A DNA stretch of 49,022 nucleotides. It comes from an uncultured Clostridia bacterium. GTDB lineage: Bacteria; Bacillota; Clostridia; Christensenellales; Borkfalkiaceae. Positions 1 to 49,022 of this stretch are shown here, piece by piece. Each line of letters begins with the position of its first letter. The first letter of the stretch is position 1. The DNA is taken from contig CANREJ010000009.1 of NCBI GenBank assembly GCA_947629665.1, positions 1 to 49,022 on the forward strand. The letters are read 5' to 3'. A model generated the notes under the pieces. The model had not been told where the DNA came from and did no database searches. It saw only the letters and a list, made by a program, of their open reading frames with translations. The position numbers and the translations under genes were made by a program.

Positions 1-84
1 AATCTTATTCTAACACAGTTGATTTATATGAACTACTTTTTTACCCTTACCCGTTGCACTTGTTATGATAATTCACCCATAAGT

Positions 85-2466
85 TTATAGCGCGTCTTTT
101 TTAAAAGTGAGACGCTGGGTTGATTTAACGGTGAAAAAATCTGCCCAGGGGTCTTTGTTGAGGCGTTTTAAAGCCGTGCGAATATTTATTCCAGCAGGAG
201 TTGTTTTTGAAAGTTCCTCCCAAGCGACGGGCATTGACACGGCGGCACCCGACCGCGCCCTAACGCTGTACGGAGCAACGCTTGTAGCGCCCGCGGTGTT
301 GCGCTGCCAATCTATAAAAATTTTGCCCGTCCTCTCTTTTTTGGACATGGTTGCGGTATACCTGTGCGGATATTTATTTACCAACAGCTCGACAACGCGT
401 TTGGAAAAATCGCGGAACGCACTGCCGTCTACGCCCGTTTTAAAGGGCACAACCACGTGATAGCCCTTGCCGCCGCTCGTCTTTAAAAAGGATTTTAAAC
501 CGAGCTCTTCCAGAACGGTTTTTAAATCCCTTGCTCCCCTTCTCGCCTGCTTAACGTCAAGCGATTCGTCGGGGTCGAGGTCAAAAACCATAATATCGGG
601 GCGAAGCGGCGTTGATTTTTTACTGCCCCAAACATGGAACTCCACGGCGTTGTATTGCGATAAAAATACGATTGCGCGTTCGCCCGAAATATAAAAATAC
701 TTGCCGTCTTTTGCCGTTGCGTGTTTTATCCCCGCAAATTCCGCATCAAAATGCCTGCGGAAAAACTTTTCGCCGTCTATGCCCGACGGACAGCAAACAA
801 GGCTTAAAAATCTATCCTTTAAATAGGGCAACATTTTAGGGGCGACTGCCGCATAGTACTTTGCAAGCTCTTCCTTTGTTACTTCGGGATCCGTAAACAT
901 AATCTTTTGTGGGTTGGTTATTTTTACGCCGAGTATTTCCGTATTGTCCTTACTGTCCGTTCTTTGTTTGGGCTGTTCGCGGGTGATTTCAAGCGTGGGT
1001 TTATCCTTTCTCAACCCCTTAAAACTCGCCTGCCTTAAAACGCCCGACGATGTTATTTCGGCATAATGTATTTGCGCGGCGTAGATTGGCCTTACCCACT
1101 CTGCGCCCCTCTTGTATTCCTGCGGAATTTGGGCAAAGGGCGGAGTTTTGCGGGGAATTTTTATGAATTTTTGCATTAATTCGCGGCGGGATTGGGCGTT
1201 AAAACCCGTTCCAGCGCAACCTGCAAATTTTAACTTTCCATCCTCATATAGTCCCACAAGGATTGCTCGCAGGTCGCCGTTTTGAGAAAGGGTATATCCG
1301 CCTATAACAAATTCTTCGTCATTCCTGAATTTAAACTTTTGCCAATCGCCGTTTTTGCCGCCGGTGTACGCGGAGTCTTTTTTCTTTGCAACTATTCCCT
1401 CCATGCCTTGCTTTTTAAGCGTTTCAAGCATCGTTTTGCCCATTTTACAGGTATGTTCACTATATGAGATTATCGGCGGCGCGTTTTTTACAAGATTTTT
1501 CAGTTTGTTCTTGCGCTCTGTAAGCGGCAAGTCGCGCAAGTCTTCGCCATCGAGGGCGAGGAGGTCGAAAACAACGTAATTCAGCCCCTCGCCGCCGGTT
1601 TTTATCAGCCTTTGCAACGCCCCGAAATCGGGAACGCCGTTTTTTGAGGCAACCACCATTTCGCCGTCCAGAACGGCAGGTCTACCCCGCAACATTTTGG
1701 TTAAGGCCGCGGCAACGGGCGCAAACGCCGCGGGACACTTGTTTCCGTTGCGTGAAATGAGCGACGTTTTGCCGCTTTCGGAAAAAGCAACAACGCGGTA
1801 GCCGTCGTACTTTAATTCGTATATCCACCCGCCGCGGGGAAGCTCGTCGGTAAGTTTTGCCAACATTACCTGCACGCTTTTGAACGGATTTACACTGCCC
1901 TCCCGTGAAATTTCGCTCATGGTTTTATGCGAGCGCACGCCGCGCGTAAAGCGGCTTATGCCCGCCGTCTTTTTGTCATACCCGTCCTTTTCCTTAATCA
2001 ACAGCCACGGCTCGGAGGAACTGTCTTGCGCGTTTTTTATTTTTACGAGCGCCCAGTCGCCTTTAAGCCGTTCACCGTCGAGGTGAAATTTTAAAGAGCC
2101 GCTCTTTAAGCCTTCCCGCGGATTGAGGCGGGGAATCCAAACGCCTTCGTCCCACAGCATAACCGTACCGCCGCCGTATTCGCCCTTAGGAATGGTTCCC
2201 TCAAAATCCATATAGTCTACGGGGTGGTCCTCCACCCTCATTGCAAGCCGCTTATCCGCCGTGCAGTAGGATGGGCCCTTGGGTATTGCCCAGCTTAAAG
2301 CCACGCCGTTAAATTCAAGACGCAAATCATAGTGGTCTGCGCGCGCCGCATGATGCTGGACGGAAAATCTCAAACTCTCCTGGTTGGAACGGACGGGCTT
2401 ACCCTGCGGTTCGCCCGTTATGTTAAAGTTACGTTTTGAGTTGTATTTTTGCAATTTATCTGCCAT
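85..2466 (-). CDS. ligD: ATP-dependent DNA ligase D (PE-LIG-POL)
   Basis: This 793-aa protein seals double-strand breaks with Ku in bacterial non-homologous end joining. Three modules are visible in order. Residues about 25-170 are the 3'-phosphoesterase, with HYDLRLE near residue 45 and EDHPVDY near 80. Residues about 195-500 are the ligase, with the nucleotidyl lysine in ELKYDGYR near K219. Residues about 515-790 are the primase/polymerase, with the metal-binding FDLDPDE. This is the Pseudomonas-type order; B. subtilis LigD lacks the phosphoesterase domain. The start matches the family N-terminus (short basic segment, then KRNF..T.EP). No Shine-Dalgarno precedes it, and a CATACTA element ends 5 nt before the ATG. 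It is divergent from ku. Confidence 0.97.
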   Translation of the reverse strand: MADKLQKYNSKRNFNITGEPQGKPVRSNQESLRFSVQHHAARADHYDLRLEFNGVALSWAIPKGPSYCTADKRLAMRVEDHPVDYMDFEGTIPKGEYGGGTVMLWDEGVWIPRLNPREGLKSGSLKFHLDGERLKGDWALVKIKNAQDSSSEPWLLIKEKDGYDKKTAGISRFTRGVRSHKTMSEISREGSVNPFKSVQVMLAKLTDELPRGGWIYELKYDGYRVVAFSESGKTSLISRNGNKCPAAFAPVAAALTKMLRGRPAVLDGEMVVASKNGVPDFGALQRLIKTGGEGLNYVVFDLLALDGEDLRDLPLTERKNKLKNLVKNAPPIISYSEHTCKMGKTMLETLKKQGMEGIVAKKKDSAYTGGKNGDWQKFKFRNDEEFVIGGYTLSQNGDLRAILVGLYEDGKLKFAGCAGTGFNAQSRRELMQKFIKIPRKTPPFAQIPQEYKRGAEWVRPIYAAQIHYAEITSSGVLRQASFKGLRKDKPTLEITREQPKQRTDSKDNTEILGVKITNPQKIMFTDPEVTKEELAKYYAAVAPKMLPYLKDRFLSLVCCPSGIDGEKFFRRHFDAEFAGIKHATAKDGKYFYISGERAIVFLSQYNAVEFHVWGSKKSTPLRPDIMVFDLDPDESLDVKQARRGARDLKTVLEELGLKSFLKTSGGKGYHVVVPFKTGVDGSAFRDFSKRVVELLVNKYPHRYTATMSKKERTGKIFIDWQRNTAGATSVAPYSVRARSGAAVSMPVAWEELSKTTPAGINIRTALKRLNKDPWADFFTVKSTQRLTFKKDAL

Positions 2467-2471
2467 ACGGT

Positions 2472-2502
2472 TAGTATGTGAACGGCGGACGTTTTTATAA
2501 TA
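2472..2502. promoter_or_regulatory. Overlapping divergent sigma-G-like promoters of ligD and ku
   Basis: On the plus strand GTATG (2474-2478), a 17-nt spacer and TATAATA (2496-2502) resemble the forespore sigma-G pattern (gHATR-N17/18-CATWHTA, one mismatch) and face ku. On the minus strand CATACTA (2472-2478) is an exact sigma-G -10 and sits 5 nt before the ligD ATG; its -35 (TTATA) is poor. In B. subtilis ku and ligD belong to the sigma-G regulon, which supports the reading. A plain sigma-A reading of TATAAT for ku is the alternative. Confidence 0.5.
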
Positions 2503-2551
2503 CAGATTAAAAAGGGCAATACAGGCAATAACTTTAAACGGAGGAAATTAT

Positions 2552-3370
2552 ATGGCCGTAGTTCAAAAGAGCGCTATTGCGTTCGGTTTGGTTTATATAC
2601 CGATAAATCTATACACCGCCACGCAGGATAACGACATAAGTTTTAACCAACTTCATAAAAAGGACGGCGAAAGAATCCGCTATAAAAAAGTTTGCGGGCA
2701 CTGCGGAAAAGAAGTTGAGGCAAAGGATATTGTGCGCGGATTTCAATACGCAAAAGACCAATATGTTATGATAACCGATGAGGAAATAGAAAAAATAAAA
2801 ACCGAAAAGGACAAAACGATAACCATATTGAGCTTTACCGCCCTCGATAAAATAAGTCCCGTCTACTATGACAGGGCCTACCATGTTGTTCCGCAAAAGG
2901 GCGGCGGCAAGGCGTTGGAGCTTTTGCGGCAGGCAATGTTAAAAGCCAAACGCGCCGCACTCGGCCGCACCGTATTGGGAAATTCCGAAAAATTGCTTGT
3001 GATTATCCCGCGCGAGGACTGTATGCTTATCCAAACCCTACTCTATCAAGACGATATAAAAGAAATTCCCATCGCATACGAAAAGCCCAAAATTTCGGAA
3101 GCCGAACTTGCGATGGCGGAAAAACTTATAGGGGATATGGAGGAAGATTTTGAGCCGGAAAAGTACAAGGACGAATTTCAGGAAAAACTGCGGGATTTAA
3201 TAGAGAGCAAGATTGCAGGCAAAACGGTTGAAAAGCCAAAAGAAGAAAAACCGGGAAAAATTATAGATCTTATGGAAGCCTTAAAAGCGAGCATAAAAAA
3301 TACGGACGTAAAAAAGTCCGTACCGAAAACCACACGCACAAAAACCGCAAAACCGCGGAAACGCGCATAA
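2552..3370 (+). CDS. ku: Non-homologous end joining protein Ku
   Basis: This 272-aa bacterial Ku should form the homodimeric ring that binds DNA ends and recruits LigD. The N-terminus (MAVVQKSAIAFGLVYIPINLY) and the beta-barrel core to about residue 190 are typical. A CxxC pair is present (KVCGHCGKEV, near residue 50). After about residue 200 comes an acidic stretch and then a lysine/arginine-rich tail, like the tails that help Ku move along DNA or bind LigD. An excellent ribosome site (GGAGG) lies 8 nt before the ATG. It diverges from ligD across an 85-bp shared promoter region. Confidence 0.97.
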   Translation: MAVVQKSAIAFGLVYIPINLYTATQDNDISFNQLHKKDGERIRYKKVCGHCGKEVEAKDIVRGFQYAKDQYVMITDEEIEKIKTEKDKTITILSFTALDKISPVYYDRAYHVVPQKGGGKALELLRQAMLKAKRAALGRTVLGNSEKLLVIIPREDCMLIQTLLYQDDIKEIPIAYEKPKISEAELAMAEKLIGDMEEDFEPEKYKDEFQEKLRDLIESKIAGKTVEKPKEEKPGKIIDLMEALKASIKNTDVKKSVPKTTRTKTAKPRKRA

Positions 3371-3391
3371 AATCAACTTTGTAACATCAAA

Positions 3392-4102
3392 TTACAGTGA
3401 AATTAAATCCTTTACTACTTCTGCGGCAATTATAAGCCCCGCCGCGCCCGGCACAAACGGAACACTGCCGCAAGATAAGCGCGTTCCGTTCTTTATTTCC
3501 TCGCCGCCGCGGGAAGATATGGGCTCTTCCGTGGAATAAACAACTTTTAAGCTGTCTATACCCATCTTCCGCAACTCCCTGCGCATGGTTTTTGCCAGTG
3601 GGCAAACGGAAGTTTTGTAAATATCCGCAACCTGAAACGCGGCGGGATTGAGTTTGTTGCCTGCGCCCATGCAACTTATTACGGGCACCTCCGCCGCCTT
3701 TGCTTTTTTTATTATTGCGAGTTTGCCCGAAACGGTGTCAATGGCGTCCACAACATAGTCGTATAAGCCAAAATCAAATTCGCCCTCTGTGGACGGAGTA
3801 AAAAACGTTTTATATGTTTTAACCGCACATTCGGGATTTATATCCGCAATACGCTCTGCGGCAACGTCCACCTTGTAACAGTCTACGGTCCGCAACGTCG
3901 CCAAAATTTGGCGGTTTATGTTGGTTAGGCTCACCTTGTCGTTGTCTATAAGGTCAAGTGCGCCCACTCCCGCCCGCGCGAGAGCTTCCACGGCATAGCC
4001 GCCCACTCCGCCTATGCCGAATACCGCAACGCGAGATGAAGCAAGTTTTTGCATTGCCTCCTCTCCCAATAACTGTTGTGTCCTTGAAAATTGGTTGAGC
4101 AT
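3392..4102 (-). CDS. tcdA: tRNA threonylcarbamoyladenosine dehydratase (TcdA/CsdL, ThiF/E1-like)
   Basis: This 236-aa E1-like enzyme uses ATP to cyclise t6A at position 37 of ANN-decoding tRNAs to ct6A. It shows the Rossmann nucleotide motif FGIGGVGGYAVEALARAG (residues about 28-45), the DxDxVxxxNxNRQ motif (DNDKVSLTNINRQ), a conserved CMGAGNKLNP segment near residue 143, and the C-terminal GSVPFVPGAAGL segment typical of TcdA. Length is slightly under the E. coli protein. There is no Shine-Dalgarno; a promoter whose -10 ends 6 nt upstream suggests a leaderless message. Confidence 0.93.
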   Translation of the reverse strand: MLNQFSRTQQLLGEEAMQKLASSRVAVFGIGGVGGYAVEALARAGVGALDLIDNDKVSLTNINRQILATLRTVDCYKVDVAAERIADINPECAVKTYKTFFTPSTEGEFDFGLYDYVVDAIDTVSGKLAIIKKAKAAEVPVISCMGAGNKLNPAAFQVADIYKTSVCPLAKTMRRELRKMGIDSLKVVYSTEEPISSRGGEEIKNGTRLSCGSVPFVPGAAGLIIAAEVVKDLISL

Positions 4103-4108
4103 AGTTAA

Positions 4109-4138
4109 AATATATCAAAAATACGGCGAAAATGTCAA
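4109..4138 (-). promoter_or_regulatory. Sigma-A promoter of tcdA
   Basis: TTGACA (4133-4138), an 18-nt spacer and TATATT (4109-4114) with a TG just before the -10. Only 6 nt separate the -10 from the tcdA ATG, so transcription should start at or next to the start codon. Confidence 0.75.
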
Positions 4139-4231
4139 TAATATTCGGCGGCGGATTTTAAGGAAACAATTTAAAAAAAATTTTTAAAACAAGGTTTAAA
4201 AGCGCAAAATTGCGGTATAAATAAAGTGAAC

Positions 4232-4330
4232 AAAGGAAGACGGTAGGCGTCGAGTGGAAGACATACCGTACTTCGCGGCAACACGAACACGGCACAGGCT
4301 TTCAATGTACCACCGCAGCCTCCCCAAAGT
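4232..4330 (+). other. Possible structured leader upstream of hsp20
   Basis: The 260-nt gap before hsp20 contains a GC-richer block inside AT-rich DNA. Two local helices can be drawn: ACGGTA (4240-4245) with TACCGT (4264-4269), and AGGCT (4296-4300) with AGCCT (4317-4321); GCGG and CCGC give an alternative pairing. It matches no RNA family I recognise, there is no CIRCE element, and no convincing sigma-A promoter was found. It could be a 5' leader or an independent RNA. Confidence 0.3.
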
Positions 4331-4362
4331 TATAAATTCTATAATTTAAGGAGATTTTAACT

Positions 4363-4776
4363 ATGAAACATTATTTACAACCCAGACGTAACGATTACGA
4401 TCTTTTTGACGCTTTTGACGACTTTTTTAAACCCATGTTCTTTGACGAGAGCAAGGATTTGAGAACGGATATCAAGGAAACGGAAACAAGCTACGAGCTT
4501 GATATGGAATTGCCCGGCTATGCCAAGAACGAGATAAAAGTATCACTCGAAAACGGATATCTTACGGTAAACGCCGAAAAGCAAAAAAAGGAAGAAAACG
4601 ACAAAAAATACTTGCGCAGGGAAATTTCCGAAAGCACTTCGAGAAGCTACTATGTAGGCACGGATATCACGCGTGAGGATATTAAGGCAAAGTTTGACAA
4701 CGGCATGCTCACTTTAACCGTTCCCAAGTCGGCGCCCAAACAATTGAAAGGCAACAATTTTATTGACATTGAATAA
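4363..4776 (+). CDS. Small heat shock protein, Hsp20 family
   Basis: This 137-aa alpha-crystallin-type chaperone holds unfolding proteins in a refoldable state in the cytoplasm. The N-terminal arm (residues 1-30) is rich in Asp and Phe. The alpha-crystallin domain (about 33-125) contains ELDMELPGYAKNEIKVSLENG, and the hallmark A-x-x-x-n-G-x-L near its end reads FDNGMLTLTVPK. A strong AAGGAG ribosome site precedes the start. The gene stands alone between divergent tcdA and a bidirectional terminator. Confidence 0.96.
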   Translation: MKHYLQPRRNDYDLFDAFDDFFKPMFFDESKDLRTDIKETETSYELDMELPGYAKNEIKVSLENGYLTVNAEKQKKEENDKKYLRREISESTSRSYYVGTDITREDIKAKFDNGMLTLTVPKSAPKQLKGNNFIDIE

Positions 4777-4809
4777 TCCTTTTAAGTTTAAACCTATTTC
4801 CCCATATCT

Positions 4810-4850
4810 AAAAGAGGGAGTACCCGTACGGGCACTCCCTCTTTTACTTT
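4810..4850. terminator. Bidirectional terminator
   Basis: Stem AAAAGAGGGAGT / ACTCCCTCTTTT with an inner ACCCGTACGGGC. A/T runs lie on both sides, so it can end hsp20 (plus) and the YugP-like gene (minus). Confidence 0.9.
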
Positions 4851-4856
4851 ATAAAA

Positions 4857-5696
4857 TTATTTTCCGTTGTTGTTTTTTAGCATCAACGCAACGACATTCA
4901 ACATGATTTTGAGTATGAACCTGATAAGTTCCAAAATGTTTACAAGGAAATCGCAGATATATGCCGCCCGGTAGGTGGAAAAAACTTTTGCAACCAACTC
5001 TTGTTCATATGGCGTTAAAAAATCGTATTCCTTTATAATTTCCAGCGTTTCTTGGTTGGCCTTGCCCTCCACTTTGATTACAAGGAACGACAATATAAAC
5101 GAAGCGATAAAGTAGACAAACCCGATAACCGACATTATAAGCATATACATGCCCGTAAAATCGGTGCCCGACATAGAGCATGCAACAAAATCCATTATAA
5201 CGCCCACAAGCACTATGGGAATAAACACAATGGGGCCGAAAATTGCAAATTTTTGCAAGCGCCAGCGCGCCTTAAACGCGGCGCTGTTCCGCTTATCCTG
5301 AATTACAAGCCCCACCTTTTGAAGCGCAAGACCTACCGCCGTCAAATGGTTGCCATAATACGTCGAGGCGCGGAGATAGACTGTTTTTTTGTTGGGATTG
5401 TAGTGGTTGCTGAAAAACAGCGCGCGGAAAAATCCCGCTTTTTTCACTTGAATATCGCTGTAACCGAGATTTTGCAAAAGCGTTGTGGCAGCGGTACAGC
5501 CGTTGTATCCGCCCTCGGTTTTTTGGCGGTTTGTTACCCAATAATTAAAGAAAATTTTAATGCGCAGAACAAATGCAACCACCGAAACCACAGCGATGAG
5601 GATTGACACAACGCAGATTGCGACAACCAGAACTATGCCAAGTCCCCAAAGCCCCTCGGTTGATGCTTCGGATCCGTCAAGCAAATTTACTAACAT
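4857..5696 (-). CDS. YugP-family (Zn_peptidase_2) membrane protein with lost HExxH motif
   Basis: This 279-aa membrane protein matches the YugP/PF04298 neutral zinc metallopeptidase layout: an N-terminal membrane helix, the NHYNPNKKTVYLRASTYYGN segment (family: DHYDPR..TVRLSPDVYYG), two central membrane helices, a VExxAN segment, and a C-terminal LTPYE..AKVF..YRAAYI region. The zinc-binding AHEVGHAIQ segment reads ALQKVGLVIQ, so His, Glu and His are replaced (about Q126, K127, L130). The protein is therefore probably not a peptidase. An upstream ATG at 5747 lies inside the promoter; the chosen ATG has a GGAGGG ribosome site. Confidence 0.8.
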   Translation of the reverse strand: MLVNLLDGSEASTEGLWGLGIVLVVAICVVSILIAVVSVVAFVLRIKIFFNYWVTNRQKTEGGYNGCTAATTLLQNLGYSDIQVKKAGFFRALFFSNHYNPNKKTVYLRASTYYGNHLTAVGLALQKVGLVIQDKRNSAAFKARWRLQKFAIFGPIVFIPIVLVGVIMDFVACSMSGTDFTGMYMLIMSVIGFVYFIASFILSFLVIKVEGKANQETLEIIKEYDFLTPYEQELVAKVFSTYRAAYICDFLVNILELIRFILKIMLNVVALMLKNNNGK

Positions 5697-5718
5697 AACT
5701 ATTCCCTCCTTCCACTTG

Positions 5719-5747
5719 ATTATAACATACTTGTTTAACCGTGTCAA
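5719..5747 (-). promoter_or_regulatory. Consensus sigma-A promoter of the YugP-like gene
   Basis: TTGACA (5742-5747), 17-nt spacer, TATAAT (5719-5724), preceded by TGT (extended -10). It shows that the YugP-like gene is transcribed separately from the two-component genes upstream and decides its start codon. Confidence 0.85.
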
Positions 5748-5769
5748 TAAATACGCAGACCCGGCGTTT

Positions 5770-7191
5770 TTACTGCGAGGGCGGGGTTGAAGGCACGCAC
5801 GGGAAATCTACCCAAAAGGTTGAGCCCTTACCGACCTCGCTATCCACCCCAAAATCAAACGAATGGCTTTGCAGTATAACTTTTACTATATTTAAGCCGA
5901 GCCCCGTGCCCTTTACGGGACGGACATGCTCCTTTTCCAAACGGTAGTACCTTTCCCAAATGTTGGGTAGTTCGTTTTGTGGTATACCCTTGCCCGTATC
6001 CCTTATGGAGAGTTTTAGGCGCTGCCCGTCCATGCTTGTTTTAAGACTTATATATACCGTTTTATCCTCACCCGTATAATTTACCGCATTGCCCATCAGG
6101 TTGTAGATAACCTGTCCGATTTTTTCTTCGTCGGCACGGGTATATCTGTCGGGATCTATATCGAGCATGAGGTTATAGCCGCTCTCCTGCAAATAGCCGA
6201 ACTTGCCTATGATTCCATATAAAAATTCGGTTAAATTGAATACTTTTATGTTAAGATCGCCCAAATTGGAGCTCACTTTGGATACGGACAAAACGTCGTT
6301 TACAAGCCCGGTCAGTCTATCCGCCTCGTCTATAATCACCTGCAAATGCTTATCGCGCTTTTCGGGATTGTCGCCCGAAATTTCCTTTACCATGGAAGCG
6401 TATGCCTTTATCATTGTGAGTGGAGTTTTGAGGTCGTGCGTAACGTTTGCAAGAATTTCGCGCTGGAAATCGCCGCTCTTTTTTACCTCGTCGCGCATTT
6501 CGTTCAAGGTATCGGAAAGTTGGGCAACCTCCTTGTAGTCGACATTTACAAATTTAACCGAATAGTCGCCCTTTGCAAGTTTTACGGCCGAATCGGAAAG
6601 TGATTTTAACCCACGCGTAAGTTTTTGGGAAATGGAATAGGCTATAACGAATGCCAAAACCAAAACTATTCCGCTTATCAAAAGCAGATATATTTGTAGG
6701 CTGGTTACCGTATCCCTCACTATGCCGAGCGAACACGAAACAAGTAAAACGCCTTCCCCTCCGTCCACGTTCACGTTTGTGCAAAAGTTCATAAACCCGC
6801 CCGAATTATAGGCGGCGTCCGCGCCGTTTGAAAGTTTTGACGCGTAACTTAGAGCCTCCTCTATCCTCGAAGCGGAAACTTCCACACCGAGCGGATGCAA
6901 AACGTTACCGTCGGCGGAAAATATGTAGGATATTATACCTTCCTCGCGATAGCGCAAAAAAAGCGAATCGAGCAACTCACCTTGCGGAGTGTGTTCCAAT
7001 ATTTTAACAGCCTCGTTGCCAACGGTTACCACCCTGTTGCGCGCCTGATTCCCAAGCGACGTCGACACGATTATAAAAAACACCACATCCACAAGCACAA
7101 GAATAAGCGCGCTCAAAATGCAAAAGTAGGCAAACATTACGTTGTTTACGCTTTTGAGTTTAAGTTTTTTTACGGTTTTTTCAGACTTCAA
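5770..7191 (-). CDS. Sensor histidine kinase, two-component system
   Basis: This roughly 473-aa membrane kinase has a first membrane helix (about residues 20-42), an extracytoplasmic sensing region of about 120 aa, a second membrane helix (about 166-186) and a HAMP linker. The phosphoacceptor block is NVTHDLKTPLTM (His near 252). The ATPase has its N box (YNLMGNAVNYTG), DTGKGIP and GTGLGLNI motifs. It overlaps the response regulator by a few bases. No ATG lies near the junction; the TTG at 7191 is chosen, with another TTG at 7221 and an ATG at 7137 as alternatives. The ligand is unknown. Confidence 0.9.
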   Translation of the reverse strand: MKSEKTVKKLKLKSVNNVMFAYFCILSALILVLVDVVFFIIVSTSLGNQARNRVVTVGNEAVKILEHTPQGELLDSLFLRYREEGIISYIFSADGNVLHPLGVEVSASRIEEALSYASKLSNGADAAYNSGGFMNFCTNVNVDGGEGVLLVSCSLGIVRDTVTSLQIYLLLISGIVLVLAFVIAYSISQKLTRGLKSLSDSAVKLAKGDYSVKFVNVDYKEVAQLSDTLNEMRDEVKKSGDFQREILANVTHDLKTPLTMIKAYASMVKEISGDNPEKRDKHLQVIIDEADRLTGLVNDVLSVSKVSSNLGDLNIKVFNLTEFLYGIIGKFGYLQESGYNLMLDIDPDRYTRADEEKIGQVIYNLMGNAVNYTGEDKTVYISLKTSMDGQRLKLSIRDTGKGIPQNELPNIWERYYRLEKEHVRPVKGTGLGLNIVKVILQSHSFDFGVDSEVGKGSTFWVDFPCVPSTPPSQ

Positions 7192-7843
7192 ATTTATATC
7201 CCAAACCGCGCAGGGTAACAATGAATTTACGGTATTGCTTTAAGTTGGAACGCAACATTTTTATGTGCGTGTCAACCGTTCTGTCGTCGCCGTAAAAATC
7301 AAAACCCCACACGTCCATAAGTAATTTTTCTCTTGTTAAAGCTATTCCCTTATTTTTTACAAAGTAAAATAAAATTTCATATTCCTTTGGCGTAAGTTCG
7401 GCTTTTTCGCCGTCAACATACACGTTCCTGCCCGCCATGTCGATGGTGAGCCCCTCAAAAGTTACAACGTCGTTCTGGCTTTCTTCGCCATAACGCTTTA
7501 ATACGGCGTGTATGCGCGCCATAACTTCTTTCGGCGAAAACGGCTTTGTTACATAGTCGTCGGCGCCTATTTCAAAACCGAACAGTTTATCGTACTCCTC
7601 ACCGCGCGCCGAGAGCATTATAACGGGTATGTTTTTGGATTTTTTTATCTCCTTTACTGCCGAAAAGCCGTCCAGCCGCGGCAACATAACGTCCATCAAA
7701 ATTATATCGAAATCGGCTTCCCTGCACATTTTAACCGCCTGCATGCCGTCCGCGGCCTCGTACGCTTCTCCGCCTTCAAATTCAACGTATTCCTTTAATA
7801 CGTTTCTTATCATCTCTTCGTCGTCGACTATTAAAACTTTCAT
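7181..7843 (-). CDS. Response regulator, OmpR/PhoB family
   Basis: This 220-aa DNA-binding regulator has an N-terminal receiver domain with acidic residues DD at 7-8, phosphoacceptor D51 in MDVMLPRLDG and the TKPF lysine near 103. The C-terminal winged helix (about 125-220) carries LTPKEYEILFYFVKNKG and RTVDTHIKMLRSNL. A good AAGGAG ribosome site precedes the ATG. It is the first gene of the two-gene operon with the kinase at 5770-7191. Its target genes cannot be read from the sequence. Confidence 0.95.
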   Translation of the reverse strand: MKVLIVDDEEMIRNVLKEYVEFEGGEAYEAADGMQAVKMCREADFDIILMDVMLPRLDGFSAVKEIKKSKNIPVIMLSARGEEYDKLFGFEIGADDYVTKPFSPKEVMARIHAVLKRYGEESQNDVVTFEGLTIDMAGRNVYVDGEKAELTPKEYEILFYFVKNKGIALTREKLLMDVWGFDFYGDDRTVDTHIKMLRSNLKQYRKFIVTLRGLGYKFEV

Positions 7844-7914
7844 AAATTTCTCCTTAACATTTTTTTCAAGCCCGCATAAACAGCTTTAATTCTTTTTGCA
7901 ATCTCAGCGGATTT

Positions 7915-8220
7915 TCATTGCTTGCCCTCCATAAATATCACTTCCTTGCCGTGAGCTTTTGCATACTCAATTTCGTTTGCCGTGCTTGTGCCTATATAGC
8001 CATTTTTATTTATTACATAAATAGCGTCGGAAAGGTCTATTTTTCTTTTATGTATCTCGTCAAGCATTTCTTTCTGCTCGTCAGAAAAAACATCTCCGCT
8101 ATGCCCGAAGCATCCTACCGATATTACTATGTTCCCGGCCAAGGTTAATTCTCTATTTACTCTTTCAAAATCTTCTTTGAATTTTGTACTTCCACAAAGT
8201 GTAATGACTTTAATTGCCAT
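7915..8220 (-). CDS. Nucleoside 2-deoxyribosyltransferase-like small protein
   Basis: This 101-aa protein has the flavodoxin-like fold signature seen in nucleoside 2-deoxyribosyltransferase and related proteins: ITLCGSTKFKEDFERV at the N-terminus, a middle LSDAIYVINKNGYIGTSTANEIEYA segment with the conserved Glu, and a final strand EVIFMEG. Members of this superfamily cleave or transfer the base of nucleosides or nucleotides, but the exact reaction is unknown here. The start has a good AAGGAG. It appears to be a single gene. Confidence 0.65.
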   Translation of the reverse strand: MAIKVITLCGSTKFKEDFERVNRELTLAGNIVISVGCFGHSGDVFSDEQKEMLDEIHKRKIDLSDAIYVINKNGYIGTSTANEIEYAKAHGKEVIFMEGKQ

Positions 8221-8363
8221 TTTAATCTCCTTTAACTTTACTTTATAATAAACCGCTTTGCGGAAAAATTATTTGTATAATTGTGAAATATACGTAAAAT
8301 TTCATAATAAGTGTAGCACAAAACAAAATTTTAGTCAACGTATTAAAAATTTATAAAAAACCG

Positions 8364-8392
8364 TTGACAGAACAAACAAAATGGGCTATTAT
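8364..8392 (+). promoter_or_regulatory. Sigma-A promoter of the radical SAM operon
   Basis: TTGACA (8364-8369), 17-nt spacer, TATTAT (8387-8392). The transcript should begin near 8399, giving a leader of about 150 nt before the chosen ATG at 8548. The rest of the 8221-8363 gap is AT-rich and holds only a short CCGC/GCGG hairpin near 8253-8263. Confidence 0.75.
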
Positions 8393-8406
8393 ATTAATAT
8401 AAACAA

Positions 8407-8452
8407 ATGTTTACATACTGTCTTTCGGGTAATTACGGCAGAATGTAAGCAT
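8407..8452 (+). promoter_or_regulatory. Leader hairpin or operator at the start of the radical SAM transcript
   Basis: An inverted repeat begins about 8 nt after the expected transcription start: ATGTTTACAT (8407-8416) pairs with ATGTAAGCAT (8443-8452, one G-U), then CTGTC (8418-8422) with GGCAG (8437-8441), separated by one A/A mismatch. There is no T run after it, so it is more likely an operator or a leader structure than a terminator. Confidence 0.5.
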
Positions 8453-8547
8453 AACAAGGAAATTCCGCCGTGAAAGCCGTTCTCCTTTTTCCCGGCGGAA
8501 ATTTGCACTTTATAATATTGCGGCGGGAACGCCGCGGTGGACAAACC

Positions 8548-9804
8548 ATGATTGACGAGAAAAAACTTGAAATTTTAACAGAGAGCGCCAAATACGACGT
8601 GAGCTGTTCCTCCTCCGGTTCAAAGCGGGCAAACACGCCCGGCGGACTTGGAAACGCCTCCTTCGGGGGAATTTGCCACTCCTTTACACCCGACGGCAGG
8701 TGCATATCCCTTTTAAAAATATTGATGAGCAACGAATGTCTGTACGACTGCGAGTACTGCCCGAACCGCCGCAGCGCCGACGTGCCGCGGGCAAGGCTTA
8801 CGCCTGACGAGATTTGCGAACTCACGATAAATTTTTACAAGCGGAACTACATAGAAGGTTTATTTTTGTCCTCCACGGTGTTTGATTCGCCCGATAAAAC
8901 CATGGAGTTGCTGTGCGAAACGGTTTTAAAACTGCGCAAAACTTATAATTTTAACGGATATATCCACCTCAAAGGCATACCGCATGCCGACAGCGCATTG
9001 ATGATGAAAGCGGCGCGGCTGGCAGACAGAATGAGCTACAATATAGAGTTGCCCAGCGAAAAATCGTTAAAATTGTTGGCGCCGCAAAAGAGCAAACAGA
9101 GCCTGCTTTTGCCCATGCGCGGGCTTAAAGAGGCTTTGGACTACGACCGGATAAACAAAGTCCGCAAAAATAAAGTTATACCCGCAGGGCAAACCACGCA
9201 AATGATTATTGGCGCGTCGCCGGAGAGCGACGGGCAGATTTTAAAACTGACCGAAGCACTGTACAGGGGCATGGATTTAAAAAGAGTTTACTACTCCTCC
9301 TATATTCCCGTTGTAAAGTCCGCAAAACTCCCTGCCGTGGGTGCGGGGCTCTTGCGGGAACACAGACTGTACCAGGCCGACTGGCTTATACGGTTTTACG
9401 GTTTTGACGTCGCCGAGATATGCGGCGAAGAGGAAAATCTTTCACTCGACTATGACCCCAAGTGTGCCTGGGCCTTAAAAAATATGCAATACTTCCCCGT
9501 TGAAGTGAACACGGCTCCTCTCGCCATGCTTTTACGCGTGCCGGGCATAGGCGCCAAGGGCGCGTATAAGATATGCGAAGCGAGAAAATTCGGCAAATTG
9601 GACTTTGATAATCTTTCAAAAATGCGCATAGTATTAAAGAGAGCAAAACATTTTATAACCTGCAAGGGTAAATTTTACGGTTCGGACAGTCCCGCGCAAA
9701 TAAAGACCGCGCTCATGATTGACGGTGCGCGCGAACAGCAAACGCAGCTTTCCATGTTTTCGGACTCCTCCACCGCGCTCTCGGTTTTAACCGGTGAAAT
9801 ATGA
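8548..9804 (+). CDS. Putative DNA modification/repair radical SAM protein (TIGR03916-like)
   Basis: This 418-aa radical SAM enzyme has the 4Fe-4S triad CLYDCEYC (C64, C68, C71) and the typical N-terminus LEILTESAKYDVSCSSSGS. Near the C-terminus a helix-hairpin-helix DNA-binding motif is visible (LRVPGIGAKGAYKICEAR). The family is known only as a putative DNA modification or repair protein and usually sits beside a TIGR03915/DUF4130 protein, as here. A longer frame from GTG at 8470 has extra residues unlike the family, so the ATG at 8548 is preferred although its ribosome site is weak. It overlaps the next gene by 4 nt. Confidence 0.85.
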   Translation: MIDEKKLEILTESAKYDVSCSSSGSKRANTPGGLGNASFGGICHSFTPDGRCISLLKILMSNECLYDCEYCPNRRSADVPRARLTPDEICELTINFYKRNYIEGLFLSSTVFDSPDKTMELLCETVLKLRKTYNFNGYIHLKGIPHADSALMMKAARLADRMSYNIELPSEKSLKLLAPQKSKQSLLLPMRGLKEALDYDRINKVRKNKVIPAGQTTQMIIGASPESDGQILKLTEALYRGMDLKRVYYSSYIPVVKSAKLPAVGAGLLREHRLYQADWLIRFYGFDVAEICGEEENLSLDYDPKCAWALKNMQYFPVEVNTAPLAMLLRVPGIGAKGAYKICEARKFGKLDFDNLSKMRIVLKRAKHFITCKGKFYGSDSPAQIKTALMIDGAREQQTQLSMFSDSSTALSVLTGEI

Positions 9805-10532
9805 AGATTTTTATAACGGACGGCGGCTCGTATGGTTTTTTTACCGCAGTATTCAACGCGTACGGAGAGCGGGAATGTGTGATTACCTCTGACGAAAACG
9901 TGCAAATGGGCTTTGACAGCGAGGTGGTGCGGGTTGAAACGGACTATGAAAAATGCGGGCGGGTACAGCGGAAAATTGCAGAATACGACCGTTCGGCAAC
10001 GGACGATATTTTAATGGTTTTGCGAAGTCGGGACAACTTAAAGGAGCAAATTGCCTTTGAGTATATCAAAAAACTGATAGGGCAAAAATCGCCGATAGAC
10101 AAGGCGTATAACCTGCCCGAAGTAATTGTTTTTAACGAGCTGAAACATAAAGTTACCAACGAAATACACAAGATAAGCGGATTTTTGAGGTTTATGGAGT
10201 GCGGTAGCGGCGCCTTTTACGCCCCTTACTCTCCCGATAATGATATTACCGATTTGCTTATGCCGCATTTTGCGGCAAGGTTCAAAAACGAAAGATTTGT
10301 TATACACGACGTGCGCAGGAAAATTGCGGGTATTTACGACGGGCACAACTGGGTGATTAGCTACGCGGGCGAAGCAGAAATATATCTTTCGGAATATGAA
10401 AAAGTTTTCCAGACGCTATGGAAAAAATATTACAAGGCGGTAAACATAAAGGAACGCCCGCACGAAAAACAGATGAAAGGCTATATGCCCGTCAGGTATT
10501 GGAAATTTTTGCCCGAAAAAAACGACGGTTAG
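9801..10532 (+). CDS. DUF4130 / TIGR03915 DNA metabolism protein
   Basis: This 243-aa partner of the radical SAM protein begins MKIFITDGGSYGFFTAVF, as family members do. It contains the conserved HKVTNEIHKISGFLRF segment and the region ALFYAPY..DND (here GAFYAPYSPDNDITDLLMPHFAARF), followed by FVIHDVRRKIAGIYDG. Its biochemical role is not established. The tight ATGA overlap and recurrent pairing suggest the two proteins work together, perhaps on damaged or modified DNA bases. No membrane segment or signal peptide is seen. Confidence 0.8.
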   Translation: MKIFITDGGSYGFFTAVFNAYGERECVITSDENVQMGFDSEVVRVETDYEKCGRVQRKIAEYDRSATDDILMVLRSRDNLKEQIAFEYIKKLIGQKSPIDKAYNLPEVIVFNELKHKVTNEIHKISGFLRFMECGSGAFYAPYSPDNDITDLLMPHFAARFKNERFVIHDVRRKIAGIYDGHNWVISYAGEAEIYLSEYEKVFQTLWKKYYKAVNIKERPHEKQMKGYMPVRYWKFLPEKNDG

Positions 10533-10550
10533 CACAACAAAACAAATTAA

Positions 10551-10584
10551 AAGAAATCCGATTTTTACCGGATTTCTTTTTTTT
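10551..10584 (+). terminator. Terminator after the radical SAM operon
   Basis: AAGAAATCCG (10551-10560) pairs with CGGATTTCTT (10569-10578), followed by a T run. Confidence 0.9.
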
Positions 10585-10628
10585 CAGCGAAAATTAACCT
10601 TTTATACCCTCCGTTATGTATTTTTGCG

Positions 10629-11627
10629 TTAAACATGTTCAATTGCCATCGCCGGTATCCTTATTATAGAGTAAACATGAGTAACCGCACCTATCAATTT
10701 GCCGTTTTGGACAATGGGACTGCCGCTCATGCCTTGCACTATTCCGCCCGTTGCCGCAATTAGTTTTTCATCGTCTATTTTAATAACAAAATTTCTGTTT
10801 TCTTTATTTCCTTTGTCTACTTTGATAATGGATATTTTATATTTTTCAGCCGATTTTCCGTATATAGTGGTATAAATATAGGCCGTGCCGATCTGCACCT
10901 CGTCCATGCTTGCCTTTGTTATTCTCAACAACCCCGAATAATCGAATTTTTCGTTCAAATCGCCGAACACTCCGCACGGGCAATTGACCTTGGCATTTCC
11001 TATTACCACGCCGTTTTCAAATGCCCCGCGCAACTCTCCCGGCGTTCCCCTCACACCTTTCTTCACGTCGTAAATCAAACTGCCGAAAACCGTGCCGCCG
11101 TTGATTTCTATAACGTGATTTGCAGTGTCGCTCACAGGATGGCCGAGTGACGCAAACTTTTTATGGAGGCCGTCTATATAAGTTACCGTACCTATGCCGT
11201 TTATGCTGTCCTTAACCAAAACGCCGAGTTTTTTATTGCCGGAGGACATATCCTTTGCAGGGTCTACTTCTACTTTTAAACTTTCGCCGCCCCTTATGAT
11301 ATCTACCTCGTATTTTTTATATTCGTTAGCCAATATATTGTTGATATCGGTTGAGGCGTCTATTTCCTTGCCGTTTATTTTATCTATTATATCGCCTGTT
11401 TTAATGCCTGCCTCCCGCGCGGGCGAACGCACGCCGCCTTCTGTTACAACGTCGCACATTCCTATTACTTCCACGGTTTTTGTATTTAGCATAAAACCTG
11501 CGGGAAATCCGCCGAGATATAAATAATCTTCGCTCGCACTTGCCGCCGTAGACGGTATTGCAAGCGTAACAGCCACTACAACCAAAATAATGCAAATGAG
11601 CCTAAAAAATTTCTTTCGGTAAAACAT
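10629..11627 (-). CDS. spoIVB: SpoIVB serine peptidase with aberrant C-terminus
   Basis: SpoIVB is secreted by the forespore and signals activation of pro-sigma-K processing in the mother cell. This 332-aa version is shorter than the B. subtilis protein (about 426 aa). It shows an N-terminal membrane anchor, a PDZ domain (about 55-125), the catalytic His in FASLGHPVSD and the catalytic Ser in QGMSGSP. The last 14 residues lack the usual HVxxNxPTxGYG; another frame of the same DNA encodes YNKDTGDG, which resembles it, so indels may have altered the end. No Shine-Dalgarno precedes the ATG. Confidence 0.9.
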   Translation of the reverse strand: MFYRKKFFRLICIILVVVAVTLAIPSTAASASEDYLYLGGFPAGFMLNTKTVEVIGMCDVVTEGGVRSPAREAGIKTGDIIDKINGKEIDASTDINNILANEYKKYEVDIIRGGESLKVEVDPAKDMSSGNKKLGVLVKDSINGIGTVTYIDGLHKKFASLGHPVSDTANHVIEINGGTVFGSLIYDVKKGVRGTPGELRGAFENGVVIGNAKVNCPCGVFGDLNEKFDYSGLLRITKASMDEVQIGTAYIYTTIYGKSAEKYKISIIKVDKGNKENRNFVIKIDDEKLIAATGGIVQGMSGSPIVQNGKLIGAVTHVYSIIRIPAMAIEHV

Positions 11628-11632
11628 AAAAG

Positions 11633-11662
11633 TATTTTGTACAGTTTAAAGCCCATTTATAC
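11633..11662 (-). promoter_or_regulatory. Sigma-F/G-like promoter of spoIVB
   Basis: GTATA (11658-11662), 18-nt spacer, CAAAATA (11633-11639; one mismatch to CATWHTA). The -10 ends 5 nt before the ATG, as at ligD. In B. subtilis spoIVB is transcribed by sigma-F and sigma-G, so the forespore reading fits. Confidence 0.5.
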
Positions 11663-11688
11663 AAAAAACCGGCGGGAACACCTGCCGG
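11663..11688 (-). terminator. Terminator after recN
   Basis: CCGGCGGG/CCTGCCGG stem (11669-11688, one G-U pair), followed on the minus strand by six T. It separates recN from spoIVB. Confidence 0.88.
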
Positions 11689-11695
11689 CAGAATT

Positions 11696-13378
11696 TTAAA
11701 GTTTTTTAAATTGGTTGATAAGCTCCTTGGCGTGTTCGGTGGCCGCCGCAGAATTTACATTGCCCGTAAGCCGCACGATTTCGGCAATTTTTTCCTCATC
11801 GGTGAGCCGTTTTACTTTTGTAAGCGTCTTACCTCCCGATTCCTCTTTAAAAATCAAAAACTGCGCCGTGCTTGCCGCGCATATCTGCGGAAGATGGGAA
11901 ACGGCAATTATTTGCGCGCTCTGCGAAATGGTTAAAAACTTTTCGGCAACCGTCTTTGCCGTATAGCCGCTTATGCCCGCGTCTATTTCATCGAAAATAT
12001 AGGTTGATATGCCGTTTATATTTTTAAGACAGGTTTTAACGGCAAGCATAAATCTGCTCATCTCGCCGCCCGAAATAACTTTATTCAACGGCTTTAACGG
12101 CTCTCCCTTGTTTGCCGAAAACATAAAAGATATTTTGTCCGAACCGTTTGGCGACTGCAAATCCGCGCTTTCCCTGTCATAGCTGTTGAACTTTACTTCG
12201 AAAACGGCGTCTTTTATGTTCAGCGTGTGCAGTTCTCCTGTTACCGCCTTACAAAATTTTTCCGCCGCCGCTTTTCTGAGTTCGGTTGCGCGCACGCACA
12301 GGTCGTAAATTTGATTTTTAAACCCGGCTATTTCTTTTTGGTATTTTTCAATTGCGTTCGCGCTGTCATAAATTGCGTCATACTGTAATTTGGCTTCATC
12401 CAAAAAGGCGAGTATTTTTTCTTCGTCTGCGCCGTATTTTTTTCTTAATGTCTTAATTAAAGCCAATCTTTCGTCAACAGCGCGGGCTTCTTCCTCGTCA
12501 AACGTCAAATTTTCGGCCAAATCTGCAACCGTTTCGGATATATCGGACATCTCCGCATATAAATTTTCCAGGCGCGGGGCAAGCTCGCCGTAGTCTCGAC
12601 TGAACGAACCGATTGAATTTATATAGTGCTGTGCAGACGAAATGCCGTCGATACACCCGCCGTCATCGCTTAAAAGCGAATGAACGGCGTTCAGTGCGCC
12701 GAATATTTTTTCGGTATTTGCTATTAAATTCTGCTTTTCTTTAAGCTCTTCGTATTCCCCGACTTTCAGCTCTGCCGCTTCGATTTCGTTTATTTGAAAA
12801 CCCAGCATATCGAGTTTCCGCTCGCGTTCGCTTTCATCGCCGCCGAGTTCTTCAATCTGTTTTTTGCGCAACTTGCTTTCAAGAATAAAGCGTGCCAAAT
12901 CCACTTTGATTTTCAGCATTTCGGGGCCGCATATTCCGTCGAGAACTTTAAGTTGGTTGTCCTCGTTCATCAGAAAAAAATGTTCGCTCTGACCGTGGAC
13001 GTCAACCAGCCTCTGCGTTACGGCTTTAAGCATGGCCGCCGTAACCGAGTTGCCGTTGATTTTTACGGAACTTTTGCCGTCGGCAGTGAGCCTGCGGGAA
13101 ATTATTATATTACCGTCCGTTTCTATATCGTATTCGCGGAGTTGCTCCGCCGCTTCACAATTTTCGTCAACCGTAAATTCGGCGCGCACCGTTGCCTCCT
13201 GCTCGCCGAACCTTATCATCGTTTTATCCGCTTTACTGCCAAGCACAAAGTTTATCGATTCCAAAATAACCGATTTACCCGAACCCGTTTCGCCGGACAG
13301 AACGTTTAATCTTTGGTCAAACTCAATATCGGCTTCCGATATGAGCGCTACGTTTTTAACGTGAAGCCTATGTAACAT
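11696..13378 (-). CDS. recN: DNA repair protein RecN
   Basis: This 560-aa SMC-like ATPase gathers DNA ends in recombination repair. The Walker A motif GETGSGKS is near residue 30. The centre (about 150-370) is helical and coiled-coil. The C-terminal half carries the ABC signature (VISGGEMSRFMLA) and Walker B (TYIFDEIDAGISG) followed by AVSHLPQIC. The ATG abuts the argR stop codon (TAAATG), so translation is probably coupled. It is the last gene of the nadK-argR-recN unit, a common Firmicute order. Confidence 0.97.
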   Translation of the reverse strand: MLHRLHVKNVALISEADIEFDQRLNVLSGETGSGKSVILESINFVLGSKADKTMIRFGEQEATVRAEFTVDENCEAAEQLREYDIETDGNIIISRRLTADGKSSVKINGNSVTAAMLKAVTQRLVDVHGQSEHFFLMNEDNQLKVLDGICGPEMLKIKVDLARFILESKLRKKQIEELGGDESERERKLDMLGFQINEIEAAELKVGEYEELKEKQNLIANTEKIFGALNAVHSLLSDDGGCIDGISSAQHYINSIGSFSRDYGELAPRLENLYAEMSDISETVADLAENLTFDEEEARAVDERLALIKTLRKKYGADEEKILAFLDEAKLQYDAIYDSANAIEKYQKEIAGFKNQIYDLCVRATELRKAAAEKFCKAVTGELHTLNIKDAVFEVKFNSYDRESADLQSPNGSDKISFMFSANKGEPLKPLNKVISGGEMSRFMLAVKTCLKNINGISTYIFDEIDAGISGYTAKTVAEKFLTISQSAQIIAVSHLPQICAASTAQFLIFKEESGGKTLTKVKRLTDEEKIAEIVRLTGNVNSAAATEHAKELINQFKKL

Positions 13379-13831
13379 TTAAACCAGATACTCTCTTAAC
13401 AACTCTATAACTTTGGGGGTGTGTTCATTTGTGTCTACCACTATAAGAAGGGTGTCGTCCCCCGCAACGCTGCCTATTATTTCGCTGATTTGCAGAGAAT
13501 CCACAAACACGCCCACGGTTGCGCCGTTGCCGCGCATTGTTTTTACTATTATCAGGTTGTTGGCATAATTCAATGTTAAAACGCAACCTTTAAACAGGTT
13601 GGTCATTCTGTCCGTTACGCTGTCAACATATGTATCAAGACTTGCATAGCGGTATTTTTTTTGCGTTCCGGCAACTTTGTAAAGTTTTAAATCTTTAACG
13701 TCCCGCGAGATTGTTGCCTGCGTTACGTTAAAGTTTACTTTATTGAGTTCCTCGCAAAGTTCTTCCTGTGTGTCGATTTCCTTACTTGCAATAATTTCAA
13801 GTATTTTTTGCTGTCTTATTGTGCGTTGCAT
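13379..13831 (-). CDS. argR: Arginine repressor ArgR/AhrC
   Basis: This 150-aa regulator controls arginine synthesis and breakdown. The winged-helix N-terminal domain (residues 1-70) contains QEELCEELN and VTQATISRDVKDLKLYK. The C-terminal hexamerisation and arginine-binding domain includes the conserved GSVAGDDTLLIV segment. A GGAGT ribosome site is present. The gene lies between nadK (one-base overlap) and recN (TAAATG junction). Confidence 0.96.
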   Translation of the reverse strand: MQRTIRQQKILEIIASKEIDTQEELCEELNKVNFNVTQATISRDVKDLKLYKVAGTQKKYRYASLDTYVDSVTDRMTNLFKGCVLTLNYANNLIIVKTMRGNGATVGVFVDSLQISEIIGSVAGDDTLLIVVDTNEHTPKVIELLREYLV

Positions 13832-14643
13832 TATTTACTCCAAATATTAAGTTTAATTAATAATTTACTGAAAAAATTGTTGTCGGCGGAAGTAATAAAT
13901 TCTGCCGTTCTGTCCGCTTTTGAAACGGTAATTTCCTCGTCCGGGAAAACTTCCCCCACTATTTTACCGTCAACGGATAATACAAGTGGCGTTTTAACGT
14001 TCACGGGGCAAAGTTTTAAAGTTGAGTTGCCGCCGAAAACTATCGGCCGAGAGTGCAGAGAGTGCGGGCATATGGGGGTCATAATAAAAGCATCGAGTTC
14101 TGGGGAAAGAACGGAACCGCCCGCGGAAAGCGAATACGCCGTGGAGCCCGTAGGCGTGCTTACTATTATACCGTCCGATGAAAAATTATCCACTGTTGTG
14201 CCGTCGATTTCGGCATGAATATTCACGGTGTTGGTAAAATTATCGCCCGTGGTGTTGCGCTGGACAACCAAATCGTTTAAAGCGTAACATACTTTATTTT
14301 TGGTTTGGATTTTAAGCAAACTGCGCTTTTGGATATTGTAATTTCCGCCAAGTACAAGTTCGGCTACCTCTTCGGCTTTTTCAGGCTCAAACTCGGCAAG
14401 AAAACCCATATGACCGTAATTTATGCCCACAATTTTAACGCCCCGCGCGGCACATTCCGCCGCCATCATCAAAATTGTGCCGTCGCCGCCCAAAACAAAC
14501 AGCACGTCTAACCCGTTTAATTCTTCAAAACAGGTTACTGTTTTACATTCTGCCCCTCCCTTTAAAAGTTTGGAGGTTATTTTTTGGACGTTCTCGCGGT
14601 TATCGGAAAGATAATTCTTATTAAAGTATATTCCCGCTCTCAT
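13831..14643 (-). CDS. nadK: NAD kinase
   Basis: This 270-aa enzyme phosphorylates NAD to NADP with ATP or polyphosphate. Visible motifs are GGDGT (VLGGDGTILMMA, near residue 50), the NxGxxGFL segment (INYGHMGFLAEF), NDLVVQR, and the glycine-rich SSDGIIVSTPTGSTAYSLSAGGS. The ATG at 14643 is preferred over a TTG two codons upstream. A strong promoter ends 8 nt before this ATG and there is no usable Shine-Dalgarno, so the message is nearly leaderless. It heads the nadK-argR-recN unit. Confidence 0.95.
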   Translation of the reverse strand: MRAGIYFNKNYLSDNRENVQKITSKLLKGGAECKTVTCFEELNGLDVLFVLGGDGTILMMAAECAARGVKIVGINYGHMGFLAEFEPEKAEEVAELVLGGNYNIQKRSLLKIQTKNKVCYALNDLVVQRNTTGDNFTNTVNIHAEIDGTTVDNFSSDGIIVSTPTGSTAYSLSAGGSVLSPELDAFIMTPICPHSLHSRPIVFGGNSTLKLCPVNVKTPLVLSVDGKIVGEVFPDEEITVSKADRTAEFITSADNNFFSKLLIKLNIWSK

Positions 14644-14651
14644 ACTCAATT

Positions 14652-14680
14652 ATTATAATACTATTTATACAAATATGCAA
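14652..14680 (-). promoter_or_regulatory. Sigma-A promoter of nadK-argR-recN
   Basis: TTGCAT (14675-14680), 17-nt spacer, TATAAT (14652-14657). It lies directly beside the terminator that follows tlyA, so the operon is reset here. Confidence 0.75.
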
Positions 14681-14682
14681 AC

Positions 14683-14719
14683 AAAAAATCTGTAAAATTT
14701 ATAATTTTACAGATTTTTT
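14683..14719. terminator. Terminator after tlyA, overlapping its stop codon
   Basis: A perfect 17-bp inverted repeat (arms 14683-14699 and 14703-14719) with a 3-nt loop, AT-rich, and T runs in both directions. The tlyA stop codon lies at the loop. Confidence 0.8.
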
Positions 14720-15454
14720 AATATCGTATAATTTTTCCGGTGCGCCGTTCTTTTCCAATAAAACCAAATACTCTATGTTTTTACCCTTCCTTTCGGGGGC
14801 GCATGTCAATTTTTTTGGCGCCAAGTTGCAGGATACGGCATAATTGTATATTTTTTCCAGCACCCATTCCCTGGTTTTTGGGTCTTTAACTATACCGTTC
14901 TTCCCGATATGCCTCCCCTCGCACTCAAATTGTGGCTTAACAAGAGCTATAACGCACGTGCCGTCGTTTAAAATGCTTGCAACCCTGTCGAGGATATATG
15001 TGAGCGATATAAAACTGACATCTATCACAACCCCGTCGAGAGGCTCCGCAAACAAATCTTTTGTTAAATTGCGCGCGTTGAAATTATCGTATATAACAAT
15101 ATTTTTATCTTTGAGTTCGGCGGACAGCTGGCTTTCGCCCACGTCTATACAGTAGACTTTTTTTGCGCCGTTTTGAAAAAGGCAATCGGTAAATCCGCCC
15201 GTACTTGCGCCTATATCGGCAAAAATTTTTCCTTTTGCGTTATAACCGAAATCAGCGAGCGCCTTTGCAAGTTTAAAGCCGCCCTGCGAAACATAATTTT
15301 CTTCCGCCTCATAAAAGGTAAAATCGTCATTCCCATCCACTTCGCAGGATGGATTGACGACTTTCCCGTTTACACGCACAAGTCCAAGCTCTATGGCGCG
15401 GGCGGCTTTTGTTCTTGAACCGAATTTTTCTGCAAGAAAAACATCTAATCTCAT
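14699..15454 (-). CDS. tlyA: TlyA family rRNA 2'-O-methyltransferase (hemolysin-like)
   Basis: This 251-aa protein has an N-terminal S4 RNA-binding domain (MRLDVFLAEKFGSRTKAARAIELGLVRVNGK, residues 1-60) and an FtsJ-like methyltransferase domain with the SAM motif FADIGASTGGFTDCLFQNGA near residue 78, then DVSFISL and LVKPQFE. TlyA proteins methylate ribose in 16S and 23S rRNA. The ATG overlaps the end of oapA (ATGA). In other Firmicutes tlyA lies in the same ispA-OLE-tlyA-argR-recN neighbourhood. Confidence 0.95.
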   Translation of the reverse strand: MRLDVFLAEKFGSRTKAARAIELGLVRVNGKVVNPSCEVDGNDDFTFYEAEENYVSQGGFKLAKALADFGYNAKGKIFADIGASTGGFTDCLFQNGAKKVYCIDVGESQLSAELKDKNIVIYDNFNARNLTKDLFAEPLDGVVIDVSFISLTYILDRVASILNDGTCVIALVKPQFECEGRHIGKNGIVKDPKTREWVLEKIYNYAVSCNLAPKKLTCAPERKGKNIEYLVLLEKNGAPEKLYDIKKSVKL

Positions 15455-16095
15455 TTGCGGACTTTCTCTTTTTTAAAAAAGGTTGTAAAACGCGCAAACG
15501 CAAACACGATTTTTTTGTTGTATTTTATGGCAAAATGCTTAAATATCGCCTTGCCGCCAACTGTAAGGGCGCCGATTATGGCGCTTACGAGTATGGAAGC
15601 AACCAATTTTACCAGGCTGTCGCCGGATACAGCTATAATCACGGCAAGAGCCGCGCCCGCCGCACCGCTCACAATGCCGCAGATATCGCCTATCACGTCA
15701 GCAAAAATACTGCCGAGTTTGGTTGAGTTTCTGCAAAATGTAACCGCGCGTTTGGCGCCTTTGATTTTATTGGAAGCCATGGCGTGGAACGCCTCCGGCT
15801 TGCAGGAAATAATGGCATTTGCAAGCACGTCGCAACTGATATTTAAAACCAGCAGCACCAACAGCACAACAACGCATAATATGGCCGAGCTGTTTTCATC
15901 TATTACGAGTTCGGTTAAAAAACTGAAAACCACAGTCAAACCGAACGATAAAAACAGCACGCCTACCCCCCACAATAGCCACTCCGGAGGCCGTTTTTTT
16001 GTTTTTACATGCTCCTCTTTTCGTTTTTGCTGTTTTGGTTTAGATGGGGGATCATCTTTACTGTCATTGGTTAAATTTTGTTGATGTTCTTCCAT
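15451..16095 (-). CDS. oapA: OLE-associated membrane protein OapA
   Basis: This 214-aa protein begins with about 33 charged residues, then has membrane helices at about 38-60, 70-92, 135-160 and 160-185, and a lysine-rich C-terminus. Its place directly after the OLE RNA and before tlyA is the known position of OapA, which binds OLE RNA and carries it to the membrane. The inner AHAMASNKIKGAKRAVTFCRNSTKLGS-like segment (basic, near 105-125) could be the RNA-binding loop; this is inference. The only in-frame start is the ATG at 16095, which has no Shine-Dalgarno. Family assignment rests on topology, charge and context, not an alignment. Confidence 0.82.
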   Translation of the reverse strand: MEEHQQNLTNDSKDDPPSKPKQQKRKEEHVKTKKRPPEWLLWGVGVLFLSFGLTVVFSFLTELVIDENSSAILCVVVLLVLLVLNISCDVLANAIISCKPEAFHAMASNKIKGAKRAVTFCRNSTKLGSIFADVIGDICGIVSGAAGAALAVIIAVSGDSLVKLVASILVSAIIGALTVGGKAIFKHFAIKYNKKIVFAFARFTTFFKKEKVRK

Positions 16096-16102
16096 AATTT
16101 TT

Positions 16103-16129
16103 AAAAAATATACGCACTGTCCGTGCGTA
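16103..16129 (-). terminator. Terminator at the 3' end of OLE RNA
   Basis: TACGCAC (16111-16117) and GTGCGTA (16123-16129) form a 7-bp stem with a 5-nt loop, followed on the minus strand by TATTTTTT. The same DNA also forms a promoter-like array for oapA: TTGTTT (16130-16135), 17 nt, TATATT (16107-16112). Confidence 0.7.
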
Positions 16130-16696
16130 AAACAAATGAATATAGTGGTTTATATTAAATAAACTTTGCGGCTTAGGTTCGGTAGGATTTCCCTCGGTGT
16201 ACACTTCCCGTCGCCGAAGAAGCAGTTTCCTTTTAAGACCCCGAATGCGTTGCCGCATAACCGAATTGCCACTGAGTCCACACCGTAATCTCTAATATAA
16301 AATCAGTCTAGAAGCTTTCCTTGGCAATTTTCGCTGAGCTTATCCTCTTTTGCAAACCCAATTTCAAATAGCAATAGAAATATCGCGTCTGGCCAAACGG
16401 AAATTTCGTGTTCTATTATCCGCTGAGCTCACTCAAGGCAGGCTACTCTGTACCAAGCTTTCGCCTGATAGCAGGTTTATACCGACAAAAATAAAATCTG
16501 CCGGCCTCCACGGTGAATGGGGTTGGCTGCGGTATGCCGTTACCTAGCTCCCATACACCTTTACTCCCAGCATCCACCCACTTTTGGCAAAGCAAGCAGA
16601 CACCAGAAACTTCATCGCTATGCCCTTTAACGGTATTTTACCCCCGTCTTCGTATCAACGAAAATTGACTAGAATACTGCACCACTATATTCAATT
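16103..16696 (-). ncRNA. ole: OLE RNA (ornate large extremophilic RNA)
   Basis: A 640-nt gap without a real gene lies between ispA and oapA, the exact known location of OLE RNA. It has its own consensus promoter. Its ends pair: GAATATAGTGGT near the 5' end (16681-16692) is perfectly complementary to ACCACTATATTC near the 3' end (16138-16149), a 12-bp closing stem, and a terminator follows. The size, about 560-590 nt, fits OLE (about 600 nt). Inside are many GC-rich segments able to form helices. In Bacillus halodurans OLE forms a membrane ribonucleoprotein with OapA and helps survival under alcohol, cold and magnesium stress. Identification is by context, size and terminal pairing; I could not run a covariance model. 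Confidence 0.88.
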
Positions 16697-16702
16697 TATT
16701 CA

Positions 16703-16731
16703 ATTATATCATATACAAAAAAATTTGTCAA
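16703..16731 (-). promoter_or_regulatory. Consensus sigma-A promoter of OLE RNA
   Basis: TTGACA (16726-16731), 17-nt spacer, TATAAT (16703-16708) with TGA before it (extended -10). Transcription should start near 16696, just outside the closing stem. This is among the strongest promoters in the window and lies immediately after ispA. Confidence 0.9.
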
Positions 16732-16736
16732 TATGT

Positions 16737-17615
16737 TTAGTTCTTTCTGGAAAGTGTGTAAAGCACAAGCTGTTCAAAAAAGGTTGTGTCTTCGTCAATG
16801 CCGTTTAAAATCTTTAAGCACTTATCGGCAAGTATATCGGCGCGCAGTTTTGCGCCTTCCAGCCCAAAGAGCTTGACCGCCGTGCATTTACCCTCTTGCT
16901 TGTCCTTGCCAACCGTTTTGCCGAGCGTAGAAAAGTTGCCCTCAACGTCCAAAATGTCATCTGTAAGCTGGAACAGGCAACCGAAATTCGTTCCAAACAG
17001 TTTAAGCTGTGAATAATATTTTCCGTCGGCTAAAATTGCGGGAACCACCAATGGCGCCGTGAGCATCTTTGCGGTCTTGTTTTTATAGATAAACCCAAGA
17101 ATTTCCTCGTTTATTTCGCCGTCCGTTTCATGTAAAAGGTCCGCGGACTGCCCCGCAATCATGCCGTAAACGCCCGCGGAATCGCAGATAAATTGTGCGG
17201 CGGTTATATAATTATCGCCCTTCCTGCACTCGCCTATAAGAATGGAATACGCAGTATTCAAAAGCCCGTCGCCCGCAAGTACGGCGTTACCCGCACCGAA
17301 CACCTTATGGTTTGAGGGCTTGCCCCTGCGGAAATCGTCGTTATCCATTTCGGGCAAATCATCGTGAATGAGTGAATATGTGTGTATAAGTTCCAAAGCC
17401 AGCGCAAACTGCGCAAGATTTTCCCGTTTGATTTTGAGCAAATCGCCCGCCGCAAACATCATTGAAGGGCGTATGCGTTTGCCGCCCGCTTCGAGGCTGT
17501 ATTTTAAACTGTCCGCAAGAATTTTGGGCTCGCAATCCAACCTACTTGAAAAATTGCGGAGAATTTCATTAAATTCTTCCGCATATTCGGTTAGCCGTCC
17601 GTTTAACTCATTCAA
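16737..17615 (-). CDS. ispA: Polyprenyl diphosphate synthase (farnesyl diphosphate synthase type)
   Basis: This 292-aa enzyme condenses isopentenyl diphosphate with allylic diphosphates to make farnesyl diphosphate. The first Asp-rich motif is SLIHDDLPEMDNDDFRRG (DDxxxxD), the second is FQLTDDILDVEG, and the GGKRIRP substrate segment is near residue 45. The chosen start is a TTG at 17615, which overlaps the folD stop (TTGA) and follows an AGGAGAG ribosome site; a frame open to 17714 adds residues unlike the family. OLE RNA lies just downstream. Confidence 0.95.
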   Translation of the reverse strand: MNELNGRLTEYAEEFNEILRNFSSRLDCEPKILADSLKYSLEAGGKRIRPSMMFAAGDLLKIKRENLAQFALALELIHTYSLIHDDLPEMDNDDFRRGKPSNHKVFGAGNAVLAGDGLLNTAYSILIGECRKGDNYITAAQFICDSAGVYGMIAGQSADLLHETDGEINEEILGFIYKNKTAKMLTAPLVVPAILADGKYYSQLKLFGTNFGCLFQLTDDILDVEGNFSTLGKTVGKDKQEGKCTAVKLFGLEGAKLRADILADKCLKILNGIDEDTTFFEQLVLYTLSRKN

Positions 17616-18466
17616 ATTTTTTCTCTCCTGAACGCCGCAATACAGGTGTTGTACATGAGCATAGTAATTGTCATAGGACCCACGCCGCCGGGAACGGGCG
17701 TAATGTAGGAACATTTGTCTTTCACGTTTTCAAAGTCCACGTCGCCGCAAAGTTTGCCGTTTTCGTCCCTGTTCATGCCGACGTCTATAACGGTTGCATC
17801 CACTTTTACCATGTCGGCAGTAATAAATTTGGCTTTACCCACCGCCGCGACCAGAATATCGGCCGATAAACATTCTTTTTTTAGGTCTGCCGTTTTGCTG
17901 TGGCATACGGTTACCGTTGCGTCGGCGTTGAGCAAAAGCAACGCCATAGGTCTGCCCACAATGTTGGACCTGCCCACAACCACCGCTTTTTTGCCTTTTA
18001 TGGGAATATTTTTGCTTTTCAGCATCGTCATTACGCCGTTCGGTGTACAAGCTGCAAGGCACTCCTCGCCCATGGCAAGTTTGCCCATATTCTGTTCGGA
18101 AAAGCCGTCCACGTCTTTTTCGACGGGAATCAATCCCAAAATCTTTCCGGCGTCTATATGCGCGGGAAGAGGCAATTGTACGAGAATACCGTCAACTTCC
18201 CCGTTATCTGCCAGCTCTTTAACCAAATCTTCAAGTTCGTTTTGCGCAACGCTTTGCGGAAGATAATATGCAAAAGATTTTATACCAACCTCTTCGCAAG
18301 CCTTAATTTTGTTGCGCACATAAATTTGCGAAGCGTTATCTTCTCCCACAAGAATAACGGCAAGGCCTATTTGCCTGCCGCATTTTTGTTTAAAACGGTT
18401 CGCTTCCGCGGCTATCTCGCCCCTTACCGAGGCGGAGAGCTGTTTACCGTCTATAATTTCGTACAT
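17612..18466 (-). CDS. folD: Bifunctional methylenetetrahydrofolate dehydrogenase/cyclohydrolase
   Basis: This 284-aa enzyme interconverts 5,10-methylene-THF and 10-formyl-THF with NADP. Visible signatures are YVRNKIKACEEVGI with the catalytic Lys region (about 50-60), VDGILVQLPLP, the Rossmann segment VVVGRSNIVGRPMALLL and the C-terminal PVPGGVGPMTITML. An AAGGAG ribosome site precedes the ATG. It lies in the Asp23-nusB-folD-ispA operon. Confidence 0.97.
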   Translation of the reverse strand: MYEIIDGKQLSASVRGEIAAEANRFKQKCGRQIGLAVILVGEDNASQIYVRNKIKACEEVGIKSFAYYLPQSVAQNELEDLVKELADNGEVDGILVQLPLPAHIDAGKILGLIPVEKDVDGFSEQNMGKLAMGEECLAACTPNGVMTMLKSKNIPIKGKKAVVVGRSNIVGRPMALLLLNADATVTVCHSKTADLKKECLSADILVAAVGKAKFITADMVKVDATVIDVGMNRDENGKLCGDVDFENVKDKCSYITPVPGGVGPMTITMLMYNTCIAAFRREKI

Positions 18467-18467
18467 A

Positions 18468-18860
18468 TTACTCCTTAATAATATCGGCTAAAATTCCGCT
18501 TACAAACGACGCGCTCTTGGGCGAAGAATATTTTGATGAAATGTTTGCCGCCTCGTTTATGGAAACAACGCAAGGAATATCGTCCATATACTTGATTTCC
18601 GTAAGGGCAAGCAAAAGCACGCTCTTATCGGCAGGAAAAAGCTGGGACTCCGCAAAATCGCGAGAATGTTCGTCTATGAGCTTTAAAAGTTCGTGCTCGT
18701 GTTCGCCCAATAACGCAAGAACGCTTTGAACGTACTTGCAGTCGTCCCTGTTGAGGTTTTCCGATTTGGCGAGCGTTTTTTCAAGGTCGCAGTCTATATC
18801 GCCTGTAAAGCGGGACGCAAAAACTATTTTAAAAGCAACCTCTCTTGCCGCAGTTCTCAT
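18468..18860 (-). CDS. nusB: Transcription antitermination factor NusB
   Basis: This 130-aa all-helical protein binds boxA RNA with NusE (S10) in rRNA antitermination. The N-terminus RTAAREVAFKIVF and the C-terminal VVSINEAANISSKYSSPKSASFVSGILADI are characteristic. The ribosome site is AGGTGA. The next gene, folD, follows after 1 nt. Confidence 0.95.
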   Translation of the reverse strand: MRTAAREVAFKIVFASRFTGDIDCDLEKTLAKSENLNRDDCKYVQSVLALLGEHEHELLKLIDEHSRDFAESQLFPADKSVLLLALTEIKYMDDIPCVVSINEAANISSKYSSPKSASFVSGILADIIKE

Positions 18861-18874
18861 TTATCACCTAACGC

Positions 18875-18906
18875 AAATATTCCCTTAAAAGTTTAAGGGA
18901 ATATTT
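18875..18906. repeat. Perfect inverted repeat between Asp23 gene and nusB
   Basis: A 15-bp arm (18875-18889) is repeated inverted at 18892-18906 with a 2-nt loop. It is AT-rich with a GGGA/TCCC core. It may act as a partial terminator or a processing site within the operon. Confidence 0.6.
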
Positions 18907-18914
18907 TAACAGTA

Positions 18915-19250
18915 TTATATTGCAGGAGTTTCGGGGAAATTTACGTCAGTAACATGAACGTCGACCTTTGCAACTTTATAGTTGGTCATAGATTCAACGT
19001 TATGCTTAATGGACTGCTGGATTTTAAACGCGAGCGCCGACACGTTTTCCGTGCTGTCGACCTTAACGCTTATATCGGCAATAATTCCCTGTTTATCAAA
19101 CGTTAATTTAATTCCTTTGCTTTTATTACCCAAAAGAGCAACGCCTTCCACCTCGCCTATCGCAAGCGCAACAATGCCGCTCACAATACTTGAATTATAC
19201 GTAATTTTACCCTTTTGCGTTGTGGTGGGATCGTGTCTTATATGTGCCAT
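18915..19250 (-). CDS. Asp23/Gls24 family envelope stress protein
   Basis: This 111-aa protein belongs to the Asp23/Gls24 (YloU/YqhY) family: GKITYNSSIVSGIVALAIGEVEGVA at the N-terminus and VKVDSTENVSALAFKIQQSIKHNVESMT in the middle are typical. The YqhY-type member commonly sits upstream of nusB, as here, and has been linked to control of fatty acid synthesis; its molecular job is uncertain. AAGGAG precedes the start and a strong promoter drives the operon. Confidence 0.93.
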   Translation of the reverse strand: MAHIRHDPTTTQKGKITYNSSIVSGIVALAIGEVEGVALLGNKSKGIKLTFDKQGIIADISVKVDSTENVSALAFKIQQSIKHNVESMTNYKVAKVDVHVTDVNFPETPAI

Positions 19251-19270
19251 TTACCATTCTCCTTAAAATA

Positions 19271-19299
19271 AGTATAGCACATTATAATTTTTTTTGCAA
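19271..19299 (-). promoter_or_regulatory. Sigma-A promoter of the Asp23-nusB-folD-ispA operon
   Basis: TTGCAA (19294-19299), 17-nt spacer, TATACT (19271-19276) with TGC before it (extended -10). Confidence 0.78.
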
Positions 19300-19308
19300 C
19301 TAACTATA

Positions 19309-19794
19309 TTACACTTGTGAGTAAATAGGTAAAATTATTATGCTGCCGGGAGCTATGCCTACTTCGTCCTTCAAAATCGTATAGATTGACAGTGCCGTAT
19401 TCATATCGAGTTCGTCGGAATTTATAAATACGTTTACGTTATCCGACTCCATTCCTATGGATACAACCGCGTCGGAAAATCCGCGGGATTTGATAAGCGT
19501 TTCCAAAAGCAGTTCGTTTTCCATCATCTCCACTATCCTGAGTTTCATGTCAACGGCTTCGTTGTATTTATCGCTTCCCTCTTCATAGAGCGCGATTACG
19601 CTGTCGAGCTGCATAATTTCTTCGCTTCTTGTGGACGTTCTCTCCGTCCTGAACGTGGTAAAGTAGTTAGACGTTGTTACGGCCGTATCGCCCGAAGCGA
19701 CTACGTTGGTTGCAAGCAATACGTTCAATATCGCGGTAAGCGCAAGTAAAAATACAAGTGAGGACATGATGATGATCTTTTTTCTTTTTGACAT
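19309..19794 (-). CDS. spoIIIAH: Stage III sporulation protein AH
   Basis: SpoIIIAH sits in the mother-cell membrane and its extracellular ring domain pairs with SpoIIQ of the forespore to form the feeding-tube channel. This 161-aa version has one N-terminal membrane helix (about 8-30), a linker containing YFTTFRTERTSTRSEEIMQLDSVI, and a YscJ/FliF-like ring-building domain. The chosen ATG has an AAGGAG ribosome site; an earlier start at 19830 lies inside spoIIIAG. Last gene of the spoIIIA operon. Confidence 0.92.
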   Translation of the reverse strand: MSKRKKIIIMSSLVFLLALTAILNVLLATNVVASGDTAVTTSNYFTTFRTERTSTRSEEIMQLDSVIALYEEGSDKYNEAVDMKLRIVEMMENELLLETLIKSRGFSDAVVSIGMESDNVNVFINSDELDMNTALSIYTILKDEVGIAPGSIIILPIYSQV

Positions 19795-19804
19795 AAAATT
19801 CTCC

Positions 19805-20167
19805 TTAAATCTCCATTGAATAGATTGCAATTATTTTTTTATCTATATTGAGCGCCGTTGATACGGCGTTAAGAATGTTGCTACGGGTCATTATGTTGTC
19901 TGCGCCGCGGCAAACTATCACCACGCCCGTAATTTTTCCGTCGCTTTCGTTTATCATAACATCCGTTGTACCTACTCCGTCCATATTGCTCAATATGCCC
20001 ATGAGTTTTTGCTCGGTAGGGCTTTTCTCCTGCATAGATACTGTTGCCGCGGTAGGGCTTTGCGTGCCCTTATTTATAAAATACAGTGTACAGAGAAGTA
20101 TAACAATCAATGTAACTGCAATTATAATTTTTTTGTTTTCTTTCACCCAATCAAGAGCTTTTTGCAT
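19805..20167 (-). CDS. spoIIIAG: Stage III sporulation protein AG
   Basis: This 120-aa protein has a single membrane helix (about 13-32) and a C-terminal ring-building domain (LMGILSNMDGVGTTDVMINES and VVIVCRGADN). SpoIIIAG forms the large 30-fold ring of the channel between mother cell and forespore. It is shorter than the B. subtilis protein (229 aa), a size often seen in Clostridia. It overlaps the end of spoIIIAF by 17 nt. Confidence 0.9.
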   Translation of the reverse strand: MQKALDWVKENKKIIIAVTLIVILLCTLYFINKGTQSPTAATVSMQEKSPTEQKLMGILSNMDGVGTTDVMINESDGKITGVVIVCRGADNIMTRSNILNAVSTALNIDKKIIAIYSMEI

Positions 20168-20585
20168 ATACTGATATATTTATATATCCCAGGCCGCTTA
20201 AATATGCTTGAATTTTATCAATTAAATTTTTGTCCGCCGAAATCACAGCCACTTCTACGCCGTTCACTTTAAATCCCGAATTTTCGTACTCCACTTCCAC
20301 TGCGCACTCGCTTTCCGCGCCGAATTTATCCAGCAACAAAATTTCCAGCTGTGTGCCTTGATGCTCGGCATATTCCTTGCACACATACTCATAATCAAAA
20401 AAATTTTCGCTTTCCGCCGATGGGGAAATTTTAAATATTCCCGTAATGGGCTGTATGAGTACAAAAATACATATCAGCCTCATCACAAAAGTGATTGTTT
20501 TGTTCAGTTTGCCTTCCGGCACAAGCAGGGAAACTATGACCGATAAAAATATAACCCCTGCCGCGCCCAACAGATACGTTTGCAT
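20151..20585 (-). CDS. spoIIIAF: Stage III sporulation protein AF
   Basis: This 144-aa protein has two N-terminal membrane helices (about 5-22 and 30-52) and a small soluble domain with a ring-building fold. It belongs to the SpoIIIA-SpoIIQ channel. Assignment rests on topology and its place between spoIIIAE and spoIIIAG. No clear Shine-Dalgarno is present; the start lies 2 nt after the spoIIIAE stop, which suggests coupling. Confidence 0.88.
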   Translation of the reverse strand: MQTYLLGAAGVIFLSVIVSLLVPEGKLNKTITFVMRLICIFVLIQPITGIFKISPSAESENFFDYEYVCKEYAEHQGTQLEILLLDKFGAESECAVEVEYENSGFKVNGVEVAVISADKNLIDKIQAYLSGLGYINISVYAKSS

Positions 20586-20587
20586 AT

Positions 20588-21850
20588 TTAAATAAAACTG
20601 TTTGCCGAATTTACTATCAGCATAATCACCAGCGCATACATAAACGCAACGGTTAAAAGCCCGGCAATAAAATATTCCACGTCCTTTGAAAGATCCGAAA
20701 GCATGCCGTAAAGATTATTCTCACCCACGGGCTGCACAACCGCGCCTACAATTTTTAATATTATGGAAAAGGAAACGAGCAAAATTACAGGGCCTATCAG
20801 TTCCCCAAGAAGCAAAATTATTCCGCAAAGCCCCACCGAACTTTTTATTAAAAGCCCCGCGGAGGTGAGCATATCAAAGCCGCTTGACAAAAAATTCCCC
20901 ACAAGCGGCACGGAATTGCCCACAACATACTTTGTGGCTTTAAAAATTATTCCATCGAACAGCGAGGACGCCGAGCTTTGCGCCGTTATGAATATGCTGA
21001 AAACGGTTACGGTTATGCCTATCGTCCACTTCATTATACTTTTTATGAGCGCGCCTATTCCCGAAAAACTCATTTGCGGGTTGAGCCTTGACATAAAATT
21101 GAGTACTATAACCGTGATGGCACCCGGAAATATGAACCCGCTTATTATCTCCACTGCTCCGCCCGTTAAAAAGATTGCGGAAGGCTGATAAATCGCCGCA
21201 GAGCCCGTGCCGCCCGTCAAAACGGTCAACGTGGCAAGTATCGGGGTAATTATTTCAATCTGGCGCTTTACGTTGTGTATACTGCCAAGACATGTTGAAA
21301 CTATGCCCGTGAGCATGGAGGCGATAATTAAAATTATAAGCGAATAACATACAAGCCGCACTATTTTTGAGGTGGCCTTGCCTATTATGCTACCTTCCGC
21401 CGAACTGACTATTGCGCACAGCAACGCAATTGCGGCAACGGTTGCAAACGCCGGTATCAAACTTATAACGTCTTTAAAAATAATATTGAAAATCTCGTTT
21501 AAATACCCGCCGTAGTCGGCGCCGAGGTTGCCGTGAATCAAATACGCTATTATTTCGCCCGCAGTGTTGCCGAAACCCGATAAAATGCCGCCGCCGTTTT
21601 TATCCAGATAATCCTGCAATTCCGAAAGATCCAAATCGCCCAACAGCTTTGAAATACTTTCGTTCAGCTCGGTAACGTCGCTTTCATCGGCGTATGCCAC
21701 CGTTGCGGCAAGCGGTATACAAATTATTAAAACAATTAAAAGGGCGCATAAAACATATTTTTTTACGCGAGTTCTATCAAAGATACTATTATTTTGTACG
21801 TGCTTGACAAAACGGGTATTGCAACAACGAAAATTATTATCTTTCCACAT
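20588..21850 (-). CDS. spoIIIAE: Stage III sporulation protein AE
   Basis: This multi-pass membrane protein (420 aa in the open frame) is the likely permease-like part of the SpoIIIA complex. A signal-like helix (about 31-50) is followed by a Ser/Asp-rich segment and at least seven membrane helices; GGAVEIISGFIFPGAITVIVLNF and LKIVGAVVQPVGENNL are family-like. The only ATG lies 88 nt inside spoIIIAD, and the first 27 residues look unlike the family. No ATG, GTG or TTG lies near the expected start before VKKYVLCALLIV, so the true start is uncertain. Confidence 0.9.
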   Translation of the reverse strand: MWKDNNFRCCNTRFVKHVQNNSIFDRTRVKKYVLCALLIVLIICIPLAATVAYADESDVTELNESISKLLGDLDLSELQDYLDKNGGGILSGFGNTAGEIIAYLIHGNLGADYGGYLNEIFNIIFKDVISLIPAFATVAAIALLCAIVSSAEGSIIGKATSKIVRLVCYSLIILIIASMLTGIVSTCLGSIHNVKRQIEIITPILATLTVLTGGTGSAAIYQPSAIFLTGGAVEIISGFIFPGAITVIVLNFMSRLNPQMSFSGIGALIKSIMKWTIGITVTVFSIFITAQSSASSLFDGIIFKATKYVVGNSVPLVGNFLSSGFDMLTSAGLLIKSSVGLCGIILLLGELIGPVILLVSFSIILKIVGAVVQPVGENNLYGMLSDLSKDVEYFIAGLLTVAFMYALVIMLIVNSANSFI

Positions 21851-22155
21851 AAAACCAACTTGTCCGCCACCCCGTCAAAGCCGAGGTCCTTTACCGAACT
21901 CGCCGTGAGTTCAACCAAAAATCCAATGCCTATGATTTTAAAAATCAACCTTACGGCCCGGTTGTCCACGCCCGTAGTTTGGGAGAATGATTTTAAAAAC
22001 TCAATGCTTTCGGTAAGATAATCAAAGGCAAACAAAAACATTATTATTCCGCCCGCGGTGAGGCACAACGGCACAAGCTCGGATTTATGGCTCTTTAAAA
22101 TAAACGCACAAACGGCGGTAATTGCCGCTATACAGCACAACCGTACAATAACCAT
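21763..22155 (-). CDS. spoIIIAD: Stage III sporulation protein AD
   Basis: This 130-aa membrane protein has four predicted helices (about 2-18, 27-47, 63-85, 100-125) and resembles SpoIIIAD in FKIIGIGFLVELTASSVKDLG. The ATG directly follows the spoIIIAC stop (TAAATG) and has no Shine-Dalgarno, so translation is probably coupled. Confidence 0.93.
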   Translation of the reverse strand: MVIVRLCCIAAITAVCAFILKSHKSELVPLCLTAGGIIMFLFAFDYLTESIEFLKSFSQTTGVDNRAVRLIFKIIGIGFLVELTASSVKDLGFDGVADKLVLCGKIIIFVVAIPVLSSTYKIIVSLIELA

Positions 22156-22353
22156 TTAAAACAAATCAAAAAGCTGTCTTATTTGCGAAAACAAGTCGGC
22201 AATCATAGAGATTACCACAGTAAGCACTATTATAAGCCCCACAAGGCTGACCAACGTAGCAATATCGTCTCTGTCGGACTTTTTAAGCACCTGGCAAATT
22301 ATTGTTACGATTATCCCCACCGCTGCAATTTTAAAAATTATACTTATATCCAT
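22156..22353 (-). CDS. spoIIIAC: Stage III sporulation protein AC
   Basis: This 65-aa protein has two membrane helices with the family sequence IFKIAAVGIIVTIICQVLKKSDRDDIA. The start abuts the spoIIIAB stop (TAAATG) without its own ribosome site. Confidence 0.95.
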   Translation of the reverse strand: MDISIIFKIAAVGIIVTIICQVLKKSDRDDIATLVSLVGLIIVLTVVISMIADLFSQIRQLFDLF

Positions 22354-22779
22354 TTACGCCAACAGGATTGCCATCAGCACTCCCAAAAGAAAAAATATTT
22401 TAATGTATAGCGAGCTGTATTTTTTATATTCGCACGAACTTTCGTCCCTGAATTTTATCAAAACTGCCTTGCGCTCATTGAGATAATCTATTTGCGACAG
22501 CGCGTCGCTTTTGCCGAGATTGAACACGTAACCTTCTATAAATTCGCCGTCCTTGCCGTCCAGCAATTTTTCGCCACTCAACATCTGCGGAATAAATTTA
22601 AAATTTTCAGCTATTTTGTCCATGGAGCGGCGCGAAAATTTTAAATTTAACAAGAGTTGCTCGTTGAATTCGTAAAGCTCGGCAAAAATCTGCATGCGCT
22701 TCTTCTTTTTAGCCGATAGGAAAACCCCTACCGAAGTCGTCAGCGCCGCCACCGCCAACAATAACAAAATTTTTATCAT
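22354..22779 (-). CDS. spoIIIAB: Stage III sporulation protein AB
   Basis: This 141-aa protein, shorter than the B. subtilis one (171 aa), has membrane helices at both ends (about 3-22 and 122-140) around a helical middle region, and resembles the type II secretion GspF fold. It overlaps spoIIIAA by 71 nt in another frame, unusually long; both frames look real in the overlap because AB needs it for its first membrane helix. Confidence 0.88.
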   Translation of the reverse strand: MIKILLLLAVAALTTSVGVFLSAKKKKRMQIFAELYEFNEQLLLNLKFSRRSMDKIAENFKFIPQMLSGEKLLDGKDGEFIEGYVFNLGKSDALSQIDYLNERKAVLIKFRDESSCEYKKYSSLYIKIFFLLGVLMAILLA

Positions 22780-23611
22780 ATATCACGGGTTGTCCAAATA
22801 AACTTTTAAGTTCAACAAAATATTCAAAAGGCATGGTCTTTAAAATTTCTTTTTTTGTTACGTGAGATGAAGCAATAACTTTTATTCCGCAGTCTGTGGC
22901 ATATTTAACCGCCCGCGTATCGTCCTCGCCGTAGAGTTCGTCTGTTATAATAACGTCCGGTTTCATTGCCCTTATAGCGTTCGCAAAAGCGTTTACTTTG
23001 TTGCCTGCGCGTATTACATCCGCACGGTGTCCAATATAATATCCGTTGCCGTTCTCGTCAAAGGCGGCAATTTCGTTTCTTTCATCAAAAACCAATACGT
23101 TGAGTTCCAGATTGTCGCTTAAATACCTTGCAACGTCCCTCAATTTTGTGGTCTTTCCAAGCCCCGGTCCGGAATATATCAAAATACTGTGCGCCCCGTT
23201 AAAAAACAGCGTGCGGCATATATAATCCGCGCAGCCTTTAACGTCGTGCGGCAAGCGTATATTTAACGACGTCAACGAAGATATTGTTTGTATTTCCCCG
23301 TTCTGCGTGATATACTCGCCCGCAAGCCCAATTCTCACGCCGTGCCCGCACGTTATAAACCCCGACCGCATCTGCTCCGAAAACCTGAAAAAGTTTCCGC
23401 CTGTGGCATTTGATATTATTTGCGATATATCGCCGCCCAAAAGAGCGTTTTCTTTTGAATTGCAAAGCCCCAAGGCTCCCAAATAGCTGTATCCTCCCCT
23501 ATACCCGACTATTATAGGCTGACCCTCCCTTATCCTTATTTCCGTCAAATAATTCAAATTCACGTGGGCAAGCGCCGAATTAAGTTCATCGGGTAAAAAG
23601 GACAAACTCAT
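22709..23611 (-). CDS. spoIIIAA: Stage III sporulation protein AA (ATPase)
   Basis: This 300-aa AAA/secretion-type ATPase powers or assembles the SpoIIIA channel. The Walker A motif is YSGPGLGKTTKLRDVAR near residue 150, Walker B is KPDVIITDELYGEDD, and the N-terminal LTEIRIREGQP is the family signature. First gene of the spoIIIAA-AH operon. No Shine-Dalgarno precedes the ATG, and only 22 nt separate it from the aquaporin terminator. I found no convincing sigma-E promoter. Confidence 0.95.
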   Translation of the reverse strand: MSLSFLPDELNSALAHVNLNYLTEIRIREGQPIIVGYRGGYSYLGALGLCNSKENALLGGDISQIISNATGGNFFRFSEQMRSGFITCGHGVRIGLAGEYITQNGEIQTISSLTSLNIRLPHDVKGCADYICRTLFFNGAHSILIYSGPGLGKTTKLRDVARYLSDNLELNVLVFDERNEIAAFDENGNGYYIGHRADVIRAGNKVNAFANAIRAMKPDVIITDELYGEDDTRAVKYATDCGIKVIASSHVTKKEILKTMPFEYFVELKSLFGQPVIYDKNFVIVGGGGADDFGRGFPIG

Positions 23612-23633
23612 ATTTTAATCTATTTTAAACGGT

Positions 23634-23662
23634 AAAAAAAAAGAACTCCAAAACGGAGTTCT
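23634..23662 (-). terminator. Terminator after the aquaporin gene
   Basis: AGAACTCC/GGAGTTCT stem (23642-23662) with a 5-nt loop, followed on the minus strand by eight T. Confidence 0.92.
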
Positions 23663-23680
23663 CTTTATTGTTTAATTCAC

Positions 23681-24439
23681 TTATTTGTCAAGTCCGCCAA
23701 GCTGTTTGTCGTCTTTTTTATTTCCGTCGAGGATATTATAAACAACCGCGGCAAGCGCACCGCCTACCAAAGGTCCTACAATAAATATCCATATCTGCTC
23801 TATTGCGGCGGTGTTGCCCTCCTTTACAAGCGCCATAAGCGCAGGGCCGATGGAACGCGCGGGGTTCACGGACGTGCCCGTAAGCCCTATGCCCAGCAAA
23901 TGCACGAGCGTGAGCGCAAGACCTATAACAATGCCCGTAACCGCCTTGTTATCCGTTTTGGAAGTAACGCCCATAATGGCAAGCACAAAAATGAAGGTAA
24001 GCACAATCTCAACAACAAGCGCTACGCCCAAAGCGCCGCCTGCGCCGTATGCGTTGACAAGCGTATCCTGTGCAACATTTTGACCGAATGCACCAAAGTG
24101 AGCGGAACCGTTTACAAAGGAGCCGCAAAGAAGCCCCACGAGGACTGCGCCCACAATAGCTCCGAGGATTTGCGCCGCAACGTAGCAAACGAAATCTTTT
24201 ACGTTCATTTTTTTGCTGATCAACATAGCCAAAGATACGGCGGGATTGATATGGCAACCCGAAACATTGCCTATCGAGTACGCCATAGCAACGATTACGA
24301 GCCCGAAAGCAAGCGCGGTCATGAGATAAGCCGCAGGGTTATTAACTCCGCAACCCGTTACAACCGCAACGCCGCAGGCAACCGTTACAAGCACGCAGGT
24401 GCCTATAAACTCGGCTATGTACTTTTTGATGTCTGACAT
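23681..24439 (-). CDS. Aquaporin / MIP family channel
   Basis: This 252-aa channel has six membrane helices and the two half-helix motifs NPA (GCHINPAVSLAM, near 66) and NPARS (TSVNPARSIGPALM, near 190). The motif before the second NPA (TGTSVNPAR) favours a water channel of the AqpZ type over a glycerol facilitator, which usually has NPARD. The start has a strong AAGGAGAG. It is a single gene with its own promoter and terminator. Confidence 0.95.
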   Translation of the reverse strand: MSDIKKYIAEFIGTCVLVTVACGVAVVTGCGVNNPAAYLMTALAFGLVIVAMAYSIGNVSGCHINPAVSLAMLISKKMNVKDFVCYVAAQILGAIVGAVLVGLLCGSFVNGSAHFGAFGQNVAQDTLVNAYGAGGALGVALVVEIVLTFIFVLAIMGVTSKTDNKAVTGIVIGLALTLVHLLGIGLTGTSVNPARSIGPALMALVKEGNTAAIEQIWIFIVGPLVGGALAAVVYNILDGNKKDDKQLGGLDK

Positions 24440-24471
24440 TTTGTTTCTCTCCTTAAAAATATTTTAATTAA

Positions 24472-24499
24472 ATTATACCACCCGGCAATTTTAAGTCAA
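24472..24499 (-). promoter_or_regulatory. Sigma-A promoter of the aquaporin gene
   Basis: TTGACT (24494-24499), 16-nt spacer, TATAAT (24472-24477) preceded by TGG. Confidence 0.75.
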
Positions 24500-24513
24500 A
24501 CGTTTTGAACGGC

Positions 24514-24545
24514 AAAAAAGCAGGCGGCGAAAATTTTTCGCCGCC
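24514..24545 (-). terminator. Terminator after the nucleotidase/guanylate kinase fusion gene
   Basis: GGCGGCGAAA/TTTCGCCGCC stem (24523-24545), followed on the minus strand by TGCTTTTTT. Confidence 0.92.
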
Positions 24546-24555
24546 CTCAAAATAT

Positions 24556-25665
24556 TTAGTTTTGCCTGATTAATTTTACAATTTCGGCAACCGCCTCTTT
24601 AACGTCGCTCCCCACGTTGATTTCCACGTCGCACACTTCGCTGTTGCGATATTCGAAATCAAGCGACATTATGCGCCGCGTTTTATCTTCGATATCTATA
24701 TCGCGGCATATAATGCTTTTTATTGCGTCCGCACGGTTGCGCCTTGTAAATACAAGCATGGCTCTTTCGCGATACAAATTTTTAAGGGTGATTGCGCCGC
24801 AGATATCTATGGGTATTACCGCAACGTTGCCCCTTTCAACAATCGGGTCTATATCCTGTTTGGAAGTGCCGAAGTGATAGCCGCTGTAAACGGTGGTTTC
24901 TATGTATCTTCCCAGCTTCATTTCGTTTACAAACTGCTCTTCGGTTATGAACCTGTACGAATCCTCGCCCTCGGTTGTGCGGCGGGGACGGGTTGTTGAA
25001 GTTAAAGGTTTTTCAAAGCCGCTTAAACAGGTTAAGCCGTTTGCAATTTCCGTTTTAGATGAACCCGAAGGCCCCACAAGGCACAAAACGCCGCCATTGC
25101 CGAGAGTGGGGAAATTTTCCGAAAACGAGTTCCTGACCATCTCGCAAAAATGCAAAAAATCGTCGTAGCTGTTCACGGACAGCAAACCCGAAAGGTCGGT
25201 ATTCCAAGGTTTTCTAAACAGCACGGGATATGCCGCGCGGGAACTTGAAATATTGTGCGAGCCGTCGTCAAGCATAATATCCAAAGAAATTATGTCCTTG
25301 CGCGTACCCATAATTATATTTTGAGGCGGAATTTCGGGGAAATCCTGCACAAGCCGCTCGGCGCGCGCACTCATACAGCGGGCGGGCACGGCGGTAATAA
25401 AAAACACGTCGGCAATTTCGGCAAGTTTTTTAACAAACTCCTGCGCGCCCTCCGTTATGGGCTGCGTACGTACAAATTCGGGATCGGAATAGAGCGCAAT
25501 CCGCTCCTCGCCATGCCTCCCGCAGGCGCTCCAACTCTTTATCTCCTCCACTTTCATGGGCTCCTCGTCGGGATGGCGGCGGTTGAGTATGGACACGGCG
25601 TAGGAATTACATTCATAAAGCGTGTCGTCCACGTCAAGGCCGATGCGTATTCTGTACTTTCTCAT
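24556..25665 (-). CDS. Fusion: 5'(3')-deoxyribonucleotidase-like HAD domain + guanylate kinase-like domain
   Basis: This 369-aa protein joins two domains. Residues 1 to about 165 look like a HAD-type 5'(3')-deoxyribonucleotidase: motif I IGLDVDDTLYE, motif II FFITAVPA, and motif IV MLDDGSHN. Residues about 185-369 look like a guanylate kinase: P-loop VGPSGSSKTEIA, the substrate segment TSTTRPRRTTEGEDSYRFIT, then IETTVYSGYHFGTSKQDI. The P-loop has SSKT where guanylate kinases usually have SGKS/T. One domain would remove and the other would add a phosphate. The ATG at 25665 has GAGAGG and lies after a consensus promoter; the longer frame to 25755 overlaps it. Confidence 0.85.
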   Translation of the reverse strand: MRKYRIRIGLDVDDTLYECNSYAVSILNRRHPDEEPMKVEEIKSWSACGRHGEERIALYSDPEFVRTQPITEGAQEFVKKLAEIADVFFITAVPARCMSARAERLVQDFPEIPPQNIIMGTRKDIISLDIMLDDGSHNISSSRAAYPVLFRKPWNTDLSGLLSVNSYDDFLHFCEMVRNSFSENFPTLGNGGVLCLVGPSGSSKTEIANGLTCLSGFEKPLTSTTRPRRTTEGEDSYRFITEEQFVNEMKLGRYIETTVYSGYHFGTSKQDIDPIVERGNVAVIPIDICGAITLKNLYRERAMLVFTRRNRADAIKSIICRDIDIEDKTRRIMSLDFEYRNSEVCDVEINVGSDVKEAVAEIVKLIRQN

Positions 25666-25690
25666 AACATACCTCTCAAAATGTAAATAT

Positions 25691-25719
25691 ATTATAACGG
25701 CAGACCCACCCTTTGTCAA
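25691..25719 (-). promoter_or_regulatory. Consensus sigma-A promoter of the fusion gene
   Basis: TTGACA (25714-25719), 17-nt spacer, TATAAT (25691-25696). Confidence 0.88.
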
Positions 25720-25748
25720 GCCGCAATTATGAAAAAACAAAACATGTA

Positions 25749-25777
25749 TTGACAAGTCTTTTCACTTATGTTATAAT
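25749..25777 (+). promoter_or_regulatory. Consensus sigma-A promoter of nrnA-nrnA-surE
   Basis: TTGACA (25749-25754), 17-nt spacer, TATAAT (25772-25777), preceded by TGT (extended -10). Divergent from the promoter of the fusion gene, 30 bp away. Confidence 0.88.
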
Positions 25778-25817
25778 AACTTGTAAAACTTAAATTACAA
25801 AAAGGAAAAACGCAAAA

Positions 25818-26756
25818 ATGTTTAAGGAAGCGCTTAAATTAATCAAAAAGTACAACCGCATAATAATTCACCGCCACTCCCACCCCGACGGCGACGCGGT
25901 TGGCAGCCAAATGGGGCTTGCGCAACTCATTAAGGACAATTTTCCGCAAAAAGAAGTTTATATGGTTGGCGACGAAGCCACCCGCCTGCCCTTTTTAAAC
26001 GTTAAATTTGACGAAATTCCCGATGAATACTACAACGGTGCGCTTGCGGTTATTCTCGATTGCGGTTCCTCGCGGCTGATTTGCGACGAAAGATATAAAA
26101 CCGCAGAAACAACGTTGCGGTTCGACCACCATATTTATTGCGAGGCAATTGCCGACCTGGATATTGTTGACAGCTCCTACGAGAGCGCGTGCGGGCTTGT
26201 TACAATGTTTGCAAAGAAAAATAAACTAAAACTTACGCCTGCCTCGGCGACCCCGCTATACATGGGAATGATTACGGACAGCGGCAGATTTGCCTTCGAT
26301 TCGGTTTCCTCACGCACGTTCGAACTCGCCGCCTTCCTGTTCACCCAGCCGATAGACGTAAACACACTCTACTACAATTTGTACTCCGAGGACTTTTCCA
26401 AAATTATTGAAAAGGCCGACAATATGCACAAAATCAAATTCACGCCCAATAACGTTGCGTATATCTACACCGCACGCGAGGACTTACCCCAAAACAGCGA
26501 AGCCCCCACTGTTTCAAGCGGGCTTGTGGGGCTTATGCGTGATATTAAAGACGTTTTTATTTGGGCGAACTTTACCGAGTGTGAGGACGGCGTACACGTG
26601 GAGCTTCGCTCCAACCGCTACAACATAAACCCCGTTGCCGTTAAATACGGCGGCGGCGGGCACAAAAAAGCCAGCGGTTGCACCGTTCCCGACAGGGCAA
26701 CGGCAATGCAACTTTTAAACGAACTTAACGATTTAAGCACAACGGAGCCTGTATGA
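25818..26756 (+). CDS. NrnA-like DHH phosphoesterase (nanoRNase/pAp phosphatase), copy 1
   Basis: This 312-aa DHH/DHHA1 protein should degrade 2-5 nt RNA fragments and/or dephosphorylate pAp. All metal motifs are present: HSHPDGDAVGS near residue 20, VILDCGSS, FDHHIYCE (the DHH), and MGMITDSGRF. The C-terminal DHHA1 glycine motif is GGGGHKKASG. An AAGGA site precedes the ATG. First gene of a three-gene operon; it overlaps the second copy by 4 nt. Confidence 0.92.
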   Translation: MFKEALKLIKKYNRIIIHRHSHPDGDAVGSQMGLAQLIKDNFPQKEVYMVGDEATRLPFLNVKFDEIPDEYYNGALAVILDCGSSRLICDERYKTAETTLRFDHHIYCEAIADLDIVDSSYESACGLVTMFAKKNKLKLTPASATPLYMGMITDSGRFAFDSVSSRTFELAAFLFTQPIDVNTLYYNLYSEDFSKIIEKADNMHKIKFTPNNVAYIYTAREDLPQNSEAPTVSSGLVGLMRDIKDVFIWANFTECEDGVHVELRSNRYNINPVAVKYGGGGHKKASGCTVPDRATAMQLLNELNDLSTTEPV

Positions 26757-27733
26757 ACGAACAAGTTAAAAATTTGATTTTACAAAAAATAGAGAGCTAC
26801 AACACAATTATAATCTCCCGCCATATCCGCCCCGACGGCGACGCGGTTGGCTCCACCATGGGGCTGACCAAAATTTTGCGGGACACATACCCCCACAAAC
26901 ATATTTACCTTGTAAACGAGGATTTTTCGGACTACCTTGCCTTTTGCGGCGGCGAAGATACAGCGCCCGAAGATATTTATGCGGACGCGTTGCAGATAGT
27001 TATAGATACGGGCACAAAAAAGCGGATTTCCAACTCCAACTTTAAAAAAGCAAAGGAAATTATAAAAATAGACCACCACATTGAAGCCGACCCTTACGGC
27101 GACATAAATTGGGTGGAAGATTTCCGCTCGTCCGCCTGCGAAATGATTGCAGACTTCTATATAACGCACAAAAACCGCCTTAAAATCTCGGCGGAGGCCG
27201 CGACGCATATTTATATGGGAATGGTTACGGACAGCGGCAGATTTCAATTTGAGGGCGTAACGGGCGAAACAATGCGCCTTGCGGGCGCAATGCTCGACTG
27301 CGGCGTCAATCTCGAAAAGCTGTACGCGCACCTCTACTCCGAAGATTTTAAAATTTTTGAATTTAAGTCTTACGTGTACAACAATATACAAATAACTCCC
27401 AACGGAGTTGCATATATTTATCTGGATAAAGCCGTGCAGGAAAAATTTAACCTTTCGTTTGAAGCGGCAAGCAACGTCGTGGGCGAACTTTCGGGCATAC
27501 GCGGCAGTCTTATTTGGGTGGCGTTTATCTATAATTCCAAAAAGGAAAATATACGCGTGCGGCTCCGCTCCCGCTTTTTGGGAATAAACGACCTTGCAAT
27601 AAAATACCACGGCGGCGGGCACAACATGGCGGCGGGCGCAACGGCTTATTCCACGGAAGAAATGTTTGAGCTTATTAAGGACGCCGATAAACTTCTTGGC
27701 GAATACAAATCAACACACGAGGGCTGGCTATGA
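26753..27733 (+). CDS. NrnA-like DHH phosphoesterase, copy 2
   Basis: This 326-aa paralogue of its neighbour also keeps every catalytic motif: RHIRPDGDAVGSTMGL, IVIDTGTK, KIDHHIEAD, MGMVTDSGRF and the terminal GGGHNMAAG. The two differ widely outside the motifs, so the duplication is old or the copies have diverged in substrate. ATGA overlaps on both sides tie it to copy 1 and surE. Confidence 0.92.
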   Translation: MNEQVKNLILQKIESYNTIIISRHIRPDGDAVGSTMGLTKILRDTYPHKHIYLVNEDFSDYLAFCGGEDTAPEDIYADALQIVIDTGTKKRISNSNFKKAKEIIKIDHHIEADPYGDINWVEDFRSSACEMIADFYITHKNRLKISAEAATHIYMGMVTDSGRFQFEGVTGETMRLAGAMLDCGVNLEKLYAHLYSEDFKIFEFKSYVYNNIQITPNGVAYIYLDKAVQEKFNLSFEAASNVVGELSGIRGSLIWVAFIYNSKKENIRVRLRSRFLGINDLAIKYHGGGHNMAAGATAYSTEEMFELIKDADKLLGEYKSTHEGWL

Positions 27734-28452
27734 AAATTTTGCTTACAAACGACGACGGCATAGAGGCCGAAGGCTTAAAATATTTATTGGATTGGGCTAA
27801 AAATTTGGGCGAAGTTACAATTTTTGCGCCCAAAGTCCAGCAGAGCGCAAAGAGCCATTCAATTAAAATTCACGACCCTTACGAAGTTAAAAAAGTTGAT
27901 TATTTTGAAGGCGTTGAAGCATACAGCGTTGACTCCACCCCCGCCGACTGCGTGCGCGTGGCTGTTTTGGGAATGAAAAAACACTTTGACCTTGTGATTT
28001 CCGGCATAAACAACGGGCCGAACCTCGGCGGCGACATACACTATTCGGGCACGGTGGCGGCATGCTATGAAGCGGCGCAAAACGGAATCAAGGCGATAGC
28101 CTTTTCGGCGGCGTTCAATTCCTTTGAAAACGCAATCAATAATATCGACAGGGCGTACAAAAAAATCCGCGAACGGAAAATGCTTGACTTTGCCGATATT
28201 GTAAACGTCAATTTCCCCGAAAGCGGCAACGAGATTTTAATTACGCGTATGGGCCCCGCCATTTACAGCGACGATTTTGAATTTTTGCCCGACGGAACTA
28301 TCAAGCCCTGCCTTGTATGCCTTTATAACGGCACAAAAAATTTGGAACTCGACACCGACGCAACCATGACGGGGCATATTTCAATGACTCCTCTCGAAAG
28401 CGATTTAACGGACTTCCCCGCCTTTGAAATGATATCAAAAAAAGTTGGGTAA
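27730..28452 (+). CDS. surE: 5'/3'-nucleotidase SurE
   Basis: This 240-aa phosphatase removes phosphate from 5' and 3' nucleoside monophosphates. The N-terminal MKILLTNDDGIEAEGL carries the metal-binding DD, followed by SGINNGPNLGGDIHYSGTVAACYEA with the conserved Asn and Ser. It follows two NrnA-like proteins whose products are NMPs, so the operon could complete RNA fragment or pAp turnover to nucleosides. Confidence 0.96.
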   Translation: MKILLTNDDGIEAEGLKYLLDWAKNLGEVTIFAPKVQQSAKSHSIKIHDPYEVKKVDYFEGVEAYSVDSTPADCVRVAVLGMKKHFDLVISGINNGPNLGGDIHYSGTVAACYEAAQNGIKAIAFSAAFNSFENAINNIDRAYKKIRERKMLDFADIVNVNFPESGNEILITRMGPAIYSDDFEFLPDGTIKPCLVCLYNGTKNLELDTDATMTGHISMTPLESDLTDFPAFEMISKKVG

Positions 28453-28484
28453 ACGACGCAGTTTAAATTTTATTGATTATCAAA

Positions 28485-28518
28485 AAACAACCCTTCCTCG
28501 CGGAAGGGTTGTTTTTTT
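28485..28518. terminator. Bidirectional terminator between surE and the lipoprotein gene
   Basis: AAACAACCCTTCC (28485-28497) and GGAAGGGTTGTTT (28502-28514), loop TCGC, with T or A runs on both sides. It ends both converging operons. Confidence 0.95.
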
Positions 28519-28548
28519 GGATCAAATTAAAGGTTCACCTACTATCTA

Positions 28549-31500
28549 TCAGCCATTGGTTGCGGGAACGTTGATCTTCAACGAAATGGAGGTCAACCCG
28601 ACTTGCATTCTCGAACTGCCTATCGCCGAGATCGTAAGTCTAACATAGGTAGCACCCGTTTCATTTGCGTAGGTGAAGACGTTGTTTTGGTTATCTCCGC
28701 TCTCGAAAATCTCAACCGTATTTTTCTCGCCGTCGCCCACTGCTGTACCTGCAACTTCCGTCCACTGTTCGCCGTCTTCGGAAGTCTCGACAACGATCTT
28801 GCTAAATTTTTTCGCCGTAGACGTATCCCACTTTGCAAGGGTGAAGACCACAGAAGTGAACTTTTGACCGCCTGCATACACGACGATATGAGCCGTTTCA
28901 TCGGCCTTTGCCGCCAAAACGGGTTTATCGGTAATCTTTGCCGTACTCCCCGATTGTTTAATCACATTATCCAACGTAACTTTGCCGGCAAAATCGGCAG
29001 TTCCGATGTCAGAAAACTTGAGTTCTTTGTTCGCATAACCACTCCATTGGGCTGCATATGTCGCAAAGTTGGCCGCAAAGTTAAGGTCTGCGGTATGCTC
29101 ACCGGGTGTAGGTACCTCAGAAGGCTCGGTGGGGCGTTCAACTTTATCCCATTGGGTTGCTGTGGGATATACATCGGTACTCGATTTATCAACTTCCTTT
29201 GTGCTGTTATGATCAATAAGATATCCCTTGATTATAAGCTGGTCGCCAACCAACAGAGGATTCTCATCGGAGGCGGGTTTTACAAGAACGCTCTCGTCCC
29301 AATTCAAATTATAAACTTGTAACGAATCATCTTTTGCCGTAGTTGCGCTGTCAGCAATATAAACACTTCTCAGTCCGTGGGTACCATTAAGTTTTCCTAT
29401 ATCCGTTACATAACCCTTGATATAAAACTCTTTATCGGCTCCGCCGCTTTGATAGGTTTCACCACTTGACAAAATGTTAAGGATCTTGAATGCCTCGGCA
29501 ACTGTAAGAGGATGTTCCGCGGTGCCATCGTTTGTAATCAAAGAGCTGAGCGCAATTATTTTAATGGTTATATCTTTTGTTTCGACAGTTGCAGATCCAG
29601 AAGAAATTGTAACAGTAAGTTTAGCTTCTGCTTCCTCTGCGGGAGGAGTTGCAATAACCAACTTGCCATCGTTATCTATTGAAGCATAATCGGAAGCTTC
29701 CTTCATTGCCCAAGCAAGATTAACTTCATTGTTCGCTCCCTCGAACCACTTTGCGGGGAGAGTGTATGAGCCTGCTTCCGTATAGGACTTTTTGCTGAGG
29801 TCAACAACGTCAACAGCTCCCATAATTTTCTCTTCGTCAGTCAAAGTACCGGCTTTGTTAGATTCAACAATGCAACCCGAATCAAATTCATATGTGCCGT
29901 TGTATAATTTAAGCGTACCGGAAATAACTACTTCGTCGCCTGCGGCAATAGTTTTTATAATGCTATCACTACTATTATCTTTTGCACGGTAAGCCATTAA
30001 CTTTTTATCGTTTACTTTAATTGTAAAAGTAATGTTATGATAGTTTGAAGCATAAGCCGTATCGATTCTTAAAACTTTACCTGTAAGTTTGTAAGAGCCT
30101 TTCAAAGAACCGTTTTCAGTTAAAGCAAATAACTTTGTAAGAATATCCTCAGTCGTATATTCATGCCCGCAAACACTGCACACGTTATTGACAATGGTGC
30201 AATCTCCTGTAACGGTCGGTTCGGTGCAACCCTCGCCTTCGCAGGTGCCTGTGTGCTTCCAGGTTGTTGTATCCGTGGTATAACTGTAATCATGGGTGTG
30301 CGTTTCACCGGGCGTTGTACCGCCGGCTGCTGTGTAAGCCTCTAATGTAACATTATGATACGTGCCGTTCTCGTTCCACGAAGTTATTTCTTCGGTAGTC
30401 GAGGTTACAGCACCAGTTGAAGTATCCTTTTTAACATATACTTCAAGATATCCGCAAATTGTAATGGTATCGCCGACTTTAAATTCCGTGATATCTGCTG
30501 CTTTTATAGTGCCGTAGTTAAATGAATAAACATACACGTCATTTTCGGTATCGCCTGCCGTATCGGCAATATAAACTTCTTTATATCCCCAATTTTGCTT
30601 TGTGCCGGCAACGGTAACAATACCTTTTACATATACAGCCTTAGGTGTGCCGTTTGCATCGGTATAATATGTGCTCTCTTCATGGCTTAAACCTTTCAAA
30701 ATGTCAGCGACGTCAGCAACCGAATAAGGATTGTCAACCGAGCTTCCCTTTTCGCTTGTACCTGCTTGCTTAACAGTAATGTGTACGGTTTTTGTACCGG
30801 TTTTTTGTGCGTCGCCCGTACCTGCGGTTGCAGTAACGGTTGCATCAAATGTAACAGCCGTTGCGGGAAGCTCACTTACCGTAAGTTTGTTATCTGCGAT
30901 TGTGTAAGTTGTGTCAGTTGTTGACCAAGTAAAGGTAACGCCTTCAACCGTTGACGCCGTAAGGGTGGTTTCGCCCGCTTCGGTTACGGTGAAAGTATCT
31001 GCAAGAGCCGCAAGAGCCTTAGATATATCCTTCTCCTCCTGCGTTCTGCTGTCGTTATAAGCCGTTGCAGTGGGATTTGTGCTACCGTAATAGGTGATTT
31101 CATAAGTTCCATCATAATTTTGGAGATAACCCTGAACGGTAAGTTCTGCGCCCTCTACAAGATCAGCCTCCGCTTTTATATAAGTATCGTCGAGCTTAAA
31201 CCTGAAAATTTGAATGGCGTTTTCAGATTCGGTGTCGTCCGTATCGTTTACGGCAATGTACACCGCCGTCCAGTTGTTAAAATCTCCATTCCAGCCGCTG
31301 AAACTAATTACATATCCCTTGACCTGTACGAGTACAGGAGAACCCGCCTTGCTATAATAGGTGCCTTCTTTAAGAAGAGCCGCGATTTTATTTGCGTCTG
31401 CCGCAGTATAGGGCGAGGTCGCAGTGCCTTCGCCTGTAAGCGTGGGCGTGGGTTTAAGGGTTATGGCAAGTTCCTTTGTGTCGGAAGGTGCAGAACCCGC

Positions 31501-32580
31501 GGAAATGGTTGCAACAAGCGTTACGGTTGCAGTTCCCTCTGTGGGAAGCGAAGAAATCGTTAATGTGCTACCCGAAACGGTTGCATAAGCTGAATCTTCC
31601 TTTAAAGCCCAAGTTATTGTAGTACCGTTATACTCGGTGGGAAGAGTTGCGGTGTCTTGAATAAAGTAAACGGTTTGTCCAAGTTCCAAGGACTCTTTTG
31701 CACTCGCGATAATTGTTTCGTCGCTTATTTTAGCGCCTTCAACGACTATGGAGTAAAGCCTGATTTGACCGCTGGAAAAAGTAAATTCAAATACGCTTAC
31801 AGCTTCAGCCAACTGTATACCTACAATGTGATTTTCTTCATCATGAGTTACCGTAGCGTTGGGGAACTGAGCTTTAAGGTCGGTTTCAAGCCACGTGGAA
31901 TAGGGTGAATCATTATACCCTTCGTGGCAAGTGAAATCAACGTGAAGAATACCAATGGTTGTATCGGTAAACGCGATAGACGCCTTGGAGCCTTTATAGA
32001 AACGTGCGGGATTGGTATAATCAGCTACGGGCGAACCGCCTGCCGTGTTTGTCAATCTAATACCGCTTGCTTCCCAAATCTGGTGTGTTGCATCCCACTC
32101 CTTACGGTTTGTCGCTACTTTAAAATCAAGCGTTGCGTTTACCGTATCAACGCCCGCGTTTTGTGTCAAAGGCACTTTACGATCGAAAGAAGCTGTTTTT
32201 GTTACGCTGCCTACGGTAACCGAAGCGTTCAGTTTGTACGGAACATCAACCGTTGTACGTACAACATGAACCGTATAATATGAATCGTCGTCCATTTGCT
32301 CGCTTACCGAAACATAGTTGGAGTAATTGGCAACGTCTGACGAAACAGTCCATGAAACAGGAACCTGCACACTTCCAACCGTAACCGAACCGCGAACTTT
32401 GTAGTCGTTTGCAGTGTTTGTGTCATCATTTTCGTACATGGCAATTACCGAACCGATTGCTTGCTGTGCCGTTGCGTTATCGTCGGTGCCGCCACCCTTG
32501 TCGCCGCAAGCGGCAAGCCCGAAGCTCAATGCAAGTACCATCAGGCACGAAGCAATACCGATGAGCCATTTTTTCTTCAT
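28549..32580 (-). CDS. Large multi-OB-fold, Ig-like surface lipoprotein
   Basis: This 1343-aa protein has a lipoprotein signal (GLAAC, Cys25). It alternates Ig-like sandwich domains (about 35-140, 285-375, 525-605, 945-1040) with OB-fold-like modules that share the pattern 'NPY(T/S)(A/V)AxA..IL..G..YY..G....VYVKGYV...VYIAD......D..QVY.......L..GD.L.I.GYL..Y' (about 380-505, 610-745, 840-935, 1045-1155). A cysteine-rich CEGEGC / CTIVNNVCSVCGHEY segment lies near 800-835, and the last 170 residues look like a discoidin-type binding domain. No catalytic motif is visible. Such OB modules occur with secreted nucleases such as B. subtilis YhcR. As last gene of the nuclease/deo array it may bind nucleic acid at the cell surface (inference). 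Confidence 0.8.
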   Translation of the reverse strand: MKKKWLIGIASCLMVLALSFGLAACGDKGGGTDDNATAQQAIGSVIAMYENDDTNTANDYKVRGSVTVGSVQVPVSWTVSSDVANYSNYVSVSEQMDDDSYYTVHVVRTTVDVPYKLNASVTVGSVTKTASFDRKVPLTQNAGVDTVNATLDFKVATNRKEWDATHQIWEASGIRLTNTAGGSPVADYTNPARFYKGSKASIAFTDTTIGILHVDFTCHEGYNDSPYSTWLETDLKAQFPNATVTHDEENHIVGIQLAEAVSVFEFTFSSGQIRLYSIVVEGAKISDETIIASAKESLELGQTVYFIQDTATLPTEYNGTTITWALKEDSAYATVSGSTLTISSLPTEGTATVTLVATISAGSAPSDTKELAITLKPTPTLTGEGTATSPYTAADANKIAALLKEGTYYSKAGSPVLVQVKGYVISFSGWNGDFNNWTAVYIAVNDTDDTESENAIQIFRFKLDDTYIKAEADLVEGAELTVQGYLQNYDGTYEITYYGSTNPTATAYNDSRTQEEKDISKALAALADTFTVTEAGETTLTASTVEGVTFTWSTTDTTYTIADNKLTVSELPATAVTFDATVTATAGTGDAQKTGTKTVHITVKQAGTSEKGSSVDNPYSVADVADILKGLSHEESTYYTDANGTPKAVYVKGIVTVAGTKQNWGYKEVYIADTAGDTENDVYVYSFNYGTIKAADITEFKVGDTITICGYLEVYVKKDTSTGAVTSTTEEITSWNENGTYHNVTLEAYTAAGGTTPGETHTHDYSYTTDTTTWKHTGTCEGEGCTEPTVTGDCTIVNNVCSVCGHEYTTEDILTKLFALTENGSLKGSYKLTGKVLRIDTAYASNYHNITFTIKVNDKKLMAYRAKDNSSDSIIKTIAAGDEVVISGTLKLYNGTYEFDSGCIVESNKAGTLTDEEKIMGAVDVVDLSKKSYTEAGSYTLPAKWFEGANNEVNLAWAMKEASDYASIDNDGKLVIATPPAEEAEAKLTVTISSGSATVETKDITIKIIALSSLITNDGTAEHPLTVAEAFKILNILSSGETYQSGGADKEFYIKGYVTDIGKLNGTHGLRSVYIADSATTAKDDSLQVYNLNWDESVLVKPASDENPLLVGDQLIIKGYLIDHNSTKEVDKSSTDVYPTATQWDKVERPTEPSEVPTPGEHTADLNFAANFATYAAQWSGYANKELKFSDIGTADFAGKVTLDNVIKQSGSTAKITDKPVLAAKADETAHIVVYAGGQKFTSVVFTLAKWDTSTAKKFSKIVVETSEDGEQWTEVAGTAVGDGEKNTVEIFESGDNQNNVFTYANETGATYVRLTISAIGSSRMQVGLTSISLKINVPATNG

Positions 32581-32628
32581 TTTGTTTCTCCTTTTTTTAT
32601 TTTTTTGATTTTGTTTATATTACTCCCA

Positions 32629-32645
32629 TTCCGTTTGGAACGGAA
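32629..32645. repeat. Short inverted repeat between two lipoprotein genes
   Basis: TTCCGTT and AACGGAA with a 3-nt loop. No T run; it may weaken read-through or mark a processing site. Confidence 0.4.
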
Positions 32646-32652
32646 AGAAATA

Positions 32653-34053
32653 TCATTGTGCAAATGTAAAGCAACTGTATTCCCAAACGGAAATTTGATA
32701 AGCGCCGCTGTAATAATCTACAATGCCGTGTACGGAGGAAATTGATTTGCCTTCGAAATCAGCCTCGGCATAGAGCGTGGTTCTATCGGCCTTATACAAA
32801 GGTTCCGTGCGCAAAACAATGGATTTTTGGTTTGCGTCCGCACAGGTTATGGATATTTGACCCGTGGGAATCTTGTTGCCGGCACTATCTTCCTTTTTTG
32901 TGCTGTACATTGAGGTTATACCCAAATCTTTGATCGATACGTGGGTATCCATAATCGCCTGACCGTAGTCAATGGTGAGTTCTTCTTTTGTTTCCTCGCC
33001 GTCTTCGCCGGTTTTAAAGAACGTGGCTGTTACCTTGCGTGTGCCGTCAACCAAATCGGCAACCGAAACTTGGGTGCAGGGCACCTCGTTATCTGTGCTT
33101 ACAAGTTGGGTGTTTTCCAGAAGGTTAGGACGGACTTCGTTGTGGTCAACGCCTGAAATTTGATAGGTGCCGTTGAACTCGCCGACCGTACCCATTACGT
33201 CAACCTCGTTACCGACTTTGAGTATATCGAGAAGTTTGCCTGTTTTATAGCCATAATAAACGGCTATACCGTAGGAAACTTCTGTTTCTTCGTCATACTC
33301 TTCAATGTAAACGCTGTTGCCGTATCTTGCCGTAACTATGCCCGTTACGCGCACGGGGTGCTGAATGTAATCTTCCATGTGGAAGCGAAGATATTTTAAA
33401 GTTATATTTTCGCCGGCATTGCCAAAATAGTTGGGGTCGGTTTTGTTGCTGAACACGTTGAGTTTAAGCTGTTGGGCCTGGAAGAGCGCCGCACCCGCAA
33501 TTTCGCCGTAGCGGTTATCGGAAGTTTTTGAGGAACGGCCGTAGCCTTCCTGCAAAAGCTCCACGTTTAAGTTGCGGTATTCGGTGCCGCCATTGGGCAT
33601 ATACCATACCCAAAGAAGATATCTTTCGCCCGTGGAATCTACGTTCCAATTGCCGTCGTCGCTTTCAACAATTATCTTTTGGGCGTTGACCAGCTTCTCG
33701 TGGGTGAAGTTAGAGGCGGTTTTGCCCCACTTCTCTACCACGCCCGTGGATTCGGGCGTGTTTACCGCGAGATAACGTGCCTTTATGTAACCGTCGATAA
33801 AATCACCGGAGTTACTTGTGGGGGTGAAGTGGGTCGTGTCGCCGTCGATATAAAATTTGACGGTAACTTCCTGCTTCTTTGTTTCGGAGTCCATGTCAAG
33901 TTTGAGCTGGCTGACATAATCTGTCATTTCCGTACCGGAACCGCCGCCGGAGCCCGAACCCCCGTTGTCTTTTTCGCCGCAAGCGGCAAAAACCGTAAGC
34001 GCGAGGGCAATTACGCAAATAAGCGTTACAATTCTTATAAAAAGTTTCTTCAT
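32653..34053 (-). CDS. Secreted thermonuclease (SNase) lipoprotein with OB-fold domain
   Basis: This 466-aa lipoprotein (FAAC, Cys25) has a staphylococcal nuclease domain at about 55-215. Key elements are kept: FYIDGDTTHF, the catalytic Arg and Glu in ARYLAVNTPES, the second Arg in STGERYLLWVWY, and LNVELLQEGYGR. It should cut DNA and RNA with calcium at the cell surface. Residues about 230-310 form an OB-like module (VRVTGIVTARYGNSVYIEEY) like those of the downstream 1343-aa protein. The gene starts 3 nt after the ABC binding protein stop, without a Shine-Dalgarno, so translation is likely coupled. Confidence 0.92.
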   Translation of the reverse strand: MKKLFIRIVTLICVIALALTVFAACGEKDNGGSGSGGGSGTEMTDYVSQLKLDMDSETKKQEVTVKFYIDGDTTHFTPTSNSGDFIDGYIKARYLAVNTPESTGVVEKWGKTASNFTHEKLVNAQKIIVESDDGNWNVDSTGERYLLWVWYMPNGGTEYRNLNVELLQEGYGRSSKTSDNRYGEIAGAALFQAQQLKLNVFSNKTDPNYFGNAGENITLKYLRFHMEDYIQHPVRVTGIVTARYGNSVYIEEYDEETEVSYGIAVYYGYKTGKLLDILKVGNEVDVMGTVGEFNGTYQISGVDHNEVRPNLLENTQLVSTDNEVPCTQVSVADLVDGTRKVTATFFKTGEDGEETKEELTIDYGQAIMDTHVSIKDLGITSMYSTKKEDSAGNKIPTGQISITCADANQKSIVLRTEPLYKADRTTLYAEADFEGKSISSVHGIVDYYSGAYQISVWEYSCFTFAQ

Positions 34054-34056
34054 AAA

Positions 34057-35541
34057 TTAATTACCGTATTTACCTACACATTCGCTTAAAGCGTCCTGGA
34101 AAGCCTTGTCGATGGATTTTGTTCCTACAAGCGCGGCCTGCATTAAAAGACCAACCTGGGTGCGGGCGTCGGAAGAGCCGTAGAACGCGGGCGATACAAA
34201 GTAGTGATCCTCATAATCCATGCCCACTTTAACTGCCTGCGCCGTGAGATAGTTGCTACCGTTTGCGTTGTCTATAAACGTGTTATATGCGGAAATTTCG
34301 GACATTACATCCCTTGTAAGTACGGGCATATAGCCGTTATTCATGGCAACTTCGGTTTGATACAGGGGGTTGGTTGTGAAGAACTTAACAAACAGCCAGC
34401 TTGCAATGACCTTTTGAGGGTCGTCATCTTTAAAGATACATACAGAAGGTCCCTGCGAAATGAGCTTTATGTTTTCAAGATTTGCCTGGGGAACGGGAGC
34501 TATACCTACTTCAAAAGGCACCGTTGAACTGCTGGTATCGGTATTATACGTTGCGCCGCCCGTGGAACCTATGCTCATATATATATTTTTATTTGTGAAA
34601 AGATCGGAAGTGTAATCAACACCGGAAAGCGCAGATGTTGTGCAGTAACCTTTATCTTTCCATTCTTTAAATTTCTGCACAAATTCCTTGTTTTTGTCGT
34701 TATTGAAGCGGAATTTGGGAGACGACGAAGAAGTATATTCGGTGCCCAACTGTTCGCACATGGTAATAAACCAGTTTTCCTCGGAGTCATAACCGAAAGG
34801 AATACAGGTGGGATCTATCTCCAATATTCGCTTGCAAAGCGCTTCCATATCATCCCAGGTTTTGGGAACTTCCAAAGGATGGCTGGGATCTTCAAAGAAA
34901 TCCTTATTATAGAACATCATTTCCGTGGACTTGATCCAGGGTAAAGTGTACATTATGCTTGAATCTTCAAACGAATACCCCTCGTTGAAATAGATGGGGT
35001 TGTACATTGCCTGTTCTTCCGCAGTGAGTCCAAGGGGACGGTCTGCCAAAACAGGCTCACCGCCGTCCAAAATGTTCCCCTCTTCGTCGATATAGTTACC
35101 TTCCGTATCAACGAGATATGTGGGAACCGTAACGCCCTTTAAACTGCCGTCGGCAAGGAAGCTGTTTAAAGGCTGCACTGCATTTGCAACATTGTATTGC
35201 GCAACGTGGTCGGAATAGCAGTATGCAATATTGGGATGATTGCCGCCTTGAAGTTCCTTAACAATAGTCGACTGTACGCCTGACCAATCGCCCTGCGGGG
35301 TATGCTCAACATGTATATTGGGATACATTTTTTCAAATATTGCAATATAATCGTTGAGAATATTCTGCAAAGTACCGCCCATCTGGTGATAGAAGGTGAT
35401 TGTTACGTCCTTTGACGTGTCAAATCCGCCTTCGGGCATTACAAAGTCAGAAGCGCGTTTGCTTCCGCAAGCCGTAAGCCCAAAAGCCACAGAGCAAGCC
35501 ATAGCGCCGGCCAGTAACATTGCACCGAGTTTCTTTTTCAT
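34057..35541 (-). CDS. ABC transporter substrate-binding lipoprotein, family 1 (CUT1/UgpB-like)
   Basis: This 494-aa lipoprotein (GLTAC, Cys25) is a family 1 solute-binding protein: VTITFYHQMGG at the start of the mature domain, LPWIKSTEMMFYNKDFF, VPKTWDDMEALCKRI, and MNNGYMPVLTRDVM. This family usually binds sugars, glycerol-3-phosphate or phosphodiesters. Position between two permeases and a secreted nuclease in a deoxynucleoside-catabolism array suggests nucleosides, nucleotides or their breakdown products, but the ligand cannot be read from sequence. AAAGGAG precedes the ATG. Confidence 0.93.
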   Translation of the reverse strand: MKKKLGAMLLAGAMACSVAFGLTACGSKRASDFVMPEGGFDTSKDVTITFYHQMGGTLQNILNDYIAIFEKMYPNIHVEHTPQGDWSGVQSTIVKELQGGNHPNIAYCYSDHVAQYNVANAVQPLNSFLADGSLKGVTVPTYLVDTEGNYIDEEGNILDGGEPVLADRPLGLTAEEQAMYNPIYFNEGYSFEDSSIMYTLPWIKSTEMMFYNKDFFEDPSHPLEVPKTWDDMEALCKRILEIDPTCIPFGYDSEENWFITMCEQLGTEYTSSSSPKFRFNNDKNKEFVQKFKEWKDKGYCTTSALSGVDYTSDLFTNKNIYMSIGSTGGATYNTDTSSSTVPFEVGIAPVPQANLENIKLISQGPSVCIFKDDDPQKVIASWLFVKFFTTNPLYQTEVAMNNGYMPVLTRDVMSEISAYNTFIDNANGSNYLTAQAVKVGMDYEDHYFVSPAFYGSSDARTQVGLLMQAALVGTKSIDKAFQDALSECVGKYGN

Positions 35542-35607
35542 TGTGTTCTCCTTTATATTTTTTTGTTAAACATTTTTTGCTTTATGTTGGAATCGGCTGA
35601 CGCCTTA

Positions 35608-36537
35608 TCAGCCCTTGATACCGCTTCTCGAAACTCCGCGCATTATATATTTGCGGAAGAATAAGAACACGAGCAACAGAGGTATAGTTACCAAAACTAC
35701 CGCCGCCATCTGCGCGGGAATATTAACAAGCCCGCTTGCCGTTGTGAACGCCGCGCCGCGGAGGCCTACCGTTACCAATCTGTGCGCCAGGTCGTTGGCG
35801 ACAAGTTTTGGCCAGATATAGGAGTTCCACGCACCCATCATTTTGAGAATTGTAATTGATATGAGCGTGGGAGCCGAAAGGGGAATCATAACTTTCCACA
35901 GATATTTCAAATCGCTTGTCCCATCCACCTTTGCGGCAAGATACAACTCGTTTGGAATCTGCATAAAATTCTGCCTTAAAAGGTAAATATAGAACACGCT
36001 CACAAGGAACGGAACTATCAGCGCGGCAAACGTATTGCGCCAATCAAACCAATTGACTACCGTGATATAGTTTGTTATCGTAAACAGCTCGCCTGGAATC
36101 ATCATTGTGGCCAAAAGAGCCGCAAACAGCACGTTTTTGCCCTTGAAATCAAGCCTTGCAAAGGCATATGCCGAGAGCACGGTAACAACGAGCGAAAGAA
36201 TTGTGGAAACTACGCCCACTATAACGGTGTTGAGGAATAGTTGCCCCAAATGCAAATCTCCCGTAAACGCCATAGCATAGTTTGACCACTCAAACTGTTT
36301 AGGCCAGAGCGTGGGAATCATTTGGTTGTACTCGTTCATCGTCTTTACGGACGAAATAAGCATAAAGTAGAACGGGAACAACACCGTAACGGCCATTAAT
36401 GTAAGAAAGGTGTACAGACCTATATTAATAAACACCTTGCGTACTTTCTGCTTTTTTGTTGTAGACGTTACGCTCGCCGAATTATTTTTTTGCTTCGGAG
36501 GTTTGTCATTTTGAATTACGTTGATTTCTTCTGCCAT
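35608..36537 (-). CDS. ABC transporter permease, MalG/UgpE type
   Basis: This 309-aa permease has a 30-residue cytoplasmic Lys-rich tail, six membrane helices and the EAA motif near residue 205 (ELYLAAKVDGTSDLKYLWKVMIPLSAPTLISI). It pairs with the MalF/UgpA-type permease encoded just upstream. The ribosome site is AAGGGGG. Confidence 0.95.
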   Translation of the reverse strand: MAEEINVIQNDKPPKQKNNSASVTSTTKKQKVRKVFINIGLYTFLTLMAVTVLFPFYFMLISSVKTMNEYNQMIPTLWPKQFEWSNYAMAFTGDLHLGQLFLNTVIVGVVSTILSLVVTVLSAYAFARLDFKGKNVLFAALLATMMIPGELFTITNYITVVNWFDWRNTFAALIVPFLVSVFYIYLLRQNFMQIPNELYLAAKVDGTSDLKYLWKVMIPLSAPTLISITILKMMGAWNSYIWPKLVANDLAHRLVTVGLRGAAFTTASGLVNIPAQMAAVVLVTIPLLLVFLFFRKYIMRGVSRSGIKG

Positions 36538-36551
36538 AATTTACCCCCTTA

Positions 36552-37481
36552 TCAATAGTGAACCTTCTTTTTACTTACATACAGGTTGATAATCGTAACC
36601 GCAAAAATGATTGCAAACAATATAAGAGCGGCTGCACTTGCAATACCCTGGAATCCGTCCTCCAACCTATCGTAAATGAAGCCCACCATAGTGTTCAAAT
36701 TGCCGTCGCCGCCTATGGGCCCCATTGAATCGCCAAATATACCTACTATGCTTGTATATTCCTTAAAGCCGCCTATAAAGCCCGTTATAACCACGTATGC
36801 AATCATGGGGGAAAGCATAGGCACCGTTATGCGCCAGAAAATGCGCCAGCGGGAAGCGCCGTCGACTTTTGCCGCATCGTAATACTGCTTGTTTACGCCC
36901 TGCAATCCGCCGAGCAACACCAGAATTTTAAAAGGCAAAGCATTCCAAACTATATAGATTATAAGCACGACCATATTGTTAAACGTGGTAGAGCCTGCGT
37001 CAATCCAATTGACGGCATGTCCGCCGAACGCCTCTATGATACTGTTTATAATTCCTATTGACAAAGGTTGCGAACCGAGGGTAACCATATGGAACATAGC
37101 CATAAATACCATACCTATGGCTATGGAATTGGTTACGTACGGCAGGAAAAATATTGTTTGGAATATTTTTTTGAGCGGCTTGATTGAGTTGAGTGCAACT
37201 GCTATCAAAAGCGCAAGCATTGTGGATATGGGAACGGTAATTACCGTAAGCAACAGCGTGTTGCCCAAACACGTCAAAAATTTGTTGTAGTTTACAACCG
37301 AAACAAAATTTGCAAAGCCGAAGCCGAAAGAAGCGCCGCCCGCTTCCGCAAGGCCGTTATAGCCCTCCAAAAATGCCATTCTTAAAGTGTTTATGATGGG
37401 CCATACCGTGAAGATTAACAAAATAGCAATGGCGGGCAACAGATACAGCCAAGCCTTCCATTGGTTTTTCTTTTTATCCAT
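36552..37481 (-). CDS. ABC transporter permease, MalF/UgpA type
   Basis: This 309-aa permease has six membrane helices and the EAA motif YYDAAKVDGASRWRIFWRITVPMLSPMI near residue 205. It starts 3 nt after the ATPase gene with AAGGAG. Confidence 0.95.
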   Translation of the reverse strand: MDKKKNQWKAWLYLLPAIAILLIFTVWPIINTLRMAFLEGYNGLAEAGGASFGFGFANFVSVVNYNKFLTCLGNTLLLTVITVPISTMLALLIAVALNSIKPLKKIFQTIFFLPYVTNSIAIGMVFMAMFHMVTLGSQPLSIGIINSIIEAFGGHAVNWIDAGSTTFNNMVVLIIYIVWNALPFKILVLLGGLQGVNKQYYDAAKVDGASRWRIFWRITVPMLSPMIAYVVITGFIGGFKEYTSIVGIFGDSMGPIGGDGNLNTMVGFIYDRLEDGFQGIASAAALILFAIIFAVTIINLYVSKKKVHY

Positions 37482-37484
37482 AAA

Positions 37485-38873
37485 CTACTCCTTAACGTCC
37501 TCTTCCGCCGTTTGGGGTTCGTCAGGTTCGGCAACCGCTTCGTCCTGCGGCTTTTCGGCTTCTTCTGCGGCAGGCTCCTGCTCTTCGGCTGCAACGGGCT
37601 TTTTCTTTCTGCCGAACAGACCCTTGACTTTGCCTATAAAGCCCTTCTTCTGCTCTACGGCAACTGTTTGGGTTTTATCGTCGGCTTCCCTGGGCAGAGG
37701 GTCTTCGTGGGGAGTAAATATTTGTCCTTCCGCCGCCATTTCGGCAACGATAGACTCGTGCAGGGCAACCTGCTCACCGAAATAAACGCGGTTTTCCGTT
37801 TCTTTATTAAATATATATACCTTGGCGGGTTTTAAATTGAATTTAACCGTTTCGCCCGAAACGTTTGCAAGCTCGTCCGCGGAAATGATAGAACGGATTA
37901 CGGGATTTAACGAATTTTCGTTTGTGGATACAACCGAAATATCCCTGCCCATAACGTCTATGCCCGAAACAGCGCAGGTGAGCTTGCCTTTTTTATTGAG
38001 GATAAAGCCTTCGGGACGAATACCGACGTAAACTTCCTGATCCTCCACGTCCGCCACGTCGAGCACCGCCTCTTCGCCTATATATAGCTTGCCGCTCTCC
38101 ACTTTGCCGGCGAAAACGTTTATGGGAGGAGTGCCGAGGAATTTTGCAACAAAAAGATTGGCGGGGTCGTCGTACACACGCTGGGGCTTGCCTGTCTGCA
38201 TAATTACGCCGAGTTTCATAACCACTATATAATCGGAAATGGACATTGCCTCTTCCTGGTCGTGTGTTACGAAAATCGTGGTGATTTTTGTATCTTTTTG
38301 TATTCTTCTTATCTCTTCGCGGGTCTGCAAACGCAAACGGGCGTCAAGATTAGAAAGAGGCTCGTCCAAAAGGAGCACACGCGGCATTTTTACAAGTGCA
38401 CGTGCAATTGCAACACGTTGCTGCTGTCCGCCCGAAAGCTCGGACGGTTTGCGGTTCATAAACTCCTCTATTTTAACGAGTTTTGCCGCTTCGTTAGCGC
38501 GCGTCAGCATTTCCTCCTTGGAGAGCCTGTTTTCGCCTTTAAGATTTTGTAAAGGGAACAAAATATTTTGTTGTACGGTCATGTGCGGATACAGAGCATA
38601 GTTTTGGAATACCAAACCTATACCTCTGTTTTCGGGCGCCAGCGACGTAACGTCGTCTTCCCCAAAGAAAATTTGACCGCTTGTTGGCGCCTGCAAACCG
38701 CTTATCATAAACAATGTGGTGCTTTTTCCGCAACCCGAAGGTCCCAAAAGTCCTATAAGTTTTCCGTCCGGAATTTCAAGATTGAAATCGTTTACGGCAA
38801 CCACTTCGGCATTGGGCTCTTTTTTGTTGCGGCTTGGAAAGATTTTGGTGAGATGTTGCAGTACAACTTTCAT
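37485..38873 (-). CDS. ABC transporter ATPase, MalK/UgpC/MsmX type with long acidic tail
   Basis: This 462-aa ATPase has Walker A GPSGCGKST (near 45), signature LSGGQQQRVAIARAL, Walker B VLLLDEPLSNLD, and switch THDQEEAMS, followed by a TOBE/OB regulatory domain to about residue 385. The last 70 residues are an extra tail, first Lys-rich (KKGFIGKVKGLFGRKKKPV) then Glu/Ala/Pro-rich, not seen in standard MalK-type proteins (about 370 aa). AAGGA precedes the ATG. Two perfect palindromes lie in the upstream gap. Confidence 0.95.
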   Translation of the reverse strand: MKVVLQHLTKIFPSRNKKEPNAEVVAVNDFNLEIPDGKLIGLLGPSGCGKSTTLFMISGLQAPTSGQIFFGEDDVTSLAPENRGIGLVFQNYALYPHMTVQQNILFPLQNLKGENRLSKEEMLTRANEAAKLVKIEEFMNRKPSELSGGQQQRVAIARALVKMPRVLLLDEPLSNLDARLRLQTREEIRRIQKDTKITTIFVTHDQEEAMSISDYIVVMKLGVIMQTGKPQRVYDDPANLFVAKFLGTPPINVFAGKVESGKLYIGEEAVLDVADVEDQEVYVGIRPEGFILNKKGKLTCAVSGIDVMGRDISVVSTNENSLNPVIRSIISADELANVSGETVKFNLKPAKVYIFNKETENRVYFGEQVALHESIVAEMAAEGQIFTPHEDPLPREADDKTQTVAVEQKKGFIGKVKGLFGRKKKPVAAEEQEPAAEEAEKPQDEAVAEPDEPQTAEEDVKE

Positions 38874-38925
38874 ACTTAATCCTTTTGTGTGAAATTTTAA
38901 TTTTTATATACGGAAAAAGGCTTTA

Positions 38926-38949
38926 TATTTGTTGCAATTGCAACAAATA
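38926..38949. promoter_or_regulatory. 24-bp perfect palindrome, candidate operator
   Basis: TATTTGTTGCAA joined directly to TTGCAACAAATA, a perfect palindrome 53-76 bp before the ABC ATPase start. On the minus strand it abuts TATAAAG, a possible -10. The symmetry and position suggest a binding site for a dimeric repressor, perhaps of the LacI or GntR type. Confidence 0.6.
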
Positions 38950-38964
38950 GTCCCCATGGGGACT
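38949..38964. promoter_or_regulatory. 16-bp perfect palindrome beside the first
   Basis: AGTCCCCATGGGGACT, sharing one base with the neighbouring 24-bp palindrome. As RNA it could form a GC-rich hairpin after the RDD gene (a weak terminator without a T run) or it could be a second operator. Confidence 0.5.
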
Positions 38965-38996
38965 CCCTCTGCCGTTATAATTTAAACGGTTACCCG

Positions 38997-39851
38997 TTAA
39001 TTTTCTTTTGAACTTTCTGCTTTTTCCTTTTGCAGAAGCGCTTTCTTTTGATTAAGCTCTTCAACGGAATTAAAAATCATTTGCAGTTTTATGTCTACTA
39101 CAACCGTTCCTACCAAAATATCGTGTATGGGCGTTTTGTTTTTTGTGGCAAAGAACAAAACCACATTTAAGAGAGTAATCGCGCCGAATAATATAATTGC
39201 AAGTACCCCCATGCCGCCGAACAAAAACAAAAATACCAGCAATACGGGGAACATTGTTTCGATTGCGAATTTCCCCAAAATAGTCCTTGCAAACAACGCA
39301 ACGTTGGAAATCTTAACGCAATCCGAGCGTACCACGCCCGCGCCGAAAACTTTTTTGCCTACTGTTTGTCCGTTTTTAAAAATCAGCGGTAAAACAAATT
39401 CCAGAATAAGGTATGCAAGCAGTATCCCCACCGAAACCATCATAAACAGCAGTGAATATACATATCTATACTGCGCGTTTACCGTGGCAACGGACGGAAG
39501 CGCAGAATACTGCCTGTACGCCTCCGCAGTTGCGGGATCTTCGCCGTTTGAATCCACAAGTGCGGCTATTACGTCGTCGAGCGACGAAGGTTCGCCGTCC
39601 TTAGTAACAACAAAACTTTCGCCGTTATCCTCATAATTGAAACCGTAATATTCGGCAACGCCGCCGACATAATCTTTACGGAACTCTTCCCATTCGTCAA
39701 AATATTGGTTTGCAAGCTGTTCCTGGCCGCTGTAATTGCAAATCAAGGATATTATAAACATAAATCCGGTAGTCAGCACGGCAAGCAAGATAGCGTCCAA
39801 AAGCAATGCGGAAGCTCTTTTAACAATTCCTATTTTCCTGAGTTCGAACAT
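38997..39851 (-). CDS. RDD family membrane protein
   Basis: This 284-aa protein has the RDD signature in its first helix (VKRASALLLDAILLAVLTTGFMF, with R and D), then a soluble extracytoplasmic insert of about 90 residues (44-135), two to three more membrane helices, and the second family block GQTVGKKVFGAGVV. A Lys/Glu-rich tail ends it. RDD proteins are often accessory to transport; the function here is unknown. It precedes the ABC importer and has its own promoter. Confidence 0.88.
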   Translation of the reverse strand: MFELRKIGIVKRASALLLDAILLAVLTTGFMFIISLICNYSGQEQLANQYFDEWEEFRKDYVGGVAEYYGFNYEDNGESFVVTKDGEPSSLDDVIAALVDSNGEDPATAEAYRQYSALPSVATVNAQYRYVYSLLFMMVSVGILLAYLILEFVLPLIFKNGQTVGKKVFGAGVVRSDCVKISNVALFARTILGKFAIETMFPVLLVFLFLFGGMGVLAIILFGAITLLNVVLFFATKNKTPIHDILVGTVVVDIKLQMIFNSVEELNQKKALLQKEKAESSKEN

Positions 39852-39898
39852 TCAAAATACTCCGCGCGGCAAACCGTCATTACTACTTTCTTTGAAAC

Positions 39899-39927
39899 AT
39901 TATACCACAGTTACTAACCGAAAACAA
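39899..39927 (-). promoter_or_regulatory. Sigma-A promoter before the RDD gene
   Basis: TTGTTT (39922-39927), 17-nt spacer, TATAAT (39899-39904) with TGG (extended -10). It would allow RDD-ABC transcription independent of the upstream deo genes. Confidence 0.65.
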
Positions 39928-39988
39928 TACTTTAACTAAAAATTATTCAAGAAAAGTAAAATGTTTTTTATTGACAAATTTTACCACC

Positions 39989-40603
39989 TCAAAGGTAAAA
40001 ATCGTAAATGATTTTTACCTTGTTGCCGCCATCGGATTTATAGGTAATTACTATATTATCAAATGAACCTGAAAAGCCGGCTCCCGCCCTCATTTCGGTA
40101 CATACGATTGACGTGCCCATAAACGCGGAGGGGTTAATCACATCTGCCACAAAATGTCCGTCGCCAAAGTCGGCGTTTTTAAAATATTCCTTTTCAAAGT
40201 CAAGCCCATCGTCCAAAATTTGCGTAGGAAGCCAAACGCCGTCGTCTGTTTTGGAAACAAGCTCACCGTTCTTTATTACCGCGTCGCCTTCAAGTTTTTT
40301 TGGCGTTGCGAGATTTTCGTCCACAACCATCCCGTCTATTTGCGCGAACTGCTCCACTGTGTAGTGCACATTGGCGGTATCGCCGTTGGAATAGGTTATT
40401 TCGTATTTGCTTGTCAGAGAAATTTCTTCATTGAAATCTGAAAGCGGCAAATCTTCAAAAAACGTATCCTTGACTGTTATAACTATTTTGGAATAATCCA
40501 ATTCAAGCATATCGTTTAGCTTTTCATAATTATCGTTCGCGCACGCAGTAAATGTAAACAGCGCAACACATACCGCCGTGAGCATAAAAACCAACTTTTT
40601 CAT
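39989..40603 (-). CDS. Small lipoprotein of unknown function
   Basis: This 204-aa protein has a lipoprotein signal peptide (LFTFTAC, Cys21). The mature part is mostly beta strand (ELDYSKIVITVKDTF, ISLTSKYEITYSNGDTANVHYTVEQFAQIDG, IVITYKSDGGNKVKIIYDF). I do not recognise the family. The ATG at 40603 is chosen because the signal peptide starts there; a frame open to 40630 overlaps the endonuclease gene. Its place directly after the secreted endonuclease gene suggests a role at the same surface. Confidence 0.75.
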   Translation of the reverse strand: MKKLVFMLTAVCVALFTFTACANDNYEKLNDMLELDYSKIVITVKDTFFEDLPLSDFNEEISLTSKYEITYSNGDTANVHYTVEQFAQIDGMVVDENLATPKKLEGDAVIKNGELVSKTDDGVWLPTQILDDGLDFEKEYFKNADFGDGHFVADVINPSAFMGTSIVCTEMRAGAGFSGSFDNIVITYKSDGGNKVKIIYDFYL

Positions 40604-40619
40604 GTTACACTTTACCTTG

Positions 40620-41774
40620 CTATCTGTCAATGAGCTCCCCCGCGCTTTCCAACGCCGCTTTATTTGCCGAAGCCGCGTCCCTGTTGCATGAGTCTACATA
40701 TTCGTTATACTTGCGGATTGCCTCATTAAAAGCGGCAATATCTTCCGCCGCCAACTGCTTTTCGGCCTCATCAGTTATGGCGCGCAGAGCGTTTGCGGCT
40801 TTTACAAGCGAGGCAAGCCTCGTGCCGATGGAACCTTCTTCAACAATCTCCTCCACTGCGGCATGGAACGCTTCTACATTTCCGTGCTTTTGACCGCCAC
40901 CCAAAGTTTCGCCGCCCCAGATTGCGTCTGCATATTCGGGATGATCGATGAAGGGATTGCGGTTGCCCTGTATTTTATATACTTCTTCGTTTCTGCGTTC
41001 TTCAATCTCGTCCACGGGGTCGAGTTCGTTCCATTTTAAAATGATTTCTTTTGCGGCCGCTTCGCTGCCGGCCAAAATAATATGCGTAAAATTCAGCGTG
41101 CCGAAATACTTTGAATTGCCGTTACCGTTTGTTGTGCCAAATACATTTTGATAGGTGTTGTAGTGGGTATACACATACATTACAATTCTTGCAACGTCGC
41201 CTTTTACGTTATCCAGCGGTTCAAAAGCACCCGCCGCCTGATAGCCGCCGAGCTGCGAGTTGCTTCCGGACACCGTTTTTGAATAAATTTTTTGTCCGTT
41301 TGTAACTTCGCCATACCTATAACCTTCACGCCCGCTGTTCATCTTGACTTCGGTGGGACGAATATGGTGCATATCGGAGCCGCCGCCGTCTGTACCCCAA
41401 AGCCCATTTGAAAGAGCTTTCGGCCAAACATGCTCGCGGTTCCATCTTCCCGCATCGCTCCCGGTTTTCGTATACTCCACTATCGTTTCGTGCGTATAGA
41501 ACTCAATGATACTCTTTTCATCGCCCGGCGCATAGTCTGTGGTGTGCGCATTGTCTCTGCAATCGTTATAGGAAGCATAATATTTATGCGTGGTCGTAAT
41601 CAAATCGTGTATCTGCCCCAATAGCTCATTGCCGCCCGTTGCGGTTATGGGTGCATAATAACTTTGCGTATCGGCTGTAACGGTTTTATTATTTAACCCG
41701 CCCGCCGCAATAACGCCGAACGCCAGCAAAGCGGCGCAACAAACCGAAGCTATTGATTTTATTGCTCTCTGCAT
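40620..41774 (-). CDS. Secreted endonuclease I family nuclease
   Basis: This 384-aa protein has a signal peptide (about 1-38, no lipobox) and an endonuclease I domain (about 40-290): the metal/His motif WNREHVWPKAL and GGGSDMHHIRPTEVKMNSGREGYRYG are clear, then GDVARIVMYVYTHY. Endonuclease I cuts DNA (and RNA) without sequence preference outside the cell. The last about 65 residues are a helical Ala/Glu-rich tail. The ATG at 41774 lies just after the tdk stop and has GGAGAGG. Confidence 0.92.
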   Translation of the reverse strand: MQRAIKSIASVCCAALLAFGVIAAGGLNNKTVTADTQSYYAPITATGGNELLGQIHDLITTTHKYYASYNDCRDNAHTTDYAPGDEKSIIEFYTHETIVEYTKTGSDAGRWNREHVWPKALSNGLWGTDGGGSDMHHIRPTEVKMNSGREGYRYGEVTNGQKIYSKTVSGSNSQLGGYQAAGAFEPLDNVKGDVARIVMYVYTHYNTYQNVFGTTNGNGNSKYFGTLNFTHIILAGSEAAAKEIILKWNELDPVDEIEERRNEEVYKIQGNRNPFIDHPEYADAIWGGETLGGGQKHGNVEAFHAAVEEIVEEGSIGTRLASLVKAANALRAITDEAEKQLAAEDIAAFNEAIRKYNEYVDSCNRDAASANKAALESAGELIDR

Positions 41775-41775
41775 G

Positions 41776-42366
41776 TCAGCGCGCCTCTCCACGTTGCTCT
41801 TTTAATTTATTAAGCCAACATTTTCTGCACATTGCAACGTATCTGTTGTTTCCGCCGATACATATCTGCGAGCCTTCGGTAACTATGTTTCCGTTATCGT
41901 CCAGCCGCGCGTTCACCGTTGCCTTTGCTCCACACGTGCATATTGATTTTATTTCGCTTATGGACTCGGCAATTTCAAACAGCCGCTTACTGCCGGGAAA
42001 AAGATGGGTTGTAAAGTCTGTGGCAAGCCCGAAACAGAGAACAGGTATATTTTGCTCTATAACTATATCCGAAAGTTGGTCAACCTGTTCGGGAGTGAGA
42101 AACTGACATTCGTCAACAATAATCACATCGCAGTCGGCATAGCTTTTAAGATATAATTGGCGGATATCCTCGTTTGCGCCCACCGTTACCGCCTCTTTTT
42201 GAAGCCCTATGCGGGATTTAACTACGTTATAGCCGTCGCGGGTGTCCACCGCGGGTTTTAAAAGAAGAACTTTCATGTTGCGTTCTTCATAGTTGAATTT
42301 TGTTATGAGCGCCTGCGCCGTTTTGGAACAGCCCATCGCACCGAACTTAAAATATAACTTTGCCAT
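41776..42366 (-). CDS. tdk: Thymidine kinase (type II)
   Basis: This 196-aa enzyme phosphorylates thymidine or deoxyuridine with ATP. The P-loop reads GAMGCSKTAQA, Walker B is VIIVDECQFL, the substrate lasso is near residues 150-190, and four Zn-binding cysteines are present (CTCGAK and CRKCW). In this operon it can keep part of the imported thymidine for DNA synthesis while Pdp degrades the rest. Confidence 0.95.
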   Translation of the reverse strand: MAKLYFKFGAMGCSKTAQALITKFNYEERNMKVLLLKPAVDTRDGYNVVKSRIGLQKEAVTVGANEDIRQLYLKSYADCDVIIVDECQFLTPEQVDQLSDIVIEQNIPVLCFGLATDFTTHLFPGSKRLFEIAESISEIKSICTCGAKATVNARLDDNGNIVTEGSQICIGGNNRYVAMCRKCWLNKLKEQRGEAR

Positions 42367-42383
42367 CTTTTTCTCTTTGGAAT

Positions 42384-43685
42384 TTATTTTATAACGCCGT
42401 AAACGAGAGGCTCTGCTTGGGGCTTTTCACTCCCGATAACGGTAGCCGAAAGCAGTTGTTTTTGCGCCGTTGCCAGCGAGGACTCGTTGTTGGAGTAAAG
42501 AACTGCAATATCCTCCCCCTCGCGGACAAAATCGCCCGTCTTTTTCCTTAATATAATTCCCGCGCTGTAATCTATTACGTCGTCCGCCCTGTTTCTGCCT
42601 GCGCCGAGCGCAAGACTTGCCAACCCATAGGCCTCTGTATCCGCGTCGAGAATATATCCGCTCATGGGACTCTTTACCGCAAACGAATATTTTGCCCTTG
42701 CAAAATTATCCGTATTTTCAATGAGTGCAGAGTCGCCGCCCTGGGCTTTGACCGTTTCAACCAACTTATTTAACGCACTGCCGTTTTCAATGGCCGTGCG
42801 GGCAAGTTTTTCACATTCCTCATACGTGCCCTTGCCTGCAAGGGAAAGCATATGGGCGGAAAGAGTTATGCACACTTCCGTAAAATCGGCGGGACCGCGG
42901 CCGCGCAAAGTTTCCACCGCCTCTATAACTTCAAGGGAATTGCCTATCGCATACCCCAGAGGCATGTCCATGTTTGTAATCAGCGCAACCATTTTTTTGC
43001 CTGCGCGCTTGCCTATATCAACCATTATGCGGGCGAGTTCCGTGCTCTTTTCAACGGTTTTCATGAAGGAACCGCTGCCCGTTTTTACGTCCAGAACTAT
43101 GCAATCGTCGTCCGCGGCAAGTTTTTTACCCATTATGCTTGCGGCAATAAGCGGCATACTGTCCACCGTTGCCGTAACGTCGCGCAGGGCGTAAAGTTTT
43201 TTGTCGGCAGGGGCAAACTGTTTGGATTGCCCTACTATTGCAAGTCCTATTTTGTTTACCTGCTCTATAAATTCGGCGTCGGAAAGAGTTGTACGGAACC
43301 CGCTGATAGCTTCCAGCTTATCAACCGTTCCTCCCGTGTGTCCAAGTCCCCTGCCGCTCATTTTTGCAACCTTTATTCCGTATGAGGCGACGATTGGCGC
43401 AACAACCAAGCTTGTTTTATCGCCCACGCCGCCCGTGGAGTGTTTATCCACGCGGATTCCGCGGATTGCCGAAAAATCAACTTTTTCGCCCGAATCGCGC
43501 ACGGCAAAAGTCAAATCGCAGGTTTCGCGTTGGGTCATTCCGCGGAAATATATTGCCATACACAGCGCGGAAATCTGATAGTCGGGAATACTGCCGTCGG
43601 TAACGCCGCCGATAAAATATTTTATTTCTTCGGTGGTAAGCTCACCGCCGTCCCGCTTCTTTTTTATAATATCGTACATTCTCAT
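42384..43685 (-). CDS. pdp: Pyrimidine-nucleoside phosphorylase
   Basis: This 433-aa enzyme splits uridine, thymidine and deoxyuridine with phosphate into base and (deoxy)ribose-1-phosphate. The N-terminal MYDIIKKKRDGGELTTEEI, the phosphate-binding VDKHSTGGVGDKTSL (near 80), and KMSGRGLGHTGGTVDKLE are diagnostic. The C-terminal domain resembles a lipoyl-like fold (FVREGEDIAVLYSN). It follows the 5'-nucleotidase gene by 5 nt. Confidence 0.96.
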   Translation of the reverse strand: MRMYDIIKKKRDGGELTTEEIKYFIGGVTDGSIPDYQISALCMAIYFRGMTQRETCDLTFAVRDSGEKVDFSAIRGIRVDKHSTGGVGDKTSLVVAPIVASYGIKVAKMSGRGLGHTGGTVDKLEAISGFRTTLSDAEFIEQVNKIGLAIVGQSKQFAPADKKLYALRDVTATVDSMPLIAASIMGKKLAADDDCIVLDVKTGSGSFMKTVEKSTELARIMVDIGKRAGKKMVALITNMDMPLGYAIGNSLEVIEAVETLRGRGPADFTEVCITLSAHMLSLAGKGTYEECEKLARTAIENGSALNKLVETVKAQGGDSALIENTDNFARAKYSFAVKSPMSGYILDADTEAYGLASLALGAGRNRADDVIDYSAGIILRKKTGDFVREGEDIAVLYSNNESSLATAQKQLLSATVIGSEKPQAEPLVYGVIK

Positions 43686-43690
43686 AGCTT

Positions 43691-45442
43691 TTATGCCCAG
43701 CCTCCGCCCTTTATAAAGTCGGCAAGCAGATCCCTTGCATAAATTTCTCCGTCCAGACGGGCAACTTCCGTAATCTTCCTTGAATAATATGAAGACGTGT
43801 ATGTATCTATAATGATATAGTAATATGAATTGTCTATTACAGCCGACGAGGTTATAGTCGAATATACGTGGTACTTGGAGTTATTCAGGAATTTGTCTTT
43901 TAAATCACTGCCCCTGATTCTGCCCAAAACTATTGCGTTATCAAAAGGCAACACGGCGGCAACATCCGCATAGGTTACGTCGCCCGCATAAATATTGTAA
44001 GGATTGCGCGCGTTGAGATATCCGCCACCAAGCACAATGTTGTCGTATTGTTCTCCCCAGACTTCCAAACCTTTTCGATAGTACAATTCGGCAACTTTGT
44101 TAACTATGGTTTCCGAATTTCTAAGGGATTTATTGTGGCCTATAACATCGTAAGGGTTGCTGTCGGGGAAATACTTGTTAAACAATTCTTCAACGATAGG
44201 GTCGTCCCCAATAGTGTCCTTTGCATATGTTGCGCTTCCAATCAGTTTCGGCGCAACCGAATATTCCCCTGTAACTGTGTTAAAGGAAACGTTTGCGCAA
44301 CTTATATATCTGTTTTCGCTACTCGCCTGCATATGATAGATGCCGTATTCGTCCTGTAAAATATACCGCTGGTGGGTGTGTGCCTCAAAAACCAAATCCA
44401 CATAACCATCTGAAAGAGCAGTATCATAATAAGCCATATCGCTGTTTTTTACCGAAACAATGCCCGACGAAGAAAAATCATCTCCGCCGTCGTGAATGGA
44501 ATAGACGATAAAATCGCACTCTTCTTCGTTTCTTAATCTATCCGCTTCGTTTTTTACAAGAGTAGTGAGCGCATTGCCCGTTGCAAAAGAAAGCCCGTCG
44601 CTAAACTCGCCGGAAATAGAACCCAAACAATCGCCGATTGCCCCTATAATACCTATTTTTACTCCGCCTTTTTCCAACACAACGGACGCCTTGCAATAGC
44701 CCACAGCCTTGCCTTGATAGGTAACATTGATTGCAAGGAAGGGAAATTCCGCAATCTCGCTGTTGGGAGTAAGCACGTCGGGACCCCAATCAAATTCGTG
44801 ATTGCCGAGCGTCATAGACGCAAACCCCGCCTCATTCATCCATTCGGTCATAAGTTTACCTTTGTTGGACGAGGACTCCACAGTGCCCTGCCACATGTCC
44901 CCAGACGATAGCAGGATTTCCTCCCGCTCTTCATCCGCATACAAGGTTTTTAAATAAGTGGTAAATTCGTCAACGCCGGGCTGGGTGTCCGTATCCATAA
45001 ATTTGCCGTGCAGGTCGTTTACAGCATAAAAAGACAGCTCGGAAATAACGCTCTCGCCGCCGTAATCACAAATTCCGTCCCCGTTAAAATCCGTGTGGTC
45101 ATGGTTGGGGGCTACTTCTCCCTTTACATATGTTTTGTCGGCGGAAAAATCGCTATCGCCATAATCGTTGTGCCCGCTTATGGCCTTGACCTTTATGGAT
45201 TGCCCCTCTTTCAACGTAGCGCTACATTTTGCGGTAAAAATTTCTTCACCGCCATCTATCACATAGCAATAATAAAGCGCCTTGTCGATTTCGTTCCACA
45301 CAGCAACGCCGTCCTGCCCGATAATTACCTCAGGCGTGTCGAGCCTGGGCTTTTGCTCCGTTTTATCGCAACCCGCAAATAAAACGCAGGCAAACAGCGC
45401 AGCGAACAGGAGACATGAAATTTTGCGTAAAAAAACTTTCAT
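43691..45442 (-). CDS. Lipoprotein 5'-nucleotidase / UshA-like phosphoesterase
   Basis: This 583-aa lipoprotein (LFAGC, Cys25) has a small beta domain (about 35-110), a calcium-loop-like HTDFNGDGICDYGG, then a calcineurin-type metallophosphatase (VNDLHGKF, SSGDMWQG, TLGNHEFDWG, VFEAHTHQRY) and the 5_nucleotid_C domain (about 410-580, YADVAAVLPFDN). It should remove phosphate from nucleotides outside the membrane so that nucleosides can be imported. No Shine-Dalgarno is seen; it lies 26 nt after cdd. Confidence 0.94.
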   Translation of the reverse strand: MKVFLRKISCLLFAALFACVLFAGCDKTEQKPRLDTPEVIIGQDGVAVWNEIDKALYYCYVIDGGEEIFTAKCSATLKEGQSIKVKAISGHNDYGDSDFSADKTYVKGEVAPNHDHTDFNGDGICDYGGESVISELSFYAVNDLHGKFMDTDTQPGVDEFTTYLKTLYADEEREEILLSSGDMWQGTVESSSNKGKLMTEWMNEAGFASMTLGNHEFDWGPDVLTPNSEIAEFPFLAINVTYQGKAVGYCKASVVLEKGGVKIGIIGAIGDCLGSISGEFSDGLSFATGNALTTLVKNEADRLRNEEECDFIVYSIHDGGDDFSSSGIVSVKNSDMAYYDTALSDGYVDLVFEAHTHQRYILQDEYGIYHMQASSENRYISCANVSFNTVTGEYSVAPKLIGSATYAKDTIGDDPIVEELFNKYFPDSNPYDVIGHNKSLRNSETIVNKVAELYYRKGLEVWGEQYDNIVLGGGYLNARNPYNIYAGDVTYADVAAVLPFDNAIVLGRIRGSDLKDKFLNNSKYHVYSTITSSAVIDNSYYYIIIDTYTSSYYSRKITEVARLDGEIYARDLLADFIKGGGWA

Positions 45443-45468
45443 ATTATATATTTAAATTATTTAAAAAA

Positions 45469-45873
45469 TTACAAATCTTGTTTGGTAAAGGTAAGCGGTA
45501 AAAGCCTGTCCAATGTATAAACTTCAAATTTGTTTTCATTGCCTAAAATTATTTTAAAATCTTTGGGGCAAAACTCCGCAATAACTTGCCTGCAAACCCC
45601 GCACGGAGCGCAAAATTCGGCGGTTTCACCCTCTCTGCCTCCCACTATCGCAAGAGCCTCGAAGTCGCGCTCGCCCTCGCTTACGGCCTTAAAAATTGCC
45701 GTGCGCTCGGCGCAAACGGTTGCCGAATATGCGGCGTTTTCAATATTGCACCCCAAATAAATTTTTCCGCTCTTTGTTAAAAGCGCCGCCCCCACGCGAA
45801 AACGGGAATAGGGCGAATATGATTTTTCCCGCGCTGTTTGGGCTTGCGCCATTAAAAAACGGAAATCGGTCAT
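45469..45873 (-). CDS. cdd: Cytidine deaminase
   Basis: This 134-aa zinc enzyme deaminates cytidine and deoxycytidine. The active site reads CNIENAAYSATVCAERTAIFKA with the Cys-Ala-Glu, and the other two zinc cysteines are in PCGVCRQV. Overlaps deoB by 4 nt. It feeds deoxyuridine to Pdp. Confidence 0.97.
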   Translation of the reverse strand: MTDFRFLMAQAQTAREKSYSPYSRFRVGAALLTKSGKIYLGCNIENAAYSATVCAERTAIFKAVSEGERDFEALAIVGGREGETAEFCAPCGVCRQVIAEFCPKDFKIILGNENKFEVYTLDRLLPLTFTKQDL

Positions 45874-47033
45874 TTTTTTACCTCATTCAAAAAACTTGTT
45901 CCGTAAGTGTTTTGCTGGGCAACCCCAAAATAATCCAAAACCGTTGCGCTTATGTCCGCAAAACTCTGCCGCGTGCCTAAATTTATTCCGCCTTTGATAC
46001 GCTTTCCGTAAATCAGCATGGGCGTATATTCGCGGGAATGGTCGGTTGAAGGCGTTGAGGGGTCGCAACCGTGGTCTGCGGTTATTAAAAGAACGTCGTC
46101 CCCGCGCATATCTTTTATAAATCCCGCCAAAAAATTATCGAACTCGGTGGCCGCCGCGGCGTAACCCGCAACGTCGTTTCTGTGGCCGTACTTCATGTCG
46201 AAGTCAACCAAATTCACAAAGCAAAGCCCCTCAAAATCTCTGTTTTGGATTTCCTTTGTTACCTGCATACCGTGCGTATTGGAAGTTGTGCGGTTGCTTT
46301 CGGTAATGCCGCTACCGGCAAAAATATCGTAGATTTTACCTACCGAAATAGTATCGAAGCCCGCCCCTTTTAAAAGATTCAGCATAGTATCCGCAGGCGG
46401 TTCCAGCGAAAAATCGTGCCTGTTGGGAGTACGGGAAAACGGATATTCACCGTTGAACGGACGCGCAATCACCCTGCCAACGCCGTGAGGCGGTACAAGC
46501 ATTTTACGGGCAATTTCACAGTATTTGTAGAGCTGTTCAACGGGCACTATATCCTCGTGTGCGGCAATTTGAAATACGCTGTCAGCCGAAGTATATACAA
46601 TCAACGCGCCCGTTTCAATATGTTCGCGCCCGTAATCTTTAATAACTTCCGTGCCCGAATAGGGCTTGTTGCAAATTACGCGCCTGCCCGTTTTTTGCTC
46701 AAATTCTTTTATTATTTCATCGGAAAAACCGTTGGGGTATGTGGGCAAAGGATCGGACGATACCACGCCGGCAATCTCCCAGTGCCCTATCGTAGTATCT
46801 TTCCCCATTGACTTTTCGCGCATGCGGGCGTAGCTTGCCGTGGGCGCGCCGACTCCCCCGCCAACGCCATCGATATTGAACAGCCCCATGGCTTTGAGTT
46901 GGGGGCAGTTGAAATTGGCGTGGCTGCGTATTGCGCCGAGGGTGTTACTGCCCTCATCGTGCCATAAATACGCGTCGGGAAGCTCGCCGACGCCAAAACT
47001 ATCAAGCACAATCAAAAAAAATCTTTTTGACAT
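45870..47033 (-). CDS. deoB: Phosphopentomutase
   Basis: This 387-aa alkaline-phosphatase-superfamily mutase converts (deoxy)ribose-1-phosphate to the 5-phosphate. Motifs are IVLDSFGVGELPDA at the N-terminus, GKDTTIGHWEIAG with the phosphorylated Thr, and LLITADHGCDPSTPSTDHSREYTPMLIYG for metals. The ribosome site is AGGTGA. Confidence 0.97.
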   Translation of the reverse strand: MSKRFFLIVLDSFGVGELPDAYLWHDEGSNTLGAIRSHANFNCPQLKAMGLFNIDGVGGGVGAPTASYARMREKSMGKDTTIGHWEIAGVVSSDPLPTYPNGFSDEIIKEFEQKTGRRVICNKPYSGTEVIKDYGREHIETGALIVYTSADSVFQIAAHEDIVPVEQLYKYCEIARKMLVPPHGVGRVIARPFNGEYPFSRTPNRHDFSLEPPADTMLNLLKGAGFDTISVGKIYDIFAGSGITESNRTTSNTHGMQVTKEIQNRDFEGLCFVNLVDFDMKYGHRNDVAGYAAAATEFDNFLAGFIKDMRGDDVLLITADHGCDPSTPSTDHSREYTPMLIYGKRIKGGINLGTRQSFADISATVLDYFGVAQQNTYGTSFLNEVKK

Positions 47034-47052
47034 TTAAATCACCTATGCTCTT

Positions 47053-47772
47053 CTATGCCAATTCAAGAGCGATTTTCATCATTGCCGTAAATGATTTTTC
47101 ACGTTCCTCGGCGGTGGTATTTTCTTCTGGATAAATAAAACTGTCGCTCACGGTGCAGATGCACAGGGCCTTTTTACCCGCTCTCGCGGCGTTACAATAA
47201 AGCGCCGCGCTCTCCATTTCTACGCCGAGAACGCCCATTTTTGCCCATTGCATGCCGCTCTTGGCGTCGTCGTAAAACATATCGGAAGAAAAAATATTGC
47301 CCACTTTATAGTTTACGCCCGCCTGTTCGCACAGGTCGGCGGCACGCCGCAACAGCCCGAAATCGGCAATCGGGCAGAAAGTGCCTGGCAAATTATATTG
47401 TTTGGCGTAGTTGCCGTTTGTACATGCGCCCTGCGCAATTATTATATCCCGTGCATGTAAATCCTTATCGAACGAACCGCAGGAGCCTACGCGGATAATG
47501 TTTTCGACGCCGTAAAAATTGAACAGTTCATAGGAGTAAATCCCTATTGCAGGCTGTCCCATTCCCGAAGCCATAACCGAAACGCGTTTGCCGTTATAGT
47601 ATCCCGTGTAGCCGTTTACTCCGCGCACGTTGTTTACAAGCGTTGCGTTTTGAAGAAAATTCTCGGCTATAAATTTTGAACGCAACGGGTCGCCCGGCAT
47701 AAGCACGGTCTTTGCAAAATCGCCGTACTTTGCGGCAATGTGCGGAGTGGGAATATTGGGGCGCTCACTCAT
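47053..47772 (-). CDS. deoD: Purine-nucleoside phosphorylase, DeoD type
   Basis: This 239-aa hexameric-type phosphorylase splits purine (deoxy)nucleosides. Typical blocks are VLMPGDPLRSKFIAENFL, YEL..YGVENIIRVGSCG, VEMESAALY and CTVSDSF. Overlaps deoC by 4 nt; AGGAG precedes the ATG. Confidence 0.97.
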   Translation of the reverse strand: MSERPNIPTPHIAAKYGDFAKTVLMPGDPLRSKFIAENFLQNATLVNNVRGVNGYTGYYNGKRVSVMASGMGQPAIGIYSYELFNFYGVENIIRVGSCGSFDKDLHARDIIIAQGACTNGNYAKQYNLPGTFCPIADFGLLRRAADLCEQAGVNYKVGNIFSSDMFYDDAKSGMQWAKMGVLGVEMESAALYCNAARAGKKALCICTVSDSFIYPEENTTAEEREKSFTAMMKIALELA

Positions 47773-48437
47773 AATAAATTCTCCTCTTTAACTATTTTTA
47801 CGATGCGCGAAGTGCCCAATCTGTCTGCGCCGAGCGCAATAAACTTTTCGGCGTCTGCAATGGAAGATATACCCCCCGCCGCCTTGATTTTTATGCCTAA
47901 ATTATGCTTTTCGATTTCATTTTTGAAAATTTCAACGTCCCGGAAGGTTGCGCCCGCCTTGGAAAAGCCCGTAGACGTCTTGATGAAGTCCGCGCCCGCC
48001 AACGCAACGAGGTGGGGCGCCATTATCTTTTCAAGCTCGTTGAGAAGGCATGTTTCAACGATGACTTTTAAAATTTTATCCTTGCAACAGCTCTTCACCA
48101 GCTGAATTTCGTCGCGGACGGCTTCGTAATGGTGCGCCTTCATTTCGCCGATATTGATGACCATATCGACTTCGTCCGCACCGAGCGAGACCGCTTCGGC
48201 CGCCTCGGTGTATTTCGACATTGGCGTATTGTACCCGTTGGGGAACCCGATGACCGTGCAGACGGCAACCTTGCCCTGCGCATACTCATTCGCCTGCTTT
48301 ACATAGCAAGGCGGAATACACACCGAGGCGGTGTGATATTTAATTCCGTCGTCAATAAGCGCGCGTATATCCTCCCACGTGGCGGTTACCGAAAGTTGTG
48401 TGTGGTCGCATTTTCCTAAAATTTCACGAATGTCCAT
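47769..48437 (-). CDS. deoC: Deoxyribose-phosphate aldolase
   Basis: This 222-aa class I aldolase splits deoxyribose-5-phosphate into acetaldehyde and glyceraldehyde-3-phosphate. The N-terminal KCDHTQL, the VIGFPNGYN segment and the Schiff-base lysine in ADFIKTSTGF (near 155) are present, as is KAAGGI. First gene of the array, with a strong promoter and AGAGGT ribosome site. Confidence 0.97.
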   Translation of the reverse strand: MDIREILGKCDHTQLSVTATWEDIRALIDDGIKYHTASVCIPPCYVKQANEYAQGKVAVCTVIGFPNGYNTPMSKYTEAAEAVSLGADEVDMVINIGEMKAHHYEAVRDEIQLVKSCCKDKILKVIVETCLLNELEKIMAPHLVALAGADFIKTSTGFSKAGATFRDVEIFKNEIEKHNLGIKIKAAGGISSIADAEKFIALGADRLGTSRIVKIVKEENLL

Positions 48438-48466
48438 ATCTAAAACCTCTGTATTATAGATATAAA

Positions 48467-48485
48467 TTACAATATATATTTGTAA
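48467..48485. promoter_or_regulatory. Inverted repeat in the deoC leader
   Basis: TTACAA, 7 AT nucleotides, TTGTAA. It lies between the deoC promoter and start codon and could be an operator. Confidence 0.35.
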
Positions 48486-48519
48486 ATAGTAGCCGTTAAA
48501 TAAAATATCGGCACAAAAT

Positions 48520-48548
48520 ATTTTACCTCAAAAACGGCTTATTGTCAA
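48520..48548 (-). promoter_or_regulatory. Sigma-A promoter of the deo array
   Basis: TTGACA (48543-48548), 17-nt spacer, TAAAAT (48520-48525). Gives a leader of about 75 nt. No cre-like or B. subtilis DeoR-like operator is apparent. Confidence 0.8.
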
Positions 48549-48573
48549 CGGGAAAGCAAAAATAAACATTTTG

Positions 48574-48737
48574 TTGCTTTATATACAGTTTATGATAAAA
48601 TATGACAAATACCCGCACAAAACGCGCATAAAAGCCAATGGGTTTATGCGCGTTTTGTGCAATAACAGTTGATATGAAATTAAAACTAACAGCAGTATAA
48701 TAGACAGACTATGACTTATTAAAGTCAATTTTTATTT
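48574..48737 (+). ncRNA. Possible small hairpin RNA unit (promoter, 18-bp hairpin, terminator)
   Basis: On the plus strand TTGCTT (48574-48579), 16 nt, TAAAAT (48596-48601, extended -10) would start transcription near 48608. A perfect 18-bp inverted repeat follows (48615-48632 with 48643-48660, 10-nt loop). A weak terminator, TGACTT/AAGTCA (48712-48727) plus a T-rich tail, closes it. No reading frame is evident. The hairpin alone could also be a terminator or a protein-binding site. Confidence 0.35.
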
Positions 48738-48881
48738 AGACCGAATTTTCTTGTTTGTAACACCTCTTTCCAATAATTTTCGCGTTCAATAATATATTCC
48801 TCTTGCCCCGATTGCAAAATGAATCTTATAATTTTTATAGTCGCTTTCGGGAATTTTTAACACATCGAGTAATTTTAACAT
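48725..48881 (-). pseudogene. Internally deleted remnant of a GIY-YIG-type nuclease-like protein
   Basis: An ATG with an AGAGGAT ribosome site opens MLKLLDVLKIPESDYKNYKI, which resembles the N-terminus of a GIY-YIG nuclease family protein. The frame soon stops, but from about 48820 the next frame reads EEYIIERENYWKEVLQTRKF then GLNKN and stop, which resembles the C-terminus of the same proteins. Start and end are thus joined with a shift in frame and almost all of the roughly 300-aa middle missing. The match is from memory of the family, not a search. Confidence 0.6.
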
Positions 48882-48907
48882 TACGATATCCTCTTCGTTG
48901 TAGCAAA

Positions 48908-48934
48908 ATAGCTTGAACCGGAAGTTCAAGCTAT
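48908..48934 (-). terminator. Hairpin in front of the remnant gene
   Basis: ATAGCTTGAAC (48908-48918) and GTTCAAGCTAT (48924-48934), loop CGGAA, followed on the minus strand by TTTTGC. It lies between a promoter and the remnant start, so it may be an attenuator. Confidence 0.6.
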
Positions 48935-48956
48935 AAAGGTTTGGTGCACCGAGGCA

Positions 48957-48985
48957 ATTATAATCCGAACACGAAAGCTCGTCAA
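48957..48985 (-). promoter_or_regulatory. Sigma-A-like promoter before the remnant gene
   Basis: TTGACG (48980-48985), 17-nt spacer, TATAAT (48957-48962). The transcript would run at once into the hairpin at 48908-48934. Confidence 0.6.
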
Positions 48986-49022
48986 GGCTGACCGTTTGCG
49001 TTCCGTTTTTGTAGTTAAAAAT

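Follow-up and report, generated by a model that had tools for sequence, protein, structure and literature searches.

A candidate nucleic-acid utilisation locus around a CUT1-type importer in an uncultured Clostridia bacterium

The gut and sediments both offer plenty of DNA as food and, to our knowledge, the uptake of its breakdown products is poorly known apart from the NupC and NupABC systems. NrnA-type enzymes have so far been regarded mainly as agents of RNA clean-up. Similar systems have been described in mycoplasmas, Izemoplasmatales and Hujiaoplasma, and what follows about them reflects the accessible portions of the papers cited. In Mycoplasma agalactiae the gene for the SNase MAG_5040 is co-transcribed with MAG_5030 (P80) and MAG_5050-5070, and import of nucleic-acid precursors is proposed; in strain PG45 of M. 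bovis the numbers 0300-0301 belong to deoC and pdp and 0307-0311 to genes of a putative nucleotide transporter operon. The cargo of the mycoplasma operon is termed nucleotides and MslA is reported to bind DNA (PMC3585158, PMC4045577). In the Izemoplasmatales, 'DNA-degradation loci' cluster extracellular nucleases, phosphohydrolases and ABC transporters, and added E. coli DNA or RNA improves the growth of X. coldseepsis and induces genes of its locus (PMC8289736, PMC8397711); the transporter is called a probable nucleoside or nucleobase transporter (PMC8289736). Hujiaoplasma nucleasis carries NrnA, an extracellular ribonuclease and ABC transporters together, and many genes of that locus are induced by DNA and RNA (PMC10470597).

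The locus analysed here resembles the mycoplasma operon in layout, in that an SNase lipoprotein adjoins a 'sugar'-type solute-binding lipoprotein together with two permeases and their ATPase, whereas endonuclease I, SurE, deoB/deoD and an OB-fold protein are not described in the accessible text on the mycoplasma operon (PMC3585158, PMC4045577). Like the Izemoplasmatales loci as described, the locus here brings several predicted extracellular nucleases together with phosphohydrolases and an ABC transporter; deo genes are not described as part of them in the portions available, and lineage and habitat differ. H. nucleasis is a deep-sea wall-less organism and neither the type of its importer nor the cargo is named in the text to hand (PMC10470597). 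With the bacterial deo operon the locus shares deoC, deoB, deoD, pdp and cdd but joins them to nucleases and a CUT1 importer rather than to NupC/NupABC. Precedents for the nuclease-importer layout exist in the mycoplasma nuclease-ABC operon and the Izemoplasmatales loci. The apparent novelty lies in reading the importer as one for oligonucleotides and in linking it, in Clostridia, Bacilli and some Spirochaetales records, with NrnA, SurE and deo genes. A literature search, with most subscription papers beyond its reach, found no account of this Clostridia locus and no nutritional oligonucleotide ABC importer besides the precedents named here.

Layout and gene content

The window (the whole stretch of DNA analysed, 49,022 nucleotides) is an entire contig, and the deoC array reaches near its last positions. 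An earlier sequence-only reading had proposed sixteen consecutive minus-strand genes forming a DNA catabolism system at 28549-48437, and the ORF list agrees in giving 16 ORFs there, all open, consecutive and on one strand; the gene families proposed were also borne out by Pfam/NCBIfam profile searches. The array is thus real but its limits were drawn too short: positions 24556-28452 add four related genes, for SurE, a fusion of deoxyribonucleotidase and guanylate kinase, and a pair of NrnA-like nano-oligonucleases. The features are as follows, with profile scores in bits and 'vs' preceding the cut-off.

24556..25755, minus strand: NT5C 5'(3')-deoxyribonucleotidase and guanylate-kinase-like fusion (PF06941 61 bits, PF00625 55 bits, both over cut-off)
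25818..26756, plus strand: NrnA-like DHH-DHHA1 phosphoesterase 1 (PF01368, PF02272; NrnA model 241 vs 350)
26753..27733, plus strand: NrnA-like DHH-DHHA1 phosphoesterase 2 (PF01368, PF02272; NrnA model 237 vs 350)
27730..28452, plus strand: surE, 5'/3'-nucleotidase of the convergent block (TIGR00087 161 vs 135)
28549..32580, minus strand: 1343-aa OB-fold/aBig_2/F5_F8-like surface lipoprotein (PF01336, PF20578, whole-protein scores over cut-off)
32653..34053, minus strand: SNase lipoprotein with C-terminal OB-like part (PF00565 35 bits)
34057..35541, minus strand: substrate-binding lipoprotein, predicted dinucleotide/short-oligonucleotide binder (SBP_bac families)
35608..36537, minus strand: ABC permease, MalG/UgpE-like (PF00528)
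36552..37481, minus strand: ABC permease, MalF/UgpA-like (PF00528)
37485..38873, minus strand: ABC importer ATPase, UgpC/MalK-like (PF00005; best NCBIfam UgpC, 345 bits, below cut-off 432)
38997..39851, minus strand: RDD-family membrane protein, conserved core (PF06271)
39989..40630, minus strand: small lipoprotein of no family, conserved in close relatives (no Pfam match)
40620..41792, minus strand: endonuclease I, probably secreted (PF04231 133 bits)
41776..42366, minus strand: tdk, thymidine kinase (NF003300 238 vs 195)
42384..43685, minus strand: pdp, pyrimidine-nucleoside phosphorylase (TIGR02644 572 vs 409)
43691..45442, minus strand: surface 5'-nucleotidase-like lipoprotein, Metallophos and 5_nucleotid_C (PF00149, PF02872 over cut-off)
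45469..45873, minus strand: cdd, cytidine deaminase (TIGR01354 154 vs 114)
45870..47033, minus strand: deoB, phosphopentomutase (TIGR01696 457 vs 341)
47053..47772, minus strand: deoD, purine-nucleoside phosphorylase (TIGR00107 289 vs 232)
47769..48437, minus strand: deoC, deoxyribose-phosphate aldolase, last catabolic step (TIGR00126 215 vs 117)
48520..48548, minus strand: weakly supported promoter-like site 5' of deoC (TTGACA-17-TAAAAT, 11/12 consensus positions)

Eleven of the 15 intergenic gaps are below 30 nt or are overlaps, which agrees with the tight spacing first proposed, although 'several' 4-nt overlaps was generous as two were counted; the four wider gaps (66-137 nt) lie between binding protein and permease (66), OB-fold protein and SNase (72), ATPase and RDD protein (123) and RDD protein and small lipoprotein (137 nt). 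Promoter-like consensus matches in 32500-49022 number 42 against 27.6 expected. The six nucleoside enzymes DeoC, DeoD, DeoB, Cdd, Pdp and Tdk each score above at least one curated NCBIfam cut-off. The 5'-nucleotidase-like lipoprotein falls under every NCBIfam nucleotidase cut-off, and conservation of its GNHE and other metal-site columns reaches at least 95% among 20 aligned proteins; in endonuclease I, whose N-terminus is hydrophobic by eye, the residues N118-R119-E120-H121 and W123 are conserved to at least 95% across 24 aligned proteins. The SNase lipoprotein keeps the catalytic Arg/Glu/Arg and the DGDT and TPE motifs, and fold searches with its predicted whole model returned SNase entries as all 50 matches listed per program. 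As both stand-alone DHH-DHHA1 proteins score under the NrnA equivalog cut-off of 350 we call them NrnA-like and do not file them as NrnA; all 40/40 type I loci with NrnA-like proteins have one or more that carry the catalytic DHH motif. The multi-OB-fold description of the 1343-aa lipoprotein held at the level of the whole-protein PF01336 score (31 bits vs cut-off 27, a summed score that no lone stretch passes) but not for repeated OB stretches: when four segments were searched separately against Pfam, two gave weak PF01336 matches below cut-off and the other two gave no OB match.

Conservation in relatives and controls

Conservation was followed in the best 80 of at least 573 relatives, with locus groups (type I and a sister clade) defined from a tree. 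An SNase gene comes after the binding-protein gene in 79/80 of these best relatives, and permease, binding protein and SNase are neighbours among the recognised genes in 79/80; the catalytic motif is readable in 78/80, L111 and L143 stopping at a contig edge. In controls an SNase lies beside the binding protein in 0/22 sister-clade loci and 1/32 other CUT1 loci, the sole labelled case (L240) being without the catalytic motif. Two distant SNase-bearing loci (L217, L218) had been kept out of the controls beforehand and treated as a third group, and a truncated fragment (L226) was left out. Because of this contrast (79/80 vs 0/22 and 1/32) a chance neighbourhood can be ruled out; the corresponding Fisher values (e.g. 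1e-19 for the SNase) ignore the relatedness of the loci and are not taken as probabilities. The conserved unit among the best 80 is RDD-ATPase-permease-permease-binding protein-SNase-OB lipoprotein, the RDD gene being present in 68/80. Homologues of the NT5C/guanylate-kinase fusion occur in 14 and of the small lipoprotein in 12 of the same 80 loci. SurE and both NrnA-like genes were found in 36/56 of those best relatives having at least 9.5 kb downstream, compared with SurE in 0/54 and NrnA in 1/54 control loci.

The link to the deo genes is looser. Of the best 80 relatives, 24 have at least one of five deo genes no more than 10 kb away, as against 2/54 controls; among those with at least 9.5 kb on both flanks the figure is 12/38. 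The idea that the ABC and deo halves are inseparable is, as stated, rejected. In G048 the SurE and NrnA genes adjoin deo genes: it has SurE-NrnA-NrnA-DeoD-Cdd-DeoB-DeoD-DeoC in a single tight run with a 2-nt NrnA/DeoD gap, L117 and L127 keep this order as far as the stretch extends, and L146 has it minus cdd. Close homologues of the binding protein and of the 5'-nucleotidase occur, together with DeoB, in the same 5/37 genomes of the genus, and the array is syntenic wherever contigs permit. The one-pathway claim consequently stood as far as a nucleic-acid-using system with a CUT1 importer is concerned (genus co-occurrence and synteny) and fell for ABC and deo genes always travelling together. 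One further genome, G035, has the SurE/NrnA/NT5C block on a contig that stops within a long open frame where the OB lipoprotein would be expected; binding protein and DeoB were not found in this genome and the frame gave no match to the OB lipoprotein, which either gene loss or incomplete assembly would explain. A weak 5'-nucleotidase match in G034 and a guanylate-kinase-only match in G008 were not counted as close homologues.

Cargo of the importer

The window holds, side by side, the genes of a CUT1 importer: an SBP_bac_1/8 binding protein, two BPD_transp_1 permeases and a MalK/UgpC-like ATPase. In line with such an importer in place of BmpA or NupC, BmpA/PnrA (PF02608) was found in 0/37 genomes of the genus and NupC in 0/61 relatives, and the binding protein itself matched SBP_bac families only in Pfam, with no match to PF02608. 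By both sequence and fold its nearest solved structure is the dinucleotide-binding protein of Thermus thermophilus (7c0f to 7c19), crystallised with UpG, and UgpB ranks second by fold. Identity to the Thermus protein is about 20%, and in a tree with E. coli UgpB the Thermus protein sits on a long branch beside UgpB-like rows, a placement that does not support a common clade with the window protein. Eight residues mutated in the Thermus entries, taken from the entry titles with a numbering shift of 2 inferred from the mutant sequences, align to W86, Y109, D111, S205, Y310, S326, Y332 and Q363 of the window protein: S205, Y310, Y332 and Q363 are identical and the replacements (Thermus to window) are Y56 to W86, F79 to Y109, N81 to D111 and T240 to S326. 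Six of these eight columns are invariant among 89 type I proteins, the exceptions being 86 (Tyr 77, Trp 12) and 332 (Tyr in just 39/89); S205, S326 and Y404 are invariant. The two-Tyr/two-Ser phosphate-coordinating set of the UgpB-like phosphodiester branch is therefore present, with Tyr or Trp at 86, and the predicted fold and pocket residues point to a phosphodiester cargo.

An ordinary glycerol-phosphate or oligosaccharide importer lying by chance between nuclease and deo genes is highly improbable. The CUT1 family, the closest NCBIfam names (Ugp and Glc) and the fold rank of UgpB would suit it, and UgpABCE, also CUT1, shares the phosphate-coordinating Tyr/Ser set; another CUT1 locus in this genome, next to genes judged by eye to resemble GH65, does seem an ordinary sugar locus. 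Every Ugp score is however under its cut-off (the binding protein gives 44.4 bits against 411 for the UgpB equivalog), UgpB departs from the window protein at 310, 332 and 363, where Gly replaces Gln363, and the SNase linkage holds in 79 of the best 80 relatives and in 33/40 picked Bacilli loci. The double-Trp clamp for the glycerol part is, in the accessible text, a feature of UgpB (PMC12718374). In an alignment that is locally uncertain, E. coli UgpB W192/W195 (precursor numbering) match Ser253/Asn256, and residues 250-264 of the window protein hold a single Trp (W257), so that the clamp has no full counterpart.

Nucleosides, the cargo first proposed, would be made outside by endonuclease I, SNase and the surface 5'-nucleotidase and used by the deo enzymes. 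That this nucleotidase and a nucleoside-level deo set share one run favours the proposal, and with BmpA and NupC not found another nucleoside route may be needed. Yet the pocket retains the phosphate-coordinating set, the adjacent NrnA-like, SurE and NT5C proteins would be left without an imported substrate, and a 5'-nucleotidase lies near the importer in only 17 of the best 80 relatives (17/50 of those with 9.5 kb upstream) compared with 79/80 for the SNase; we regard a nucleoside cargo as unlikely and have revised it. SNase products are 3'-phosphates, and such mononucleotides might instead be imported and dephosphorylated inside by SurE (a 5'/3'-nucleotidase) and NT5C, which adjoin the importer and would match its phosphate-binding pocket residues; this is quite unlikely, given that the NrnA-like pair, not found in 53/54 controls, works on oligonucleotides and that the nearest structure binds a dinucleotide. 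Short oligonucleotides and nucleotides are the substrates of NrnA-like and SurE enzymes. Dinucleotides or short oligonucleotides thus fit better than nucleosides, on the strength of the nearest structure and the NrnA-like/SurE neighbours, and the preferred substrates of NrnA-family enzymes are given as 2- to 4-mers in the portions seen of two papers (PMC9757072, PMC12709177).

Our main reading, to which we give a probability of a little under 0.6, is that the array and the block at 24556-28452 together serve the use of nucleic acids, mainly DNA, and centre on an importer for oligonucleotides of very small size. Gene content, conservation, linkage, structural similarity and pocket residues are observed, and from them we infer all activities, the cargo, its size range and co-expression of the genes. 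Extracellular cleavage of DNA, and probably of RNA too, would fall to endonuclease I and the SNase lipoprotein, while OB-fold lipoproteins may keep the strand at the membrane. The binding protein would take dinucleotides or nano-oligonucleotides and deliver them to the permease pair and its ATPase. Within the cell both NrnA-like enzymes would cleave these to mononucleotides, from which SurE and the NT5C fusion would strip the phosphates; Cdd, DeoD and Pdp would release the bases, and DeoB and DeoC would convert the sugar to glyceraldehyde-3-phosphate and acetaldehyde, with Tdk perhaps retaining part of the thymidine. Compatible with any cargo, but in our view somewhat unlikely, is that the system supplies nucleotides for growth and does not serve carbon catabolism: tdk lies in the array and the mycoplasma counterparts are thought, in the accessible text, to provide precursors (PMC3585158, PMC7373297), whereas the presence of DeoC and DeoB in this run speaks for breakdown of the sugar.

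Distribution beyond the genus

Grouping by profile score alone (at least 368 bits) was tried and dropped, as 22/25 loci so chosen were sister clade without SNase, owing to one sister-clade protein in the first alignment. With the tree-based groups, type I systems were found in at least 5/391 Clostridia genomes (G000, G294, G315, G415, G419), a lower bound since scoring was limited to four candidates per genome; the system thus appears patchy in Clostridia at large. G419 is a contig-end fragment assigned to type I by its RDD gene, and L216 (from G415) falls outside the main clade of type I in the tree. Among 40 Bacilli loci hand-picked across the score range from the matches listed, an SNase with the catalytic motif is present in 33 (35 by a loose profile) and an NrnA-like gene in 21; two Bacilli loci read ATPase-permease-permease-binding protein-NrnA-SurE, with the nuclease absent from the stretch.

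We tentatively suggest, at somewhat less than even odds, that the core module acts as an 'oligonucleotide permease', doing for nucleic acids what oligopeptide permeases do for peptides: a surface nuclease and OB-fold proteins would supply a CUT1 importer of intact dinucleotides or nano-oligonucleotides, with dedicated, nutritional NrnA-like enzymes inside. Such a module would be common among Bacilli, scattered among Clostridia and found in some Spirochaetales, and the nuclease-free sister clade (type II) would be a second, scavenging-only form. Should the importer carry dinucleotides, a large group of transporters at present annotated as importers of sugars would gain a cargo that can be tested and NrnA-like enzymes a nutritional role, and the mycoplasma nuclease-ABC operon would be easier to explain. 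Type II loci often carry a small OB lipoprotein.

The array and the genes beside it

The window is a complete contig of 49,022 bases from a host genome of 1.86 Mb in 94 contigs. The sequence-only reading had proposed sixteen consecutive minus-strand genes, and all of these ORFs were found, with families backed by Pfam and NCBIfam. Its description of the gaps as mostly under 30 nt also holds, 11 of 15 being under 30 nt or overlaps and the other four 66–137 nt. There is one promoter-like site upstream of deoC, although matches of this kind are common across the region. The range of 28549–48437 proposed in that reading stands for the array but overlooked the adjoining genes for SurE, two NrnA-like proteins and an NT5C fusion (24556–28452).

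48437 to 28549, minus: array of 16 successive ORFs (ORF reading, Pfam and NCBIfam families)
Array, catabolic end: deoC, deoD, deoB, cdd, 5'-nucleotidase-like lipoprotein, pdp, tdk
Array, middle: endonuclease I (EndoI), small lipoprotein, RDD membrane protein, ATPase, two permeases
Array, end: binding protein (SBP), SNase lipoprotein, 1343-aa OB-fold lipoprotein
27730–28452, convergent with the array: SurE
26753–27733, convergent with the array: DHH-DHHA1 protein, best match NrnA, below the NrnA cut-off
25818–26756, convergent with the array: DHH-DHHA1 protein, best match NrnA, below the NrnA cut-off
24556–25755, minus: NT5C deoxyribonucleotidase fused to a guanylate-kinase-like domain, beyond the SurE and DHH-DHHA1 genes

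The families of the NrnA-like proteins, SurE and the NT5C fusion have short oligonucleotides or nucleotides as substrates. As no lipobox was found in these four proteins, and no signal peptide by eye, they are taken as cytosolic. The fusion combines phosphatase and kinase-like nucleotide domains in one chain and is conserved close to the importer in several relatives; adjoining it in the window is an aquaporin/glycerol-channel family protein (PF00230, 23681–24439, minus), which has the same position in genomes G014, G006 and G017.

Within the genus (37 genomes, the window's own counted) a close SBP occurs in five genomes, and DeoB and a close 5'-nucleotidase occur in the same five (with a weak 5'-nucleotidase match in a sixth), while SurE and the NT5C fusion occur in these five and in G035. 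Gene order is as in the window in G014, G006 and G017, and in G009 a contig break inside pdp divides the array over two contigs. The suggestion that a CUT1 importer replaces the usual NupABC/BmpA or NupC systems agrees with the survey, in which BmpA was found in 0/37 genus genomes (11/61 in a wider set) and NupC in 0/61 of the wider set.

Conservation of the importer and its partners

A search of genome contigs using the SBP alignment found at least 573 relatives, of which the best 80 were analysed; many of these stretches are short. Counting recognised genes alone, permease, SBP and SNase lie next to one another in 79/80, and the SNase catalytic motif is legible in 78/80 (the contig runs out in L111 and L143). 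RDD is present in 68 of these best 80, a recognisable OB lipoprotein in 62, EndoI in 18, the 5'-nucleotidase in 17 and the NT5C fusion in 14. Where at least 9.5 kb lies upstream (50 of the best 80), EndoI occurs in 14/50 and the 5'-nucleotidase in 17/50; where at least 9.5 kb lies downstream of the SBP (56 of the best 80), SurE and both NrnA-like genes occur in 36/56. Among the 39 loci with SurE, 38 have it on the opposite strand from the SBP. Thirteen of the best 80 also have an HD protein that resembles dGTPase (its best NCBIfam score is 185, the cut-off 393); it comes after NrnA in several of them. Pairwise identity among 63 SBPs, including the window's, is 44 to 93%.

Controls came from a 391-genome class survey and comprised 22 loci of the sister SBP clade (type II; type I is the window's own clade) and 32 other CUT1 loci. 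SNase, in 79 of the best 80 relatives, was found in 0/22 and 1/32 of these respectively, and the sole control label lacks the catalytic motif. The corresponding figures are 40/80, 0/22 and 1/32 for NrnA, 39/80, 0/22 and 0/32 for SurE, and 24/80, 0/22 and 2/32 for any of five deo genes. The linkage of the ABC cluster that the sequence-only reading had wished to see compared across genomes is conserved for SNase, and in part only for EndoI (18/80) and deo genes (24/80). In a tree of 148 SBPs, SNase accompanies 88 of the 89 type I members and none of the 24 in the type II clade.

Type II loci (L194–L215) keep the ATPase and permeases, and no nuclease was found in them. A small same-strand OB-type lipoprotein (245–302 aa), alike in all of them, follows the SBP in 13/22 (by eye), the single one tested giving a weak PF01336 match only. 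Pocket columns of the type II SBP are as in type I except Trp at 332, and Lys at 252. Three type I modules (L105, L111, L131) are in records titled Spirochaetales; as these nest among Clostridia in the SBP tree, horizontal transfer, or misbinned contigs, is suggested.

The layout of the deo genes varies. G048 has a single packed run, SurE-NrnA-NrnA-DeoD-Cdd-DeoB-DeoD-DeoC, in which 2 nt separate NrnA from DeoD. This order is kept in L117 and L127 as far as the stretch extends and in L146 minus cdd. In L088, L108, L096 and L145 NrnA is followed by the HD protein and then by DeoD/DeoC or DeoC, in the window's genus the deo genes lie upstream of RDD, and in L112 they are divergent. We read these differences as a sign that the link of oligonucleotide-cleaving with deo genes may have arisen more than once.

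At least 220 of 395 Bacilli genomes sampled had a match at 1e-12 or better. Among 40 loci that we picked to span the score range, an SNase with the catalytic motif occurs in 33 and an NrnA-like gene in 21. L287 and L288 (genomes of 2.8–3.0 Mb) show a simpler form of the module, ATPase-permease-permease-SBP-NrnA-SurE with no nuclease in the stretch, and are perhaps good for laboratory tests. Six others (L255, L256, L266, L271, L277 and L290) carry a tandem pair of binding-protein genes ahead of SNase, perhaps for two cargo sizes.

A possible route from surface DNA to deo enzymes

Folds of the SBP and SNase are predicted, and catalytic columns of the enzymes are conserved. In the mechanism we propose, EndoI and SNase would cut DNA at the cell surface, where OB proteins may hold it; the importer would take up dinucleotides or short oligonucleotides, from which the NrnA-like enzymes, SurE and NT5C would produce nucleosides, and the deo enzymes would carry out the final breakdown steps. 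NrnA-family enzymes prefer 2- to 4-mers (PMC9757072, PMC12709177). Two points fit the proposed mechanism poorly. The surface 5'-nucleotidase, near the importer in 17 of the best 80 relatives, would yield nucleosides outside the cell, and SNase products end in 3' phosphates whereas tight binding by B. subtilis NrnA requires a 5' phosphate.

The kind of system is already known, since a mycoplasma SNase-ABC operon, proposed to import nucleic-acid precursors (PMC3585158, PMC4045577), and the DNA-degradation loci of Izemoplasmatales are of the same general kind as the window locus. In X. coldseepsis, one of the latter, added DNA/RNA improves growth and locus genes are induced (PMC8289736, PMC8397711). 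Within the literature searched, whose coverage is incomplete, three things are apparently new: the Clostridia form joined with a deo set, the recurrent linkage between importer genes and those for NrnA-like proteins, SurE and NT5C, and an SBP pocket of the dinucleotide type. There is a fair chance that the importer carries a cargo whose import as a nutrient had not previously been shown in these bacteria.

Other features of the contig

The host is probably a spore former because the window holds three sporulation families:

10629–11627: SpoIVB-peptidase family
20588–21850: SpoIIIAE family
22709–23611: SpoIIIAA family

Ku and a three-domain LigD (ligase, phosphoesterase, polymerase) adjoin on opposite strands at 85–3370 and are a bacterial end-joining pair. 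An OLE RNA (RF01071; 16129–16701, minus) scores 403 bits against a gathering threshold of 50 with the full model covered. It lies immediately upstream of the gene for a 214-aa protein (15451–16095) with a weak CNNM match, below cut-off, which could be an OLE RNA partner protein.
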